The translations under genes and the position numbers were made by a program. Positions 1 to 64,000 of a stretch of DNA of 64,000 nucleotides are shown here, piece by piece; positions within the stretch are counted from its first letter, which is position 1; each line of letters opens with the position of its first letter. Source of the DNA: Romanomermis culicivorax. Its lineage: Eukaryota > Nematoda > Enoplea > Mermithida > Mermithidae. Below the pieces are notes generated by a model. That model worked only from the letters and a program-made list of their open reading frames with translations, did not search any database and was not told the origin of the DNA. The stretch lies in contig CAWUHX010000144.1 of NCBI GenBank assembly GCA_963922205.1, positions 682,001 to 746,000 of the forward strand, given 5' to 3'.

Positions 1-836
1 ATTTGATACAGAAAATTACATCGAGATATCTGCTGTAAAACAAAAGTTATTGAATGAAACATGGAAGATGTTTTTTTTCAACCAAACCCCTTCTATTTTC
101 TGTACTACGGTTACAAAAAATTATGCTTCGAGAAAACGTAGAAAAAAATCGTTTTGAACTCAAATTAGGCAAATTAAACTTATACTGTTTGATAAGGAAT
201 TTCATTCTGACTAAGATGGTTGATAATTGTCCTATTAATCAGTCTACTACATAGATAATTCGAGGGATTTTTATGATCCATACTGAATACTAAAACCGAA
301 ATAGATACTTATATCAGTTGACTGCTACCATTTGTCACCATTCTATTCGTTGGTAGTATGGGAGACCCACAGCTTGTGCACTGTAAACTATAGTCTGAAA
401 CTAAATAATAAACTCGGGCTATAAGCTGACAAAACAACAATGTAATTTTGAGACAAAAAAGTTTCACTGTCATTAGAAACTAATCATGTAACTTTTTTAA
501 CTTTTTCAAGGATCTCATGAAAGGAAGTTCAACACGGAAAAACTAGTAGGCTTATTACTGTAATCGACGAAAAAAATTTTCCCGCCCATGGACGGCAAAC
601 GGAACAACTGAAATAACCTGGCTGAATGGTCAAAATTTCTGGAGTAGCATGATATTTTTTCTATGATTTTGAACTCAACGTCGTTGTGAATAAATTCAGC
701 ATAATGCTTTTCGCTACGTAAGAATTCCATGTTGAATTCAATCTAATTTTTTGGTTGGCCGCAGGGTCTATCATTTCAAATTAAATGGACTATAGTTGAG
801 TCTTGAGCATTCAGAATTGTGGCTAAAATTTTTCAG
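1..836. other. 5' flank or intron of the TRIM-NHL gene, no exon identified
   Basis: No coding exon could be supported here. The exon starting at 837 needs an upstream exon that carries the start codon and the first zinc ligands of the RING. I could not find a stretch ending in a matching donor, so that exon is either very short or left of the window. About 530-690 resembles 54440-54512 joined to 55279-55340 (shared core TAGTAGGCTTATTACTGTAA), so this part is a dispersed repeat. Confidence 0.5.
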
Positions 837-3800
837 GAATCCGAAGCTATTGCCATGCCAGCACACGTATTGCATGGAACCATGCTTGGACGGTTTGGTC
901 GATTTGGTCAAGAATACGGTCAAATGCCCGGAATGTCGCGCCGAACACGCAGTGCCATTCGACGGCGTCCGCCAATTCCAAACCAACTATTCACTTATGG
1001 GGTTTTTGGAAATTCATATACAAGCTACGGAAGAAAATGCCGCTGATTTAGAATCCTACATAAGAAAGTCAGTATATTTTTTTTGTTGAGCCATTCATGA
1101 ACTAGGCATGAGATTTTGAGGTGTGTACTGCTAGGAAACCGTAAAAATTAGAAAGTTTATTTGTCACTTTTGCGCTTCACATGGAAAAATTACTGTCAGG
1201 CGAAGCGATCTATAGTTCGCGATTTTTGGTCTATCCCAATTGAGCGATTCCCAATCGAGCGATTCCCATGTGAGCGATTCCCAATTGAGCGAATTCCCAT
1301 GTGAGCAATTGAGCGATTCCCGATTGAGCGAATTCCCAAACGAGCGAGTTCTCAATTGAGCGATTCCAAACGAGCAATAGAGAACGCAATAATATTTTCT
1401 TCACATTTTCCTTCTTTACCTTATATTTTTCTTTATATATATTTCTTTTTTATTTAGTTCTGTGTGTTGCAATTATGTTTTCGTTTATGTATGTTTTAAC
1501 ATTTTTATCTTTTGTCTCTGCTTTTTTCATTTTGTTTTTTCTTGTCATCTACTTTTTTCTTTTTGCTCATGAAACAATACATTACAAGTTGTCATTTTTA
1601 ATAAGCATTGTCTCTCATGTAATTGTTATACAATTCGGCACGCTCTATTTCCTATTTAATTTTATCCTTTGTGATTTTTTCTTCATTCGTATTTACTTTT
1701 CATCTTAGTTTTTTGCTTTTACTTCTTTTTTTTATCTTTTTCTATTCTCCCGATTCTTTCTTTCCTCGTTCTTTTTCACATTATTTTTTCTTTCTTCCTT
1801 GCTGCTTTCTCTATCTTGCTTTTTCTTTCTTGTCACTTTTTTCATGTTTTTTTTCTAATGCTTTTCCATCTATTTTCACATATTCTTAATGTCTCCATTT
1901 TTGTTGACGTTTCCTTTCTCTTGATGTTTTCTTTTTTCCTACATTCTTTGTTTATGTTTTTATGAAGATTTTCACACTTACAACGATTAATGACTCAAGC
2001 ATGTCGAAATGTTCAAGAATTATTCGGGCGACTACGGTTATCTAAAATGACAACTTGTAATGTATTGTATCATGAGCAAAAACAGAAAAATAGATGACAA
2101 GAAAGAAGAATATGAAAGAAAGCACAGCCAAAAGATGAAAACGTAAAAACATACATAAACGAAAACATTAGCAATACACACAGAAAACGAAAGTAAAAAG
2201 AAATACGTACAATGAAACATATAAGGTAAAGAAGGAAAATTTGAAGAAAGTAATATTACATTCTCGATCACTCGTTTGGAATCGCCCAATTGGGAATTCG
2301 CTTATGTGGTAGTTCGCTCAGTTGGGAATCGCTCACATGGGAATCGCTCACATGGGAATCGCTCGCTTGAGAATACTCCACGAATTTTCATCTCAAGAAT
2401 AATGGTTATGTGGAAATGATTGGAAATTTTGAGAATTTTAGGGGCAGGTAATAAGTTCTCTGATGTACCATTCAAACACCTTTTTTTTGACGAATCGGCA
2501 TAAATTGAAAGTTCCACAGTACCCACCCTTCATTGATAGGATGATTCATAAGTTATTCCACTTGGTCAAAGTAGGAACTACGTTGTGAATTTTGACGCTA
2601 CTAATTAGAATTTCTACGATTATTTTTTACCCTAATCAGCATTCGGAAATGGTTTGGAGCTCCTCAATATGATCAGAATTTAGAAAAATCAGGTGTAACG
2701 GAAAACAGTTAAATTTCATTTGAAAATTTCCTTCACTTCTTGACTTCACTTACTTACAGTAAACCATTTTATTTTGGTGTCAATCCATTGCATCATTATC
2801 CAACATTTTAATGAGTAGCGAATACAGTCGATTTTACTTTCTCTATTAACCGTAACGAAAATTAGCTTTTTGCAGTATTTCAGTTAGCAGTTTTTTCGCC
2901 CTTTTTTAAAGATTTTATTGAATTTGTTGAAATTCGTCACTAATAAGGCTTAACACAAACTAAACTAATGGTTCTACGTTAGAAATTGATAGCTACCTTT
3001 GATGTTGGAAGACTGGTTGTTATAATAAAATAAATTGAAATAAAGTAAAATGAGAAAACTTGGGAAATAATATGAAATAAATTGAACCATACTCTGTTTG
3101 GGACCGTTTCAAGAGAAAGGACTATAAATTAATATTATAAAAATGGAAAAAATGACCAAAAGCATAATTTCTACTCAAAGTTTACGGGTAAATAAAGAGA
3201 TAGCATACATTTATAGTACCGTATAGGGAGTGCATTTTAGCTCAAGATAGTTAAAAAATAGATTAGTACTTGCTTCCCAGTTTCATTATTTACACGCATT
3301 TGGAGAAAAAAACTGAAGTATCTTCGTATGTATTTAGTTATTCTGCATACGTGTTACACAGGTGGGATTTTGCCCTCGTGAAACAAGAGAACATCTGCAG
3401 AAAATTTGAACTTGATACGAGTTTTCCAATTAATATCCTATAGCACAAAGAAATGTGTCAGCGGATCATGCAGCGATGAACCTTTTGAGCTATAGCGATA
3501 TCCTGTTTTTATTTTATTTTTTATTTTTTAGGTACAATTTGCAAAGATGCAAAGTCTGCGACGAAAAAACCGAAGTTGATCTTTGCCAACACTGCGACAA
3601 AAAAATCTGCTCCGAATGCAAATCCACTCACATCGACATGCTAAAGCGGGATCTGTCGCGCCTGATGAACCAAGTGAAACGCATAGCCGGTCGTTTATCC
3701 GAATCGAATGAAAATTTGCATAAAAATACCGAATCGTTCGTACAAAATTGCGAAACGGTTAAAGAAGAAGTGAAAGATCACGTCAGTCGTTTCATCAAAG

Positions 3801-6295
3801 AGCTGAAAAAACGTGAAAATACCCTGCTGGCCGAAATCGAAGCTTTCCAACGCATAGAAGTTCGACTATCTAAAAACACGAATGAAAATTTAGAATCCGA
3901 ATTGGTAAATGTGACCGAGGCTTGTCAAAGGGTCGAAGCGTCGTTGAAGGTCAGTTTTGGAGATGTTGAATCACTGTTGGTGCGACTTTTGTTCTGCATA
4001 TATAGTAATTGAATGGTTACTGTATTCATAATATTCTCGTTATACCACGATGAATTAAGCATTATTCGCACAATGCTTGTACATAAAAAAAATGACAAAA
4101 CTTAATCTGTCGCTTACCATAGAACTTTTTATCCCAAAAATTGTTAAAAGTTAGTTGAGTAGACCCAAGTCATTATGATTTAATACGAAATTGAACTTGC
4201 TTTCCAGTTTTATAATTTATAAGCATTTCAAAGCAAACAGATTATAGATTCTCTGATTTTCACCTCTCTAGCACGCTCACTGTTACAGTTGAACTACTGC
4301 AAATTTCAGTGCTTCTGGCGTCTATTGAATCATCAGCTGGATTTCAATCGATTTTTTTCATACTCTAAAGACACCTAATTACAACCATAGATTCAGTGAA
4401 CTGAACAAACAACTAACTTCTTCTTACAACGTGAGCACCCCAAAGATCAAATATCAGTTTTTGAGCTTTGGAAATATATGAAGCGTTTTCATATACCACT
4501 GAAATAATTTTCACATTGAACACTAGAAGTCTCACACCTGCTTTGTTAATTGTAGTTTTGATCAGCATTTTTAGGAAGAAAATGTGGCGACGAATGAGAG
4601 TGATCTTGTTCGTTTCAAACAACTGTTCGTCGAGGGAGTAGAATATCTGAAAACGATGAACATTGATACGGACGATATTTGTAACAAGAAAATCAGATTC
4701 GTACCTGATCCGCATTTATTGCCGCATGCGATCTCTCAGTTTGGTGATCTTCAGGTATCTCCTATTTAAATCGATCAAAGGCGCTTGATCACATTCTATG
4801 CGATTTGATTTTTTGATTTATGTGTTGTTTTTAAAATTACTCATTGTTGATTTTTTACCGCTTTTGTGCACTGTTCATGTTGTCAATTCATTTACAGATA
4901 TGTGCACCGCAGTTTAATCAGAAATTTATCAACTATGATCAATTCTATGTGCCGAAATTTGCGAATCCCGGTTTAGAATCAGAGAGTTTCGCGCATGGTT
5001 CGAGCAAACGACTTTCTGGTCATTACGCCATGGAAGATCTGCGACATGTGGACAATAAACGTGACCACTCGAAAAGATATTCAAATTCGCATTTACAAGT
5101 GAGCTCGGTCCTAGTCACAGAGAAATAAAGACTTGAGGAACATAGTAAAACTGAAAATACTTAGTACTTTGCGAATTACTGTACTTGTTCCCCGGAGTGG
5201 TATTGCCCTGTACCTGTACTTATCTGCATCCTAAAACTGCCGAATTACTGAGAAGTGAAAATTTTTTTTTTTTAAAAATTGTTTCACTAAATTTTCAGAA
5301 CAAACTACATTCGAGCCAGACGGCTCCTTTCTACTGATTTGACTACATCAGCAATCAATAAAATTTCATTAAAGCATCGCCAAATGGACAATAATGAACA
5401 AGAATCGAGGCATCGGAATCAGAATCGGTCTCCTATTCGGCGAAAAATGGTTGAAGAGAGTGCTTGGAGGCGATTACGCGAAGGTTTCATTACACAAGGT
5501 TAATAGGATTTTTAACCATTAATGAAAATTTAAGACGACAGAGTGTCGCAAAAAATTAGCTAACCACAAGTTTATATTAACTTATCGGCAGCAAAAGATG
5601 TTTGATGCAGGTATTTCCTCGATAACTATCATATTCAACGTTCGAAATATTACTGTAACATGTTCACTGCAACTATGTTATGTGGTGCTCTTACCTGTTT
5701 CATTTCTACAGTAATCTATATAGTTTTGAACATCAGCTAATTTACATGTAAATAATACAAGAATTAACACAAAACTGAACTTGTAATAATGGAACAGGCT
5801 TTTCAGAATTATTTTCCATGGATAGCCTACATTTTTAGTTTTTATCGAACTCTTCATAGGTCTGATTTCTACAAATTTTAAAAATATAACCCCGAATGAT
5901 GATGCTCTTGTCGTTGTTTATTCGATAGATTTTTTCAAGCTGATAGCACGCCCAGTTCCAACCCCTGGGTCGAAGTCCAACGCATGGTCGAAAATAGTCC
6001 CGCTCCGTCGTCAACAGCCGAAAATCGGCCAAGTTTATCACCTGTTGGTCACCAGGACGACGTCCAAGAGGAATCGAATTCAGTTCTCAGAAAAAAATTG
6101 TCCTCGTCCGCGTCACAGATCCCGACTTCCAACGGTGTCCAAAATCCCGCAGTTAACAAAAAACCGCCCATCGTAGTCGACCACAAAGCTAGCATACAAA
6201 TCAAATTGGCGTCCACCAGATTGACGTTGGTCAACAAAAGTCGGGAAACTTCGGTGCAACCGAACGCCTTTCCGAAAAATTGCTCGTCCGAGGAG

Positions 6296-6330
<35 letters not shown>

Positions 6331-9300
6331 GGAAGACGAAAACGTCGCGAGTGCATGTATTATACCCACAAACCAGGAGCAAGAAGATACCCCGGTGGCT
6401 GTACAAAGATTTCAGAAAACAGTTTTGAGCGAAGAACCGGAAATTAAACCTGATACTGCACAAGCGGACCGCAAGCGGCCTCCAGGTAGACTAATCATAT
6501 TGATGGTATTGAATAGCAACAGATGCAACTTATTGTATGTAGTTCACATCGGTATTTCATCAGCGTTAAGGGTCTTCGTAATTATGATCATGACGAAATG
6601 CTTCCATCCTATTGCCGAGGTAGATCTAAGGATCAGAAGAAAATTGAAAATTTGATCTGGCGTACATTTTTAGTAACCACCAGGTTGCCGCAAAAAATTA
6701 ATCATAGGTTAATGGCATATTTCTTTAGCGAAGTGAATCGCACATGCACGACTAAAATTTTATCAGGTGAGGTTTAGAAACTAAATGACATAAATATCGG
6801 CATTGTACAGGGTAAGCCAAAAAAGCGACCGGTGCTGACTTTCATAACTTTCGAATGGATAAAGCTTTTTTAATGCGAATTCCTGCAGTAGAATCCCCTT
6901 TTTGACTTCGTTGTAGCGATCAAATTTTATATTACTAACCTTCATGGTTTTCACATAAACATAAATTTTGTAAAAGTGGGGATTTTTCAAAAAATAAAAG
7001 TTGTGAATATACAGCCAAATAGGCTGTCAACCGCATTGCCTGATTTTTGGAAACCTGACGAATGGCCTCCGAATTCTCCGGGCTTGAATCCATTTGATTA
7101 TTATGTTTGGAAGGTTTTGCAGGAAATCGTTTATGAAAAGCTAATTCGTGTCATTGATCACCAAGAGGAAAGGATTTTGTGGGCTTAGGGTCAACTTGAT
7201 CAAAGCAAAATCAATTCTGTCATTTTCAAGTTCGAAAAGCGATCAAAATTAGTGGTGAAACAGAAAGAAGGACACATTGAAACGGCTCTCTTGTAGTTTC
7301 CAGCTGTTATATGCTTCTTATGATTGGATCTATTTTACTTTTTTCTGTTATAAAACATGTTAATTTTTGTCAATTTTTGTGTTATTTGCAAAAAAATCGA
7401 CGTTTAGTATTTTTGATTCTAGTCAGTCAATATTTGGGCAGTCTGACTGAAACTTTGCTTTTATTATGCTAAATGTTTTATCTATCGACGGTTGCAAACC
7501 GCATTAAAGAAGCGTCCATTCGAAAGTTGTGAAAGTCAGCACCGGTCGCTTTTTTTTGGCTGACCCTGTATACGTACACCGTTATAAAAAATGTATATAT
7601 AATAATATTTTAGCTTTCCACAATACATCATGCAACAGAATAGCCGAGTAGTGGACATTAGAGTGACCGAAGTTGTCTGTCTTGGTCAATTAATAAGGCG
7701 TAACTCTTAGAAAAGGCTTTTTGGCTTCAGATTTGTAGCCAGTTCACCAAAATGGTGTCGCTTGGAAACCTTGTAGATCTGTTTGCGCTGCTACCTAAAT
7801 GTTGGTTACAAGGGTCAAGGTTGAGCAGGTGACCCTGTGCATCGTTGGCCAGAACTGGGTTAAGCCGTTGTCCATCAAGTCGATTCTGTTTTTCAGGTAG
7901 GCAGTGTTAAGCACTGAAAGCAGACAGTGTTTCTTGTTCGTTCACTGAAACTTCTTTCTTACTTCATTTATGGTTCACTATACAAAATGTGACCAGTTGT
8001 AATAAAGCTTTTCTAATTTGCCCTCGTACGTCTGCATTTTAGTCCGATCAATCACAATGCTGTACATCAGGTTACTGCGTAGCCCGACCTGTGACTGAAA
8101 AGAGACCAAAATAAAAATAGTGTTAAAAAATTGAAAAATGACCACTTTTTCGTAGAACAATCAATTTAGAGGATGACTTGTCTTTTTTCAAAGGTCGGAG
8201 TAGCGAAGATCCCAGGTGGAGCATAAGGCTCAGCTTGCCTACAATGGGGTCTGGAATAAGTGACTACAAAATAGAGATTTTGAACCGTGTTTTGTGCGCT
8301 AAAATATTTATTATATGAAACTTTCATACTGGCCAGCGTATTTTCTTCAATTTAACGGTTGTTTTAAAGTACAGTGTTCAAGTTATGAAATTTACAGAAT
8401 TCAGCCACTGTAAGTCGCATTTAAAGTGCGCATATTCGGAAGTTAAAGACGACTCAAATGACGCACCGTAGGTTCATATCGATAAAATGTGAATCAAAAA
8501 TTTTGTATTTTGGTTCAGCAATCAGCGTGTTTCGCTATATAGCTTGGAATATCTGACTTTTCTACAGTTCAAAGAAAAAATAATGATGACAAAATGTCGC
8601 CTCATCATGACGTTAAGAAGAATAAGTGCGAAACATTGTTACAGGTATGTTGTAGTCAGATCACAGTTGACTGGACGAAAATCGATAATCTCGTCAAGTT
8701 TTGTTCAGAAATACTATTTAAACGTCAGAGTCTATAGTATAATTCAACTACAAATAAATGATTGTTGTATTCTTTAGATCAGCTATTAGCCTTGTCCTCG
8801 TGTTTTTCCCTCTCGTGTTTCATGCGTGGTATTAATTTTTACTACTTTTAGCTATAAAACCTAAACCAAGTTTCCTTACTTCTCCTAAAAGTCGGAATTC
8901 TCTCGACTCCGCCAATTCGTCAAGTGCAGCAATCCACGCCACGCCGTCCAATGACCGAGCTACGGACTCAGCCAAATGCGAATCCCATGAGGGTAGTAAC
9001 GATAGCATAAGCACCGGCGTCGCTAACAACGCCGAAATGTCTTGGGATGATCGAAGGCGTCGATTTTTCAGGTGAGAATGTGCTTCGGAGTTGGCCAATA
9101 TTTTACATCCTACGTAAGATTTCCTAGTGGTAAATTTTCGACTGTTGTTTGATTAAATTTGGTTCTGGAGGCTCAACCAGACTATGTGAATGAATATTGC
9201 AAGCACATGGAATGGACATTTTTTTGCGGGAGGAATAAGTTTTTTGCAAACTGGTAGTTTACTTGGGAGTGACTATAGCCTGAGGCAACGTTACTCAATA

Positions 9301-12300
9301 GAAGTTTTTAGGGTGACGATCCAAAGCTTAAAAGTTCGATTTTAGACCTAAAAAGTGGCACGTCGATGTTTTTTGAGAACTAGAATGAAGTGAGTCAGGG
9401 GTGAAGCACATTTTTAAACTAAAAGGTAGGTTCATGAGACTTCTCAAGGGAAAGTGCTTCATCCCTCAGATCCGAGCTGCATTCCTCGGACCCGTGTTGC
9501 TATGCGAATTTATAGTTTTAAGGAGGGAAATTTTTCTCTACACTGATTCAGCGTGCAAGGAGCTTTTCCATTCGTTCCGAATTCCTTGAAAGATTTGTAA
9601 AGTTCATATTTTCATTGATTCATTCCAGGCCCCAATCTATCTATTGAATTTTTAACTATTTCAAAAATTTAAATTCTTATATTTTCTGCAAAGATACTTC
9701 AAAATCACTTCCACTTAGATCTATAGTGTTTTTCTTGAAATGGTTTTATCAAATAAAATTGGAAATTAATTTTTTCCTATTTATATGATTTTTTGCTCGA
9801 ATACATTTCATATGGGACTGGAACTTTGTCAGCCAATTCCGCAACTAGTCCTCCTTTTCTTATGTACAAACATTCATGGTAGGCGCTTTTTGTAAACGAT
9901 TTTGACGACAGTATTAATAATGTCATTTTTAGTTTGATAGCATTCAATAAAAACATTCTTTAATCTTAAGTTTTTTTTCAGATCTAGAACCAATCCTGAA
10001 TTGAGCTCCGAATCCGTCGAACGCCCTACACTCAAAGAGAACATTGCTGTTGAGAACAGAAATCTCGGCTGCTCCAAAATTGGAACGAAGATCGCCGTCG
10101 ATCGACGATCCAGTCAAGATTCTAATACTAACTTGCATGCATTCGGTCATCAGAAATTCGGTCGAGAGGTCGAACGAAGAAATCGGTAAGGCTCCCCTGA
10201 TTGTGCACGGAGAATATTCGTTATGTCTAATTACATAAGTCAGCTATCTCCAAGTCTCATGCAAGAAGATTTTTCGTATTGGTAATCAGATTCCTTCTGA
10301 ATGTGTCGTGTCGTCTATTGCGCTTGATTCTTTAGAAAGATTAGTTTCCTATCTTTAATTTCTGATCTCAACTGTTTAGGATAAAAAATCCCATTCTGAA
10401 ATTGTACACTAGATAGACAGATGAAGAAAAACAAATAAAAGAGATGGATTGTAAATGAAAAAAGTTTGCAAAAAACAAAAAATCCAAAAAGCCATAAAAA
10501 TTGAAAGATATATCTTTCAATTTTTTTTTTGATTTGACAACAAATAGTTTTTGATTTCAATCAACCTCCTATAAAGTCGTGATTTTTGAAGCCCTGTTTC
10601 TGGTCTATACTAGATCTGATCATTGATGGAAAAGGAATTTCATTCCGATCTGTGGGAGGGTTTTAACGAAAACTTGACTCTTAACATATGTTTCGTACAT
10701 ATCAAAAACGGAACTCGAATATAGTTTTTGGCCAGATAATTATTTTCATCCGGAGAATAGAAGCAATACAAACCTTGACTTATGTATAATCTACCAACCA
10801 ATAAGGCATGGAAAAATCAGCATTTCGTCGAGGCAAAGCTGACGTCCTTCTCTTCGTCTTGCTATAAAAAGTTCTACTTCTAAGGTCATACGTAATTTTG
10901 TGGCCTCAACCAGTCAGACTACGCTGATAAAAATACGAATAAGCCAAAAAATTATTTTTTCAGTTATACACTGTTTGAATGTTCTTCCAAGCACATGAGG
11001 ATTTTTTCCACAAAACTAATTTCGAGACATAACATCTCAGATATTCAAAAAAACTGAAAGGCGTTTCTAGTAGTGGAGAATCGGATATCAATCTTTAGCT
11101 GTTATCGTGATGTATAAAAGAAACGTCATCCAAAAGGATGATGCCTCCGTTTCGAATCAAACGGTCACTTGAGCGACCATTGGTCACATGGACGACCTCC
11201 ATCAACTTTTATTCATATCTATACTTGTTATTGGTCATCTTTTATCAAGATTCATCCTAGTGACCAGTGATCACATCCTGGCAGTTCCATTCTAAACTTT
11301 TCCGACATGGGTCTCCAAATACCCATCTTGTTGTAGCATGGTTCCGTGTGCGACCCGACCGGATCCAATATTGCATTCAATCTAACCCGAAAGAATTGCA
11401 TTCAACCAACAACTTCTGTATCCGTTCCGCATCCTACCTGAAAATTCAAATAGATCCGGCAAACGTCGGTTCTTAATTTTAGCCGCAATATACGGGGTTG
11501 TATCCAGATTTTTCAGGATATCCAGCTCTAGATTTTACTTCATATTTTGACATCCATTTTTAAAATAAGCGCACAATTTAGTCAGGTTTCACGATCAGCA
11601 TTATATCGTATTAAACAACAAATGCGGTTCCCGTTTCGTGTTTTAACACCTTCAAACAAACTCCCCTTTCTAGATACAAACGCAAAGCCGATAAAAGTCA
11701 CTCCATATTTGGCCATTCCCACCACGCTGCCGCCGACGAGGAATCATTCGTCAACGCTCTTCACCGTTCCGATTCCGGTTCCAACAACATCCCGAGCAAC
11801 GGCAGCGGGTCCAACATGGCCGCTCCCGGAGCCAAATTTTATCGTCATTTGACTTATACGTCAAAAATCGATTATACGGACAAAGGCCGTCTGCATTTAA
11901 AATTCGGGTGCAAAGGCAGTTCGACCGGTCAGTTCAATTGGCCTCGAGGCGTCTGGTTGATGCCGGCCACTGGCGAAGTTGCCGTATGCGATTCCAGCAA
12001 CCACCGATTGCAAATTTTCGACCGTAGAGGAAATTTTCTGAAGACGATAGGCAGTTATGGTGAGCTGAAAAATGAAGAGGAGACGAAAAAGAGAAGTCAA
12101 GTACAATTCTCAAAAATTAAATGTATTTATTTTTACTGCTTACTGTAGTCTTATGGACCATAAGATTAAAGTATATCATGCAAAGCATAACTGAAAAATG
12201 AAAATGTCCAAATAATACACGTACTTATTTCGGTAAACATTTGAAAATTTCGAAAAACTTTTCATGTTCTTGCGCATTTTCACATTTTACAGGAAATTCC

Positions 12301-14301
12301 AAAGGTGAATTCGATTGCTTGGCCGGCGTATGCGTCAACAAGTATCACCAATTTTTGATTTCTGATCGCTACAATCATCGAATACAAATTTTCGACTCAA
12401 ATGGACGCCATTTGCGGGAATTCGGCTCGCACGGTCAATCCAATGGACGTTTTAACAGTCCGTGGGGTTTGGCCGTGGACATTAAAGGATTCATTTACGT
12501 TTGTGATAAGGATAATCACAGGTAGTAATAGAACAGGATAGTTGTGGATTTGACGAGAAAGTCACTTCTTATGGATGCCAAATCAGGTTGAAAATCTTTA
12601 AAATTCGGTATATTAATACTGAAGTTTCATTTGAAGAGCCTCTCATTATCTGCCAGAATATCTAAGAAGAATATAATTTGAGTCCCAGAATATCCTTTGA
12701 AAAATATTTTCGCTTCATTTCTGATTCATTGTAACTTTAAAAATTAAAAAAATTGTCCTGAATCGTAGGTCTTGCATTGCATTTCATGTATGAATTTGGT
12801 ATCCAATATCTTTAGAGTACAAATATTCCAAAGTGATGGTAACTTTGTCGGAAAATTCGGTTCGTTGGGGAACAGAGAAGGCCAATTCCAAAATCCTCAC
12901 TTCATCACCATCAATAAATACAACCATATTATTGTTTCGGATACTAACAATCATCGGATTCAAGTAAGTAGCTTTATGGCCTACTTTTTATAAAACGCTT
13001 GTATATTTGGAATTCTTAAAAAAATGAATTTCTTAAAAATAGATCACGTCAAGTTGACTAAAAATCTGTTCAACCATGAGATTGTTATAGTTAGACACAG
13101 TCAGCTAAACAATTGGATGGATTCTTTAGCAGTAAAACTAAAGTCTGCTTTTCATGAAATATTCGTCATTCATAAATCCGGAAAGCGAGTACTATGTTAT
13201 TTTTCGTCTATCTCCTGCTACACTGCGTGTCACATGAATATGAAGATTTGTGAATCGGTTAGTTTTATCATCAGAAAAGAGTTTTCTTGAATTTCCAGAA
13301 TAATCCAAAATTAAAATTTTGTGGAGATGTGAGATGAACTTGGTGAAGAAATGCCTTTTGCGCATGATTCGGATTAATTAGTGTGAATTGAAAGCATTGA
13401 AACTATAGATGATTCTTGAGATTTAATCAGAAGAATCATGATTCAGGAGTGACTGTACTCCATTACCATAAACGATTCTGATACCAGCGAGAGGGATCGA
13501 AATGAAATCGGACTAACGAAATTTGTAACAAAAACTACCTAGGCGTCGAACTTGCTGTGCAAGACTTTTGCAAGACTTTCTTCCACTGCTTGAACTTCAA
13601 AGTTGATAGATTTCGAAAATCAAGTGTTTCATGTGTCAACTTTATTTGTAAGTGAACCTTACAACTTGATTTCCGAATAACTCATAGTCACCCTGACATG
13701 TATAAAATTACATCAGTCAAAAGGTTCTGTATAAATTGTTGTTGTATTTTACTTGAATACGTCGGATGGACTTTCCTGAAATTTTCGAGTTGATGTTAAA
13801 TATTCTGTTTTCAAATTCAAGTCTACGTTGACTGTGGGACTTCACATGAAATTTTTGCTATTTGCTAGCTGGAATTATGATTTATTATATATCAATCTTC
13901 TGCAATGATGACATTCGAATCTGAAACTTGAATTATCCCTCATTTGTCGTATTCTTTTGATTTTTTGGGAAGCAGATTCTACCATCATTCATTAGTTCGG
14001 TTTTTTTCAGGTTTTCGATCACGAGTTCAATTTCCTATTCATGTTCGGTTCCGAAGGATTCCATCCCGGCCAATTCAAATACCCGCGGGGCGTAGCCGTC
14101 GACGATCAAGGGCTCGTTTTCGTGGCCGATTCAGGCAACAATCGGATACAAATTTTTTGGCCCGACGGTCGTTTTTACACGTGTTTCGGCGCCTGGGGCT
14201 CCTTGGAAGGCCAAATGAAAGGCGTCGAGGGCATAGCCGTCACCGAAGAGGGCTATATCGTAATGGCTGATCGCGACAACCATCGCGTTCAAATATTCTA
14301 G
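837..14301 (+). CDS. nhl-1: TRIM-NHL protein (nhl-1-like), 5' exon missing
   Basis: Twelve exons: 837-1067, 3532-3949, 4575-4754, 4898-5098, 5299-5498, 5940-6485, 8852-9071, 9982-10185, 11674-12059, 12293-12521, 12816-12963, 14011-14301 (stop TAG). About 1084 residues are visible. Exon 1 holds the second half of a C3HC4 RING (NPKLLPCQHTYC, then KCPECRAEH). Exon 2 holds a B-box (CKVC, DLCQHC, KICSEC) and a coiled coil. Exons 5-8 encode a polar disordered linker with a ~17-residue acidic run near 6290-6340. Exons 9-12 encode six NHL repeats (for example SNHRLQIFD, YNHRIQIFD, NNHRIQ, GNNRIQIFW, DNHRVQIF), enough for a six-bladed propeller that ends the protein. Family knowledge: TRIM-NHL proteins are RING E3 ligases and/or RNA-binding regulators in the cytoplasm. 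Splice phases agree at every junction except exon 4 to 5, which is off by one base. The orthology to nhl-1 is my best judgement; a thin/TRIM32 relative is possible. Confidence 0.85.
1228..2380. mobile_element. Foldback element A (GCGATTCCCAATTGA iterons)
   Basis: Two inverted arms of about 370 bp. The outer ~150 bp of each arm is an array of ~15-bp units of the type GAGCGATTCCCAATT. The inner ~220 bp is a pyrimidine-rich stretch on the left (1400-1600) and its reverse complement on the right (2043-2260). Ends read GGTCTATCCC at left and GAATACTCCA at right. Flanking 8-mers CGATTTTT (1220-1227) and CGAATTTT (2381-2388) match at 7 of 8 positions, consistent with a target-site duplication. It lies in intron 1 of the TRIM-NHL gene. 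No transposase was seen, so it is presumably mobilised in trans. Confidence 0.8.
4069..4245. repeat. MITE R1, diverged copy
   Basis: A small inverted-repeat element with ends related to AAATGCTT and AAGCATTT and an internal phrase like ACTTGCTTTCCAGTTT before the right end. It is homologous to 17060-17290, 48480-48712 and 61790-62030. It sits in the intron between exons 2 and 3 of the TRIM-NHL gene. Confidence 0.6.
6808..7568 (+). mobile_element. Mariner/Tc1-type element with transposase remnant
   Basis: Bounded by TA at 6806-6807 and 7569-7570, the expected Tc1/mariner target duplication. The long inverted ends begin CAGGGTAAGCC and finish GGCTGACCCTG, and both contain the conserved GACCGGTGCTGACTTTCA or its complement. 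The interior encodes a short stretch with WPPNSPGLNPFDYYVWKVLQ, matching the D-x-x-DYYVW region of mariner transposases, then a stop near 7186. The rest of the transposase is lost. Only 761 bp remain, so this is a deleted non-autonomous copy. It lies in the TRIM-NHL intron 6486-8851. Confidence 0.85.
7569..8851. other. Intronic DNA, nothing firmly identified
   Basis: Remainder of the TRIM-NHL intron before the exon at 8852. A minus-strand open stretch of about 55 codons covers roughly 7735-7900 and has slightly higher GC. It has no recognisable domain and no convincing splice context, so it is not called as a gene. Confidence 0.4.
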
Positions 14302-14917
14302 TTTTATTTCTTTCCTTTTTTGCTTACGCGTTTTTTATCTATTTCATTTTTATGCAATAACATTCGGTTTTGTGACAGCCAAAAAAACTGATATTACTTT
14401 TTTTTCGTTTCGCGAATTCAGCGTCACTGTCTAATTCTCTAGTCTTCATTTTTTTGGCAACTCGTGAAAAAACAGTACACACGACTGTAAACTATATTTA
14501 CCAACTCATTTTTTTATGAAATTCATTTTTTATGTGACATTCTTTATCCGTGATGTCGAGCCTTTCTGTCGAAACGATCGAATAACCAGTGTTTGTATCA
14601 AGCTTTTTTGCTTTCATCAAATAAACTTGCAATGCCACGGATGTTATTTGAGACTCAAATCCTGAACTGTATGACGAATTTTTCGGTTTTCGCATAGAAT
14701 TCTCGATTTTGCGTCACAATGGTGTTTACCAGGGTCGAATAGTTCTGCAATATAAAACCTTCTGGGCAGAAATCTCAATACAGAAGACGGTGATTCCAAA
14801 AAAACGGATGCCTGAAACGTCTGCAATACCGTACAGTAGGTCATGAAGGGAGTTCCATGAAAGTAAGCTACAATAATATACTTGATTTCAATTCAACAAA
14901 CACAATTAGGCTAGTTC
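14302..14917 (+). other. 3' flank of the TRIM-NHL gene
   Basis: AT-rich DNA after the TAG stop. The first standard polyadenylation hexamer seen on the plus strand is AATAAA at about 14619-14624, roughly 320 bp past the stop. It is a plausible but unproven 3' end. Confidence 0.4.
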
Positions 14918-15990
14918 CTGCGGAATACGATAAGGGCCACTTGAAAAAGATCGTTACCACATGAAAAAATTTATTATCACTTGAAAAAAAATCGTTACTC
15001 CGCAATGTTTTTTTCAAGATGTATCCCACAAACGTCAAAAAGTTTTTTGATATTCAACTTTCTTAAGAAGTGCATTGCAATTTCTTCAAGTGCATCGCAT
15101 TTTTTCAAGATGAAAAAAATGAAAAATGCATCTTGAAGAAAAGATGGGCTGCACATCAAAGAATGAAAATTCCTGAAACTAGCCAATCAACGGTGTTGCC
15201 CCGCCTCCTACGTCAACAAGTATCCTTCAAAGTGGATTTCTGAGGTCAGGGCTTGCTAATGGAAGGAAACTTTGGTTTTTATGGAGAGCGGCAAAAAGGG
15301 AAAATGTGATTTTTCATGGGAAATCCTATGGACGTATTGGTGTTTCATCAAAATTTGTATTTTCCGAGATTTTTCAGGAAACCGTCAGAAATGCCTATCC
15401 AGAATGCAGTAATTCCTTAAAAACGATCTAAACTTTAGACTTCGTAAGCTGCTTTACGGCCATTCTCCACCTGCTCAGGAAGTCGACAAGAAAACGAAAA
15501 TTTGGATTCTTTTCCAAAATTACTACATTTTGACTGAAAAACAAGCGATTTTGACGTTTTTCTGAAATATCGGAAAATAAAGTTGTTTTTTTCATGAAAA
15601 ACCAACATGTATATCGGATTCCCATCGGATTAACCTCCCCACTCTGATACCTCCTCTAAAAACCAAGATTTTTTAGAGATGTGATTTGATTTTTTCAAAA
15701 TTTGACATTGATTTTTTCCACGATGACATCTTGATTTTTTTAAAGATTGGATATTGACTGTTTCAAGATGGGATGCGATGCACTTGAAGAAATTTTTGAT
15801 GTACTTGAAAAGAAGTTGAACATCGAAAAACTCTTACATCATGATGTTTCAGCGATATATCTTGACATTTTTACGATGCATTTTGAAAAAACGTTGTGCA
15901 TCATGTCTGAGAGTAACATCTGTTTCAATTGGTAACAAATTTTTTCAAGTCACTATGCTTTTTTTAAAAGGCCGTCCTCGTATTTCGTAA
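14918..15990. mobile_element. Foldback element O (TTTTTCAAGATGCATC iterons)
   Basis: Inverted arms at about 14918-15180 and 15655-15990. Ends are CTGCGGAATACGATAAGG at left and the diverged complement (CCTCGTATTTCGTAA) at right. Arms are built of repeated CTTGAAAAA-ATCGTTACC and TTTTTTCAAGATGCAT units in both orientations. Flanking 8-mers GCTAGTTC (14910-14917) and GCTATTTC (15991-15998) match at 7 of 8. The interior holds no recognisable protein. Confidence 0.7.
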
Positions 15991-17059
15991 GCTATTTCAA
16001 TGCTGATATCTGATTAGTTAATTTTTTTCTTCCATTGTTATTTCCATGTTGACAATATGCAAAATTTACCAGAATTTCCGAAATTTACGATTTTTCAAAT
16101 TTTCTGTTCACGAAGTTGTCATTTCATCAAATCTGAAATCAATATTGGGAAGCCTGACATTTCATTAGTTCGCAACATTACTCAGAAAGTTAATTGTATT
16201 AGATTTTTTATTAGAAGCCCAAGCTGCAAAAAAACAACTAATTATTTCGATCTCCAACTACTCATGTTGACATGGCAAAGCCGAATACAAAAAAAAAATT
16301 GACGTTGAGAGCATAAGAAATGAGACAATATTTTTCGCTGCTTTTCTTCTTTTGCTTTAGTGCTTCTGCTGTCGTTCGCTTTTTTCTGTTTATTTAAGGT
16401 TCATAAATGGCATTACATACAAGCTGCCGTGTGGAAAGAGCTCCATGTTGACTGCCATATTGTAGAATAATAAGCTAGACGAGCCGCTCTGTAAAATTCT
16501 CTCTGCACTTTCATGCACGATATCGATATCTTTTTGCTGAATTTAGCCGACAGTGTTACTATATGCATTATTCGCTACATTTTATTCTTGTGGAGCATGC
16601 TCATAACATGAATCATTTTTTTGTAATTCGTCCACTGATCGCTTCTTCGATCTTGATAAGTGATACTAAAAATGGTATACTTAGAGTGGAGACGGGAGAA
16701 TTCCAATAGCCAACTCAAGGATTCACAAAATTCAAAGCTTTTCAAGATTAGCAAGTATGTATGCTATTTCGTTGAAATATCGCAGATTTCTCGTTTGATC
16801 TAAAAACCATAAAAAATATTGCAACTCTGATAAAAAGGATTGTAATATTTGCTGCGTACGAAATGCATTTTTATAGCGTCTACATTCTTCTTCGCATCTG
16901 AAGCGAACATAAGAAAAAATGGCTTGTTTTCTGTTGTACCAGCTCTGTCTTGTCAAGGAGATGTTAAAATATTTTCCTGATTTGTGCCACATTGAAGGTT
17001 TAGTCTCAACTCATATTTTATCAGCGCTTCACTTCAGGCTTTGATTATATTTTGGTATA

Positions 17060-17290
17060 GTCTACAAAATGCTCGTTAAGTGAAAATTGTCAAAAATTAA
17101 CTCTGTCGTTGGAATCGTCTACACATACTTATGACTATAAAATTTTTTTACTCAAAAATACTTAAAGGTCAGTTGAGTATGTTCACAAGTTTCCAGCCCT
17201 ATATGACAAACAATGGCTAAAAATCTTAAAAATCTGTAATAGTATTTGTTTCCATTTGGAAGCATTTCAAGAAAAACAAACTGTGATATG
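17060..17290. repeat. MITE R1 copy
   Basis: Homologous along its length to 61790-62030. The right end TTTGGAAGCATTTCAAGAAA is nearly identical, and the left end is a diverged inverse (ACAAAATGCTCG). No coding capacity. Confidence 0.7.
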
Positions 17291-18424
17291 GACCGCAGAC
17301 GCAGCATTTTCTTGCACTAGTTAAATCCAAATAGCTGGGCTCAAGTGAATAAATAAGTTCATTAGAGATTTTTAGTGTTCCGTGATTTTCACAATTTCCA
17401 TATGGCTATAATGGGTCCGAAGACGTCTTCATATTCTACAAGCCTTTGACCTATGTTTTTTTCATAGTTCGACGAACTCTACCTTGTATCTTCGATCTAA
17501 TAAAATATATAAAAACGTGGTTTCTGACGGTCATTTAGAGTCTCCAAGAAGTTTTGGATTTTTATGATTTGGCTGAATTTTATAGTTTTCTATTCAAAAT
17601 TCGACAACTATTTATCACAGATGAACTTTTTTACATGTTTTACAGAGTACGTCACAAGGAGTGTACTGAGTACATACTTCATAATTATGAAATGAAATTC
17701 CGAAAATAAAATTTTCTATTCATTTGTTTATGCTATACTACTTGCTAGTCGATTATCGCACACTGCACATGGTGATCATGAATAACAATTATTTTACGAG
17801 TAAAGTCGTCATATCTTTTCGGATTAGCCAAAGTTCTGTGTAGAAATCTCTGGTCAGTCAGCTCCTGCAGTATAGTGATAAGCATTAGTAATTTCTCATT
17901 CAGTGTTAAATGTACTGTGACACTTCCATTTACATGTCTTTTCAGTATGGAAACGCTGAATATCCAGAATTTGCAGCGCGATTTTCAGTGCTAAAACGTT
18001 GACAGTCTTCGCATAGGCGATTCTGATCAACTCAGTGTTTCAGAAATATACTCAATGCAAAAAATCAGAAATTTCAGAAAAATGATTCTAAAGCAGATAT
18101 CGAGAAGATCAGGCTGATGCTTCCAGAACTACTGCATGCAACAGACACGGAGTTCTATAGTTTATGTCCAGCATTTTACTCGCATAATCAACAAGAATGA
18201 AGAAAATTTATTTCTTGAATGTTCGACTTTTCCGTAGTATATAATTCGTATGTAGTTTAGATGGAAAATATCAGCTTTGAATCATAATCCAGATAGCTAA
18301 CTGTAATTAACATCTTCCACGTCTCACTTCCACGACGAAGATTCAAGGTATGGCAAAATGAGATGCTTGTTACTATATTATTAAATGCCTAGCTAACGTT
18401 AATCATCCAAAAATAACGGATAAT

Positions 18425-18610
18425 TTGGAAAATCGCGTAATTCCCCCGTAGCTCCAATTATGACCCTAATTTTTATGCTAATTAGGCCAGCGCGTTAATT
18501 CCTATTTTCTAGGGTATTTCTAACGGGCGGATAGCCCCGGTTCGTGCTTACGAACATTGCGACCTTCATGGAGCAGTGTCCAGCGTGCCCCTTATACGCG
18601 GCCTGAACTC
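18425..18610. other. GC-rich island with hairpins, candidate ncRNA or transposon end
   Basis: A short GC-rich segment in AT-rich surroundings. It has a perfect stem GTTCGT-GCTT-ACGAAC near 18540-18556, a stem from CTAATTTTTATGCTAATTAG near 18470-18487, and runs such as GGGCGGATAGCCCC. It does not match any spliceosomal RNA, 5S, SRP or tRNA pattern that I can recognise. It has no supported reading frame. Confidence 0.25.
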
Positions 18611-19854
18611 AATTTTTTTCTGTGATACGCAATTATCAACCATATTTAGCAACCTCGAGCTTATAATTGATAGGTGGGAGCAGGTATAACGAAATTTGCG
18701 CTCTTTTCCAGAACCGGTAAACAGTATGGTTTACTGTACGCGTTTTTTTATCCTTCGAACTTGACTTCGCTTCTTTTTTACTGTAGCCCCTTTCCTCGTT
18801 ATTTTGTAGAGATAATTAGAAAATAACAAAGTGCTAGTTTTTTCACTATTCCTATCTTCTCAAAGCCCACGGCCTGATGTGCTAGGAAAATTATAATGAT
18901 AACAGTTGAGTGAGCAGGTTCATCTCACCGTCGTTAAGCGTTCACTTGCAGAAGCTCTAAACCCGACTCCTATATAATATATCACTATGGAAAGAAAAAC
19001 GTTGTCAAGCTAATGCTCACATACTGTTCCCCATTTGAGATAGAGATAGGTGGATTGAGAATCTGTAAAAATTTTCCAATTCTCTATTCTGAACGTGTCG
19101 CAAGCAAAAAGTGCGCCAACTATAGCTTTCAACAGTCTATGCATATGTATGTAAATTCTGATAATTGAATATAAAAGTTTGAGCCTGCAGTTGTCGGGGT
19201 ATTGCTCATTTCGAAGAGCACCTGCTCCCGGGCTTGAAACCGTTTATGCTTCTCACAACGTATGCATATTGATTCCACATTTGATATTGGTTTTGTGTTT
19301 GAACTATGTATTTGCTTTATTCGTTTTATACATGTTTTACTTATTGCAATTCCATCATTTTTGTGAAATGCAGTTCTGAATATATGGAGTGCAGTTGCAT
19401 AGTCACAAAAGTGATGGAAGCGACAATAAAGTTCAATCGACAGTTAGATTATTTTGCGTCGGAAGACGATATAATGAACAAAATTAAATTTTTTGTTTCT
19501 ATTCATTTGTGATGTTTCTGGATCGCAATCCGTGAAAAATGTTCGGTAATGAATATGTCCGATTTGAATTTTTTTTGTTACTTTTACAGCATTGTACAGG
19601 TGGTCCAAAAAATGGACACCTGAATATTTTCTAGCATCTCAAGCAGACAAGCCAGAATGTTCGGGTTGAGTTCATTAAATAGTCTATCTACTCTAGTCTA
19701 TCACCTTGAGATTTCATGATTTATCTGCAGCACACAAGGAGCTTCACTCATTGGTAATAAACCACTACTTTTTCATGTCAATTTTCACATAGTTTTAAAA
19801 AGAAAGTAATCATCAGTATTCTATTATTACAACGTAAGTTTATTGGGTGGGGGC

Positions 19855-20100
19855 GTTGGTAAAACCCGGATCCGGATCCGGCTCCAACCTCCAACCGCAT
19901 CCGGGCTCAAGCCCACATCAGGCAATAGCCCTTGCCGGCTCCATTCGGATCCAAAAATTTGTGGCTAAAACCCGGCGCCGGTTCCAGTAAAATGTGGATC
20001 CACACCAGACCTCATGGGTAAACGCAGGCCTCGGATATCAACCGAATCCGAGCTCCGGTTCTAAAAATCTAGATAAAAGTAGGACCGGATAAGCCTAAAT
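19855..20100. repeat. Iterated GGATCCGG / CCGGCTCC array
   Basis: Many imperfect units of GGATCCGG, CCGGCTCC and CCGGTTCC in both orientations within ~245 bp. It resembles the iterated arms of the foldback elements elsewhere in the window, but I could not pair it with an opposite arm or a target duplication. A shorter patch with similar words lies at about 11355-11465. Confidence 0.5.
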
Positions 20101-20204
20101 TCTAAGGCCAAGCAAAAATTCTCTCTGACAATTTCGGCATCCAGATATGGTTGCAGTTCCGGCTTCGGATGTTAGGATAGTACAATGTCATTTGGTATTC
20201 CGGA

Positions 20205-20520
20205 TGACCCGGCCGATCACTGATCACTCATATAATCTTTCAATTACAAATTAAAGACATGGTCATAAATGATGCGGTGAGGTCATCCGAGGTCAACCGA
20301 GTGACCACCAGTTGCTAGGATAAGTTTCTCAAGAAGAACCATAGAAATGGTCACCACAATTTTTTTATGATAAAGAAATTTCATCTAGCTGAGGTTAGTT
20401 GAGTGGTTCCTGATCACTCAGTTGACCATTCGATGGGAGATCGTGGAACTTGTTGTAAGAACGTCTTTCTGATGTAGTCAACCCATCCGATGTCAATTAG
20501 ATAACCTGTGGTCACTTTGG
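20205..20520. repeat. Iterated GATCACT / GGTCACC array
   Basis: Dense GATCACT, GGTCATCC, GAGTGACC and GGTCACC words at 20205-20320 and again at 20395-20520, in both orientations around a short A/T-rich centre. This looks like a small foldback element. The same words recur at about 11160-11280 in a TRIM-NHL intron. Confidence 0.45.
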
Positions 20521-22764
20521 CCCAAAATTTGTCCTTTCAAAAACAGCTTATTTCTCATGATTTTCTGAGCAGTACTCACAAATGACGTTCATCAATAGAT
20601 TAAAAATCAAATGATTTGCCGAAATTTCTCTCGATAAACTTCCCATCATCGAATCTGCCTGCTGTCAATTTATCGAATCGGTGGAATTTTTTGACTGCAG
20701 GATCTCAGGGTACGTTTATATAGGTAGGATTTGGTTAATGCCAAAAATCGTTTAAAGATTAGTCAAAAAAATGAGTTTGGCGACTCTGATTTTATCTGGT
20801 TCAATATAGATTACTGTTAATTTGCGTATTCAACTGACCACTGATCTTTTGACCCTGAAATTCAATTGAAAAATATAATTCAAATGAAAAATTCGTTTCT
20901 GACCCATTGGCACAAAAAACAGGGTTACTATACTTTTTCCATTTCGAGACCCTAAAGTCACCTCGATATAATATAGGGCTATTACTGTCGATTCGATCTG
21001 GATCCTCTTCGCATATAATTACGTCCTAAATAATCACCAAGGGCATGTTAAAAAACAGCTTCAAACTTGAAAACAGGGTATACTCAAAGAGCTTTGAGTG
21101 ACAGACTTTGAATGAGTGACTTCGAATGATATCATTTCCTCGCAGATGACCATAGAAAGTTATCACGTGAAATTGATTTTATAGTACATTTCCAAGCTCA
21201 CATTAAACAGAAATATGCATAATGTTTTCCTGATTTTTTACTCAAAGATTTTCAGCATTCATGGAAAATAAGGCACGAATCAAGTAATCTATCCCAGTAT
21301 AATTTTTTGAGAAAGTAATCATCATATCAGTTAGCCGCTTTCGACCTTTGAGGACACACAAGTCGAAATGTTGTCCTTAAAAGTACTTTTGATGATGAGT
21401 AATTGTGCTCAAATTTGAGTTTCATCCTACATTAGGTGAAAGACTTCCTGTAATTGTTCACTCATTTTGAAATTTGCAGATTAATTGAAGCAATCAATTA
21501 GAAAATAAGTAGAAGAAATGCCAATCCACATCTTTTTGATGAAGGCGTATATATTCAATCATGCCTTGCTCCCTAATCATAAAAAATGTGTGATTCAGAA
21601 GAAGAGAGATATATTACTCCTTCCTAGACCTCACTGGGCATCCACAGTTTGAAAAAATGAATCATTATATAGTTGAATTTATCAGAACTGTTTTTAATGC
21701 ACTCCTCTCAAATTAATAACTCATCAGCAAAAAAAATATAGCGGGCTACTTATTTTGAAAAAGTGATCCCTCAGACTGTAAATTCTGATTTTTAGACCGA
21801 AAAGCTATATTTATTTACTCACTGCTGAGACTAAACTTTGTTGGTGTACGGTATGATTCTACACTGAAAAGTGTTTCACTTGATCGAGAGAAATGTTAAG
21901 TTTTGAAAATGATCCTCCTGTAACATGTCAATGTCCCTAGACAACTGGTAACTGCCCTATTTTTTGTTGAACTGATTAGGTAGACAATTTTGATTTTTAG
22001 CGAGTAAGATCAGCGCTGTCTCTTCAAACTTTACTTTAATATCAGTATCTCTTCAAACTTTACTTTAATATCAGTATTCTTCAGATTGATTATAGCATAT
22101 CAGCATGATGGGAGAGCTGTTAAATAAAATAATTCTATGGTCAATGGCTGACATCGTATATAGCAATTAGGAGTGATTCGCCTCAATTTAGCATATGATT
22201 CTTCAGTTTTCCAAAGTTTGGAAAGCATGGGCTTTTTTTGTCGACCTGCACATTTTTTTGCATATGTACTCTCCAAAAATGAATCGAAATGAAGTACGAT
22301 CCTACAATTTAGCAGTGCATCTCAGAGAAGTTTGGTTTTGTAGAGACTGTCTCACCGACGATATGATTTATGTCAGATGTTATTTGGCAAGAATCGAATC
22401 TGAGGGAAAATAATCACTCTTGACTTTTTGGATGACAAGCAAAGGAATACTGTGAGTACTGATGTCAGTGAGTTCTCGACAGTGCGGCGGAAACTGGTAT
22501 AGCTCTAAAGTCATACTTTGTATCGTCATGGCTCTGTAAAATTAACTTTTTTATTCGTGTTTTGGGTAAGTCTCAAGATGTATCGATTGACTTCTAAATT
22601 TGATTTCATCACCAAACAAAATTCATCAAGATTTCAGGCGAAAAATTTCTGTCCAACGAAACTCAAAAAATTTGTCATTGAGAAGATTCAAAAACATTAA
22701 ATTATAAGCTTTGTTCATAACTTTTGACAGAGTTATGGTGGAATAAGATTTAATTTGAAATGTA
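20521..22764. other. Gene-free AT-rich DNA
   Basis: No coding exon, RNA or paired repeat could be supported. The only clear structure is the short perfect tandem duplication at 22019-22075. Confidence 0.45.
22019..22075. repeat. Tandem duplication of ~28 bp
   Basis: Two consecutive copies of a unit starting TCTCTTCAAACTTTACTTTA and ending in ATATCAGTA, identical by eye. It is a recent local duplication with no evident function. Confidence 0.85.
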
Positions 22765-23715
22765 TGTGCTGACTTCCATAACTTTCAAATGGATGAAGCT
22801 TTTTTAATGCGGATTGTTGCATTAGAATTAGTGATGTTCGTCGAATATCCGTATAACCGGGTATCCGGACTGATATCCATACTTTCGGATATCCAGATAT
22901 GAAAAAATATTCGGATATCCGGACATCCGAGCTTTTTATGGAAAACTTTTTATCCAAATCACAAATAAAAATAGTAAGGTCAAAGCACCAAATAGATTCG
23001 TTGAACAAGCGATAGTGAAATGAAATCAAACAAATTTTTAGATGACATAAATGCGAAGTGATCAACTAAAAAAGTTGAGAGTTGATGATAAGAATGTTAT
23101 GCTCTTATTGACAAACTTACAGTTTTTATATCTTTATTTTCGGTTTATCCTCTCTTGTAGTTGACATTTTCTGCTTGTTTTTTAGATATTCTGATTTCCT
23201 CCATCTGACTGCATTAAGATTACCATTTCTCAGGTGAAATGAATTACTCAGAGAACCTATACTAGTGACTTTTTTCAAGTGTCTGCCTTTGCGGACTCAT
23301 TGGAATTTATTCAATCCCATTCGAAAAACAGTCTGCTGTGTATGTAATAAATTTTCAGCACATTCAGTTCAAAACATAAATAATTTTCCATTATGTTGTC
23401 TCGTGTAATTCTTAGATAGTACTTAAAATTTTTTAGTAAGAAACTGAGATAAACAAAAGGATCAGCGGTTTCAAGTTTATCCATCGCATTATACAAATTT
23501 CATCTATATTCTATTCTGTTTGCTTTGGCAGATTTTTGTAATTTTGTGTAACTATATTCTTTTCTCTTTTTAATTATTTTTTCGTCGATCTAACGACGGA
23601 ATGCACTCTAAAATTTATAAATTAGTTTTTCTACCATTGCAGATGGTAAAATACAAGGCGTTGCGTTACGACGGGCACCAAGTTGTGGTACAACCGACTG
23701 GACCTAGCGAACACG

Positions 23716-24860
23716 ATACAGTATTACTTTTGTGCCCATCTCACTTTGGCGCCCGTCACAATTTTGGCGCCCAACGTTATAGGCGCCAAAGTAAGACTGT
23801 TGTCTTAACTTGGCGCCCGTCTTACTTTGGCGCACATCTTACTTTGTCGCCCACTGTTTAGTATTGACTTTTCTTGGATGTCTTAACTTGGCGCCCATCT
23901 TACTTTGGCTCCCGTCTCAATTTGGCGCCCTGTCTTAATCTGCTTTTCAGCACCCATGCAAATTATTTATTTAAGTAAGAAGCGATTACCAAATTTACAA
24001 GATCATAGATCAGTAGAAGTCGCTTTGCAATGGCCCTGAAATATCACGTGTTTCTGCTATAGCTCTTAATGTAATATAAAGATTTGAAACAAATTGAAAA
24101 CGGCTCAGAAATTCGCAGACTATAAGAGGAATATTACAGTAACGCGAACGATCAGGCCCCAAACGTGCTAGTTTTTGGAAAAAAGGAAAAAAGGAAGGAA
24201 GACAGAGAAGGAAAAAAAACTACATAGAAAGAAAAAAGTACAAAACAGAAACTGAAATGCAAAAAAAGAAAAATTAAAACTAAAAACTAAAACGTAAGAA
24301 GAAAGTGGAAACAAGGAGCGGAAACATGAAACAAATATTTTGCAAGATTGGAGAAAATTAACAGAGTGGAAAATGAGCGAGTTAAAAAAAATTAAAACGT
24401 AAAACAAAATAGAACAAAACAAAACAAAGATGGAAGAATAGAGAATAAGAAAAGAAAAAACAAATATGTAAAAATGAGAGCTGAAATACGAATATAAGAT
24501 AATAAGGGGAACGATGGATAAAATGCACGGAAAAAATGTATGGAAACAAATGAGGGGGAAACAGTGAAGAAATGTGATACAGAAACAGTGAAGAAATGTG
24601 ATACAGTTGTCACACCACGTGTTGATTAAATGATTTAAATTAATATAAAGATAATTAGCACGAAATACAACAGTTTATTAGAAGGTATTCCAGCAAACTA
24701 CATAAATCTTTACAGGAAAGTATTGTTGATATTTTATAGCTAATGCAAAATGCAAAATGTAAAACTGCTCGTAAAACTTGCATAGATAAAAACGCACATA
24801 TTTGGCGCCAAAGTGAGACGGGCGCTGAAGTGACACGGGCGCCAAGTTGGGACACAATTC
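23716..24860. mobile_element. Foldback element C (GGCGCC-AAAGTAAGAC iterons)
   Basis: The left arm (about 23735-23940) has at least seven units of the form GGCGCCCGTCTTACTTT. The right arm (about 24790-24860) has the inverse (GGCGCCAAAGTGAGACGG). Between them lies a ~430-bp purine-biased tract of A and G runs (24175-24610). Possible target duplication CGAACACG (23708-23715) / CAAACACG (24861-24868), 7 of 8. Ends are not sharply inverted, so exact borders are uncertain. It is nested in element B. Confidence 0.6.
24564..24606. repeat. Tandem duplication of ~21 bp
   Basis: Two adjacent copies of AGTGAAGAAATGTGATACAG separated by a couple of bases, inside the purine-rich interior of element C. 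Confidence 0.8.
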
Positions 24861-26559
24861 CAAACACGGGCATAGTTTTTTCTTATTTACACTTGTAGCT
24901 TCTTTGAGCTTTTTTAGGTTTTCCACAAAGGTGAAAGCAAAAGTCGGCCGTCAAGAATAAAAAGGTGCCTTCTGGTGCATTTTAGAAAGTCAAAATCTTT
25001 AAATTTTACAGCGCTGTGCGCTGAATTTTGACATAGTTAACATGATTAATTTGAATCTAGCTCGAGCGCGGCTCTCAGGAAGTCAAGTACCGTTTCTCCA
25101 TGACTAACAAAATCACAATCAACAATGTTCTCTGACCATTGATATTCAACATTTAGTTTCTGATTCTAACTTTTCTAATGATTTTATTCTTATCTTTCCT
25201 CACTCGATAAGGAAATTTGAAATAGGAAAATTTTCAACAGCTTTTATCATCAGTGATGACATCAAAAAACATTTTAAAAGCTTAGTTTTCATGAAATTTT
25301 AAAACAGTGAACACAAATCGATTTTGTCACTCTTCAAAAACCGGGATATCCGTATGTCAAAAAATAACCGAGGAACATCACTAATTAGAATCCCTTATTT
25401 GTCTTTGTTGAAAGGGACAAGTTTTATACTCCTCACATAAACAGAAATTTCATAAAAGTGGTCATTATTCAAAAAGTAGAAGTTGTGAAATCAAAGTAAA
25501 GGTTGTCCTACTGTGAAAAATAAAGTTGTTTACACACAAAAATAATTTGAAAATCACCTTGTAATTTTCTTGTAATTTACACGTTTCAATAGGAACAAAA
25601 TTTCGCCAAAATCAAGAGCTTTTGTTTTGAAATTAGAAAAAAAGAAAAATCAATTCTGCCAATGTCCGGTTGGCAAAAACGGTTAAAATTAGTGGTTAGC
25701 AGAAAGGATGACACATTGAAACGGCTCTTTTGTGGTTTTCAGCTGTTATATGGTACCTACGATTAGATCTATTTTATTTTTTTCTGTTATAAATTATGTT
25801 GATTTTTGTCGACGTTTAGTATTTTTGATTCTAGTCAATCAATTGAATAATGGGACTGAAACTGTAATTTTATGCCAGTCGTTTTGTCTAGCAACGGCAG
25901 CAAACTGCATTGAAAAAGCTTAATCCATTCGAAAGCTATGGAAGTCAGCACCGATCGTTTTTTGGATCAGCCTGTATACCCAATGTCGTACTTCCAGAAC
26001 AATATTGACATCAAAACTCGCCATATTCTTCTCCTTATGATTCCAGCCATTTCGAAGAAAAGCGGATTGTCATTTTCACTCATTAATTCAATGCTTGTCC
26101 AGTGAGGTCTAAAATGAATATTGAGAAGATCGTCGGTGGAGCAGGGTCTCTTTACATTGATAGATGTACTGCTAGCCTACAGGATGGTACTTTTTCCTAT
26201 TCATTTCTTGAAAGATAAACACATAAATCGTATGAGCTCATGCACAAGTACTATGATTGCCAGCCCGCACTTGTTTGCCAATTAATTATGAAGTAAACTG
26301 AATATATCAGCCTCTGAAATTCTTAAAATTTCCCAAATAAAATTCTATGAAATATTAAGATTACGAATCTTCATCAAACTATCTTTTGTTTTGGCTCTTC
26401 CACAGTAACTTTTTAAGAGCGTGCAATTGTCGATTGTATCCCGTTACTCCAAGTAATGCTATAAATTCTTTTACTCCAAGTAATGTAATTTTTTGCAAAA
26501 AAGGGCGTGCATTCCAACAATGCTATTTGAATCTTCTAAAATTTCCCTCGGATACTTTA

Positions 26560-26900
26560 ACACTTCAAAACTACAACTTAGACAAACACTTGAGCAAAAC
26601 ACAGAAAGCAAAAGAAAAAGAAATACAAAGAAAAGTGTGAGACAAAGAATGAACAGCATGAACATAAACTAAAACATAAACAAAGACAAAAGAAAAATAA
26701 TGGTTAAAAAAGAAAAAGATAAGAAATAAAGGAAATGAAGAAAACTGAAGAAAAAATAAAATGAGGAGAAAAGCAATTTGGCGCCGAAACAGCCGGCGCC
26801 AGCACCCAAATGACCCAGTGCTGAACTGGCTGGCGCCCAAACAGCGGCGCCGAAGTGTAGCGCCGAAATGGCGGCATCGAAACGTGCTTTCCGTACTTTG
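26560..26900. repeat. Solo arm of a GGCGCCGAAAC-type foldback element
   Basis: A ~200-bp purine-biased tract (A/G/C with few T) followed by an array of GGCGCCGAAACAG-type units (26776-26890). Order and composition match the right half of 53536-54083. No opposite arm was found nearby, so this is probably a remnant. Confidence 0.55.
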
Positions 26901-27039
26901 CATGGAGTTTACATTAGTCTGTCTTTAGAGAAATCGTTGTGCAATGATGAAAATTGAGAACCAAGCATATAATAATTTGATTATATTACTTCTCCAAAAA
27001 AATAAAGCACCCTGACCTTTTGATGCAACATGAGTGCAG

Positions 27040-27180
27040 GACATTGCTCATATTTTCCCCTGTAGCGCACTTTGTAACATACATCTTTATATACATTATA
27101 GCCATTTGGACATGCTATCGAACAATGCGTATTGTGTTTACACCATTTGCACACCGTACATGTAATGGAGCCCCGAGGTC
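27040..27180 (-). other. Short Cys-rich open frame, possible orphan exon
   Basis: The minus strand reads an uninterrupted Cys-rich segment: CTVCKWC, then HCSIACPNGYNVY, DVCYKV and EQCPAL, followed by a GTCAGG donor-like sequence after CATCAAAAG. The spacing of about seven cysteines and the aromatic residues look like a small extracellular or zinc-binding module, but I do not recognise the family. It lies inside transposon D and has no flanking exons, so it may be captured host sequence or chance. Confidence 0.25.
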
Positions 27181-28689
27181 TGGGGGGGGTCAGGCGATTT
27201 TTTTGGGTCGGGGTCATTGATTACCCACAATTTTAGGGGAGGAGTCCTTGAAGATAAAAAAATTCGATTTTTTGACCAAAAAAGTCAAAAAACGGTTTTA
27301 AAAACGGTAAAAAATATATTTATGGCGCGAAGCACCGAGAAAATTGACGTTTTTGACCATTTTTTGCTCAAAAATTGGCATTTTTCATCGAAAAATCGAC
27401 GTTATTCACGATTTTTCCGACCGAAAATTTTTGGGGTCCCAATGACTACCATATGGCTATATGAATTGGAAAATCCTGAGGGGATCGCACACTGGCTAGC
27501 CATATGGCCGACGATTTCTGAGGGAGTTCCAATAGCACTTCCATCCAATTACATCTAATGTTGCACACTATATTTGCATCACGGTGTAACCTCAAAGAAT
27601 CATTTTTTGAGTATGGTTCAGAATATTGTCATAATCTTTTGAACCGCTTGCAGTTTAGTGCAAAGCAAAGAGACGTGGATGGACTATAAGGTGGTGCGTA
27701 AAAGTTAGTGGGAAACCAAGGGATGCAACAGTGCTGGAAGTTTTGTGCAATAAAAACTTTCACAAAACTACTTTAAAAAGTCAAATCATCTGCATTTTGT
27801 CACAATTTTGTAATAAATTTTTAATTGTCAAAAAATTATTTTTAAAATTAGCTATAGGTCTAATGAGAATAATTATACATATAGTTACCGTGTAATGTTC
27901 ATTACAGATCATTTAAATTACAAAATAATAACTTCAACTATGAGTTGAAAAATTTTCATCATTTTATAAAAGAAAATTTTCGGTAAAAAACTGCAACAAC
28001 TTTTGAACACCTGCTTTCACTCTGTTGTCTGAATAAAAGTGCCAATCAGAGAGAGTTTTAGAATGGCAAAAATCATTTAGGCGAGCTATTGTATCATAGA
28101 CTTGAATCTGCATATTGAAATACTTTTAAATGATTACCTGCAAAATGATCATTTCAATCCTATTGCAATTTTAAAAATTTACAGCATTCTTGGAGTAACT
28201 GGGCACTTAGTGTAACGAGACTCTCGGAGTAAAGGGACACATGTCTATTAAAATCACAGAAATTTAATTTTTGAAGCACCCTGGAGTTTTTAACTTTGAT
28301 TGTTAGACAGAATGAATATCGCCACGAATCTTAGCACCCAAAACTACAGAATATCAAATTTTCAAAAGCATTTTTTAAATGACCTACTAAGGAAGGTCGA
28401 TCTTTTTAGAGACTGTCTTATGATTTGTGGAGTATAATCAGAAAATAACAATTCGAAATTTCAAGAATTTGAATTTGTTTGTCAAGAATGCAAAATCTCA
28501 AATTTACTACTGAAGCTTCTGTTATTGAAATTGATTCGGAGCTATATTAATTTCTACCAGATTGAAGTTTTTACTCACTCATGTAAAACGTCCGCAACAG
28601 ATTTTGAACTGAATAAAAACTAGTGTTAAAAATACTACAGTATTTGTATAGATAATTCAGCATGCTTTATACCGCGATATTACCAGTGT

Positions 28690-29822
28690 AGTTCCACCCT
28701 TTTTAGCGAAACACACAACAGCGAAACACAAAATAGCGGAAATCAATACAGCGATTCTCAAAACAGTGAAGTTTCAAAACAGCGATTCTCATTGCAGCGA
28801 AGTCTCAATGCAGCGATTCTCACAACAGCGGAGTCTCAGAACAGCGATTCTCAATACAACGAAGTCTCAATACAGCGATTCTCAAAAAAGCGAAGTCTTA
28901 GAACAGATTCTCAAAATGGCGAATTTTCAAAAATGTTATTTTTAGAATGGAAGAATGGAGATTGGACGGGTAGACGTTTTGGTGCATGTTTGGTCCTCGA
29001 TTTCGGTTCGGTGGATGCTGGCTGTCAGACATTTTGGCACGAATCGCCATATTTCTGACATTATAGCTCTATAGCATGTGTTTTCACGACACTACAGCTT
29101 TGTATTTTGGTTTGTTTATTATTAACTTATCTACACGCATGCTTTTTCTTTTTTCTTTTATTGACTTATTACCTTTTATATTCTTATTTTGAGCAACTTT
29201 TTGTTCTTTTTGTTTAATTTTTTCAGTTTGTGTACTTTGTTGTATTTTTTACCTAATTTTTATTACATTATTTTACTTTTCGTTTCTTTATTATTTGTTT
29301 TTTGTTCTGTCTTTGCAGCTTAACTATTTTATTCATTTCATCTTATTTGCTTATTTCATTTTGTTTTATTTATTTCATTAATTTAATTTTTTGCAATTAA
29401 GCTCCATACAAAACAGTTTTAATGGGGAATCCTATAATAACTTTTTGCTTTTGTTTTTTACAAGCGTTTCGCAAAAATGTTTTTCTGACAGATATTTTTT
29501 TGTGATTTTGGAACGGTCCGTTCGTGCATACCTACCGCAACTGCAGCACAAAACTACAAAAACTACTAACAAAAACGATTTTATATGCCTAATTAGCATA
29601 TTTATAATGAAAATGATATGTGCACCTACTCTAATGCATAGAACTTTTCCGCTGTATTGAGATTCGCTCGTTTTAGAATCGCTGTTTTGAGACCTCGCTG
29701 TTTTGAGAATCGCTGTATTGAGATTTCCCTGTAATACGAATCGCTATATGGAGACTTCGCTGTAATGAGAAATGCTGTTTCGGGTATCGCTATTATGAGT
29801 TTCGCTATATTGGGGACACGCC
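28690..29822. mobile_element. Foldback element G (CAGCGATTCTCAAAA iterons)
   Basis: The left arm (28700-28915) is an array of ~15-bp units alternating CAGCGATTCTCAAAA and CAGCGAAGTCTCAAA. The right arm (29655-29815) is the inverse. The interior 28915-29130 is homologous to 50850-51060 in reverse orientation, so this and 50240-51168 are one family. A T-rich tract follows (29110-29400). The right terminus GGGGACACGCC matches the family end. The left terminus is diverged and no clear target duplication was found. Confidence 0.75.
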
Positions 29823-31427
29823 CTCAATATACTCAACACAATTATACCAAATTTTATTTCCTATCAAATCAATCTTCGTGTGTAAAGACTATGGGATGTT
29901 TCCTTGGAGTTTTTGGAAATGAAAGCAGTGGAAGGCAAGCATTATTTCAAATCTCCATGATTTTCACAATATTCCACATAATACTGAAAGTTTGTGAGCA
30001 TAGTCAGCTTATTTTTAATAACTTTTTGAGTGAAAAATTCTCCAATAAAAAGTTAGAGTGAACAATTTTGACTGTTTTCATTTTTAGAGATTTTATAAAA
30101 TACATAATATTACATACTAAACAATAGAATAGGTCCGAAAATATTATTCACAGTTTGGGTAAGGTCAGTCATAGGTCAGTAGCATTGATAAATGGCATTA
30201 GACAATGCCAAAAATCTATTCTTCCACCCAGATACATGACTTCAGCAAGAAAAATATATGGAAAAAGAACGCCTTTGGTGAATATGCCAGATGTTTTCGC
30301 CAAACTAACGGCATTATTATCAATTCTGTGGGCCTTCAGCTTGCTCCATCTGTACTTTTTTATTTCTACTTTGATTTCAGCACAGACATGTTTACAGGGT
30401 GCTTGATTCGTGATATGATCAAAAGAGAATCATTATAGTAGGTTCGTTGACTCAAGGTCAAAGGTTCGAAACTCTAGAGTCAATAGTTTTATTCCATGAG
30501 AAGTCTGAAAAGATGACACAGGGTGTGTGGTTAACGCAAGATAATTTATGATAATTTCATCAATATTGGCTCAACCTCTTTTCTGTCATTTAATAATTTC
30601 AAACTTTCTGTCTGAAAATGTCAACCATTACGTAAATCCAGGGTATATAAATGTTTAATATGGTATAAGGATTTGTTATCTTTTTTTTATGGTACGGGGA
30701 ATTGTGGAAGGGTCAGAATATATTGACGAGTGAAAGTAATTTTAAAACAGTAACAGCTATATACTCAAGGCAATCAATTCATTCCGTGTTTCTCTGTCTA
30801 TCAGACAGATGATCAAAGTCACTCAAAAACGTGCACAATCGTGCTTTAGTGAGATCCAGAATACAGATTTACGGGTCAAGTTACGTACTTAATGATAGGA
30901 GTCAGCATGAGCAGAATTTGATTCATCCGGAAAATGAAATGTTGAGAACTTAATCAAATGTTCAGGATCTTTTATCGAACGTTTGAGAGAGTAGAACTGT
31001 CAGTGATTACAGTTGTTGAAACAGTCTCCCCAATAGCAGTTAAAGAACGAGTCCCAAATTTGTCACGAATACATAGTTCTTAGACAAAATATCCTTCCAC
31101 CAATAACATTGAAGCGGAATTAAAATCTTCCGGATAATCAATATTTTGTAACTGTTGAACCAACACAGAATAATATAGTGGATTCTTTACACAGTATCAA
31201 TCTTCCTAAATTAAGTTACCCACATTCGATAGAGATTCGAAACGTTGGATGGGGTATTGGGATTCATTTGAGTAAGTCATTCATTCACAAAATATTCTAT
31301 CTATCCAGAAATACAATTATCAAATGCATTTGTTCAATGAGTTGAGAAAAATTTGAAGTTCATTCAATCGAACAATTGATTTGAGACATACCTTAAATTC
31401 AGTAGAATGAGTTTGTAGACAGCTTAG
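29823..31427. other. Gene-free AT-rich DNA
   Basis: No coding exon, RNA gene or paired repeat arm could be supported on either strand. Open frames here are short, AT-rich and without domain character. Confidence 0.4.
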
Positions 31428-32106
31428 AGCTTTAGGGGAAGATCTCAATCACCCAACCTTTACAATGATTATCATGGAAAAATTTCTCAGTTCACTTCTG
31501 ACGGAGCTTGTTGCAGCTTAAGCTGTAGCTTAACTTTGTATCTTATACCATTATCGTTAAGGTGCAGCTCCGCTGCAGCTCAAATCATACACACAAAACA
31601 TATCGACAAAGTTAAGCTGTTGCTGAGCTGCAGCTTAACCTTGTATGTAATAAAATTGCCGTTAAGGTGCAGCTCAGCTGCATACAGCTTAACTTTCTTG
31701 ATATGTTTTGTGTGTATGAGTTAAGCTGCAGTTGAGCTGCATCAACAGCAATATTATAACATACAGAGTTAAGCTACAGCTTAAGCTGCAGCTCAGCTGG
31801 AGCCTAATTCTCTTTGATGTCTTTGATGAAACCGACCCCAGAGTTTTAGGGGAAAATCTCAATCACTCAACTTTTACAATGCGTGTCATGGAAAAATTGT
31901 CCAGTTTACTTTTAATCGAGCTTGGTAGGAAGAAATTACCCAGTGATGCTTGGGACACGAAACATCTTTTGAGTACCATGAGTAGTGTGATATCGCTTGG
32001 AGAAGAAACACACCAGATATCTTCTAGATCAAGCTATTCAAGAAATACAGACACACTTGATAGCTTCCAGCTCAAGCATCACTCCAAATTAGAGTATCTC
32101 TCCTAA
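31428..32106 (+). pseudogene. Bel/Pao-like gag fragment, duplicated and interrupted
   Basis: The plus strand at 31828-32106 reads LGENLNHSTFTMRVMEKLSS, then LIELGRKKLP, DAWDTKHLLSTM and a stop at 32104. This resembles the helical gag-like region (DUF1759) of Bel/Pao retroelements. A second partial copy of its first part lies at 31428-31515 (ALGEDLNHPTFTMIIMEKFL). Between the copies is the palindromic AGCTGCAGCTTAA array (31505-31805). No reverse transcriptase or LTR was identified. The family assignment rests on short motifs only. Confidence 0.4.
31505..31805. repeat. Palindromic AGCTGCAGCTTAAC array
   Basis: At least eight imperfect copies of GTTAAGCTGCAGCTCAGCTG in both orientations, together with an inverted pair of CACACAAAACATATC and GATATGTTTTGTGTG. 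The whole segment folds on itself. It sits between two partial copies of the gag-like fragment, so it either inserted with a large target duplication or accompanied a local duplication. Confidence 0.6.
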
Positions 32107-32322
32107 TCATCTGCCGACAAGCTCATCAAAATGGAATAGATCTCATTCACAAAAAACAGAAGATGCAATTTGCAATTTATCTGTTGTTTTTCCATTAAGA
32201 TTACCACTGTGCACATTTTGAGATATTTTCTGTGCCAACATTCTTTTCCACGAAACAAGCTTCATGTCCCCCGAGGTCTGTTGTATGCCCAAATCCACGT
32301 GACTAACGCATCAGAAAAATAG

Positions 32323-32395
32323 CACTCGGTGAGGGGCTCGAACCCTCGACCTTCTGCGTACAAGGCAGACGCGCTACCAACTGTGCTAACCGAGC
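32323..32395 (-). tRNA. tRNA-Thr(TGT)-like gene
   Basis: A 73-nt cloverleaf on the minus strand. The 7-bp acceptor stem is GCTCGGT with ACCGAGT. The D arm runs from TAGCACAGTTGG, which fits box A exactly, and has one A-C mismatch. The anticodon stem is TCTGC/GCAGA with loop CTTGTAC, giving anticodon TGT with U33 and A37. The T arm is GAGGG-TTCGAGC-CCCTC and contains a perfect box B GGTTCGAGCCC. A run of five T follows within six bases of the 3' end, as expected for a Pol III terminator. It is flanked by inverted E-box-like palindromes ATCCACGTG / CACGTGGAT. Because the whole ~195-bp unit is tandemly repeated, it could instead be the head of a tRNA-derived SINE. Confidence 0.65.
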
Positions 32396-32569
32396 CACGT
32401 GGATGGTTCGGAAATTGTGGCTGTACTGGTGGTGAGTGTGGGGCATGCCGCATAATGAATAGCCAGACGCACCACTACAACACCCCTCCCTCCTTTGAGG
32501 AGAAAGGGCCCTGAACGGTTACCAATGTCATATGCCCAAATCCACGTGGCCGGCGCATCAGAAAAATAG

Positions 32570-32634
32570 CGCTCGGTGAGGGGCTCGAACCCTCGACCTT
32601 CTGCATACAAGGCAGATGTGCTACCAAACCGAGC
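32570..32634 (-). pseudogene. Broken tRNA-Thr-like copy
   Basis: A second copy of the tRNA unit about 247 bp away. Acceptor, anticodon (loop CTTGTAT in place of CTTGTAC) and T arms are kept. An internal deletion of about 10 bases removes one side of the D arm and part of box A, so it should not fold into a tRNA. The same E-box palindromes flank it (32540-32548 and 32635-32643). Confidence 0.65.
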
Positions 32635-32764
32635 CACGTGGATGGTTCAGAAATTGTGGTTGTAGTGGAGGTGAGTGCGGGGCATGCCGCGTAATGAATA
32701 GCCAGACGCACCACTGCAACAGGTCGGGCAAGAATGTAATCATGGGTATCAGTAATCGGCAGAA

Positions 32765-33060
32765 TCCCCATGCGGATGCAGATTGCGGATATGGTCTAAT
32801 CGGCGGATGCGGATATTGTTGGTGGATATATATCCACATATCTGCTGTCTAATCGGTGGATGAAAAAGGTGGATTCTGCATTTTTTGAGTAGATATTGAT
32901 GTCTAATCAGCGGATGTGGAAAATGCGGAGATCGGCAGGTCTTAAAGGCGGGCAGATTTTGGAGAAGAGGGTTGGAGAAGAGGGCGGATACATATCCGGC
33001 ATCCGTACAATGTCTAATCGGTGGATATGTAATGTAAAGCGGATATGCAGATATAATATG
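32765..33060. repeat. Irregular TCTAATCGGCGGAT array
   Basis: Four copies of GTCTAATCGG(C/T)GGAT or near variants, interspersed with GCGGATATG words. This is another iterated stretch like the foldback arms. No matching inverse arm was found. Confidence 0.5.
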
Positions 33061-33299
33061 TTTTCATTGGAAATGATGAAATTTTTTGGCTTTTCATGTA
33101 TGGTGGTCAGGCATGCAGGGAGGTGGGTTGGGGAATGGTGGTCCTCCAAATTTTCAAGTGTCAAAAAAAGCAAAGGTTTCTTTCTTTCTTTATCCTCAAG
33201 AGAAAGTCCAGCAGAAATGCCAATTTTAAGGTAAATGTTTTATAATACTTACGCTTTCAAAAAAATAATTTTTTGCAACATAATGCACTACGGTGTCAG

Positions 33300-33880
33300 A
33301 ATTTTTTGCAGTTTCAATTGAACCTTTAGCTTCATCAGGACTTTTGGGGTGTAGAAGTTTTCGAATGATGGGGATTCAATGGACGCGGTCACTTTACACA
33401 AAAAATTATCTCGGGTGTGAACAAGCGTATTTTTCTGATTATTTGGGGCAAGGGGTCTTGGACCACAGCGAATTCAATGAATGCACTCACTTTACACAAA
33501 AAATTATGCTGGGTGTAAACAATCGTTTTTCATGATTGTTTGGTGGAAGGGGTTTTCGACCATGGGGAATTTATTGAATCCGATCACTTTACACAAAAAA
33601 TTATCCGAAATGTAAACTATTTTGGTGGAAGGTGTTTTCGACCACAGAGAATTCAATGGATGCGATCACTTTACACACAAAATTACTCTAAGCGTGAAAA
33701 ATGTATTTCTGCGATTTTTGGAGATGAGCTTTCTGGCCATGGGGAATTTAATGGACACAGTCACTTCACACAAAAAAATTGTTCAATGTGCAAACAAATG
33801 TTTTTCTGCGTTTTTTTGGGTTGAGGGGTTCTTGATCATGGGGAATTCAATGGAAATGGTCACTTTAAACACTTTTACCG
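33300..33880. repeat. Satellite of ~95-bp units, about six copies
   Basis: Diverged tandem units, each with the phrase CACTTTACACAAAAAATTA (around 33389, 33489, 33584, 33667, 33764 and 33859) preceded by a GGGGAATTCAATGGA-like phrase. Spacing varies from 83 to 100 bp. Short open frames across it are a by-product of the periodicity. Confidence 0.8.
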
Positions 33881-35389
33881 AAAGTGAGAATTCGTAGCTT
33901 TAAGATTTTTTTACTATTTCTTTGATGTGAACATGACCAAATTTAAAAGTTCAATGTGCTTCTATGAAGGTTTTAATGAATGGTAATGGGAATGCCGGAA
34001 AATCAAAATAAAACAAGAATAAATCAAAATAGCTAAGCAAAAGCTTGATGAAATGAAAGAGGGAAAAGAAAGGAAAACAAAAGTCGTATATCAAAATGTT
34101 CTGAGGTTTCTGCATTAAATCATAGGCAGCAAATAGGAAAGAAACTTGAGGAGAGAATATTTTGGCATACGATGCAGATTTATCATCTATTCGCGGATTT
34201 CTCCGAATTATTTTACGGCTCATTTGAAAATAAATGGACTATAAGTTCCCAAAATAAAAGTTTATCAATGGGGATAAATCGCTGATGTTGTAGCTCCAAG
34301 AGGGGTAACTCTGGGACGCCAAGTAAAGCAGATTATATTTTAAGAAGAGTAACAATAAGCAAAATCTATGATGGCTGAAACACATGGGACCAAGTTAAAC
34401 TTATCGAAAAATCATAAAAATAGAGAGTTGATGGTTTTCCGAGGGTCAGATACGACCATCTTAAATCCCTCCACATCGGCAAAACACTGTTGGCGAAGTA
34501 CAACGGCAAGATCGGTTCGATTCCCAATTTCGAAATTTCTTCCAGTGACTGCGGGATTTTGTTTGGACCATTGTAAGTGATGGTACGCTTTCATCTACTC
34601 AAAAAAATGCAAAATGAAATAAATTTCTTCAGCATCAGCACCTGTTCCTGTTTGATCTGCAGCTTGATGCATCATTGAATGTACTGATATTGTAAATTTT
34701 TGCGAGTCACAATTTTATGATAATAAAAGCGTAAGCATATTACTTTCCTTCCTCTTGAAATATCCAAATTTAAATTGAAATTATTTAGGAATTTTGGCAA
34801 ACTAGTAAGTTTTACAGCAGGCGTATGGGCTCCATTTCTTGGAACGTCTGATCCGGGGACTTTTTTGTTGGATGAAAAGATGATGAACATAGTGGCCATG
34901 GAGCATCCCATTAGTTGGAAATAACTGTCAATGCCATTCTTGAGCTAAAATTATAAATTTTTCTTTATTTTTGTTCATTTTCCACGATTTTCAGTCGTTT
35001 GGTCAGACCCCTCACATAAAAAGGATTTTCCTTCCTCCCCCCGGAAAATTCTTACAAGACATAATGTGTGTATGATTATTATAAGCGTTTTCTCTCAGGA
35101 ACACAACATAAACTACAACAACGCTTTCTCTCCACGTGAAATACTGCCTTCACAGAGAAAAATAACCTTCTTGAGATGAAAAGGATAATTATTAATTAAT
35201 GAGTGTCGCTTCCTGTCTTTTAATTAAGTCCTCCCAAAAATTCTCAGGTCAAACTTCCGAAGCACGTAGAGTATTCAGGTGGTCATTTGCGTCAATTTTA
35301 TAAACAAGCAAAAATACATGTATGCAAAAAATGAAGGCATCATCACAGAAGACATGATCTGGTAATTTTTCATTATCGCATGCAAGTTT
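33881..35389. other. Intergenic DNA, 3' of the NeuroD-like gene
   Basis: No exon could be supported. The stretch 34110-34235 is an inverted homologue of 38340-38450 (shared GAGAAATCCGCG and AGATGATAAATCTGCAT-like phrases), so it is a dispersed repeat. The rest is unremarkable AT-rich sequence. Confidence 0.4.
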
Positions 35390-38091
35390 TCACATGGTCA
35401 CATTGAATGGATCGCTTTGATAGCCGCTTTCGTTGTTGGAATGAGTGGCGTCCATCATCATGGAAGTATTATTGCCCAAAATCGAACAATCTTGCCGTAT
35501 AGACGACGTGGAAATCGGAGTTGAAAAATTTGAATAAAAACCGTTTTGCTGGTAAATTTCGGGGCAAGATGAATATTCCAAAGCCGAATTTATTTGCTCG
35601 TGATGGTGGCTTGTATTAACCAAAATTTGCTGATTTATCGGAGCCGATTCGTGATAGGAAGGAGATTTTTTCGACGTAGTCGAAAAGATTTGCGGATAGA
35701 TCGCCGCTGATTGATCGGACGTCGAACCGTTGATGGTCGGGAAGACGAGATTGTTATTCGGAAAATTACAATAATTGGCCAAATTACTGTAGCCGCTGGG
35801 ATCGATGAACGATTTCAGACTGTTCAAATATTGTTCGTATTCTGGTCTGAGCACTCTAAAAAAGCTGACAATTAGTTCGAAGGATTTGTACTTCATACAT
35901 GAGTTACATGAGAACCTGACGAATCAGAATGCATTTAATAGAAACAGTTTTGGAAAGAGATTTCCAACTATGCATGTAACTGAAATTGATGGGCTGCAAT
36001 ATAGGTGCAGCGAAAAAAGTTGCCGGACACCTCCTAGAACGAACAAACGAAGAAAACTAACTAAACCAACAAAGCTCACATGAACAAATGAAACAATATC
36101 TATTGTTGCTAAATGAAAATGACTGAATCCAAAAACGCCGAAAAATCGAAATTTTCAATGCAGAACACTGATCATGTATTTAGCAGCAAAAGGGTCGCCA
36201 AACCTGAGATTTTAGTTTTTCATTCTTTCACAATGTCCGAAAACATTGATTACAGCAGTGCATTCGATATCTCACAGCAAGATGGATTTTCTCATACCAC
36301 AAACCAATTTCACCCAAAAGTATTTTCTGCACTGAAATTAGCATATGGTGCTCAACAACAGAAAGTTCCATAGACCTTAAGAAAATATTGCAGCACCCAC
36401 GTTTTTCAAAAAAGTTGGTGCCAATCTGATCTTTACCATTTTTTCTGAGTAACCCAATAGAGTTTTTATGAATATTATTCTGACAACGTTCCTTCGATAG
36501 TATGTTTTGGTACGTCACATACTCTTTTGATTTCTGACGCAAGATATGATAAACATTTAACATTTATGCAAATTTTTGTGTAAAGAAGGGCCACGAGTGG
36601 GAGTATTCCGTTTAACGTTGCCCGTCTTGCTTGTGACCATCTAAAACACCAACTATGCGTTATATTGACTATTTCAGAATTTAAACTTCCCTTTCTATTC
36701 ACATATTTTAGATTTTTCTTTTATTTGGATGTGTAAATTGCTTATCCTCACCTCGGGTGAACTTTCAAACTGTTGGCTATCAAATTTGTAGTCGTTTGGG
36801 ACATGCCGTCGGTCAGAACGCGAGCGTATTCCAACGACGAAGGCGTTTTACCGTTTTGTAGAATGTCGGTTAAGGCGGTTATATAATTTCGTGCCAAACG
36901 TAATGTTTCGATTTTGGACAATTTTTGATGCTGAGACGTCAGCGGCACACGGGAACGAAGGGCGTCCAGAGCCTCGTTCAACCCATGCATGCGGTTGCGC
37001 TCTCGGGCGTTGGCTTTCACACGGCGCAAACGGGACTTGGGAAACTTGGTTCTAGACAGAAAAGAAGAAGGAAATATAACGATATATGAAAAGAAAAGAA
37101 AAGAAAAGAAAAGAAAAGAAAAGAAAAGAAAAGAAAAGAAAAGAAAAGAAAAGAAAAGAAAAGAAAAGAAAAGAAAAGAAAAGAAAAGAAAAGAAAAGAA
37201 AAGAAAAGAAAAGAAAAGAAAAGAAAAGAAAAGAAAAGAAAAGAAAAGAAAAGAAAAGAAAAGAAAAGAAAAGAAAAGAAAAGAAAAGAAAAGAAAAGAA
37301 AAGAAAAGAAAAGAAAAGAAAAGAAAAGAAAAGAAAAGAAAAGAAAAGAAAAGAAAAGAAAAGAAAAGAAAAGAAAAGAAAAGAAAAGAAAAGAAAAGAA
37401 AAGAAAAGAAAAGAAAAGAAAAGAAAAGAAAAGAAAAGAAAAGAAAAGAAAAGAAAAGAAAAGAAAAGAAAAGAAAAGAAAAGAAAAGAAAAGAAAAGAA
37501 AAGAAAAGAAAAGAAAAGAAAAGAAAAGAAAAGAAAAGAAAAGAAAAGAAAAGAAAAGAAAAGAAAAGAAAAGAAAGAAAAGAAAAGAAAAGAAAAGAAA
37601 AGAAAAGAAAAGAAAAGAAAAGAAAAGAAAAGAAAAGAAAAGAAAAGAAAAGAAAAGAAAAGAAAAGAAAAGAAAAGAAAAGAAAAGAAAAGAAAAGAAA
37701 AGAAAAGAAAAGAAAAGAAAAGAAAAGAAAAGAAAAGAAAAGAAAAGAAAAGAAAAGAAAAGAAAAGAAAAGAAAAGAAAAGAAAAGAAAAGAAAAGAAA
37801 AGAAAAGAAAAGAAAGGAAAGAAAAACTCACTCAGTTTCTTCCATCTTGGGCGTTGAGCAAGTTGACGAAGAATCATCCATTAAATCGTGTTCACAAAAT
37901 ATCAATTTCCTTTGTTTTTTGGTCGGTGGTTGTGAAATTCCTGAATCTTCATGGATTTCCTTGTAGGAACCATTGCTTTTGCCGTTGGGTGTTTCGTCCT
38001 TACTATTGTTTATGGCAAAATATTGCACCTTGGAATTGTTTTGTATCGGCGTAGATGTCACGAACGAAGTGTTGTTGAAAAATTGCGACAT
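35390..38091 (-). CDS. NeuroD: NeuroD-family bHLH transcription factor
   Basis: Three exons in transcript order: 38091-37832, 37051-36752 and 35855-35390 (stop TGA), 1026 nt, 341 residues, with all phases consistent. Exon 2 carries the bHLH: basic region [20 protein letters not shown], then helix 1, a loop, and [18 protein letters not shown] in helix 2. The [13 protein letters not shown] basic region and [15 protein letters not shown] are signatures of the NeuroD group rather than neurogenin or atonal. The C-terminal exon is rich in Ser, Asn, Gln and Tyr, typical of an activation region. Family knowledge: nuclear, binds E-boxes as an E-protein heterodimer, drives neuronal fate; the nematode member is cnd-1. 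I chose the ATG of MSQFF because a TTTCCTCCTCAG acceptor lies just upstream; an in-frame ATG 66 bp further 5' is the alternative. Intron 1 is almost wholly an AAAAG microsatellite. Confidence 0.9.
37086..37826. repeat. (AAAAG)n microsatellite, ~148 units
   Basis: An almost pure pentanucleotide array of about 740 bp. There is a single one-base shortening near 37571-37577 and a GGAAAG variant at the right end. It fills nearly all of NeuroD-like intron 1 (37052-37831). The sense strand of the gene reads CTTTT repeats, a very long polypyrimidine run ending ~30 bp before the acceptor. The long KEKKR and FFSFL open frames over it are artefacts. Confidence 0.98.
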
Positions 38092-40918
38092 TATCTGAGG
38101 AGGAAAGTGATTGTAACTGAAAAAGTACGAGCACATTGAAAAGTAACTCGTGGTCAATTCAAGAACTTATTCAAAAGCTTCTAGTTCGACGTCAGCTAGA
38201 TATGAATAATACTGTATTTGCTGATGAATTTTTTGTTGTTGTTATTTTCAACAGTATACTACAGAATTTTAAACTTTTTACTGTATTTACGAAGTCTTTA
38301 AGAAAAGATGACTCAAAGGATAGCACTTTTTCATTTGCACAGTTCATTATGTCCATTTATTTCCAAATGAGCCCCGAAATGCAAAGAAATCCGCGGGTAG
38401 ATTATAAACCTGCATCTTACACCAAATTTTCTTTTCTCAAGATATTGTGTATTAAAAGTAGACTATAATAATTCCCATTTTCCAGATGCTTATCAAAAAA
38501 TGAAATTATGAAAGTTTTTTACGCTGAAGTGCATTCCGTAGGAATGAGCGTGACCCACAGAAGCCTTCTATACTATACTTTTGTGAATTTGACGATAGCT
38601 TTTGATCATAAATAATCAAGCTGATTTAAAGAAAACATATTCTAGTTCATTCTTACACATGTCAATAATTTAATTTTTCATGTCTAGAAAATAAATTTTG
38701 ACGTCCGCTGCTACTCTTCAAAGTTGTCTAACATAGCACTGAATTGAAATCAACTTGATTAATCGTATTTAAGAACCTTAAACACAGCTGCGCAATGATC
38801 AAACCAAGAAACTGAGTGCGATCCTTAGGTACCAGGAGCCGTTCAAGTCATTCAGCAATTTTAAATTAATCACTTTACTGACTAACTCAGTGTCTTTAAA
38901 TCTGCCCAATCTTACATAAAACTATTCAACCGACGAAGAAAATCACTTACTTGACGATTTTTCCTCAAAATTTCGTGATTTCGCAGGTTTTCGCTATAAA
39001 AATTAAGGCTTCCTCGAAAATAAGCTGCAGAAAAGCGTCAATAATTATCAAATATAAGCTAGTTAATGAGTTTGTAATTAACCAACAGCGTCGCGTCGCT
39101 TGGCGTCTATTATAGAACCTGTATACAAATAATAACAAAAGGTGGTTATACTAGCTATACTGTAGGTTTATTGGGAATACATCACCAATTTAACTGGTTA
39201 AAACCATGCAAGCTGCTATAACTTCCTTTATTCAGAATATATGTCAATTTTGGAGGAACGATCGTCAACAAGTATGAACTCTGCATACTGTATGCCCCAC
39301 AAAAAACTTAGCGCAATTGCTTCTACGGTAAATTGCGCATCATACAACCTTGAATAACACTTGTCGTTCGTATTATCATGGTTATGTCAAAGGTCGTCTG
39401 AAACCGAACATTTTCTATAAGATTACATGACCATTCAATAATCCCTACAGTAACAAACACTCGAAATATTTCAACAACAGGTTACACGAAAAAATAAGAA
39501 CTAAATTTTTCCGCCGCTCTTCCGTTAATCCCAATCGCCTTGAAAATGAAATGGAAAGTGTTATCCAAAGCCTATTTATACTCTATAATATAGTACAGTA
39601 ACCGGCCGCATGAAATTTATTCATTAGCATACAAAAATGGAGGTCGAATAAGAACGCCCGACAGTAATGTACTATACAGATATCATTACCTTGGACGGCG
39701 TGGTCGGCCTAGAATGTAGTGGACGACTTTTTTAAAAGTATATGTATACACAAGACCAGTCCTCATTTGCATATAGATGCAAAGTTTCAGGTTTGGAAAA
39801 GCTTCGGACTACCGGCCGGGGGTCATTTTTTATTATTCGGTTGCGTCGATCATCAGGTGGTAATTAACGACCACCTGCTGAGTGGTGTGCTGACCCACGC
39901 TGTATGCAGTTTGGATGAGCACAACAACAAGCATTGCATTAACCTGGCCGGACACTTTTTTGTGTGGGCATGAGTATGGGCGGGAAAAAACGGTTGGTTA
40001 AAAATGAAAGGAAGAGGAGGAATTCACCTCAGTTGAACTTGCTTTTGTGGGCAACAAGGGCGTTGCGTAAGGCGCCGGGAAACAAAGGGCTGCGGTGGAC
40101 AGGTCGGACCCTTGATGGAATGACAGAAGAAAAATCTAGCACGGACTTTAGGTGGAAGAATTATCGAGTGCTCATCATTCTTCAAGAGTCTTGTGATTTT
40201 TTAATCGGCGAAAAAAGTTTCACAGAAGTACTGGTACTATTATTACTATGCTGATATACTTTGAAGCACACGTACAGTACTTTAATTAGAAAGTGTTTTT
40301 GATGCTAGGAAATGATAGTCCTCATTGTGGACAATTCAATTACAGTAAATGCTGCATTTTTGAAAGATGTATTGGTATACGTCTCGGATCACCGAAAGCA
40401 TCAATAACCTGGTGTCAAGTGAAAAATGCTTTTGACAAATGCGTCAAACAATGTGAAACTCAAATATTCTCATTTCCTTACTCTTCAAAGAGTGATTGTT
40501 GGTATGTGACCGGGCTCGGCAATTTTTGATATTTTGAAATCTTGTACTACTTGAGGCACCAAGCTTCTTCAACTCCTCTACATTTTGTGTAAAATACGTT
40601 TTTTTGTTGATCTCAACCATCACACGACAATCGGTAATCAATCAGGATGACCAAGTTACAAAAACTGTCTAAAATGGTGCTGACTACATTCTCAGTAGCA
40701 TGTGTACACAAAAAGAGACCTCGTAACTATGTTGTCACGAGCATTATTTGACCGAAATTAGAAAAAAGGTTCGATAAGAGACCACCGAAAAGCTTTATTG
40801 TCTCCATGATTTTTCTTACAGTACATGTGAGATTTTTCCATCAAAGTGCACGAAATTGAAGTAAAAACCACGTAAAACCATCTGTCTATCATAGATAACC
40901 ACACTTCTTTAGTTCTCG
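38092..40918. other. Upstream flank of the NeuroD-like gene, no gene identified
   Basis: Contains the acceptor-like sequence GTACTTTTTCAG just 5' of the NeuroD-like exon 1, so an upstream non-coding exon or a trans-splice site is possible. A dispersed repeat lies at 38340-38450. A GC-richer patch at about 39770-40110 has open frames without domain similarity (for example VVINDHLLSGVLTHAVCSLD). Confidence 0.4.
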
Positions 40919-41673
40919 TTGGGGTAGCCGAAAAAAGGCGACCGGTACTGACCTTCATAGTTTTCAAATGATTGAGCTTCTTTAATGCGGTTTGCTACCG
41001 TCGATAGATAAAACATTTAGCATAATAAAAGCAAAGTTTCAGTCAGATTGCTCAAATATTGACTGACTAGAGTCAGAAATACTAGACATCGATTTTTTTG
41101 CAAATAAAAAGCAAAAATTAACAAAAATCAACATGTTTTACAACAGAAAAAATAAAATAGATCTAATCATAAGCACCATAACAGTTGAAAACGATAAGAG
41201 AGCCGTTTTAGTGTGTCCTACTTTCTGTTTCATCAATGATTTTAATCGCTTTTCGAACTGGTCAATAACAGAATTGATTTTATTTTGATTTTGTTTTTTT
41301 TCCTGCTTCAAAACAAAAGCTTTCGATTTTGGTGAAATTTTGTCCATATTGAAACAATAAGTTAATGACTTTATATTACGTGTAAATTACAAATCTGACG
41401 GATTTTCAGACTATTATTGGGTGGAAACAGCTTTACAAAACTTTTTCCACAATAGGAAAACTTTGACTTTGATTTCACAACTATTACTTTTTGAAAAATG
41501 ACCACTTTTACCAAATTTTTGTTTGTACAAGAACAATAAATGCTAGAAGCATAAATTTGATCCTAATATAAAAGACAAACAGAGAATCCTAATGCAGTAA
41601 TCCGCATTAAAAAAGCTTTATCCATTCGAAAGTTATAAAAGTCAGTACCGATCGCCTTTTTTGGCTCACCCTG
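40919..41673 (-). mobile_element. Mariner-type element, third copy (inverted)
   Basis: The right end GGCTCACCCTG is followed by TA (41674-41675). The left end is degenerate (GGGGTAGCCG). Both ends carry the GACCGGTACTGAC / GTCAGTACCGATCG motif of the 6808-7568 family. The interior is homologous in reverse orientation, including the AGTCAGTCAATATTT region. A short minus-strand frame (KISPKSKAFVLKQ) is a decayed internal part of the element. Confidence 0.75.
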
Positions 41674-44054
41674 TATAAGCTTCTGGGGCAGGATTCATGC
41701 TTAGGTGCTGAAAAGTTTACGATGTGTTACGCATGATATCACTAAGCCATTGGTTTTGCTTATAACTGGAGCAGCAAAGGTTGGCCCGTTGAAAAGCAAT
41801 GGATCTGATGATACCGATAAAAACGTTCAGTTGATCTATCCTTCGCCATTTGACCTTTGACTAATCTAATGCAGAAAATTAATGCAAATTGATCCACAAA
41901 AAATAAGAAAAAAGTGATCATATATTTCACGTTCCTATAAAAAGTAAAGTGAAATGTGAATTTTCTTGAAAATCAAGATCTACATGGATTCAATATAAGT
42001 TGAATGGACTCGACAAGCAGAGCAACGAAGACAAATTGGAGGTGATTATCCGCCCATGGAAATAATGCACACTCAAAAGATGGATACGGTAAAATGGAAA
42101 ATGTACCGTATATGTACATAAAACGTGTTACTGATGGTCTGCATTGATATCATGTGCAACAATGGGTGTATTTATCTTAATACCAGCTACTTATCCTGGA
42201 ACGTGTGAGTCAAGGATATGGAAAAAGGACAGAGATTTTATTCTTGGCGGTCAATTATAGGTCTCCCGCAGGAATAACCGTTTTGTCCACTTATTTTTTA
42301 CACGGTAATTAGTTCTTTATCCTATTTTCATTGTTTCTCTAAAACGGTCTTTTATTTTTATCGTTAAGCTTTCATTTTTACGTGGCACTTTATTTTTTAT
42401 GGTGTCAAAAGGGACACTTCGCCTTTTATGTACCCCCGTAATTTCTTTACCCCGAAAAGTAAATAAAAAAACGTCCAGATTCTCCGAGGTCACTCTTTCT
42501 TTGAATTTTTTTGCTGTATACTGTAGAAATGACCCTCTATGCAAAAGGCGGTATCTTCTTTGATTTCATTATCTTTTTTAAGATAGCAAGATCATCCATT
42601 CTAATTTCTCTTTCAACAATAAGTGACAGCCGACTTCCAGCTAAAATTTGCATAATGTCTTGTTATAGAACAATAATTGAGTGGCAAGATTCTAACGCTG
42701 CAACGCATACAATCTTTTAAGACGAAGACGCTTCATTTGCATAATCTGTGAGATAACACTCCAGGGATTGGAAATGTATCTTATGCGCAATATGGATGTG
42801 CTCTTTTTTATCGTTCGCCGACAAGGAGTCATGATTCTTAAAATTTGCATAATTGTCAGACTAATTCTTTATGTTTCGACAAAATGAGCGCGGTGAACTT
42901 TGAAGTTAAATATTAGCGGAAATTGATAAAAAAATTGAAACAGGATGTCCCGTATTTAAATATTTCGACACAAGTGAATTAACGTTCCTTTTTTGTAAAC
43001 ATTCACAGTGAGGAGAATTTAACTTCTGCTGATGCTGGAACAGCCACAAATTTCTAGAAACTGACGTCGATGCAAGGAACCAAACTTTTTATTCATTTAT
43101 TTATTTATTTATTCCGCTCAGTTTCTATATTTATACAGTGAAAATAATAATCTAAAAACCAACCCCTAATTTTGGAAGAAATCAAGTAAAAATTTGAATC
43201 AAAAATCAAAATTCCGCATGAATTCGTATAGCTCATGGTTTACTGTATCCAAGTTGGTAGGTCTTACGAGCAAAGCCCCCGAGTACTCTAGCTTTTACTG
43301 GGAAAGATACAAGAGGCCTCAGGGGTGCCGTTTTTTATTGGACCACTCTGTATGTAAAACCACTTATGCGTTGATAATTTACATTATTTGTTACAGTAAC
43401 CAGAAAATATAAATTCGACATCAGCAAAATGATTAGTTATGAAAGGGACATGCGGAAAAATCTTGACGAAATCTGGAGTCAGACCATGCGTTAAGGCAGA
43501 ATTGAACAAGTTTTCTGGCCAAAACATGACACCTCACCAGTAAAACGATGGTTTAAAAAACCAATAAAGGCATGTTGAATCTGTTAACAAGTAAAGCGAC
43601 AGTGTTCGTGTTTATTTCTCAGGAAATTTGACCTGTTTTGCATTTTTAGCTTCCAAATTCCATGTATGTATATAACAACTTGGAATCATTCTCACTTACA
43701 GTAAACCACTAAACGGAATGGAGCGAAAAATACTGCATTCAGTGAACACAAATCCACATGATCTACAAGTCAATTTTATCATGTTCAAAAGATAAACATG
43801 GCTACTCGATTAATATACAATAGTTTCGCTGGCATAAAACATCGGCAAATTGAAAAACTGAACACATTTTTGATGGCCAGCATCATCTCAAGAAACGTAC
43901 AATTACATAAACGGTATCATACAATAATAACCTTTTCCAAGAATCAAAAAGAAACCACGAATCGACTTGCCATTTTTTTGCCCAAAAATGATCAATATTG
44001 GAACTTAATGTGTGTTTTAAATCAGATCGCAGAAACTAATCGCGAGTTGAAATA
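41674..44054. other. Gene-free AT-rich DNA
   Basis: No exon could be supported. A lone Tc1/mariner-like terminus reading outward lies at about 43305-43352 (minus strand begins TACAGAGTGGTCCAATAAAA). 42330-42460 repeats CTTTTATTTTTA-like words. 43090-43115 is a short ATTT tract. Confidence 0.4.
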
Positions 44055-47000
44055 TTAAAAATAAAGTAAAACATTATGCTTTATGCTTTCCATTAGCTCA
44101 TCTTCGGGTACATTCGGTGAACCGAAGAAACTGTGACTGGAATCCATGGAAACGAACTCTTGCGGTCTTTCCTTGTGATCTACTTCTTTCTGGTCCAAAT
44201 ATGGAGACAGATTTGATGATCGAAAATCATCTCCAAACGGCGACGACGAATCATCTCCTAGTTCCGCGAAAAATAAATCGGCTTTGTCCAAGTTGAACTA
44301 TGAATAGAAAAGGTAACTGTAAAAAATGAAAGTAACTTGGAATGGTTATTTATTTGACCTGGAGAGGTATTAGAAAATCTACAGGTTATCACACTAGTAA
44401 GGGAAAATGTTGATTTGCCTTGATTTTACAAGTATGTGCATTTTAGAAGGGTTGGAGAGTTTAAGACACGATTTCTGAAAGATTCTGCCTTCTGTTCCAT
44501 TGCCTATGATAAGTTGAGAATTAATAATATCTGAAAATGATATATTTTGATTCGTTTTTCACGCTAAGTATGGTGGCAACATTCATTTCGCATAAAAGTC
44601 AAAAGCCACAGTACTCTAAAGTTTAGAATTTTATATTTTTTGAAATTTTTCAGTCTGTATACGTCTTTCGAAATATCACAGCTCAGAAAAGGCGTTACTC
44701 TGTTGCCAAATATTCATTACATGCAGAATACAGTGATCTATATTCAGATATGAAAAAGAATTTTAAATCAATTTTCAATCAACCTCACTTTACACTTTTT
44801 ATGCTGTTTTAAAGTGTCAAAAATTGAGTCAAGTCATTACTCATTTGGAGCTTTACTTGACCACTTTCCCATAGGATGCCGTAGAAATTTTTTCTCAATT
44901 TCTGTAGCTACTAATGTCCAACACATTGTGATAAAATTTCAATCAGATTTATGTATTTTTTGGGAGCTATAGGTGTCTGCGCTAGTGATGTGCGCCAGAA
45001 AAATTTCCATGTTTTTTGCACCTTCGGATATCCGGAGATATCTGCACATTTTTGATATTGTTTGTAAAGAGGTAAAAAGAAGTCACCTATTAAGTAATAG
45101 TGCACCGGGTCAACTAATATATATATGTTATATGTTACTTTTTTATATGTTACTTTTATAAACTGCAATATCTCAGAAAGTACTGTAGGAAAAGTAGTGT
45201 TGAGATATGAATGTTCATTCTGAAACTCACGTCTGAACTGAATAGGTTTTTTTAGCAGGGTACTACTGAAACCAGAGCCGTGATAATGAAAATTTTTGGA
45301 CGTTAGAATTATGACTGAAAGGGAGAAATTTTTTAAAAAAGTTCGAGAAGAAAGTGAATATCACAAAATTGTTGTGAAAAATCAAAAATCGCCGTTTCCG
45401 CAAATAGTCATCAATATCATTATTCTCTTCCTCACTTCTGCATAATGAATGACAGTGGCTCGTATCTGAATTCGCTTCGACTCTAATCTCTTGGACACTA
45501 CTTAAGTAATTTTGAAACAGATGTTTTAATATGCTGTGTAGGTAAATCAATAATAGTGAGTAGCACGTTTTCTGAAAAAATCAATCGAGAACCAATATTG
45601 AAGTTGAAGTGCAGTTCCATATACAATGAAAAGATGTAAAAGTTTATCGAAATAGAATTGCGAATTTAGCGATTCCTAAAAGTATTACTGTCAAACTAAC
45701 TACTGAATATTTACTTGTCGGTCAACTAATCAAGTGCATAAGGTAAGAATGAACTGATTTTAGAATCAGATCAGAGTCTTATTCCTTTTAAGACTACCAA
45801 TATCAAGCATGATTTCATGAGTTATTACAATAAAACCATGCTATCAAAATTGACAAACTCGCACATTAGTTTGACACCAACAAAGTTACATTTGTCAACA
45901 GTGCTAACTGCTACTGCATGTTTTTTTCATTAGCACGAATGCTAATGGGACCCGTGCTAAAAAGACCTGCTGAATAGTATATGACACTTATATAATTTGA
46001 ACCTTTTGTTGTCATGTAGCACCTAACTTCTCAGCGTGAAAATATCCGGATATATCCGGATATTTTTTCACATCCTGATATCCGTTTTTCAAAACATCCA
46101 TCCGGATATCTGGATATCCAACGCACATCACTGGTCTGCGCATTCTGAAAGTTGGTACAAAAATGTTGCTATCAACGAGATGCAGGGAAGTTTAAAACAT
46201 TCAGATTGGACGAATAAATGGATAAGGCAATAAATAGATAAGGCGAATTACTGGCAAAATTTATTTTACCATGCTGCTGCAAAAGGATGTCTCAGAAGAC
46301 AAAAAAGACAACGAAAAAATTCCTCTCTTCAGTAATTTGACTGAGAAAAGTCGAAACTGCGAGTTTAATGTTGGAAAATAAATGTCGTATGTCTGACTCA
46401 GGACTATGCTATTAGCTGTGAGAAAGTGCTCTATAGTTGGAGACACCCTGTTTCACAGCACGTAATCTCAGGTAGACAAAAAATGACCAAATGATAGTAG
46501 GTTGCAGTGTGCCTTCAATAAAGCAAAGGGCATCTAGATAACTCTTTTCATTTTCCTTTAAACTAAGTTCAAATAATCACTCGATTTCTGAAATTTATTG
46601 AAAAATTTCGAAATTTCTGATTTTTCATTTGAGACATTTCGTTCAGCAACCATCAAACCTAGATCAATGAATATTTATCAGGACATCGAGCCTGATTTTT
46701 TCTTCTAATGTATTAGACAAAGAAGGATCCTGTATTTCCAGAACTTAGTTGATTTATCCAGGCTCGAAAAATATTTGAATGACCATTCAGTGAACGCAAA
46801 TCTGTACAGGTCTCAAAACGGTCCGCGATAAGAACGATATTACTTTCACAGCTACTGTAGGAATGTATGAACTAAAGTTTAAAAATATATAATTCCTCGG
46901 CATCATTGGCGAAGGTGTTCGGGAGTGCCCTAAACAAGATTTTCCTTTCTTTGCTCTTCATTTTCGACAATTTAAGCTTTTTTGCATAGTGTAAAATGTT

Positions 47001-49660
47001 CATTTGTGGAACAATTAGTACATCACACTTTAGTCCGTTAGTTATTTGATAATTATATAGTACAGATAGTAAATGTATCACAAGGGGTAGACAAGGGCCC
47101 AATAGAAATTGCAGTGACTTTTGAGAAATTTCCATGAGTATGCCTTCTTCAGAGCTGTGCAGCTCCTAAAACGGTACAAAAATTTTGGTGAATCTTCAAC
47201 CAATACAATAAAAATGCATGAGCTGTAAAATATGAAAATAAAATTCTGCGACATCCTGTGGGAAGGTGCACGGGAGTGCGCATAAACAAAACTTGTCTAC
47301 TTTGACGGCTCATTTCTGATACTTTAAACTGTCTGAAAAAGTGTAGTGTGCAGTTATTCGCTGTAAATATAACACAAAAGATAGCTTACATCTATCCGAT
47401 CCTGGAATGTCGCTTGGCTAGCAAGACCACTGAAAAATACCAAAATTACGTAAATTTTCAAAATTTGGCATACTGTAGCGGTGTGAATTTTCGTTTTCAA
47501 GCAAAACCGCACGAAACTACCCAAAATACCTCATTTTGGAATATGATTAATTTACAACTTATCATAGGGAAGGTAGAACTTGTCAGAAATCGTGTCTTAA
47601 AACCGAAAATTGCTGACTGAAGATTGTGTCTGTAGCGGCCAGCGACGATGAAAATTTTCACAATTTTATTTCCTTCAAATTTCCTTTAAAGCAATAAATT
47701 GTGCTCGTAATAAGGTTTTTTGTTGTTTTTCGTAATTTAGGTTTGAGTATTACTATACCAGAATATTCACAAGACCATCGACTTCGACTGATCCTGGTGA
47801 AACAGTCAAAATTCACGTCAAAAAGCAGCTGCAACAATGTGCACGGAATAATACGATACGCTGAACTATACGAACTGTTTGAGATACAAAACTGAAATAT
47901 CGATCTCAGCTGTTCTTCAGGTTAGAGTGGATTATATCGCTAAATTGAAAAACTGTTGCCAAAAGAACCTCGTGGTTTTTTGGAGCAAGTTATAACTAAT
48001 TGGAGATCATTATAGAATCCACTGTTATGATAAATCGATAAAAAAGTGAAAAATTTACGGAATTGGGTGGTTACCGGAATTTGCTTCATACCCCAATTTT
48101 CTTTCTTTTTAGTGTTTTTGGTCAAATAATATGTAAATCCGTCACGGCAAAGCAAATCCGAGCTGATTTACAAATTTTTATGCAAGATTACAAATATGTT
48201 ATTTTTAGGCAAGAAAGCCCGGATTTGCTCAGGATAGCGTCAAATCAAAATTGTACCCACCACAAAAGATCGAAAACCGAACGTAGATGCTTTTTCATTG
48301 ACATAAATTACATCATAGAAATAATCTAAGCCTAAACAATGCAACTAAATGGACTCCTCACTGCCTTCTCGTTAACCTAAACACAGGTTAAGCCTATCAA
48401 AGCTACCAACTTTTCCTTGTTCGGGCCTAGATTAAGCTTGAACTGACTTTATATCAAGGAAAAGGCATCTATAGTCTGTTGTTTATAAAATGCTTGTAAA
48501 CGAAAACATGACAAAAAATTAGTCAGCCCTCAACATCAACAACATTCCACAGAGCTTTTACCGAAGGAATTTTTACTCAACAAATTTTAAGGCTTAATTT
48601 GGTAGCTTCATAAACCTTCAGTCCTATGCGACATATGACTTGAAAGTGCGAAAATACAAAATAGTATTTGTTTTCCACTCTTAAATTTACGAGCATTTCA
48701 ATAAAAATCGATCTTCTTATGGTGTGTGGAACATCGATCAGACAATATCCTGAGAAAATTCAGGATTTTTTGACAAAAAATTGCATATTTGTAATCTTGC
48801 ATAAAAATTATGCAGATCAGCGCAGATTTGCTTTATCGTGAGTAATTTCCGGCTGATGTAACTTGTACCTCAAAAAGAATGAAAATCGAAGTTTTAAGTA
48901 AATTTCGGTTACCACCCACTTCCATAACTTACCCAAAAAAATACACCAATCAGATGAGTCACTTCCGCCAAACATTTGCATCATTTATGTTCAAAACCCA
49001 TGACAAATCCAAAAATCAAATTTACGTTTGACAAACGAGAATTATTGTTAGTTAGTTGATGAGATTTTTCAATGCCAGGAAGGTAATAGAGAAATGTCAA
49101 AAATTCACAACAGATCCCAAATTTTGTCTTCGGCCACGAATCGACGGAAAGAAAAAATTAGATTTTATCAAAGCATTCAAATCTGATCTGCTAATATGTC
49201 CATTTGCAGGGAGAGAACTAAAAGTCAGTGACTACCTAAAGTGAGAGTGGTTCAACGGCACAGCTACGAGTTAAAAGACACAGTAAAAATACAGTAAATT
49301 AAAGTCAACGCTGCGATGACCAATTTTCTTGGCAAAAATTTCGGTTTTTAGTCACTGTACAAATTTTTTAATGCTTACTTTTCGAGTGAAAATTTGATCG
49401 AAATTGTTGACCGGACGTTTGTCTGCTGGTTCATTACCTAACGATAGCATCAATTTTGGGGTCGATCGATGGTTTGTCGGCGAGAAAACAAAGTCCAATC
49501 GTTTTTTAACGCATTTTCCATCAAAAAATGTTGACGCCGGAGAAGATTCAATTTTTCGACCAATCGCTGACGATGAAGACGTATCGAATAAAGGTTTAAA
49601 ATATTTCTTTTTCGAGCAAGGCTTACGTTTGGGTCGTTGTGGCGAAAACACGAATTTGGG
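44055..49660 (-). CDS. Unrecognised gene, two candidate exons
   Basis: Two minus-strand exons with coding character: 49660-49379 (94 codons; acceptor TTCTAAATTCCAG, donor AAAA|GTAAGC) and 44297-44055 (acceptor CTATTCATAG, open to a TAA stop). Both are phase 0, so they join in frame: FDQIFTRK then FNLDKADLFFAELGDDSSS. The first is basic and Ser-rich (PKRKPCSKKKYFKPL, SPASTFFDGKC). The second is acidic (SPFGDDFRSSNLSPYLDQK, PQEFVSMDSSHSFFGSP). No domain is recognised. A short IFxRK block, an acidic stretch and an EFVxMD block in that order faintly recall the C-terminal tail of ATG13, but this is far too weak for a name. The 5-kb intron holds hAT-like element J. More exons must exist upstream. 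Confidence 0.4.
44983..46133. mobile_element. hAT-like foldback element J (ATATCCGGA iterons)
   Basis: Terminal inverted repeats TAGTGATGTGCG and CGCACATCACTG, with a perfect 8-bp target duplication GTCTGCGC (44975-44982 and 46134-46141). Arms carry TTCGGATATCCGGAGATATC at left and several ATATCCGGATAT words at right (46038-46122). It is the same family as 22829-25383, with a shorter, unrelated interior. No transposase seen. Confidence 0.9.
46865..47350. repeat. Pair of diverged direct repeats (~140 bp)
   Basis: 46865-47010 and 47216-47350 share an ordered series of phrases: AATTC(C/T)(T/G)CG(G/A)CATC, then GGAAGGTG-CGGGAGTGC or close variants, a TAAACAA run, and a GTGTA run near the end. 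It is an old local duplication with no coding content. Confidence 0.5.
48065..48917. mobile_element. Element with ~170-bp terminal inverted repeats
   Basis: The left arm begins GGGTGGTTACCGGAATTTGC and the right arm ends AAATTTCGGTTACCACCC. Arms stay alignable for ~170 bp, including ATGCAAGATTACAAATATG in both. Between the arms sits an MITE R1 copy (48480-48712). No target duplication was found. An open frame in the left arm (about 48063-48329) has no recognisable domain. Confidence 0.65.
48480..48712. repeat. MITE R1 copy
   Basis: Left TATAAAATGCTTGTAAAC and right TACGAGCATTTCAATAAAAA correspond to the ends of the copy at 61790-62030. The internal GTATTTGTTTTCCACTCTTA phrase is shared with the 17060 copy. 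It is nested in the inverted-repeat element 48065-48917. Confidence 0.6.
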
Positions 49661-49823
49661 CTGGAATTTAGAACACGTGGTGAGGAGTTTAGGGTCACGT
49701 GACCCCAGGAGCGAAGTTTCAAAAAAAGCAAATTTATGCATGTAACAGACATAGATCGGTATTTGACCATAATGATAATCTTGAAAAATTTCTAAAAACC
49801 GCTGATTTTGATTCAAACAAAAC

Positions 49824-50117
49824 TCAATCGTGAAACTGAGCTAAAAGAGCGCAAAAATTCTTAAACTCAAAATAAAAATCAGTGAAGTCGACGATTACTT
49901 TAATGGAATTTTCGGGTGTTTTCAGCGGATGTACAGAGAAAAACAGTTCGTTTATTTCTCGCAACATTGGACGTTTCGTAAACTCCATAAATTTCGCAAG
50001 ATGGTAAGACATTTGAAAAGCGATGTATACAAATGATTTTCTGAGCGAATAAACAAAGGAAAATTTGCATGTAATTCCGTTTCTGGTCGCATTAAATGGA
50101 ACTTGAAGAAAGCACAC
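49824..50117 (-). other. Possible coding exon, unrecognised
   Basis: A minus-strand open frame upstream of the 49379-49660 exon, ending in a stop at 49824. It reads FNATRNGITCKFSFVYSLRK, then MSYHLAKFMEFTKRPMLREI and ENSIKVIVDFTDFYFEF. Amino-acid composition looks protein-like. Possible splice sites are an acceptor CTTTCTTCAAG near 50105 and a donor AAA|GTAATC near 49900. It could be an upstream exon of the same gene. No domain recognised. Confidence 0.25.
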
Positions 50118-50239
50118 CTATGGTTCATAGATGTGGTTTCTTTTCGAAGCTTTTGTGATCTTGAGCGAAATTTTCCATTTTTGAACTTTTCTCAACTGCG
50201 ACAGATAACGCTTATTGTTATTCAACTTGTGAATTCCAG

Positions 50240-51168
50240 GGCGTATCCCCAATACAGCGAAACGCACAACAGCGAGACTCAAAACGGCGTTTCTCAAAAC
50301 AGCGATTCTTGATACAGCGAAATTTCAATACAGCGATTCTCAAAACAACGAAGTCTCAAAACGCAATTCTCAAAAGAGCGAACCTCAATACAGCGGATAG
50401 TAAAAAGTTCTGTGCATTACGGTAAATGTACACATCATTTTCATAATAAATATGCAAATTAAGTTACAAAAATCGTTTTTGCTAGTTGAGATAGTCTATT
50501 TTTAGTTGCATTTGGCCCTCTAAGTTTCACATGCTTTTGTGCTGCAGTTGCGGTAGGTATGCACGGACAGACCATACCAAAATCACAAATATTTGTCAGG
50601 AAAACATTTTTGCGGAACATTACGAAATCATTAAGCAGTAAAGGCAGAACAAAAAACAATTAATAAAGAAATGAAAAGTAAAATAATGTAATAAAAAATA
50701 GGCAAAAAATAGAACAAAAATACACAACCTGAAAAAATTAAACAAAAGGAACAAAAAGTGGCTCAAAATAAGAATATAAAAGAGAATAAGTCAATAAAGG
50801 AAAAAAAACAAAAAACATGCATGTATATATGTTAATAATAAACAAACCAGAATAAAAATCTTTGATGTCATGAAAACACACTGTAGAGCCATAAAGTCAG
50901 AAATCTGGCGATTGGGGCCAAAATGTGTGACAACCAGCATCCACCAGATCGAAATCGAGGACCAAATAGGCCATGTACCAAAACGTCTACCCCGGCCAAT
51001 CTCTATTTTTCCATTCTAAAGATAACTTTTTTGAAAATTCACCATTTTGAGAATCTGTTCTGAGACTTCGCTGTTTCGAGAATGAAAATCTCTGCTTTGA
51101 GACCGCTGTTTTGAGAATCGCTGTATCTATTCTCGCTATTTTGAGTTTCGCTGAATAGGGGTGAGGCC
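50240..51168. mobile_element. Foldback element H (CAGCGATTCTCAAAA iterons)
   Basis: Ends GGCGTATCCCC and GGGGTGAGGCC are imperfect inverted repeats. A perfect 8-bp target duplication AATTCCAG flanks them (50232-50239, 51169-51176). Arms consist of ~15-bp units CAGCGATTCTCAAAA and relatives (50255-50400; inverse at 51050-51155). The interior has a purine-biased tract (50640-50820) and a ~210-bp core shared, in reverse orientation, with element G at 28915-29130. Confidence 0.9.
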
Positions 51169-51709
51169 AATTCCAGAACATCAAATCAAAAAGATCATAG
51201 GAATAATGGGCCTGGGTATCGATTGCCTATTTTAAAAAATCATGAGCCGATTAATCACATTTCGATATAATGCTGACTCAAAGCACATGTTTCATTTTCA
51301 AATCCGTAGTGTCAAACGAAAAGCGAGAGCTCCCAATCGAACATTCATTGTAAATGTAAAAATTCATTCCAAATAATAAAAAAAAGTTATTCGAATTTTA
51401 CGGACACACTACATAAGAGGAAACGTGTAGATTCATAAGAGTTATGCTATATCCACGGGCAATACGGAAGTAGAGCTAAAATCAGAGTTGAATACTACAT
51501 TCACAGAAAATTGATTCCAGGAAATAAAAGGTCAAAAATGCGATCAGCTGCAAAGCCGAAAAAAAACAATATAATCATGAGTTTTACTCAAATCTCAATC
51601 TGATACACAGAAACTATAGTAATTTTTGATTTTAGACTGCAAAAAAACCAACAAAACATTAATCAAAATGGAAAATTAAAATCTTATGCGAAGCGATTAA
51701 ACCAAATTA

Positions 51710-54700
51710 TTAGAACGATAAACTAATATTCGTCTCGAGCCATTGTTGTAGAAATTTGATCGAATCGACTAAAGTTTGTTGATTGGAAGTCTAGAGAATA
51801 AATTTGCTGGAATTTTGAAATATAAACTTGTGAAGAAAACTCACTTTTATCACCATAAGTATTTTGTTCCAGTCAACTTTGTTGGCTACTTTGTTTGAAT
51901 TATCAAATGTTTTCTTGGCGTCCAAAACGGGGTATCCTGTAAAATGTTATATAGGATGAACAAAATTTCCGCGCTGCTGAGACTGCGTACTACTGTAGAT
52001 TACATTTATGCATGTTTTATTGTAAATATTGATATGTACAAAAATGATTAGTATAACATTACTTGCGTGCCAATAGGCTATTGAATGCACTGTACAATGT
52101 AAATATTTGGTGTTTACATCTTGAATTTTCATACAGTAGGTTCTTCAGTGTAGACTCTATTTTGAGAATATATTAAACCTTTAAGACAAAACTTTGATGA
52201 TATGACAATTTGTTGAATAGCCGGGCGACTTCATTGGAAAAGTCAAGCTTCAATTTTTGAACCAAGTTCTTTGTTTTGGATATATTTCATCAGCACGTTG
52301 TTTATAGAAGACTGCAATCATAATACCAATCTAATTAAAAAATACATTGACGACGAATATATAAGTCAGCTCTAATCATAGTGCAAAAGCGATTGGTTAA
52401 AAACTCGATATTCAGGTCAGGACAGTCATCTGTAACGAACACCCGCGAATCAATAAAGGAATCATCGATTTTTATCATTTGGCTATTATTCCTGCATTTA
52501 AATCTCAGAGTAGCAGCCTTCGACACATTTATTTTTGCTGTATACTGCATATTTACCTGTAACAATGCAAGGCTGGCATAGATTTCCGTCATCATTCAAC
52601 AGAGAAGCTTCGTAAACGCCACGCGAGTCTTTTAATAAAGTTCTTTCTAGTTGTTTGTCGACGCTGATCGCCAAGACCCATTCTTTGACCTCATCGTGTT
52701 CTTCTTCCTGACAATTCAAAGCATATGAAGGTCAACAAAATCATGTATATCATCACAAGAATGAAAATGTTTTGAAGAAAGCGGAGAAAAGAACAACGTA
52801 AAGGAAGAATAGTGGCATTCGAAAAAAGCATACAAATCAATCAAAAACATACATATATCTGTGTAATTTGGAATTTATACAAAAATTAAAATCATACTAT
52901 CGAGAAGATGTGATTTCAAAATAAATTTTTTGCTTTTTTAAGATATTTCCAACGTGTTTCAAGAGAAGTAAACAAAGTTACTTTAAAATATTGGACTTGA
53001 AGTTATATCCTTGAGAAAATAAGAATCTATATTTTAGAATTATTCGACATTATAGTTAAGCTTCGATCAATATCTCGAACGATTTAGAACAATTCCCTAG
53101 CGGATGTGTGAATATTCAGGAAGTTCCGTCGGTTTGCTAAAACTTCATTTAAAGTTTTTCAAGATTCTAACATATGCAAATATTTTTCAGTATCACTTCT
53201 CCATTTTTGGAGATTTATCAGAAAGCTTTCAACCCGTCAAAATAATTTTTACCGTTAAATGTAACGCTGTCGGCAGCAAAATTTCGTGCGGAATATCCGT
53301 ATTATCGAAATCTGCGTAGTCGACAAGATCGGGATTTTGTTCTTCGATGGCTTCGGCCAAATCCAAATAATGATTGAGAAAGACGAATGCCATATTTTCG
53401 TATTTACCCCCATAATTCTAAAAAATGTATAAAACGTTGCATGACTTGCAGTAAAAATATAAAGTCAGGAATTGGCATCTGATTTTCAGCCAGTAGAAAG
53501 AAATTGCACCATGAATTAAATATCCCAATATGCCGGTCACCGGGTCATTTCGGCACAAGCCAATTCGGCGCTTGATTTAATTTTCATAAGCAAAAACATA
53601 ACAATAAAGTATCAGCATTATTTCCGTAGTTATTTTCAGAGGTTTTAATAAACGAAAGAATAAATATACTAGTAATAAGAGAAAGAAAAAAAGAGGCGGA
53701 AAAACAGTTGAAAAAAAAAACAAAAAACGGTTGCAGAAAAGGAAAAAAAGTTTTCTCTAAAAATGTAGAAAATGCTACAGAAAGCGTTTGCTTGAGTGCA
53801 ACAATAAAAAGCTAGTTAGGTAAGGCACTTTTATTTTCATCATGCCTGGTTTCATTAGCGAAACGAAAGGTAATAAGGAAAAACATAAACAAAAACAAGC
53901 CAGACTAAAAAAAGAAACACAAAGAAAAATATCAGATAAAGAACGAATAAAATGAACAAGGTAAAGATAAAGGAAGAAAAAATTAAATAAAAGAAAGAAA
54001 ATTTGACGCCGAATTAGCTGGTGCCGAAACGGCGGCACCGAAGTGAGAGGGGCGAAATGGCGCCGCCGAAACGTCCCTTGCCACATAATAGAAAGTTTTC
54101 AACGACAATACTTGAATTTAAAAAAACACTTCACACTCATACCGAGAGACCATTGTTTATATATTTGGACAAACTTTCCCTATTTGTACATACAAAAGAC
54201 TGACTGAAACAAGGAGAAAAATTTAGTCGCTTATTTGTTTCAATTTCATTAGAATACTGACTTCGCTGCATTAAAATTCCTGAACGAGTCAGTAATCTAT
54301 GAAAATGGCTTTCCGACATGGAGATATAAAAAGTCTTTCTTTATGTGTCAGCAGAAATGTCAGTTTAGGACTTATGTAAAGACAGACAACTATAGTCTAT
54401 TTATTTAGAAACCGCAGATGCAGCGAAGCATTGGAAGTAGATTCAAATCGAGGAAATAGTAGGCTTATTACTGTAATTCATGATGAAAACTTCTCGTATA
54501 TCAGCGACAGACGGTTCTAGGACAATTCGCCCCCAGTAATTCGCCCCCACTGCAGTTCCCTTCCCCCGGACAATTGGCCCCTGAGCAATTCGCCCCCAGT
54601 AATTCGTCTCTGGTACTATACTTACCTGGTTTTAGATAAGCAACTCCATCATATGTTATATAATATATCTCCAGATTTTCTTTTTCCAGCTTCATTTCTT

Positions 54701-57700
54701 GTTTATTTTTTCGGGATCTATGGAGAGCAATGAAGATTGTGACAAAGTATTATAATTATTCTACGTGTGACTCTATCGTGTTCTTCACTATGTTTTTCGC
54801 GACAACTTTTCGGTGTACCAAAAATAGGAAAGAATAAAAATAGAAAAAACAGAAGAAAAATATAAAGGAAAAAAATCAGAAAAGAAGAATGAGTAAAATG
54901 TAATCAAAAAAATATAGAAGAAACTAAACAAGAAACATGAAAGACAAAAAAGAGGAATACAAGAAAAAAATTAAACGAAAAAAGGAACAAAAAACATAGA
55001 AAACAAATGCAGATCGAAGAACATAAATGACTCGCAATCCTGCCTATGATATCCGTGTTACAAATTATCTCCCAGGTATTCACGGCATCAGATAAATATT
55101 TGGCATTGTTTCTGGGAATTAGGACAGCATCATTACAAACTTGAAAAAATATGAATTTGTGAATTGCCAGTGTTGAGATTTTTCACAAATGTGGGGGCGA
55201 ATTACCAAGGGCGAATTGTGGGGGACGAATTGCTGGGGGCCAATTACTAGGGCGAATTGTGCGTATCCCGCGACAGACAGAACTACGAATAATTTTTCCA
55301 ACCTGACCAAATTCATCAAGATATCAGAAAGTTCTATCTAAATCAAAAATGAATAAGCTAGATGCTGTTCCTTTAATTTTCCTTACTTTTTAGTTTTAGT
55401 TTTAAACTCACTTTTGCCGATATTCCTGCTTCGTAGAAAGCCTTGTCGGCGGGTATAACGTCCGTGTAACGCAGCAAACTAATACTAATTTTTAAAGCGG
55501 AAAGTTGGAGATCGCTGTCATCCGTTATTTGCATAAACGCTGATCGCAACGAGTAATAGTACATAATTTCTAGGTACCTTTCGAATGTTATTTGATGTGA
55601 AACGTTGACGTTAGACTTTGAAGATTTCATTCGTTTACACTGGATAGGGAAAACATTATCAAACAGCTTTTTGAATCTACCATACTATCAAACAATGGAT
55701 TGAAAAAATCACTTGAAAGTCCAGGTTGTGACTGGAGTGGACGCCGTGGAAACTTGGAGAATAGTATCACATATTTCATGTCAAAATTTAAACGATTATA
55801 AATCGGTTCACAAAAATATTCAAAAATTGACAGCATCAGAGAATGTGAATTGTAGTGCACGTCACAATGCTCTCTATTGATCTATTTAAAAATCAACATG
55901 ATTTTTCGTGAAACGATTTTTTAACTACACACATAAAAAATATTTTAGGCTGTTGAAGCATCCCGTCGGAAAAATTAATAGTAAATTTTAATAAAAAATA
56001 TTGTATATCTCACTAAATCTAAAATGACCGACCGTATTTTTGACCAAAAAGCGTACGCGGCAGCTGTCATTTTCTCTTTAGCATTCAAGCATTCATATAC
56101 CAAACGTTTATAAATATTGAAATTCTGAAACCGTACATGCCAAAGTTTACATTTAAAAGAAATATCTTGATTGAAAACGCACTTGTTCGTTAGCAGCCGC
56201 TCCATATTTACAAAAAATGTCGATGGCACCGTCAATAGACTTTTCGTTGATGAGTTTCGTGGCGTACAGAGCGACGTATTTTTCCAAAAGTGCAATATTC
56301 TACAGAAATTCACAGAATAAAACTCTATGATATGATGAAAATTCCGAAGTTTCAAAAATTTCACTAATACCACTCCACTAAAATCAACATAAACGGAAAT
56401 AATGACGGGAAAAATTTGAAGACTAACAGACTTTTTGCTGCTTAGCCGCTTCTAACGCCTTGTCCCACTGATTTTTGTCTATGAACATTTGAATCGCCGA
56501 CAATACATCGACGCTAGCGAGCTAGCAACAAAAAAAAATGAATTTTTAAGTCAAATAGTTTCGACAGAAAAGTTACCTGATCGGCGTTTCCTTCGGCTTT
56601 CAAAAAATTCTTGTATTTATCGTCTACGTAATCGGCTAAATCACTAGATTCAGCGGCGATTGCCCTAGCTTTATTCCATTCTCGTCCGTTGATTAGGCAA
56701 TCGACCGCTTCCTGGAGGGCGTCGACCTTCAAATAATAATCTGCGGCCTAAAAAAGGTGAGATACATATACGAAATTTTATCAGAGAAGTAGAAATAGTA
56801 TATGAAGAAACTCTCATATCAAGAAAAAAATCTTTAAACCTTTGAAAACAAACACCTAATTAAAAAATCAACCAAAATCACATTATTACTCCCTACAGCA
56901 CAAAAAGACCTGTTCATCCAGAAGTAATCAATCATACGTACCAATTCGAATTTGTCGATGGTTGAAAAATTATATGCGATTTGCTTGATCAAATCAATTC
57001 GATCGCTGTCGACAAACTTACTGGCTAATTCATAAGCCTACGGACAGATTAGCGAATTATATTAGGCATAATAAAGAAACCAGACTTATTGGAACAAACC
57101 TTTCGCCAGGATCTTTCCATTAATTTTTCGTCTTCCGTCGCTGGACGATTAACTTTTAGATAGCAACCAATTGCCCGTTCAAATTCACCTTGATTTTCCC
57201 AGTCTTGTGCTTGGGCCAAAAATGAGTGAACACCCCTAAAAATCAAAATGCAACGTATACAAATAGAATTAAGTGTAAAGAGTAGAGTAATAGGCAATCT
57301 ATTTACTATCCAATTTTTCTCAGATTCGATCTTCAGAATCTAAAAATTCAATTTTCGGTTTTTTGAAAATTGAAAATTTCAAAGGACAAAAATTGATTCC
57401 TACCGTATGTAACTGAACTCGTAGCTTATCAATTTGAGTACAAAAAATGCGCAATATTGATTAATTTCTGTGACGACTATTACTTGGCACCGGATTTCAA
57501 CTGCTCGAGTTCATATTCTTCTTGCAATTGTGGCAGTAAATTTGGCAAATACTCTTTGCACACTCTAAGCGCATCCGACCACATTTTCAAATCCTATGAA
57601 AGAATTCAATAGAAAGAAAATCAAAAGTTAGAAGGTAAAGCTCACACCTTGTAAGATTTGACGATAATTTCGGGTTTGTGAGCGCGTAGCAAGTAAGATT

Positions 57701-60700
57701 CCGCTTTTTGATATTCTTGCTTCTCGAAGGCAATCCGGGCTCTATTGATGTAAACATCGTTTAAAGATTCAGGAGCGAACTTTTCAGCAACTCTTTCGGC
57801 ATTTTCCCAATCTTGTTGATTGATATACCTGAAAACGAGTTAATGGATTATGCATTACGATACCACGGATTAGTTGGAAGCTTTTTTTGTACAATATGTT
57901 CAATGTACAAAATGGACATCGAACTTAAAACCCATCAAATTTCGCTATACCCACATTTCGCAAATTTTTAGTGTTCTATGTGAATTTAAAATTGATTCAA
58001 TTGAAGATTTAAAATTTTTTCAGACTTTCTAATGTTTGTAAATTAGTAAAAATTCGGTGAAATTGTTTTTCATTATTTCCACATCGAATTCTACTTAAAA
58101 AGATACAGTATACGCAAAAATCGACATTAAAAAAGGAGCGTTTATTGTAGATGGGCCCATTCGTCCATTGCTACATGTTTGAATGAATGAAACTGGAAAA
58201 AGAAAAATGAAATCTCAACCTCGCAATAACCTGCATTGTCAAGCATATTTCTTCTAAACTAGAGCCCCTTTTAGACCAATATCTTGAATAATTGCTAAAA
58301 GTGAATTAAAAGCTCATAAACCAAATCAAAAGTAGCAGTTTTGAACTCATAACGAAAATATTTAACTTACATCGATACAATTTCTTTCGGTCTATCAGCC
58401 TGTAAATATTGAGATTCGGCTTCGCCCAACTGACCTTCCTCTTCCAACTGTTGAGCGTATTTGAAATGAACGGCAGGCATTTTATTTTTCATGCCTAAAC
58501 GGCAAAGTTCAAAAGCGAAATCTACGGCGCCATTATCACTGGCAAAGTCAATAGACTCCTCTAACAAATTGAAACGACGCAACAATTTGACAGCCGAATC
58601 GCCGCCCAATGTTTTCGCCCACAAGTAAGCCACTTGCTTGGGCGCTGCTTCGCCGCCGCAGGTTTTGGAGACCTGGGGAAAAATTCGCAAGAAAATCAAC
58701 AAGTGCGGAAAAGAAATAATTCATAATTTGAGTGGGGAAAAAAATTAGAGGCTAGAGTAAAATATAAAAAATAAAAATAAGGTGTCAGAAATATACACGA
58801 ATGACTGACAAATCTAAAGGCTGTAAAAATCAAGAAACATAGAAAAAACTCACAAATTTTGCGAAAAGCAATCTGAAAGGAAAAAAACAGAAGCCTATTT
58901 CTGAACAGTGCCTAAGACCAAACACTGTACAAAAATTGGTGTTTATGACGAACAAAACACAAGAAAAAAACAAAGGCGTCAATGATGTGATTATAAATGT
59001 CTTACAGTAAGGAATTTTACCCTATACGCGTCTTCCCACATTTCTACATTCCTATACATATTGACGGCCGACTTCCATTCACCGGCTTCGATATAATTCG
59101 TTTCCGCGTCCCTGTATCGTCCCGATTCTTCCAATTCTTTGGCCAATTTAGCGTGCGCATCTTGTGCTTGGTCTCCATGATGTTGTTTCACTAGGCGCAT
59201 CATTTGCTCCGTTTGACCCGCTTTTTTATACATGGCTATCGCTCGGTTAGGTTCGTTGATCAAGGAGTAGAGTTTTTCGGCTTCTTTAAAACGTTTTTGG
59301 TTTTCTAGACGTTCAGCTTGTTCTAAATACATGGCTTTGGCTTCGGCCGCGTCGAGATGGGAAGAAGAAAGCTTGAAAATTGGAAACATTGCAAGATCGT
59401 CAAAATTAATACACGAGCTCGTGAACAAATTAATGGAGAACCGTCTGAAAAATTTTCCCAATTTTCTCCATACTTTCAGTCAATCATGTAGGTTGACGTG
59501 CTAGTCAAGCTCAAAATCTTCGAGGAGTACATGGAAAAAGTCAAACAGCTTTTCATATCTTTTGTGAATCAAACATTCCAAAATCGATAAAAATGAATTA
59601 CGGAATGTACATTAACATATTCTAATGCCGCTACAAATGTGAGGCTTCACGCGGCTTTCTCAAATTTTTCAGGCCATTAAAAAACTCATGAATTTAGAAA
59701 TTTTTAGAAAAGTTTCTGAACAGCCTGCATAATAAATCCAAATTATTAGTTTACCCGATGAGCATCTTCCCATCGTTCAGCTTTGCTATACATGGCGATT
59801 GCATCCTTCACTGATCCAGCAGTCAGATAGAGTTTCTCCGCACTCTAAACAAATAATATCAATAATGCAACGACAATTTGACAAATATGACCCTGAAACT
59901 TACTTCATATTGCTGTAGTTGCTCAAAATGTTCAGCGATAGGTTGTAAATAATTCTTGACCAAATTGCTGTCTACAACGTCGACGATCTGAACGGCTTTA
60001 TCCCATTGTCTAGAATTTACAGCCGCTTCCAGCGCCTTGACCATGTTTCCACTTTCTGTTCAAATGCAAAAATTCAAAAAGACGAATTTTCAATGTTTTC
60101 AGGGGTAAGAAACGAGAAATTTTGGCATTGGATCATAAAATAATGAATGGCATAAAATACTACCTATATAGTGATTTACGGCCGCTTCAGGTTGCTTCTG
60201 CTTGCTCAATGTGTCGCCCCATTCTTCTTCAAGTTTAACTACTTCTTGTGGAAATGCAAATCTGGACAATTCGATTGCTTTAAAATTTAAAACGGCATTA
60301 GTACATAGAAGAGTGCATGAGGAAGCAAGGCGAAATAGTATAAATCGTGGTATGAAGTTTGACGAAATTTCGTTTTTTTGATTATGCAAAATTCTAATAA
60401 TTCTACGAAAAATTTGAGACACTAATACAAAGAATACGCTACACTGATAATACACTAATAAATTGCATTAATTCAAATGAAAGCACTGTTTAGATCCAGA
60501 CTAGAACAATTTTTAGTTCTGAAAAGTGGAGGCGAAACACAGCGTTGGAACATTAACAAGATTAACAAAAACATCCATTTTTTGACGTAAGACGAAAAAA
60601 GCCTCAAACACGACATCATAAATTAGAAAACTAACCTGCATTATAAGCTTCAGCTTTACGGTAACAGTCCAAAGCTTTGTCGTAAAGTTTTGCCTTTTCA

Positions 60701-63700
60701 AAGACGTTTCCAGCCTGAAATATACGACATAGATGGGGAAATATAAGTTTTATAGAGACACGCAAATAATCGAAATACAGCAAGAAATTTTAGTAACATG
60801 CAAGCAGTATAGTTCTTACATTTATGATGGATAATAATAAATAGTTATTATCCATCATAAATACTTTTTCATAGCGTTCGTTTTTTTACTTTTTCATAGC
60901 GTTCGTTTTTTATCAAAGCTGTAACGATTTCTCTTAATAATTCGGAATCTTGAGTCAAATCCTAAAAGATGGGCACGAGAAAATGCGTTTACAACTTGAA
61001 TAAATCGAAAAAATACCGAATTTTCGACCAATATTTTTGCTGCTCTAGAAGGCATATTGGCTTTCAGGTAAAAATCTATTGCTGCTAAATGATCGCCTTC
61101 TTTTTCTTTCATCTAAAATAATGAAACTTATGAACCATTCATATTGCACAATCAGATAAGAGGCGATAACGAATCAATTTTTTAAAGAAACTACTCATCA
61201 CTGAAAAATGTCAACTGTAAGCGCGTCTACAAATTCGGATATTGAAAACAACATGACAATGCTTTTTCAGACGATTCGTTGTCACTTAGTCATTTTGGCA
61301 TTTTTCGCAACAAGCTTGCCTCAGCTGCTTTATCTTCTTGACCTGTTTCGGCCAGATAATTGAAATATTTCGTCTTCAAATTGGCGAAGTCGTGGTAATT
61401 CTTAATTTTAAAAAAGTTAATCGATGAACAACAAAACTTGGCAAGATTATTACTTTTGACTCGGCTAATTCCAAGGCTTCGTCCCATTTATGAAGAGTCA
61501 AATACATGTTCAACGCCTCATCCATTTTGTCCTAAAATGAGTTCAAATCAAACGGGTAAAGCGTAAGATTACACGGCAGTATCAGAACGTTTTTTGAATA
61601 TTTATTTCGTGATGGAGTAGAAAAACAGCATTAATTTCAAAGTTTTGAGTTACTCACTATTTTCCACATTAAACATCTTCAAAGTGCAAGTGTGTAATAG
61701 GTAAAATCTAGAAATCTAAACATCCATTCCCATTTCTCTATTCCGTACATTTTCTGCATTTCCAGAGTTGTGTGACTTGTACCTATTGCCTGTTTTTTTA
61801 TAAAATGCTTCCAAATAGAAAAGTGACACAAATCACTACTGTCGTCAAAATCGTCCACATAAAGCTTTAACTATTAAATTTTGCACTCTAAAAATTGTTA
61901 AAGGTTAGGTTAGTATGCTTACGAATTTCCAGTCCGATATGATATATTATCTATCGAAAAATCGTGAAAATTTGAAATACTACTTGCTTTCCGCTATCAT
62001 TATTTGGAAGCATTTCAAGAAAAACAGACTATACATAGAAGCATAGAATAGTGTTAATTGTTGTTCATACATGTTGCACGTATATTGCAGACGCCGATGG
62101 AAGGTCGTTTTTCATAATTGCAAGCATTGCGCGAACTCGATAATCCTGACGACCTTGCGGACTCTAAGAAATTGAAGACTGTCATCATTTCATAATATAA
62201 ACTTTTGTCAAATTGATTATAGAATAGGCTAAAGAAGAAATGCATAAATGAGCAGCTCTTCAGCGAAAAAATAGTTTGACTTTTTTAATTCCAAGCTGTT
62301 TCTGTTGATAACTAAAATAATTAATCATGTTTGACAAAGTAATGCAAAAAGCTTTCAAAACAATACTAATGCTGTTACGAGCATTTCAAATCGTAACAGA
62401 AAACTTTGGCTGTACTGAACTTTGTATAGTTTTACTGAAGTTTGTGAATCACAAAAGTGATGAAGCTTCTTTAAATATTTATCATATAATGCTGACTTCT
62501 GTAATTGAGAAATTTGAACTTCGTTCAACATTACGGACGTTACTGTCATTTAAATCAAAATAATCATGCTTATCTGCTGACTTATCTTAATACTTATCTG
62601 ACATTGCTAGGACGAATATACATGTACAATCAAGGTATACTTTTCTCACCTCTTTTGCAATCTTGGCTATAGTCTGCAGGAATCGAATTTTAGCAAGATT
62701 GCCAATCGCCGCGTAAGCCCTTAACAAGGTCAAAGTGGTCATAAAAATCGACCCACCATTAAATACGAAAATAGTATCATTTAGAACAAAATGAAACTAG
62801 TTCAATTTCTTCTCCGATTTATTTACCTTGCAGCGATCGCCAATTTTTCATTCTCCAATGACAATTCAGCAAGCTGCTTCCACATCACCTCCGTCTCCGC
62901 TGTAACATCTAGCATTTCCAAAAAGGTTAAAGCGCTTAGAAAAAAAATGATTTAAAAAAGAATAGCACAACTGGACCTCATTTTTTTAGTGAGGGACTCA
63001 AATGATTTGAACAGCGGTGTAACCACGAACAATTTTTTGGATTTAATTACTCTATAAACCATAGAGACTTTGTTGAGCAGCGAATAATTTTTTGGTGTCT
63101 GATAATTCATCACATGAACATTTTAGGCTGATAGAACATATTTACACCAATTCTGTACACCAATTCTGTAATCATATCTTAAACTTATTTCCCTCACAAA
63201 AATTATCGAAAGAATTTGACTAGTTAATATTAGATACCGATCGAAATCCAGGTTATCAATAGCACTTCCGAATTCTACTAAACCTTCGTCTAGAGTATAA
63301 TTGGCGTGATTGGAACCCTCATTGACAATGACGTTGGTTTTGCCATTTTCACGAATGACCTCTTCAACTTCTCCCTGAAAGTACAAGTGCAGAAAATCAG
63401 AATTTGATCAGACGATTAATGAGACAAAATTATGAGGAGTATTGAAATGAGTTGACGTGACAATATGTGCAACATTTTTCTCCAAAATGCTTACACATAA
63501 AATAAAATGAAAGCACGATAATGCACCTAATCATTTCAACAAAGCCAAAAAATCATGGCTTTCTTCAGCATTGGAGAGCAGTTTGTAAAAATTTATTTAA
63601 AGTATTCACTTTAACAGGAATCATGCTGACTCTTTCTGGAACGTCTATATTGTACCAAATGCATAAACTGTCGCGATTTTGTGCCACTAAAACGTTTGTT

Positions 63701-64000
63701 TCAGGGACGGTCTGCAAAACATGAGCAATTACTTTAATTTTGCGTGAAATAACAATCTTACTTGAGCAAACGAACAATAGGATAATAAAACTGTTTTCGA
63801 TTCGTTCTCAATATCAAAACAAAAAAGTCGCATTCTTTTATCTCGAAATATTAATTTTTTGGCGGTTCCGTTCAGCTATAATATACATTACTGGCGTGTG
63901 CAATTATTGCAATACAATTATTCTTACTGTCAGCCAATCAATTTTGGATTCGTGATTCAATTGGAAAATCAATGAGCCGAAGTTCAAATCAACTGAGAGA
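51710..64000 (-). CDS. IFT172: IFT172 (osm-1), C-terminal three quarters, 5' end off window
   Basis: Thirty exons, listed from 3' end to right edge: 51710-51790, 51845-51936, 52557-52707, 53253-53417, 55412-55639, 56014-56124, 56183-56299, 56432-56521, 56577-56747, 56942-57037, 57100-57235, 57484-57593, 57648-57828, 58371-58672, 59021-59371, 59755-59844, 59904-60055, 60164-60277, 60636-60714, 60890-60961, 61017-61112, 61320-61400, 61454-61531, 62071-62163, 62650-62719, 62827-62934, 63238-63374, 63610-63711, 63762-63875, 63928-64000 (partial). Together they give 1279 in-frame codons plus TAA, with every phase matching. The N-terminal part is the end of the WD40 region ([20 protein letters not shown]). 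The rest is a TPR-like alpha solenoid. Family knowledge: largest IFT-B peripheral subunit, in the cilium, needed for the turnaround at the ciliary tip. Missing are roughly the first 450-500 residues. One intron (61113-61319) uses a GC donor. Confidence 0.95.
53536..54083. mobile_element. Foldback element F (GGCACC-ATTTCGGCG iterons)
   Basis: The left arm (53536-53575) has CATTTCGGCACA and CCAATTCGGCGC. The right arm (54003-54083) has the inverse units GCCGAATTAGC, GCCGAAACGGC and GGCACCGAAG. A purine-biased tract (53870-54000) adjoins the right arm. Ends are diverged and no target duplication was found. It lies in the IFT172 intron 53418-55411. Confidence 0.6.
54513..55270. mobile_element. 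Foldback element I (AATTCGCCCCCAGT iterons)
   Basis: The left arm (54521-54608) has five units like AATTCGCCCCCAGT. The right arm (55190-55262) has the inverse (GGGGGCGAATTACC). A perfect 8-bp target duplication CGACAGAC lies at 54505-54512 and 55271-55278. The interior includes a purine-biased tract (54830-55020). The host sequence on the two sides, rejoined across the duplication, resembles the repeat at about 530-690, which lacks the insertion. It lies in the same IFT172 intron as element F. Confidence 0.9.
60821..60861. repeat. Perfect 17-bp inverted repeat in an IFT172 intron
   Basis: TTTATGATGGATAATAA and its exact complement TTATTATCCATCATAAA are separated by 7 bases. It should form a strong hairpin in the pre-mRNA, right next to a duplicated splice donor. 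Confidence 0.9.
61790..62030. repeat. MITE R1, best-preserved copy
   Basis: A perfect 15-bp inverted pair AAATGCTTCCAAATA (61803-61817) and TATTTGGAAGCATTT (62001-62015), within looser ends that add CTGTTTTT. It is about 240 bp with no coding content and sits in an IFT172 intron. Confidence 0.8.

What the first reader, a model, noticed from the sequence alone, without database searches (positions are those of the whole stretch)
1228..55270. A radiation of foldback elements with family-specific iterated arms and 8-bp target duplications
At least seven elements share one design although their arm sequences differ: short iterated units in inverted arms, an AT-rich interior and 8-bp duplications. 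Perfect duplications: ATTAGAAT (22829-25383), GTCTGCGC (44983-46133), AATTCCAG (50240-51168), CGACAGAC (54513-55270). Seven of eight: 1228-2380, 14918-15990, 26436-28241. Units include GAGCGATTCCCAATT, CAGCGATTCTCAAAA, AATTCGCCCCCAGT, GGCGCCAAAGTGAGACG, TTACTCCAAG and ATATCCGGA. Established: hAT elements make 8-bp duplications and their transposases bind subterminal repeats. Inference: these are hAT-like MITEs whose subterminal binding arrays have amplified and diverged, perhaps by co-evolution with different transposases. The first two units share GCGATTC-CAA, suggesting common ancestry.
Basis: partly seen in the sequence, partly recalled or inferred. Interest (0 to 1): 0.85.

Follow-up and report, generated by a model that had tools for sequence, protein, structure and literature searches.

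The report
Foldback transposons, mostly Mutator-type, not hAT
This stretch of an unnamed 359-million-base genome carries several families of short mobile DNAs whose ends are built of repeated 14-17-letter words; most look like passengers of Mutator-type transposases, a known kind, and two look like hAT elements, so the find is real but largely ordinary.

Summary
The iterated inverted arms are real, and the six elements searched as wholes are dispersed repeats (E3's outer part was not searched). They are not one hAT radiation. E7-like units, ends and a 9-bp duplication flank a gene with FLYWCH and MULE domains (Phantom-type). Three further MULE families carry other iterated units; two of them show 9-bp duplications. 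E1 shows 8- and 9-bp duplications (7 + 7 of 28). E3 and E5 differ: T/CAGTGATGT ends and 8-bp duplications, so hAT-like; the GGCGCC array belongs to a foldback nested in E3. E4 is probably MULE-like; E2 is unresolved. Closest published kin: Aedes Muta/Phantom MULEs and Meloidogyne Tm1. An E1-type end sits inside a hAT-like end at one shared junction at four loci, suggesting a re-amplified composite. New members of a known kind.

The parts
1228..2379 (+). E1: MULE-like foldback MITE, 15-bp unit GAGCGATTCCCAAGT; family ends GGTCTATTCCC and (other end) GGGGTATTCTC
   Evidence: flanks here GCGATTTTT / ACGAATTTT (7 of 9)
14918..15990 (+). E2: old repeat family, inverted ends TTACGGAATACG..GGGCC; superfamily unresolved
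   Evidence: 7 of 8 duplication here, none in 4 other copies
22829..25383 (+). E3: hAT-like element, ends TAGTGATGTTC, duplication ATTAGAAT (22821-22828 / 25384-25391), with another element nested inside
   Evidence: outer part not searched in the genome
23731..24855 (.). N3: foldback nested in E3, 17-bp unit CTTACTTTGGCGCCCGT; own dispersed family; borders approximate (left 23714-23731, right 24855-24858); no duplication seen by eye
26436..28241 (+). E4: probable MULE-like foldback, unit TGTCCCGTTACTCCAAG
   Evidence: weak 9-bp signal
27155..27560 (.). 406-bp insert nested in E4 with perfect 8-bp duplication TTGCACAC (27147-27154 / 27561-27568)
   Evidence: 31 other E4 copies (my count) run across the site with 5-13 bp overlap of the two BLAST pieces
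28689..29822 (-).
   Evidence: C144:710705-711822; L042
44983..46133 (+). E5: hAT-like MITE, ends TAGTGATGTGCG / CAGTGATGTGCG, ATATCCGGA words, duplication GTCTGCGC (44975-44982 / 46134-46141)
50240..51168 (+). E6: MULE-like foldback MITE, 15-bp unit CAGCGATTCTCAAAA; family ends GGCGTGTCCCC and GGTTTCACCCC; duplication AATTCCAG (50232-50239 / 51169-51176)
54513..55269 (+). E7: Phantom-type MULE MITE, 14-bp unit CAATTCGCCCCCAG; family ends GGTTCTAGGACAATTCG and GGGATACGGACAATTCG; 9-bp duplication GCGACAGAC (54504-54512 / 55270-55278)

Best explanation
Most of the foldback elements (E7, E1, E6, E4b, probably E4 and the element nested in E3) are non-autonomous MITEs of Mutator-like (MULE) transposons of the Phantom/Muta type. 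Their arms are family-specific arrays of 14-17-bp units with asymmetric terminal motifs. A MULE transposase, in at least two families with a FLYWCH zinc finger, supplied by gene-bearing copies elsewhere in the genome, probably binds the repeated units, cuts at the ends and inserts with 8-9-bp staggered joins. Unit number then drifts by unequal exchange or slippage. E3 and E5 are a separate, hAT-like set with 8-bp duplications. Shown: unit arrays, ends, duplication lengths, and MULE reading frames between such arrays (with E7-like units for E7). Inferred: binding to the units, mobilisation in trans, array drift, and the placing of E1, E6, E4b, E4 and N3.
For: E7: 9 of 11 pairs (window copy included) have at most 1 mismatch at 9 bp, 8 perfect, 0 at 8 bp; mismatched partners 0 of 110. 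The ninth base differs between copies (G, A, C, T) yet matches on both sides in all nine, so it is not a fixed end base (pairs). MULE locus C60:967768-970044: inverted arrays of AATTCGTCCCCAAC, end GGGATATAGGAAAATTCGTCC, duplication AAAAAGACG 9/9, 368-aa frame with FLYWCH (E 5e-8) and MULE (E 1e-8). E7 ends match M4 and M1 ends in corresponding pairs in 0 of 400 shuffles, one pair 1 of 400 (whose printed label '2000' is wrong; 129 pairs, uncorrected). C90:372809 has such arrays on both sides, C175:710312 on the one side that my windows reached. M1 (unit GACAATTGGGTGAAC; L100, L107, L111, L112): MULE frames between inverted arrays, duplications 9/9, none, 9/9, 8/9 (MULE domain scanned by Pfam in L099, L100, L112, the rest). 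M3 (L110): 18-bp units on both sides, CGAAATAAT 9/9. M2 (L108, L109): MULE hit and array on one side; FLYWCH shown in L109. E1: 14 of 28 pairs with at most 1 mismatch, 7 at 8 bp and 7 at 9 bp, the mix published for Muta1 (PMC5225508). E1 and E6 end patterns: 411 and 477 sites at up to 1 mismatch, 0 for reversed patterns.
Against: No MULE gene was found with E1 or E6 arms: 0 of 100 listed E1 ends (of 411) and 0 of 100 listed E6 ends (of 477) lie within 8 kb of the 122 MULE hits, 0.54 expected each. Outside that listing, one E6 copy (C333) lies about 2 kb from an M1 MULE hit and one E1 copy (C102) about 5 kb from the M3 hit, both as separate complete-looking neighbours. E6 duplications are 8 bp (6 of 24 with at most 1 mismatch, two of them copies of one flank), which alone does not separate MULE from hAT, and 2 listed E6 ends lie within 8 kb of a hAT domain (0.67 expected). 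In E1 the or 9 depends on where the G run of the end is placed. E4 signal is weak, E4b has no duplication, N3 none by eye, E2 is unresolved. 9 of 22 MULE loci sampled, wholly or in part, showed no iterated arms.
Confidence: 0.83

Rival explanations
1. All seven are hAT MITEs whose subterminal transposase-binding arrays were amplified.
For: 8-bp duplications at E3, E5 and E6; hAT genes are abundant (150 hits among 150 scored of 1837 candidates); hAT transposases do bind subterminal repeats (Hermes, PMC10368747, passages); 2 of 100 listed E6 ends lie within 8 kb of a hAT domain (0.67 expected).
Against: E7 is 9 bp and E7-like arms flank a FLYWCH-MULE gene; E1 is mixed 8/9 bp; the ends GGTCTA, GGGGTATT and GGCGTGTCC are unlike the T/CAGTGATG ends of E3 and E5; 0 of 100 listed E1 ends near 150 hAT domains (0.67 expected).
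Confidence: 0.06
2. P-superfamily (Galileo-like) foldbacks: long internally repetitive inverted arms moved by a THAP-type P transposase.
For: Galileo shows that a foldback shape can arise in the P superfamily (PMC3688188, PMC4168063: start of abstracts in the listing).
Against: MULE frames, not P frames, were found between iterated arms here; but no P-type gene was searched for, so this is open for E1 and E6.
Confidence: 0.05
3. The arms are independent minisatellites and the duplications are chance.
For: Units differ between families; E2 and E4 duplications are weak.
Against: Fixed ends with duplications of one length, 0 of 110 (E7) and 0 of 42 (E5) mismatched partners as good, background rate 0.0013 or less for E1 and 0 for E6; the E1 and E6 end strings recur 411 and 477 times.
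Confidence: 0.01

Closest known systems
Muta MULEs of Aedes aegypti (Muta1, Muta5), placed in the Phantom family (PMC5225508: passages and Discussion; PMC6446971: passages)
   Same: 8-9-bp duplications, 9-15-bp subterminal tandem repeats inside long inverted repeats, separate terminal motif, many MITE derivatives with variable unit number; several families in one genome; Muta1 is called a type 2 Foldback element
   Different: other unit sequences; gene-bearing partners of E1 and E6 not found here; activity unknown
Tm1 of root-knot nematodes (PMC3169594: abstract, one Results section, first part of the Discussion)
   Same: Phantom-type MULE, arms of mostly 14-bp units, different terminal motifs A1 and A2 at the two ends, 9-bp duplications, MITE forms
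   Different: unit CGATTCAGTATCGC; low copy number; here several families with hundreds of end sites
Drosophila FB/NOF (recalled) and Rehavkus (table row in a passage of PMC6446971)
   Same: foldback or minisatellite features, 9-bp duplications, MULE-related transposase
   Different: Rehavkus carries a PHD finger in that table; here FLYWCH in two families
TU elements of sea urchin (recalled only; the papers listed by searches, which also asked for other terms, do not hold the term)
   Same: as recalled: outer arms of 15-bp repeats and 8-bp duplications
   Different: not compared
hAT elements such as Hermes (PMC10368747, passages)
   Same: E3 and E5: 8-bp duplications and repeated subterminal words
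   Different: no hAT gene found by E5-type ends (0 of 100 listed ends within 8 kb of 150 hits)

Membership tests
MULE / Phantom (for the E7 family) | transposase with MULE domain between arms of the same kind | tested here: met
   (C60 and C90 both sides; C175 one side). Arms about 80% identical to E7's, so a close relative, not the same family in the strict sense
MULE / Phantom (for the E7 family) | FLYWCH zinc finger | tested here: met
   C60 frame, 33.4 bits over cut-off 23.6
MULE / Phantom (for the E7 family) | 8-10-bp duplication | tested here: met
   9 bp in 9 of 11
MULE / Phantom (for E1) | 8-10-bp duplication | tested here: met
   7 at 8 bp and 7 at 9 bp of 28
MULE / Phantom (for E1 and E6) | transposase with MULE domain between the same arms | tested here: inconclusive
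   none near 100 of 411 and 100 of 477 ends
MULE / Phantom (for E6) | 8-10-bp duplication | tested here: met
   8 bp, 6 of 24 with at most 1 mismatch (two share one flank); also fits hAT
MULE / Phantom (for E4) | 8-10-bp duplication | tested here: inconclusive
   0.53 vs 0.31 at 9 bp, 9 pairs, 1 with at most 1 mismatch
hAT (for E3 and E5) | 8-bp duplication | tested here: met
   4 of 7 with at most 1 mismatch at 8 bp, 0 at 9 bp, 1 (C17) at 10 bp
hAT (for E3 and E5) | hAT transposase with dimerisation domain between the same ends | tested here: inconclusive
   0 of 100 listed ends (of 233) within 8 kb of 150 domain hits, 0.67 expected; 0 of 40 E5 copies
hAT (for E7) | 8-bp duplication | tested here: not met
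   0 of 11 at 8 bp, 9 of 11 at 9 bp
P superfamily (Galileo) | P/THAP transposase between the arms | not tested
   no search made

The most novel reading that the evidence does not exclude
One genome holds a set of Phantom-type MULE lineages in which each transposase reads its own 14-18-bp word, so that arms and zinc fingers have co-diverged like locks and keys. At the same time MULE foldbacks ride inside hAT MITEs and are amplified by the other superfamily's transposase, as the four E1-in-hAT loci with one shared junction suggest.
Probability: 0.3. Interest if true: 0.55.

Novelty: new member of a known kind. Interest (0 to 1): 0.33.

Why it matters
It replaces a single hAT story by two superfamilies told apart by duplication length, end motifs and, for E7, a linked transposase. 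It also offers a natural series (four MULE families 34-45% identical in the frames compared, with different unit words) for asking how a transposase and its binding array diverge together. The E1-in-hAT loci suggest that one superfamily amplified a foldback of another.

Tried and rejected
Tried without result: finding a MULE or hAT gene by E1 or E6 ends by crossing listed end sites with listed domain hits, and hAT genes by E5-type ends. Naming the host from a window reading frame did not work (3 hits without names). Duplications of E2 in 4 other copies: none. Shared unit words between families: E1-E6 (0.008), E7-M2 (0.014), E7-M4 (0.022) and E1-E4 (0.026) of 36 pairs fall under 0.05; none survives correction for 36. 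Rejected: one common hAT origin; arms as independent minisatellites. Rows dropped or doubtful: ends were placed by best match, so some of the 28 E1 pairs (L001, L016, L017, L022, L025 among them) probably lie inside the array; they were kept in n = 28. Six of 30 E6 loci had no end placed and were left out (n = 24). Two of 10 E4 copies (C107, C53) and one of 6 E5 copies (C133) were left out for the same reason. For six MULE loci only two 801-bp windows each were read, so absence of arrays in four of them is weak.
Full report
Setting. The relatives of one transposase that bear organism names in the list are from beetles and a springtail (120 of 292 listed), which does not identify the host.

The observation. 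Tandem arrays and inverted arms were confirmed. Six of the seven elements, and the repeat N3 nested in E3, have many relatives; only the best 40 candidates are scored per search, so these are lower bounds. E1: 40 scored of 2304, most near full length, 80-89% identity. E6: 40 of 1862, 77-86%. E7: 40 of 863, 86-91%. E4: 40 of 5205. E2: 40 of 1340, about 67-74% in the leading rows. E5: 40 of 2058. N3: 40 of 952. E3's outer part was not searched. End patterns with up to one mismatch occur 411 times (E1), 477 times (E6) and 233 times (E5 type), against none for the reversed patterns.

Duplication length. With ends placed by short strings, left and right flanks were compared for lengths 5-12 against mismatched partners. 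E7 (11 pairs, window included): 9 with at most one mismatch at 9 bp, 8 of them perfect; none at 8; background 0 of 110. Moving the right end by one base would make an 8-bp reading possible, but the base in question is G, A, C or T in different copies and matches across the element in all nine, so it belongs to the duplication. E1 (28 pairs): 7 at 8 bp and 7 at 9 bp, no locus in both sets by my reading of the printed pairs; background rates 0.0013 and 0; which of the two lengths is read depends on the G run of one end. E6 (24 pairs): 6 at 8 bp and 1 at 9; two of the six share one flank. E5 with E3 (7 pairs): 4 at 8 bp, 0 at 9, 1 at 10; C133, dropped because an end was not placed, reads 7 of 8 by eye. 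E4 (9 pairs): mean match 0.53 against 0.31 at 9 bp only, one pair with at most one mismatch. E2 (5 pairs): only the window copy, 7 of 8.

Linked transposases. Pfam searches of the genome gave 122 MULE hits (150 of 248 candidates scored) and 150 hAT dimerisation hits (150 of 1837 scored). I read 22 MULE loci, holding 23 of the 122 hits, wholly or in part. Seven have iterated inverted arrays on both sides (L100, L107, L110, L111, L112, C60, C90:372809); six have an array on the one side seen (L099, L106, L108, L109, C34:1076722, C175:710312); nine show none (L101-L105, C97:29383, C117:1000212, C129, C447), two of them with inverted ends without units (L103, L104). The sampling favoured high-scoring hits. 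Units: M1 GACAATTGGGTGAAC, M2 GCAATTGCTCGCCAA, M3 CACATCCGCAGCCTACTG, M4 ACAATTCGTCCCCA, plus a fifth array at C34. The frames compared from the four families are 34-45% identical in their best alignments. Duplications where both ends are seen: L100 CCCTCTGCC 9/9, L111 ATCAGAGTC 9/9, L112 8/9, L110 CGAAATAAT 9/9, C60 AAAAAGACG 9/9, C90 GATAAACT 8/8, L107 none (read by eye from the flanks printed). FLYWCH domains are found in M2 (L109) and M4 (C60); the M1 frame starts too late to show one, M3 has a weak RYYR-CCHC match below cut-off. Most listed relatives of M1 in public data carry FLYWCH + MULE (292 proteins at E up to 0.001, 120 listed).

E7 and its gene-bearing kin. The M4 element C60:967768-970044 has arms matching E7 arms (about 80% over 55-57 bp, E 6e-9 and 8e-8), a right end GGGATATAGGAAAATTCGTCC against E7's GGGATACGGACAATTCGCC, and a 9-bp duplication. 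E7 is therefore best read as a Phantom-type MULE MITE; whether M4, M1 or a partner not seen moved it is not shown.

E1 and E6. No linked gene was found. One E6 copy lies about 2 kb from an M1 MULE hit (L099) and one E1 copy about 5 kb from the M3 hit, as neighbours rather than arms. They are placed with MULEs by duplication length (E1), the asymmetric GG-ends and the shared design; E6 leans on its likeness to E1. This is inference.

E3 and E5. Ends T/CAGTGATGT and 8-bp duplications make them hAT-like; no hAT gene was linked. In a direct comparison E3 and E5 share only two stretches of about 40 bp of subterminal words. N3 is a separate family nested in E3: its other copies stop near the same borders and do not include the surrounding E3 sequence.

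Composite elements. Of 100 listed E5-type ends and 100 listed E1 ends, 5 pairs lie within 3 kb where 0.17 are expected, four of them 102-139 bp apart. In all four the sequence inward of the hAT-type end and its junction with the E1 end align, while the sequence outside the hAT-type end does not. Only this one junction was read. The simplest reading is one E1 insertion into a hAT MITE that was then amplified as a unit.

Comparison with print. Papers seen: PMC5225508 (passages and the Discussion; 8-9-bp duplications, 10 of 12 long-TIR families with 9-15-bp subterminal repeats), PMC3169594 (abstract, one section, first part of the Discussion), PMC6446971 (passages), PMC10368747 (passages); Galileo papers only in a listing. 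These make the design a known kind.

Change after checking: confidence in the best explanation was lowered from 0.85 to 0.83 and the hAT rival raised from 0.05 to 0.06, because the dependence of the E1 lengths on end placement had been left out.

Noticed in passing
C3:3227637, C121:119027, C142:316044, C99:242546 (loci L150-L153): E1-type end at one and the same junction inside a hAT-like end at four loci with different outer flanks: apparent re-amplified composite.
   Followed up: partly
27155-27560: 406-bp repeat inserted in E4 with perfect 8-bp duplication TTGCACAC; a 73%-identical copy lies beside a MULE in L107.
   Followed up: partly
37088-37825: Pentanucleotide array GAAAA, 148 copies, 99% matches.
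   Followed up: no
32322-32395: Predicted tRNA-Thr (anticodon tgt) on the minus strand.
   Followed up: no
11615-12145: Reading frame with one NHL repeat.
   Followed up: no
31512-31790: Nested inverted repeats with AGCTGCAGCT-like words.
   Followed up: no
33374-33605 and L100:4683-5458: A 97-bp tandem repeat in the window and a 98-bp one (7.9 copies) beside a MULE look alike by eye (TTCGACCAC.. ATTCAATGAATG..).
   Followed up: no
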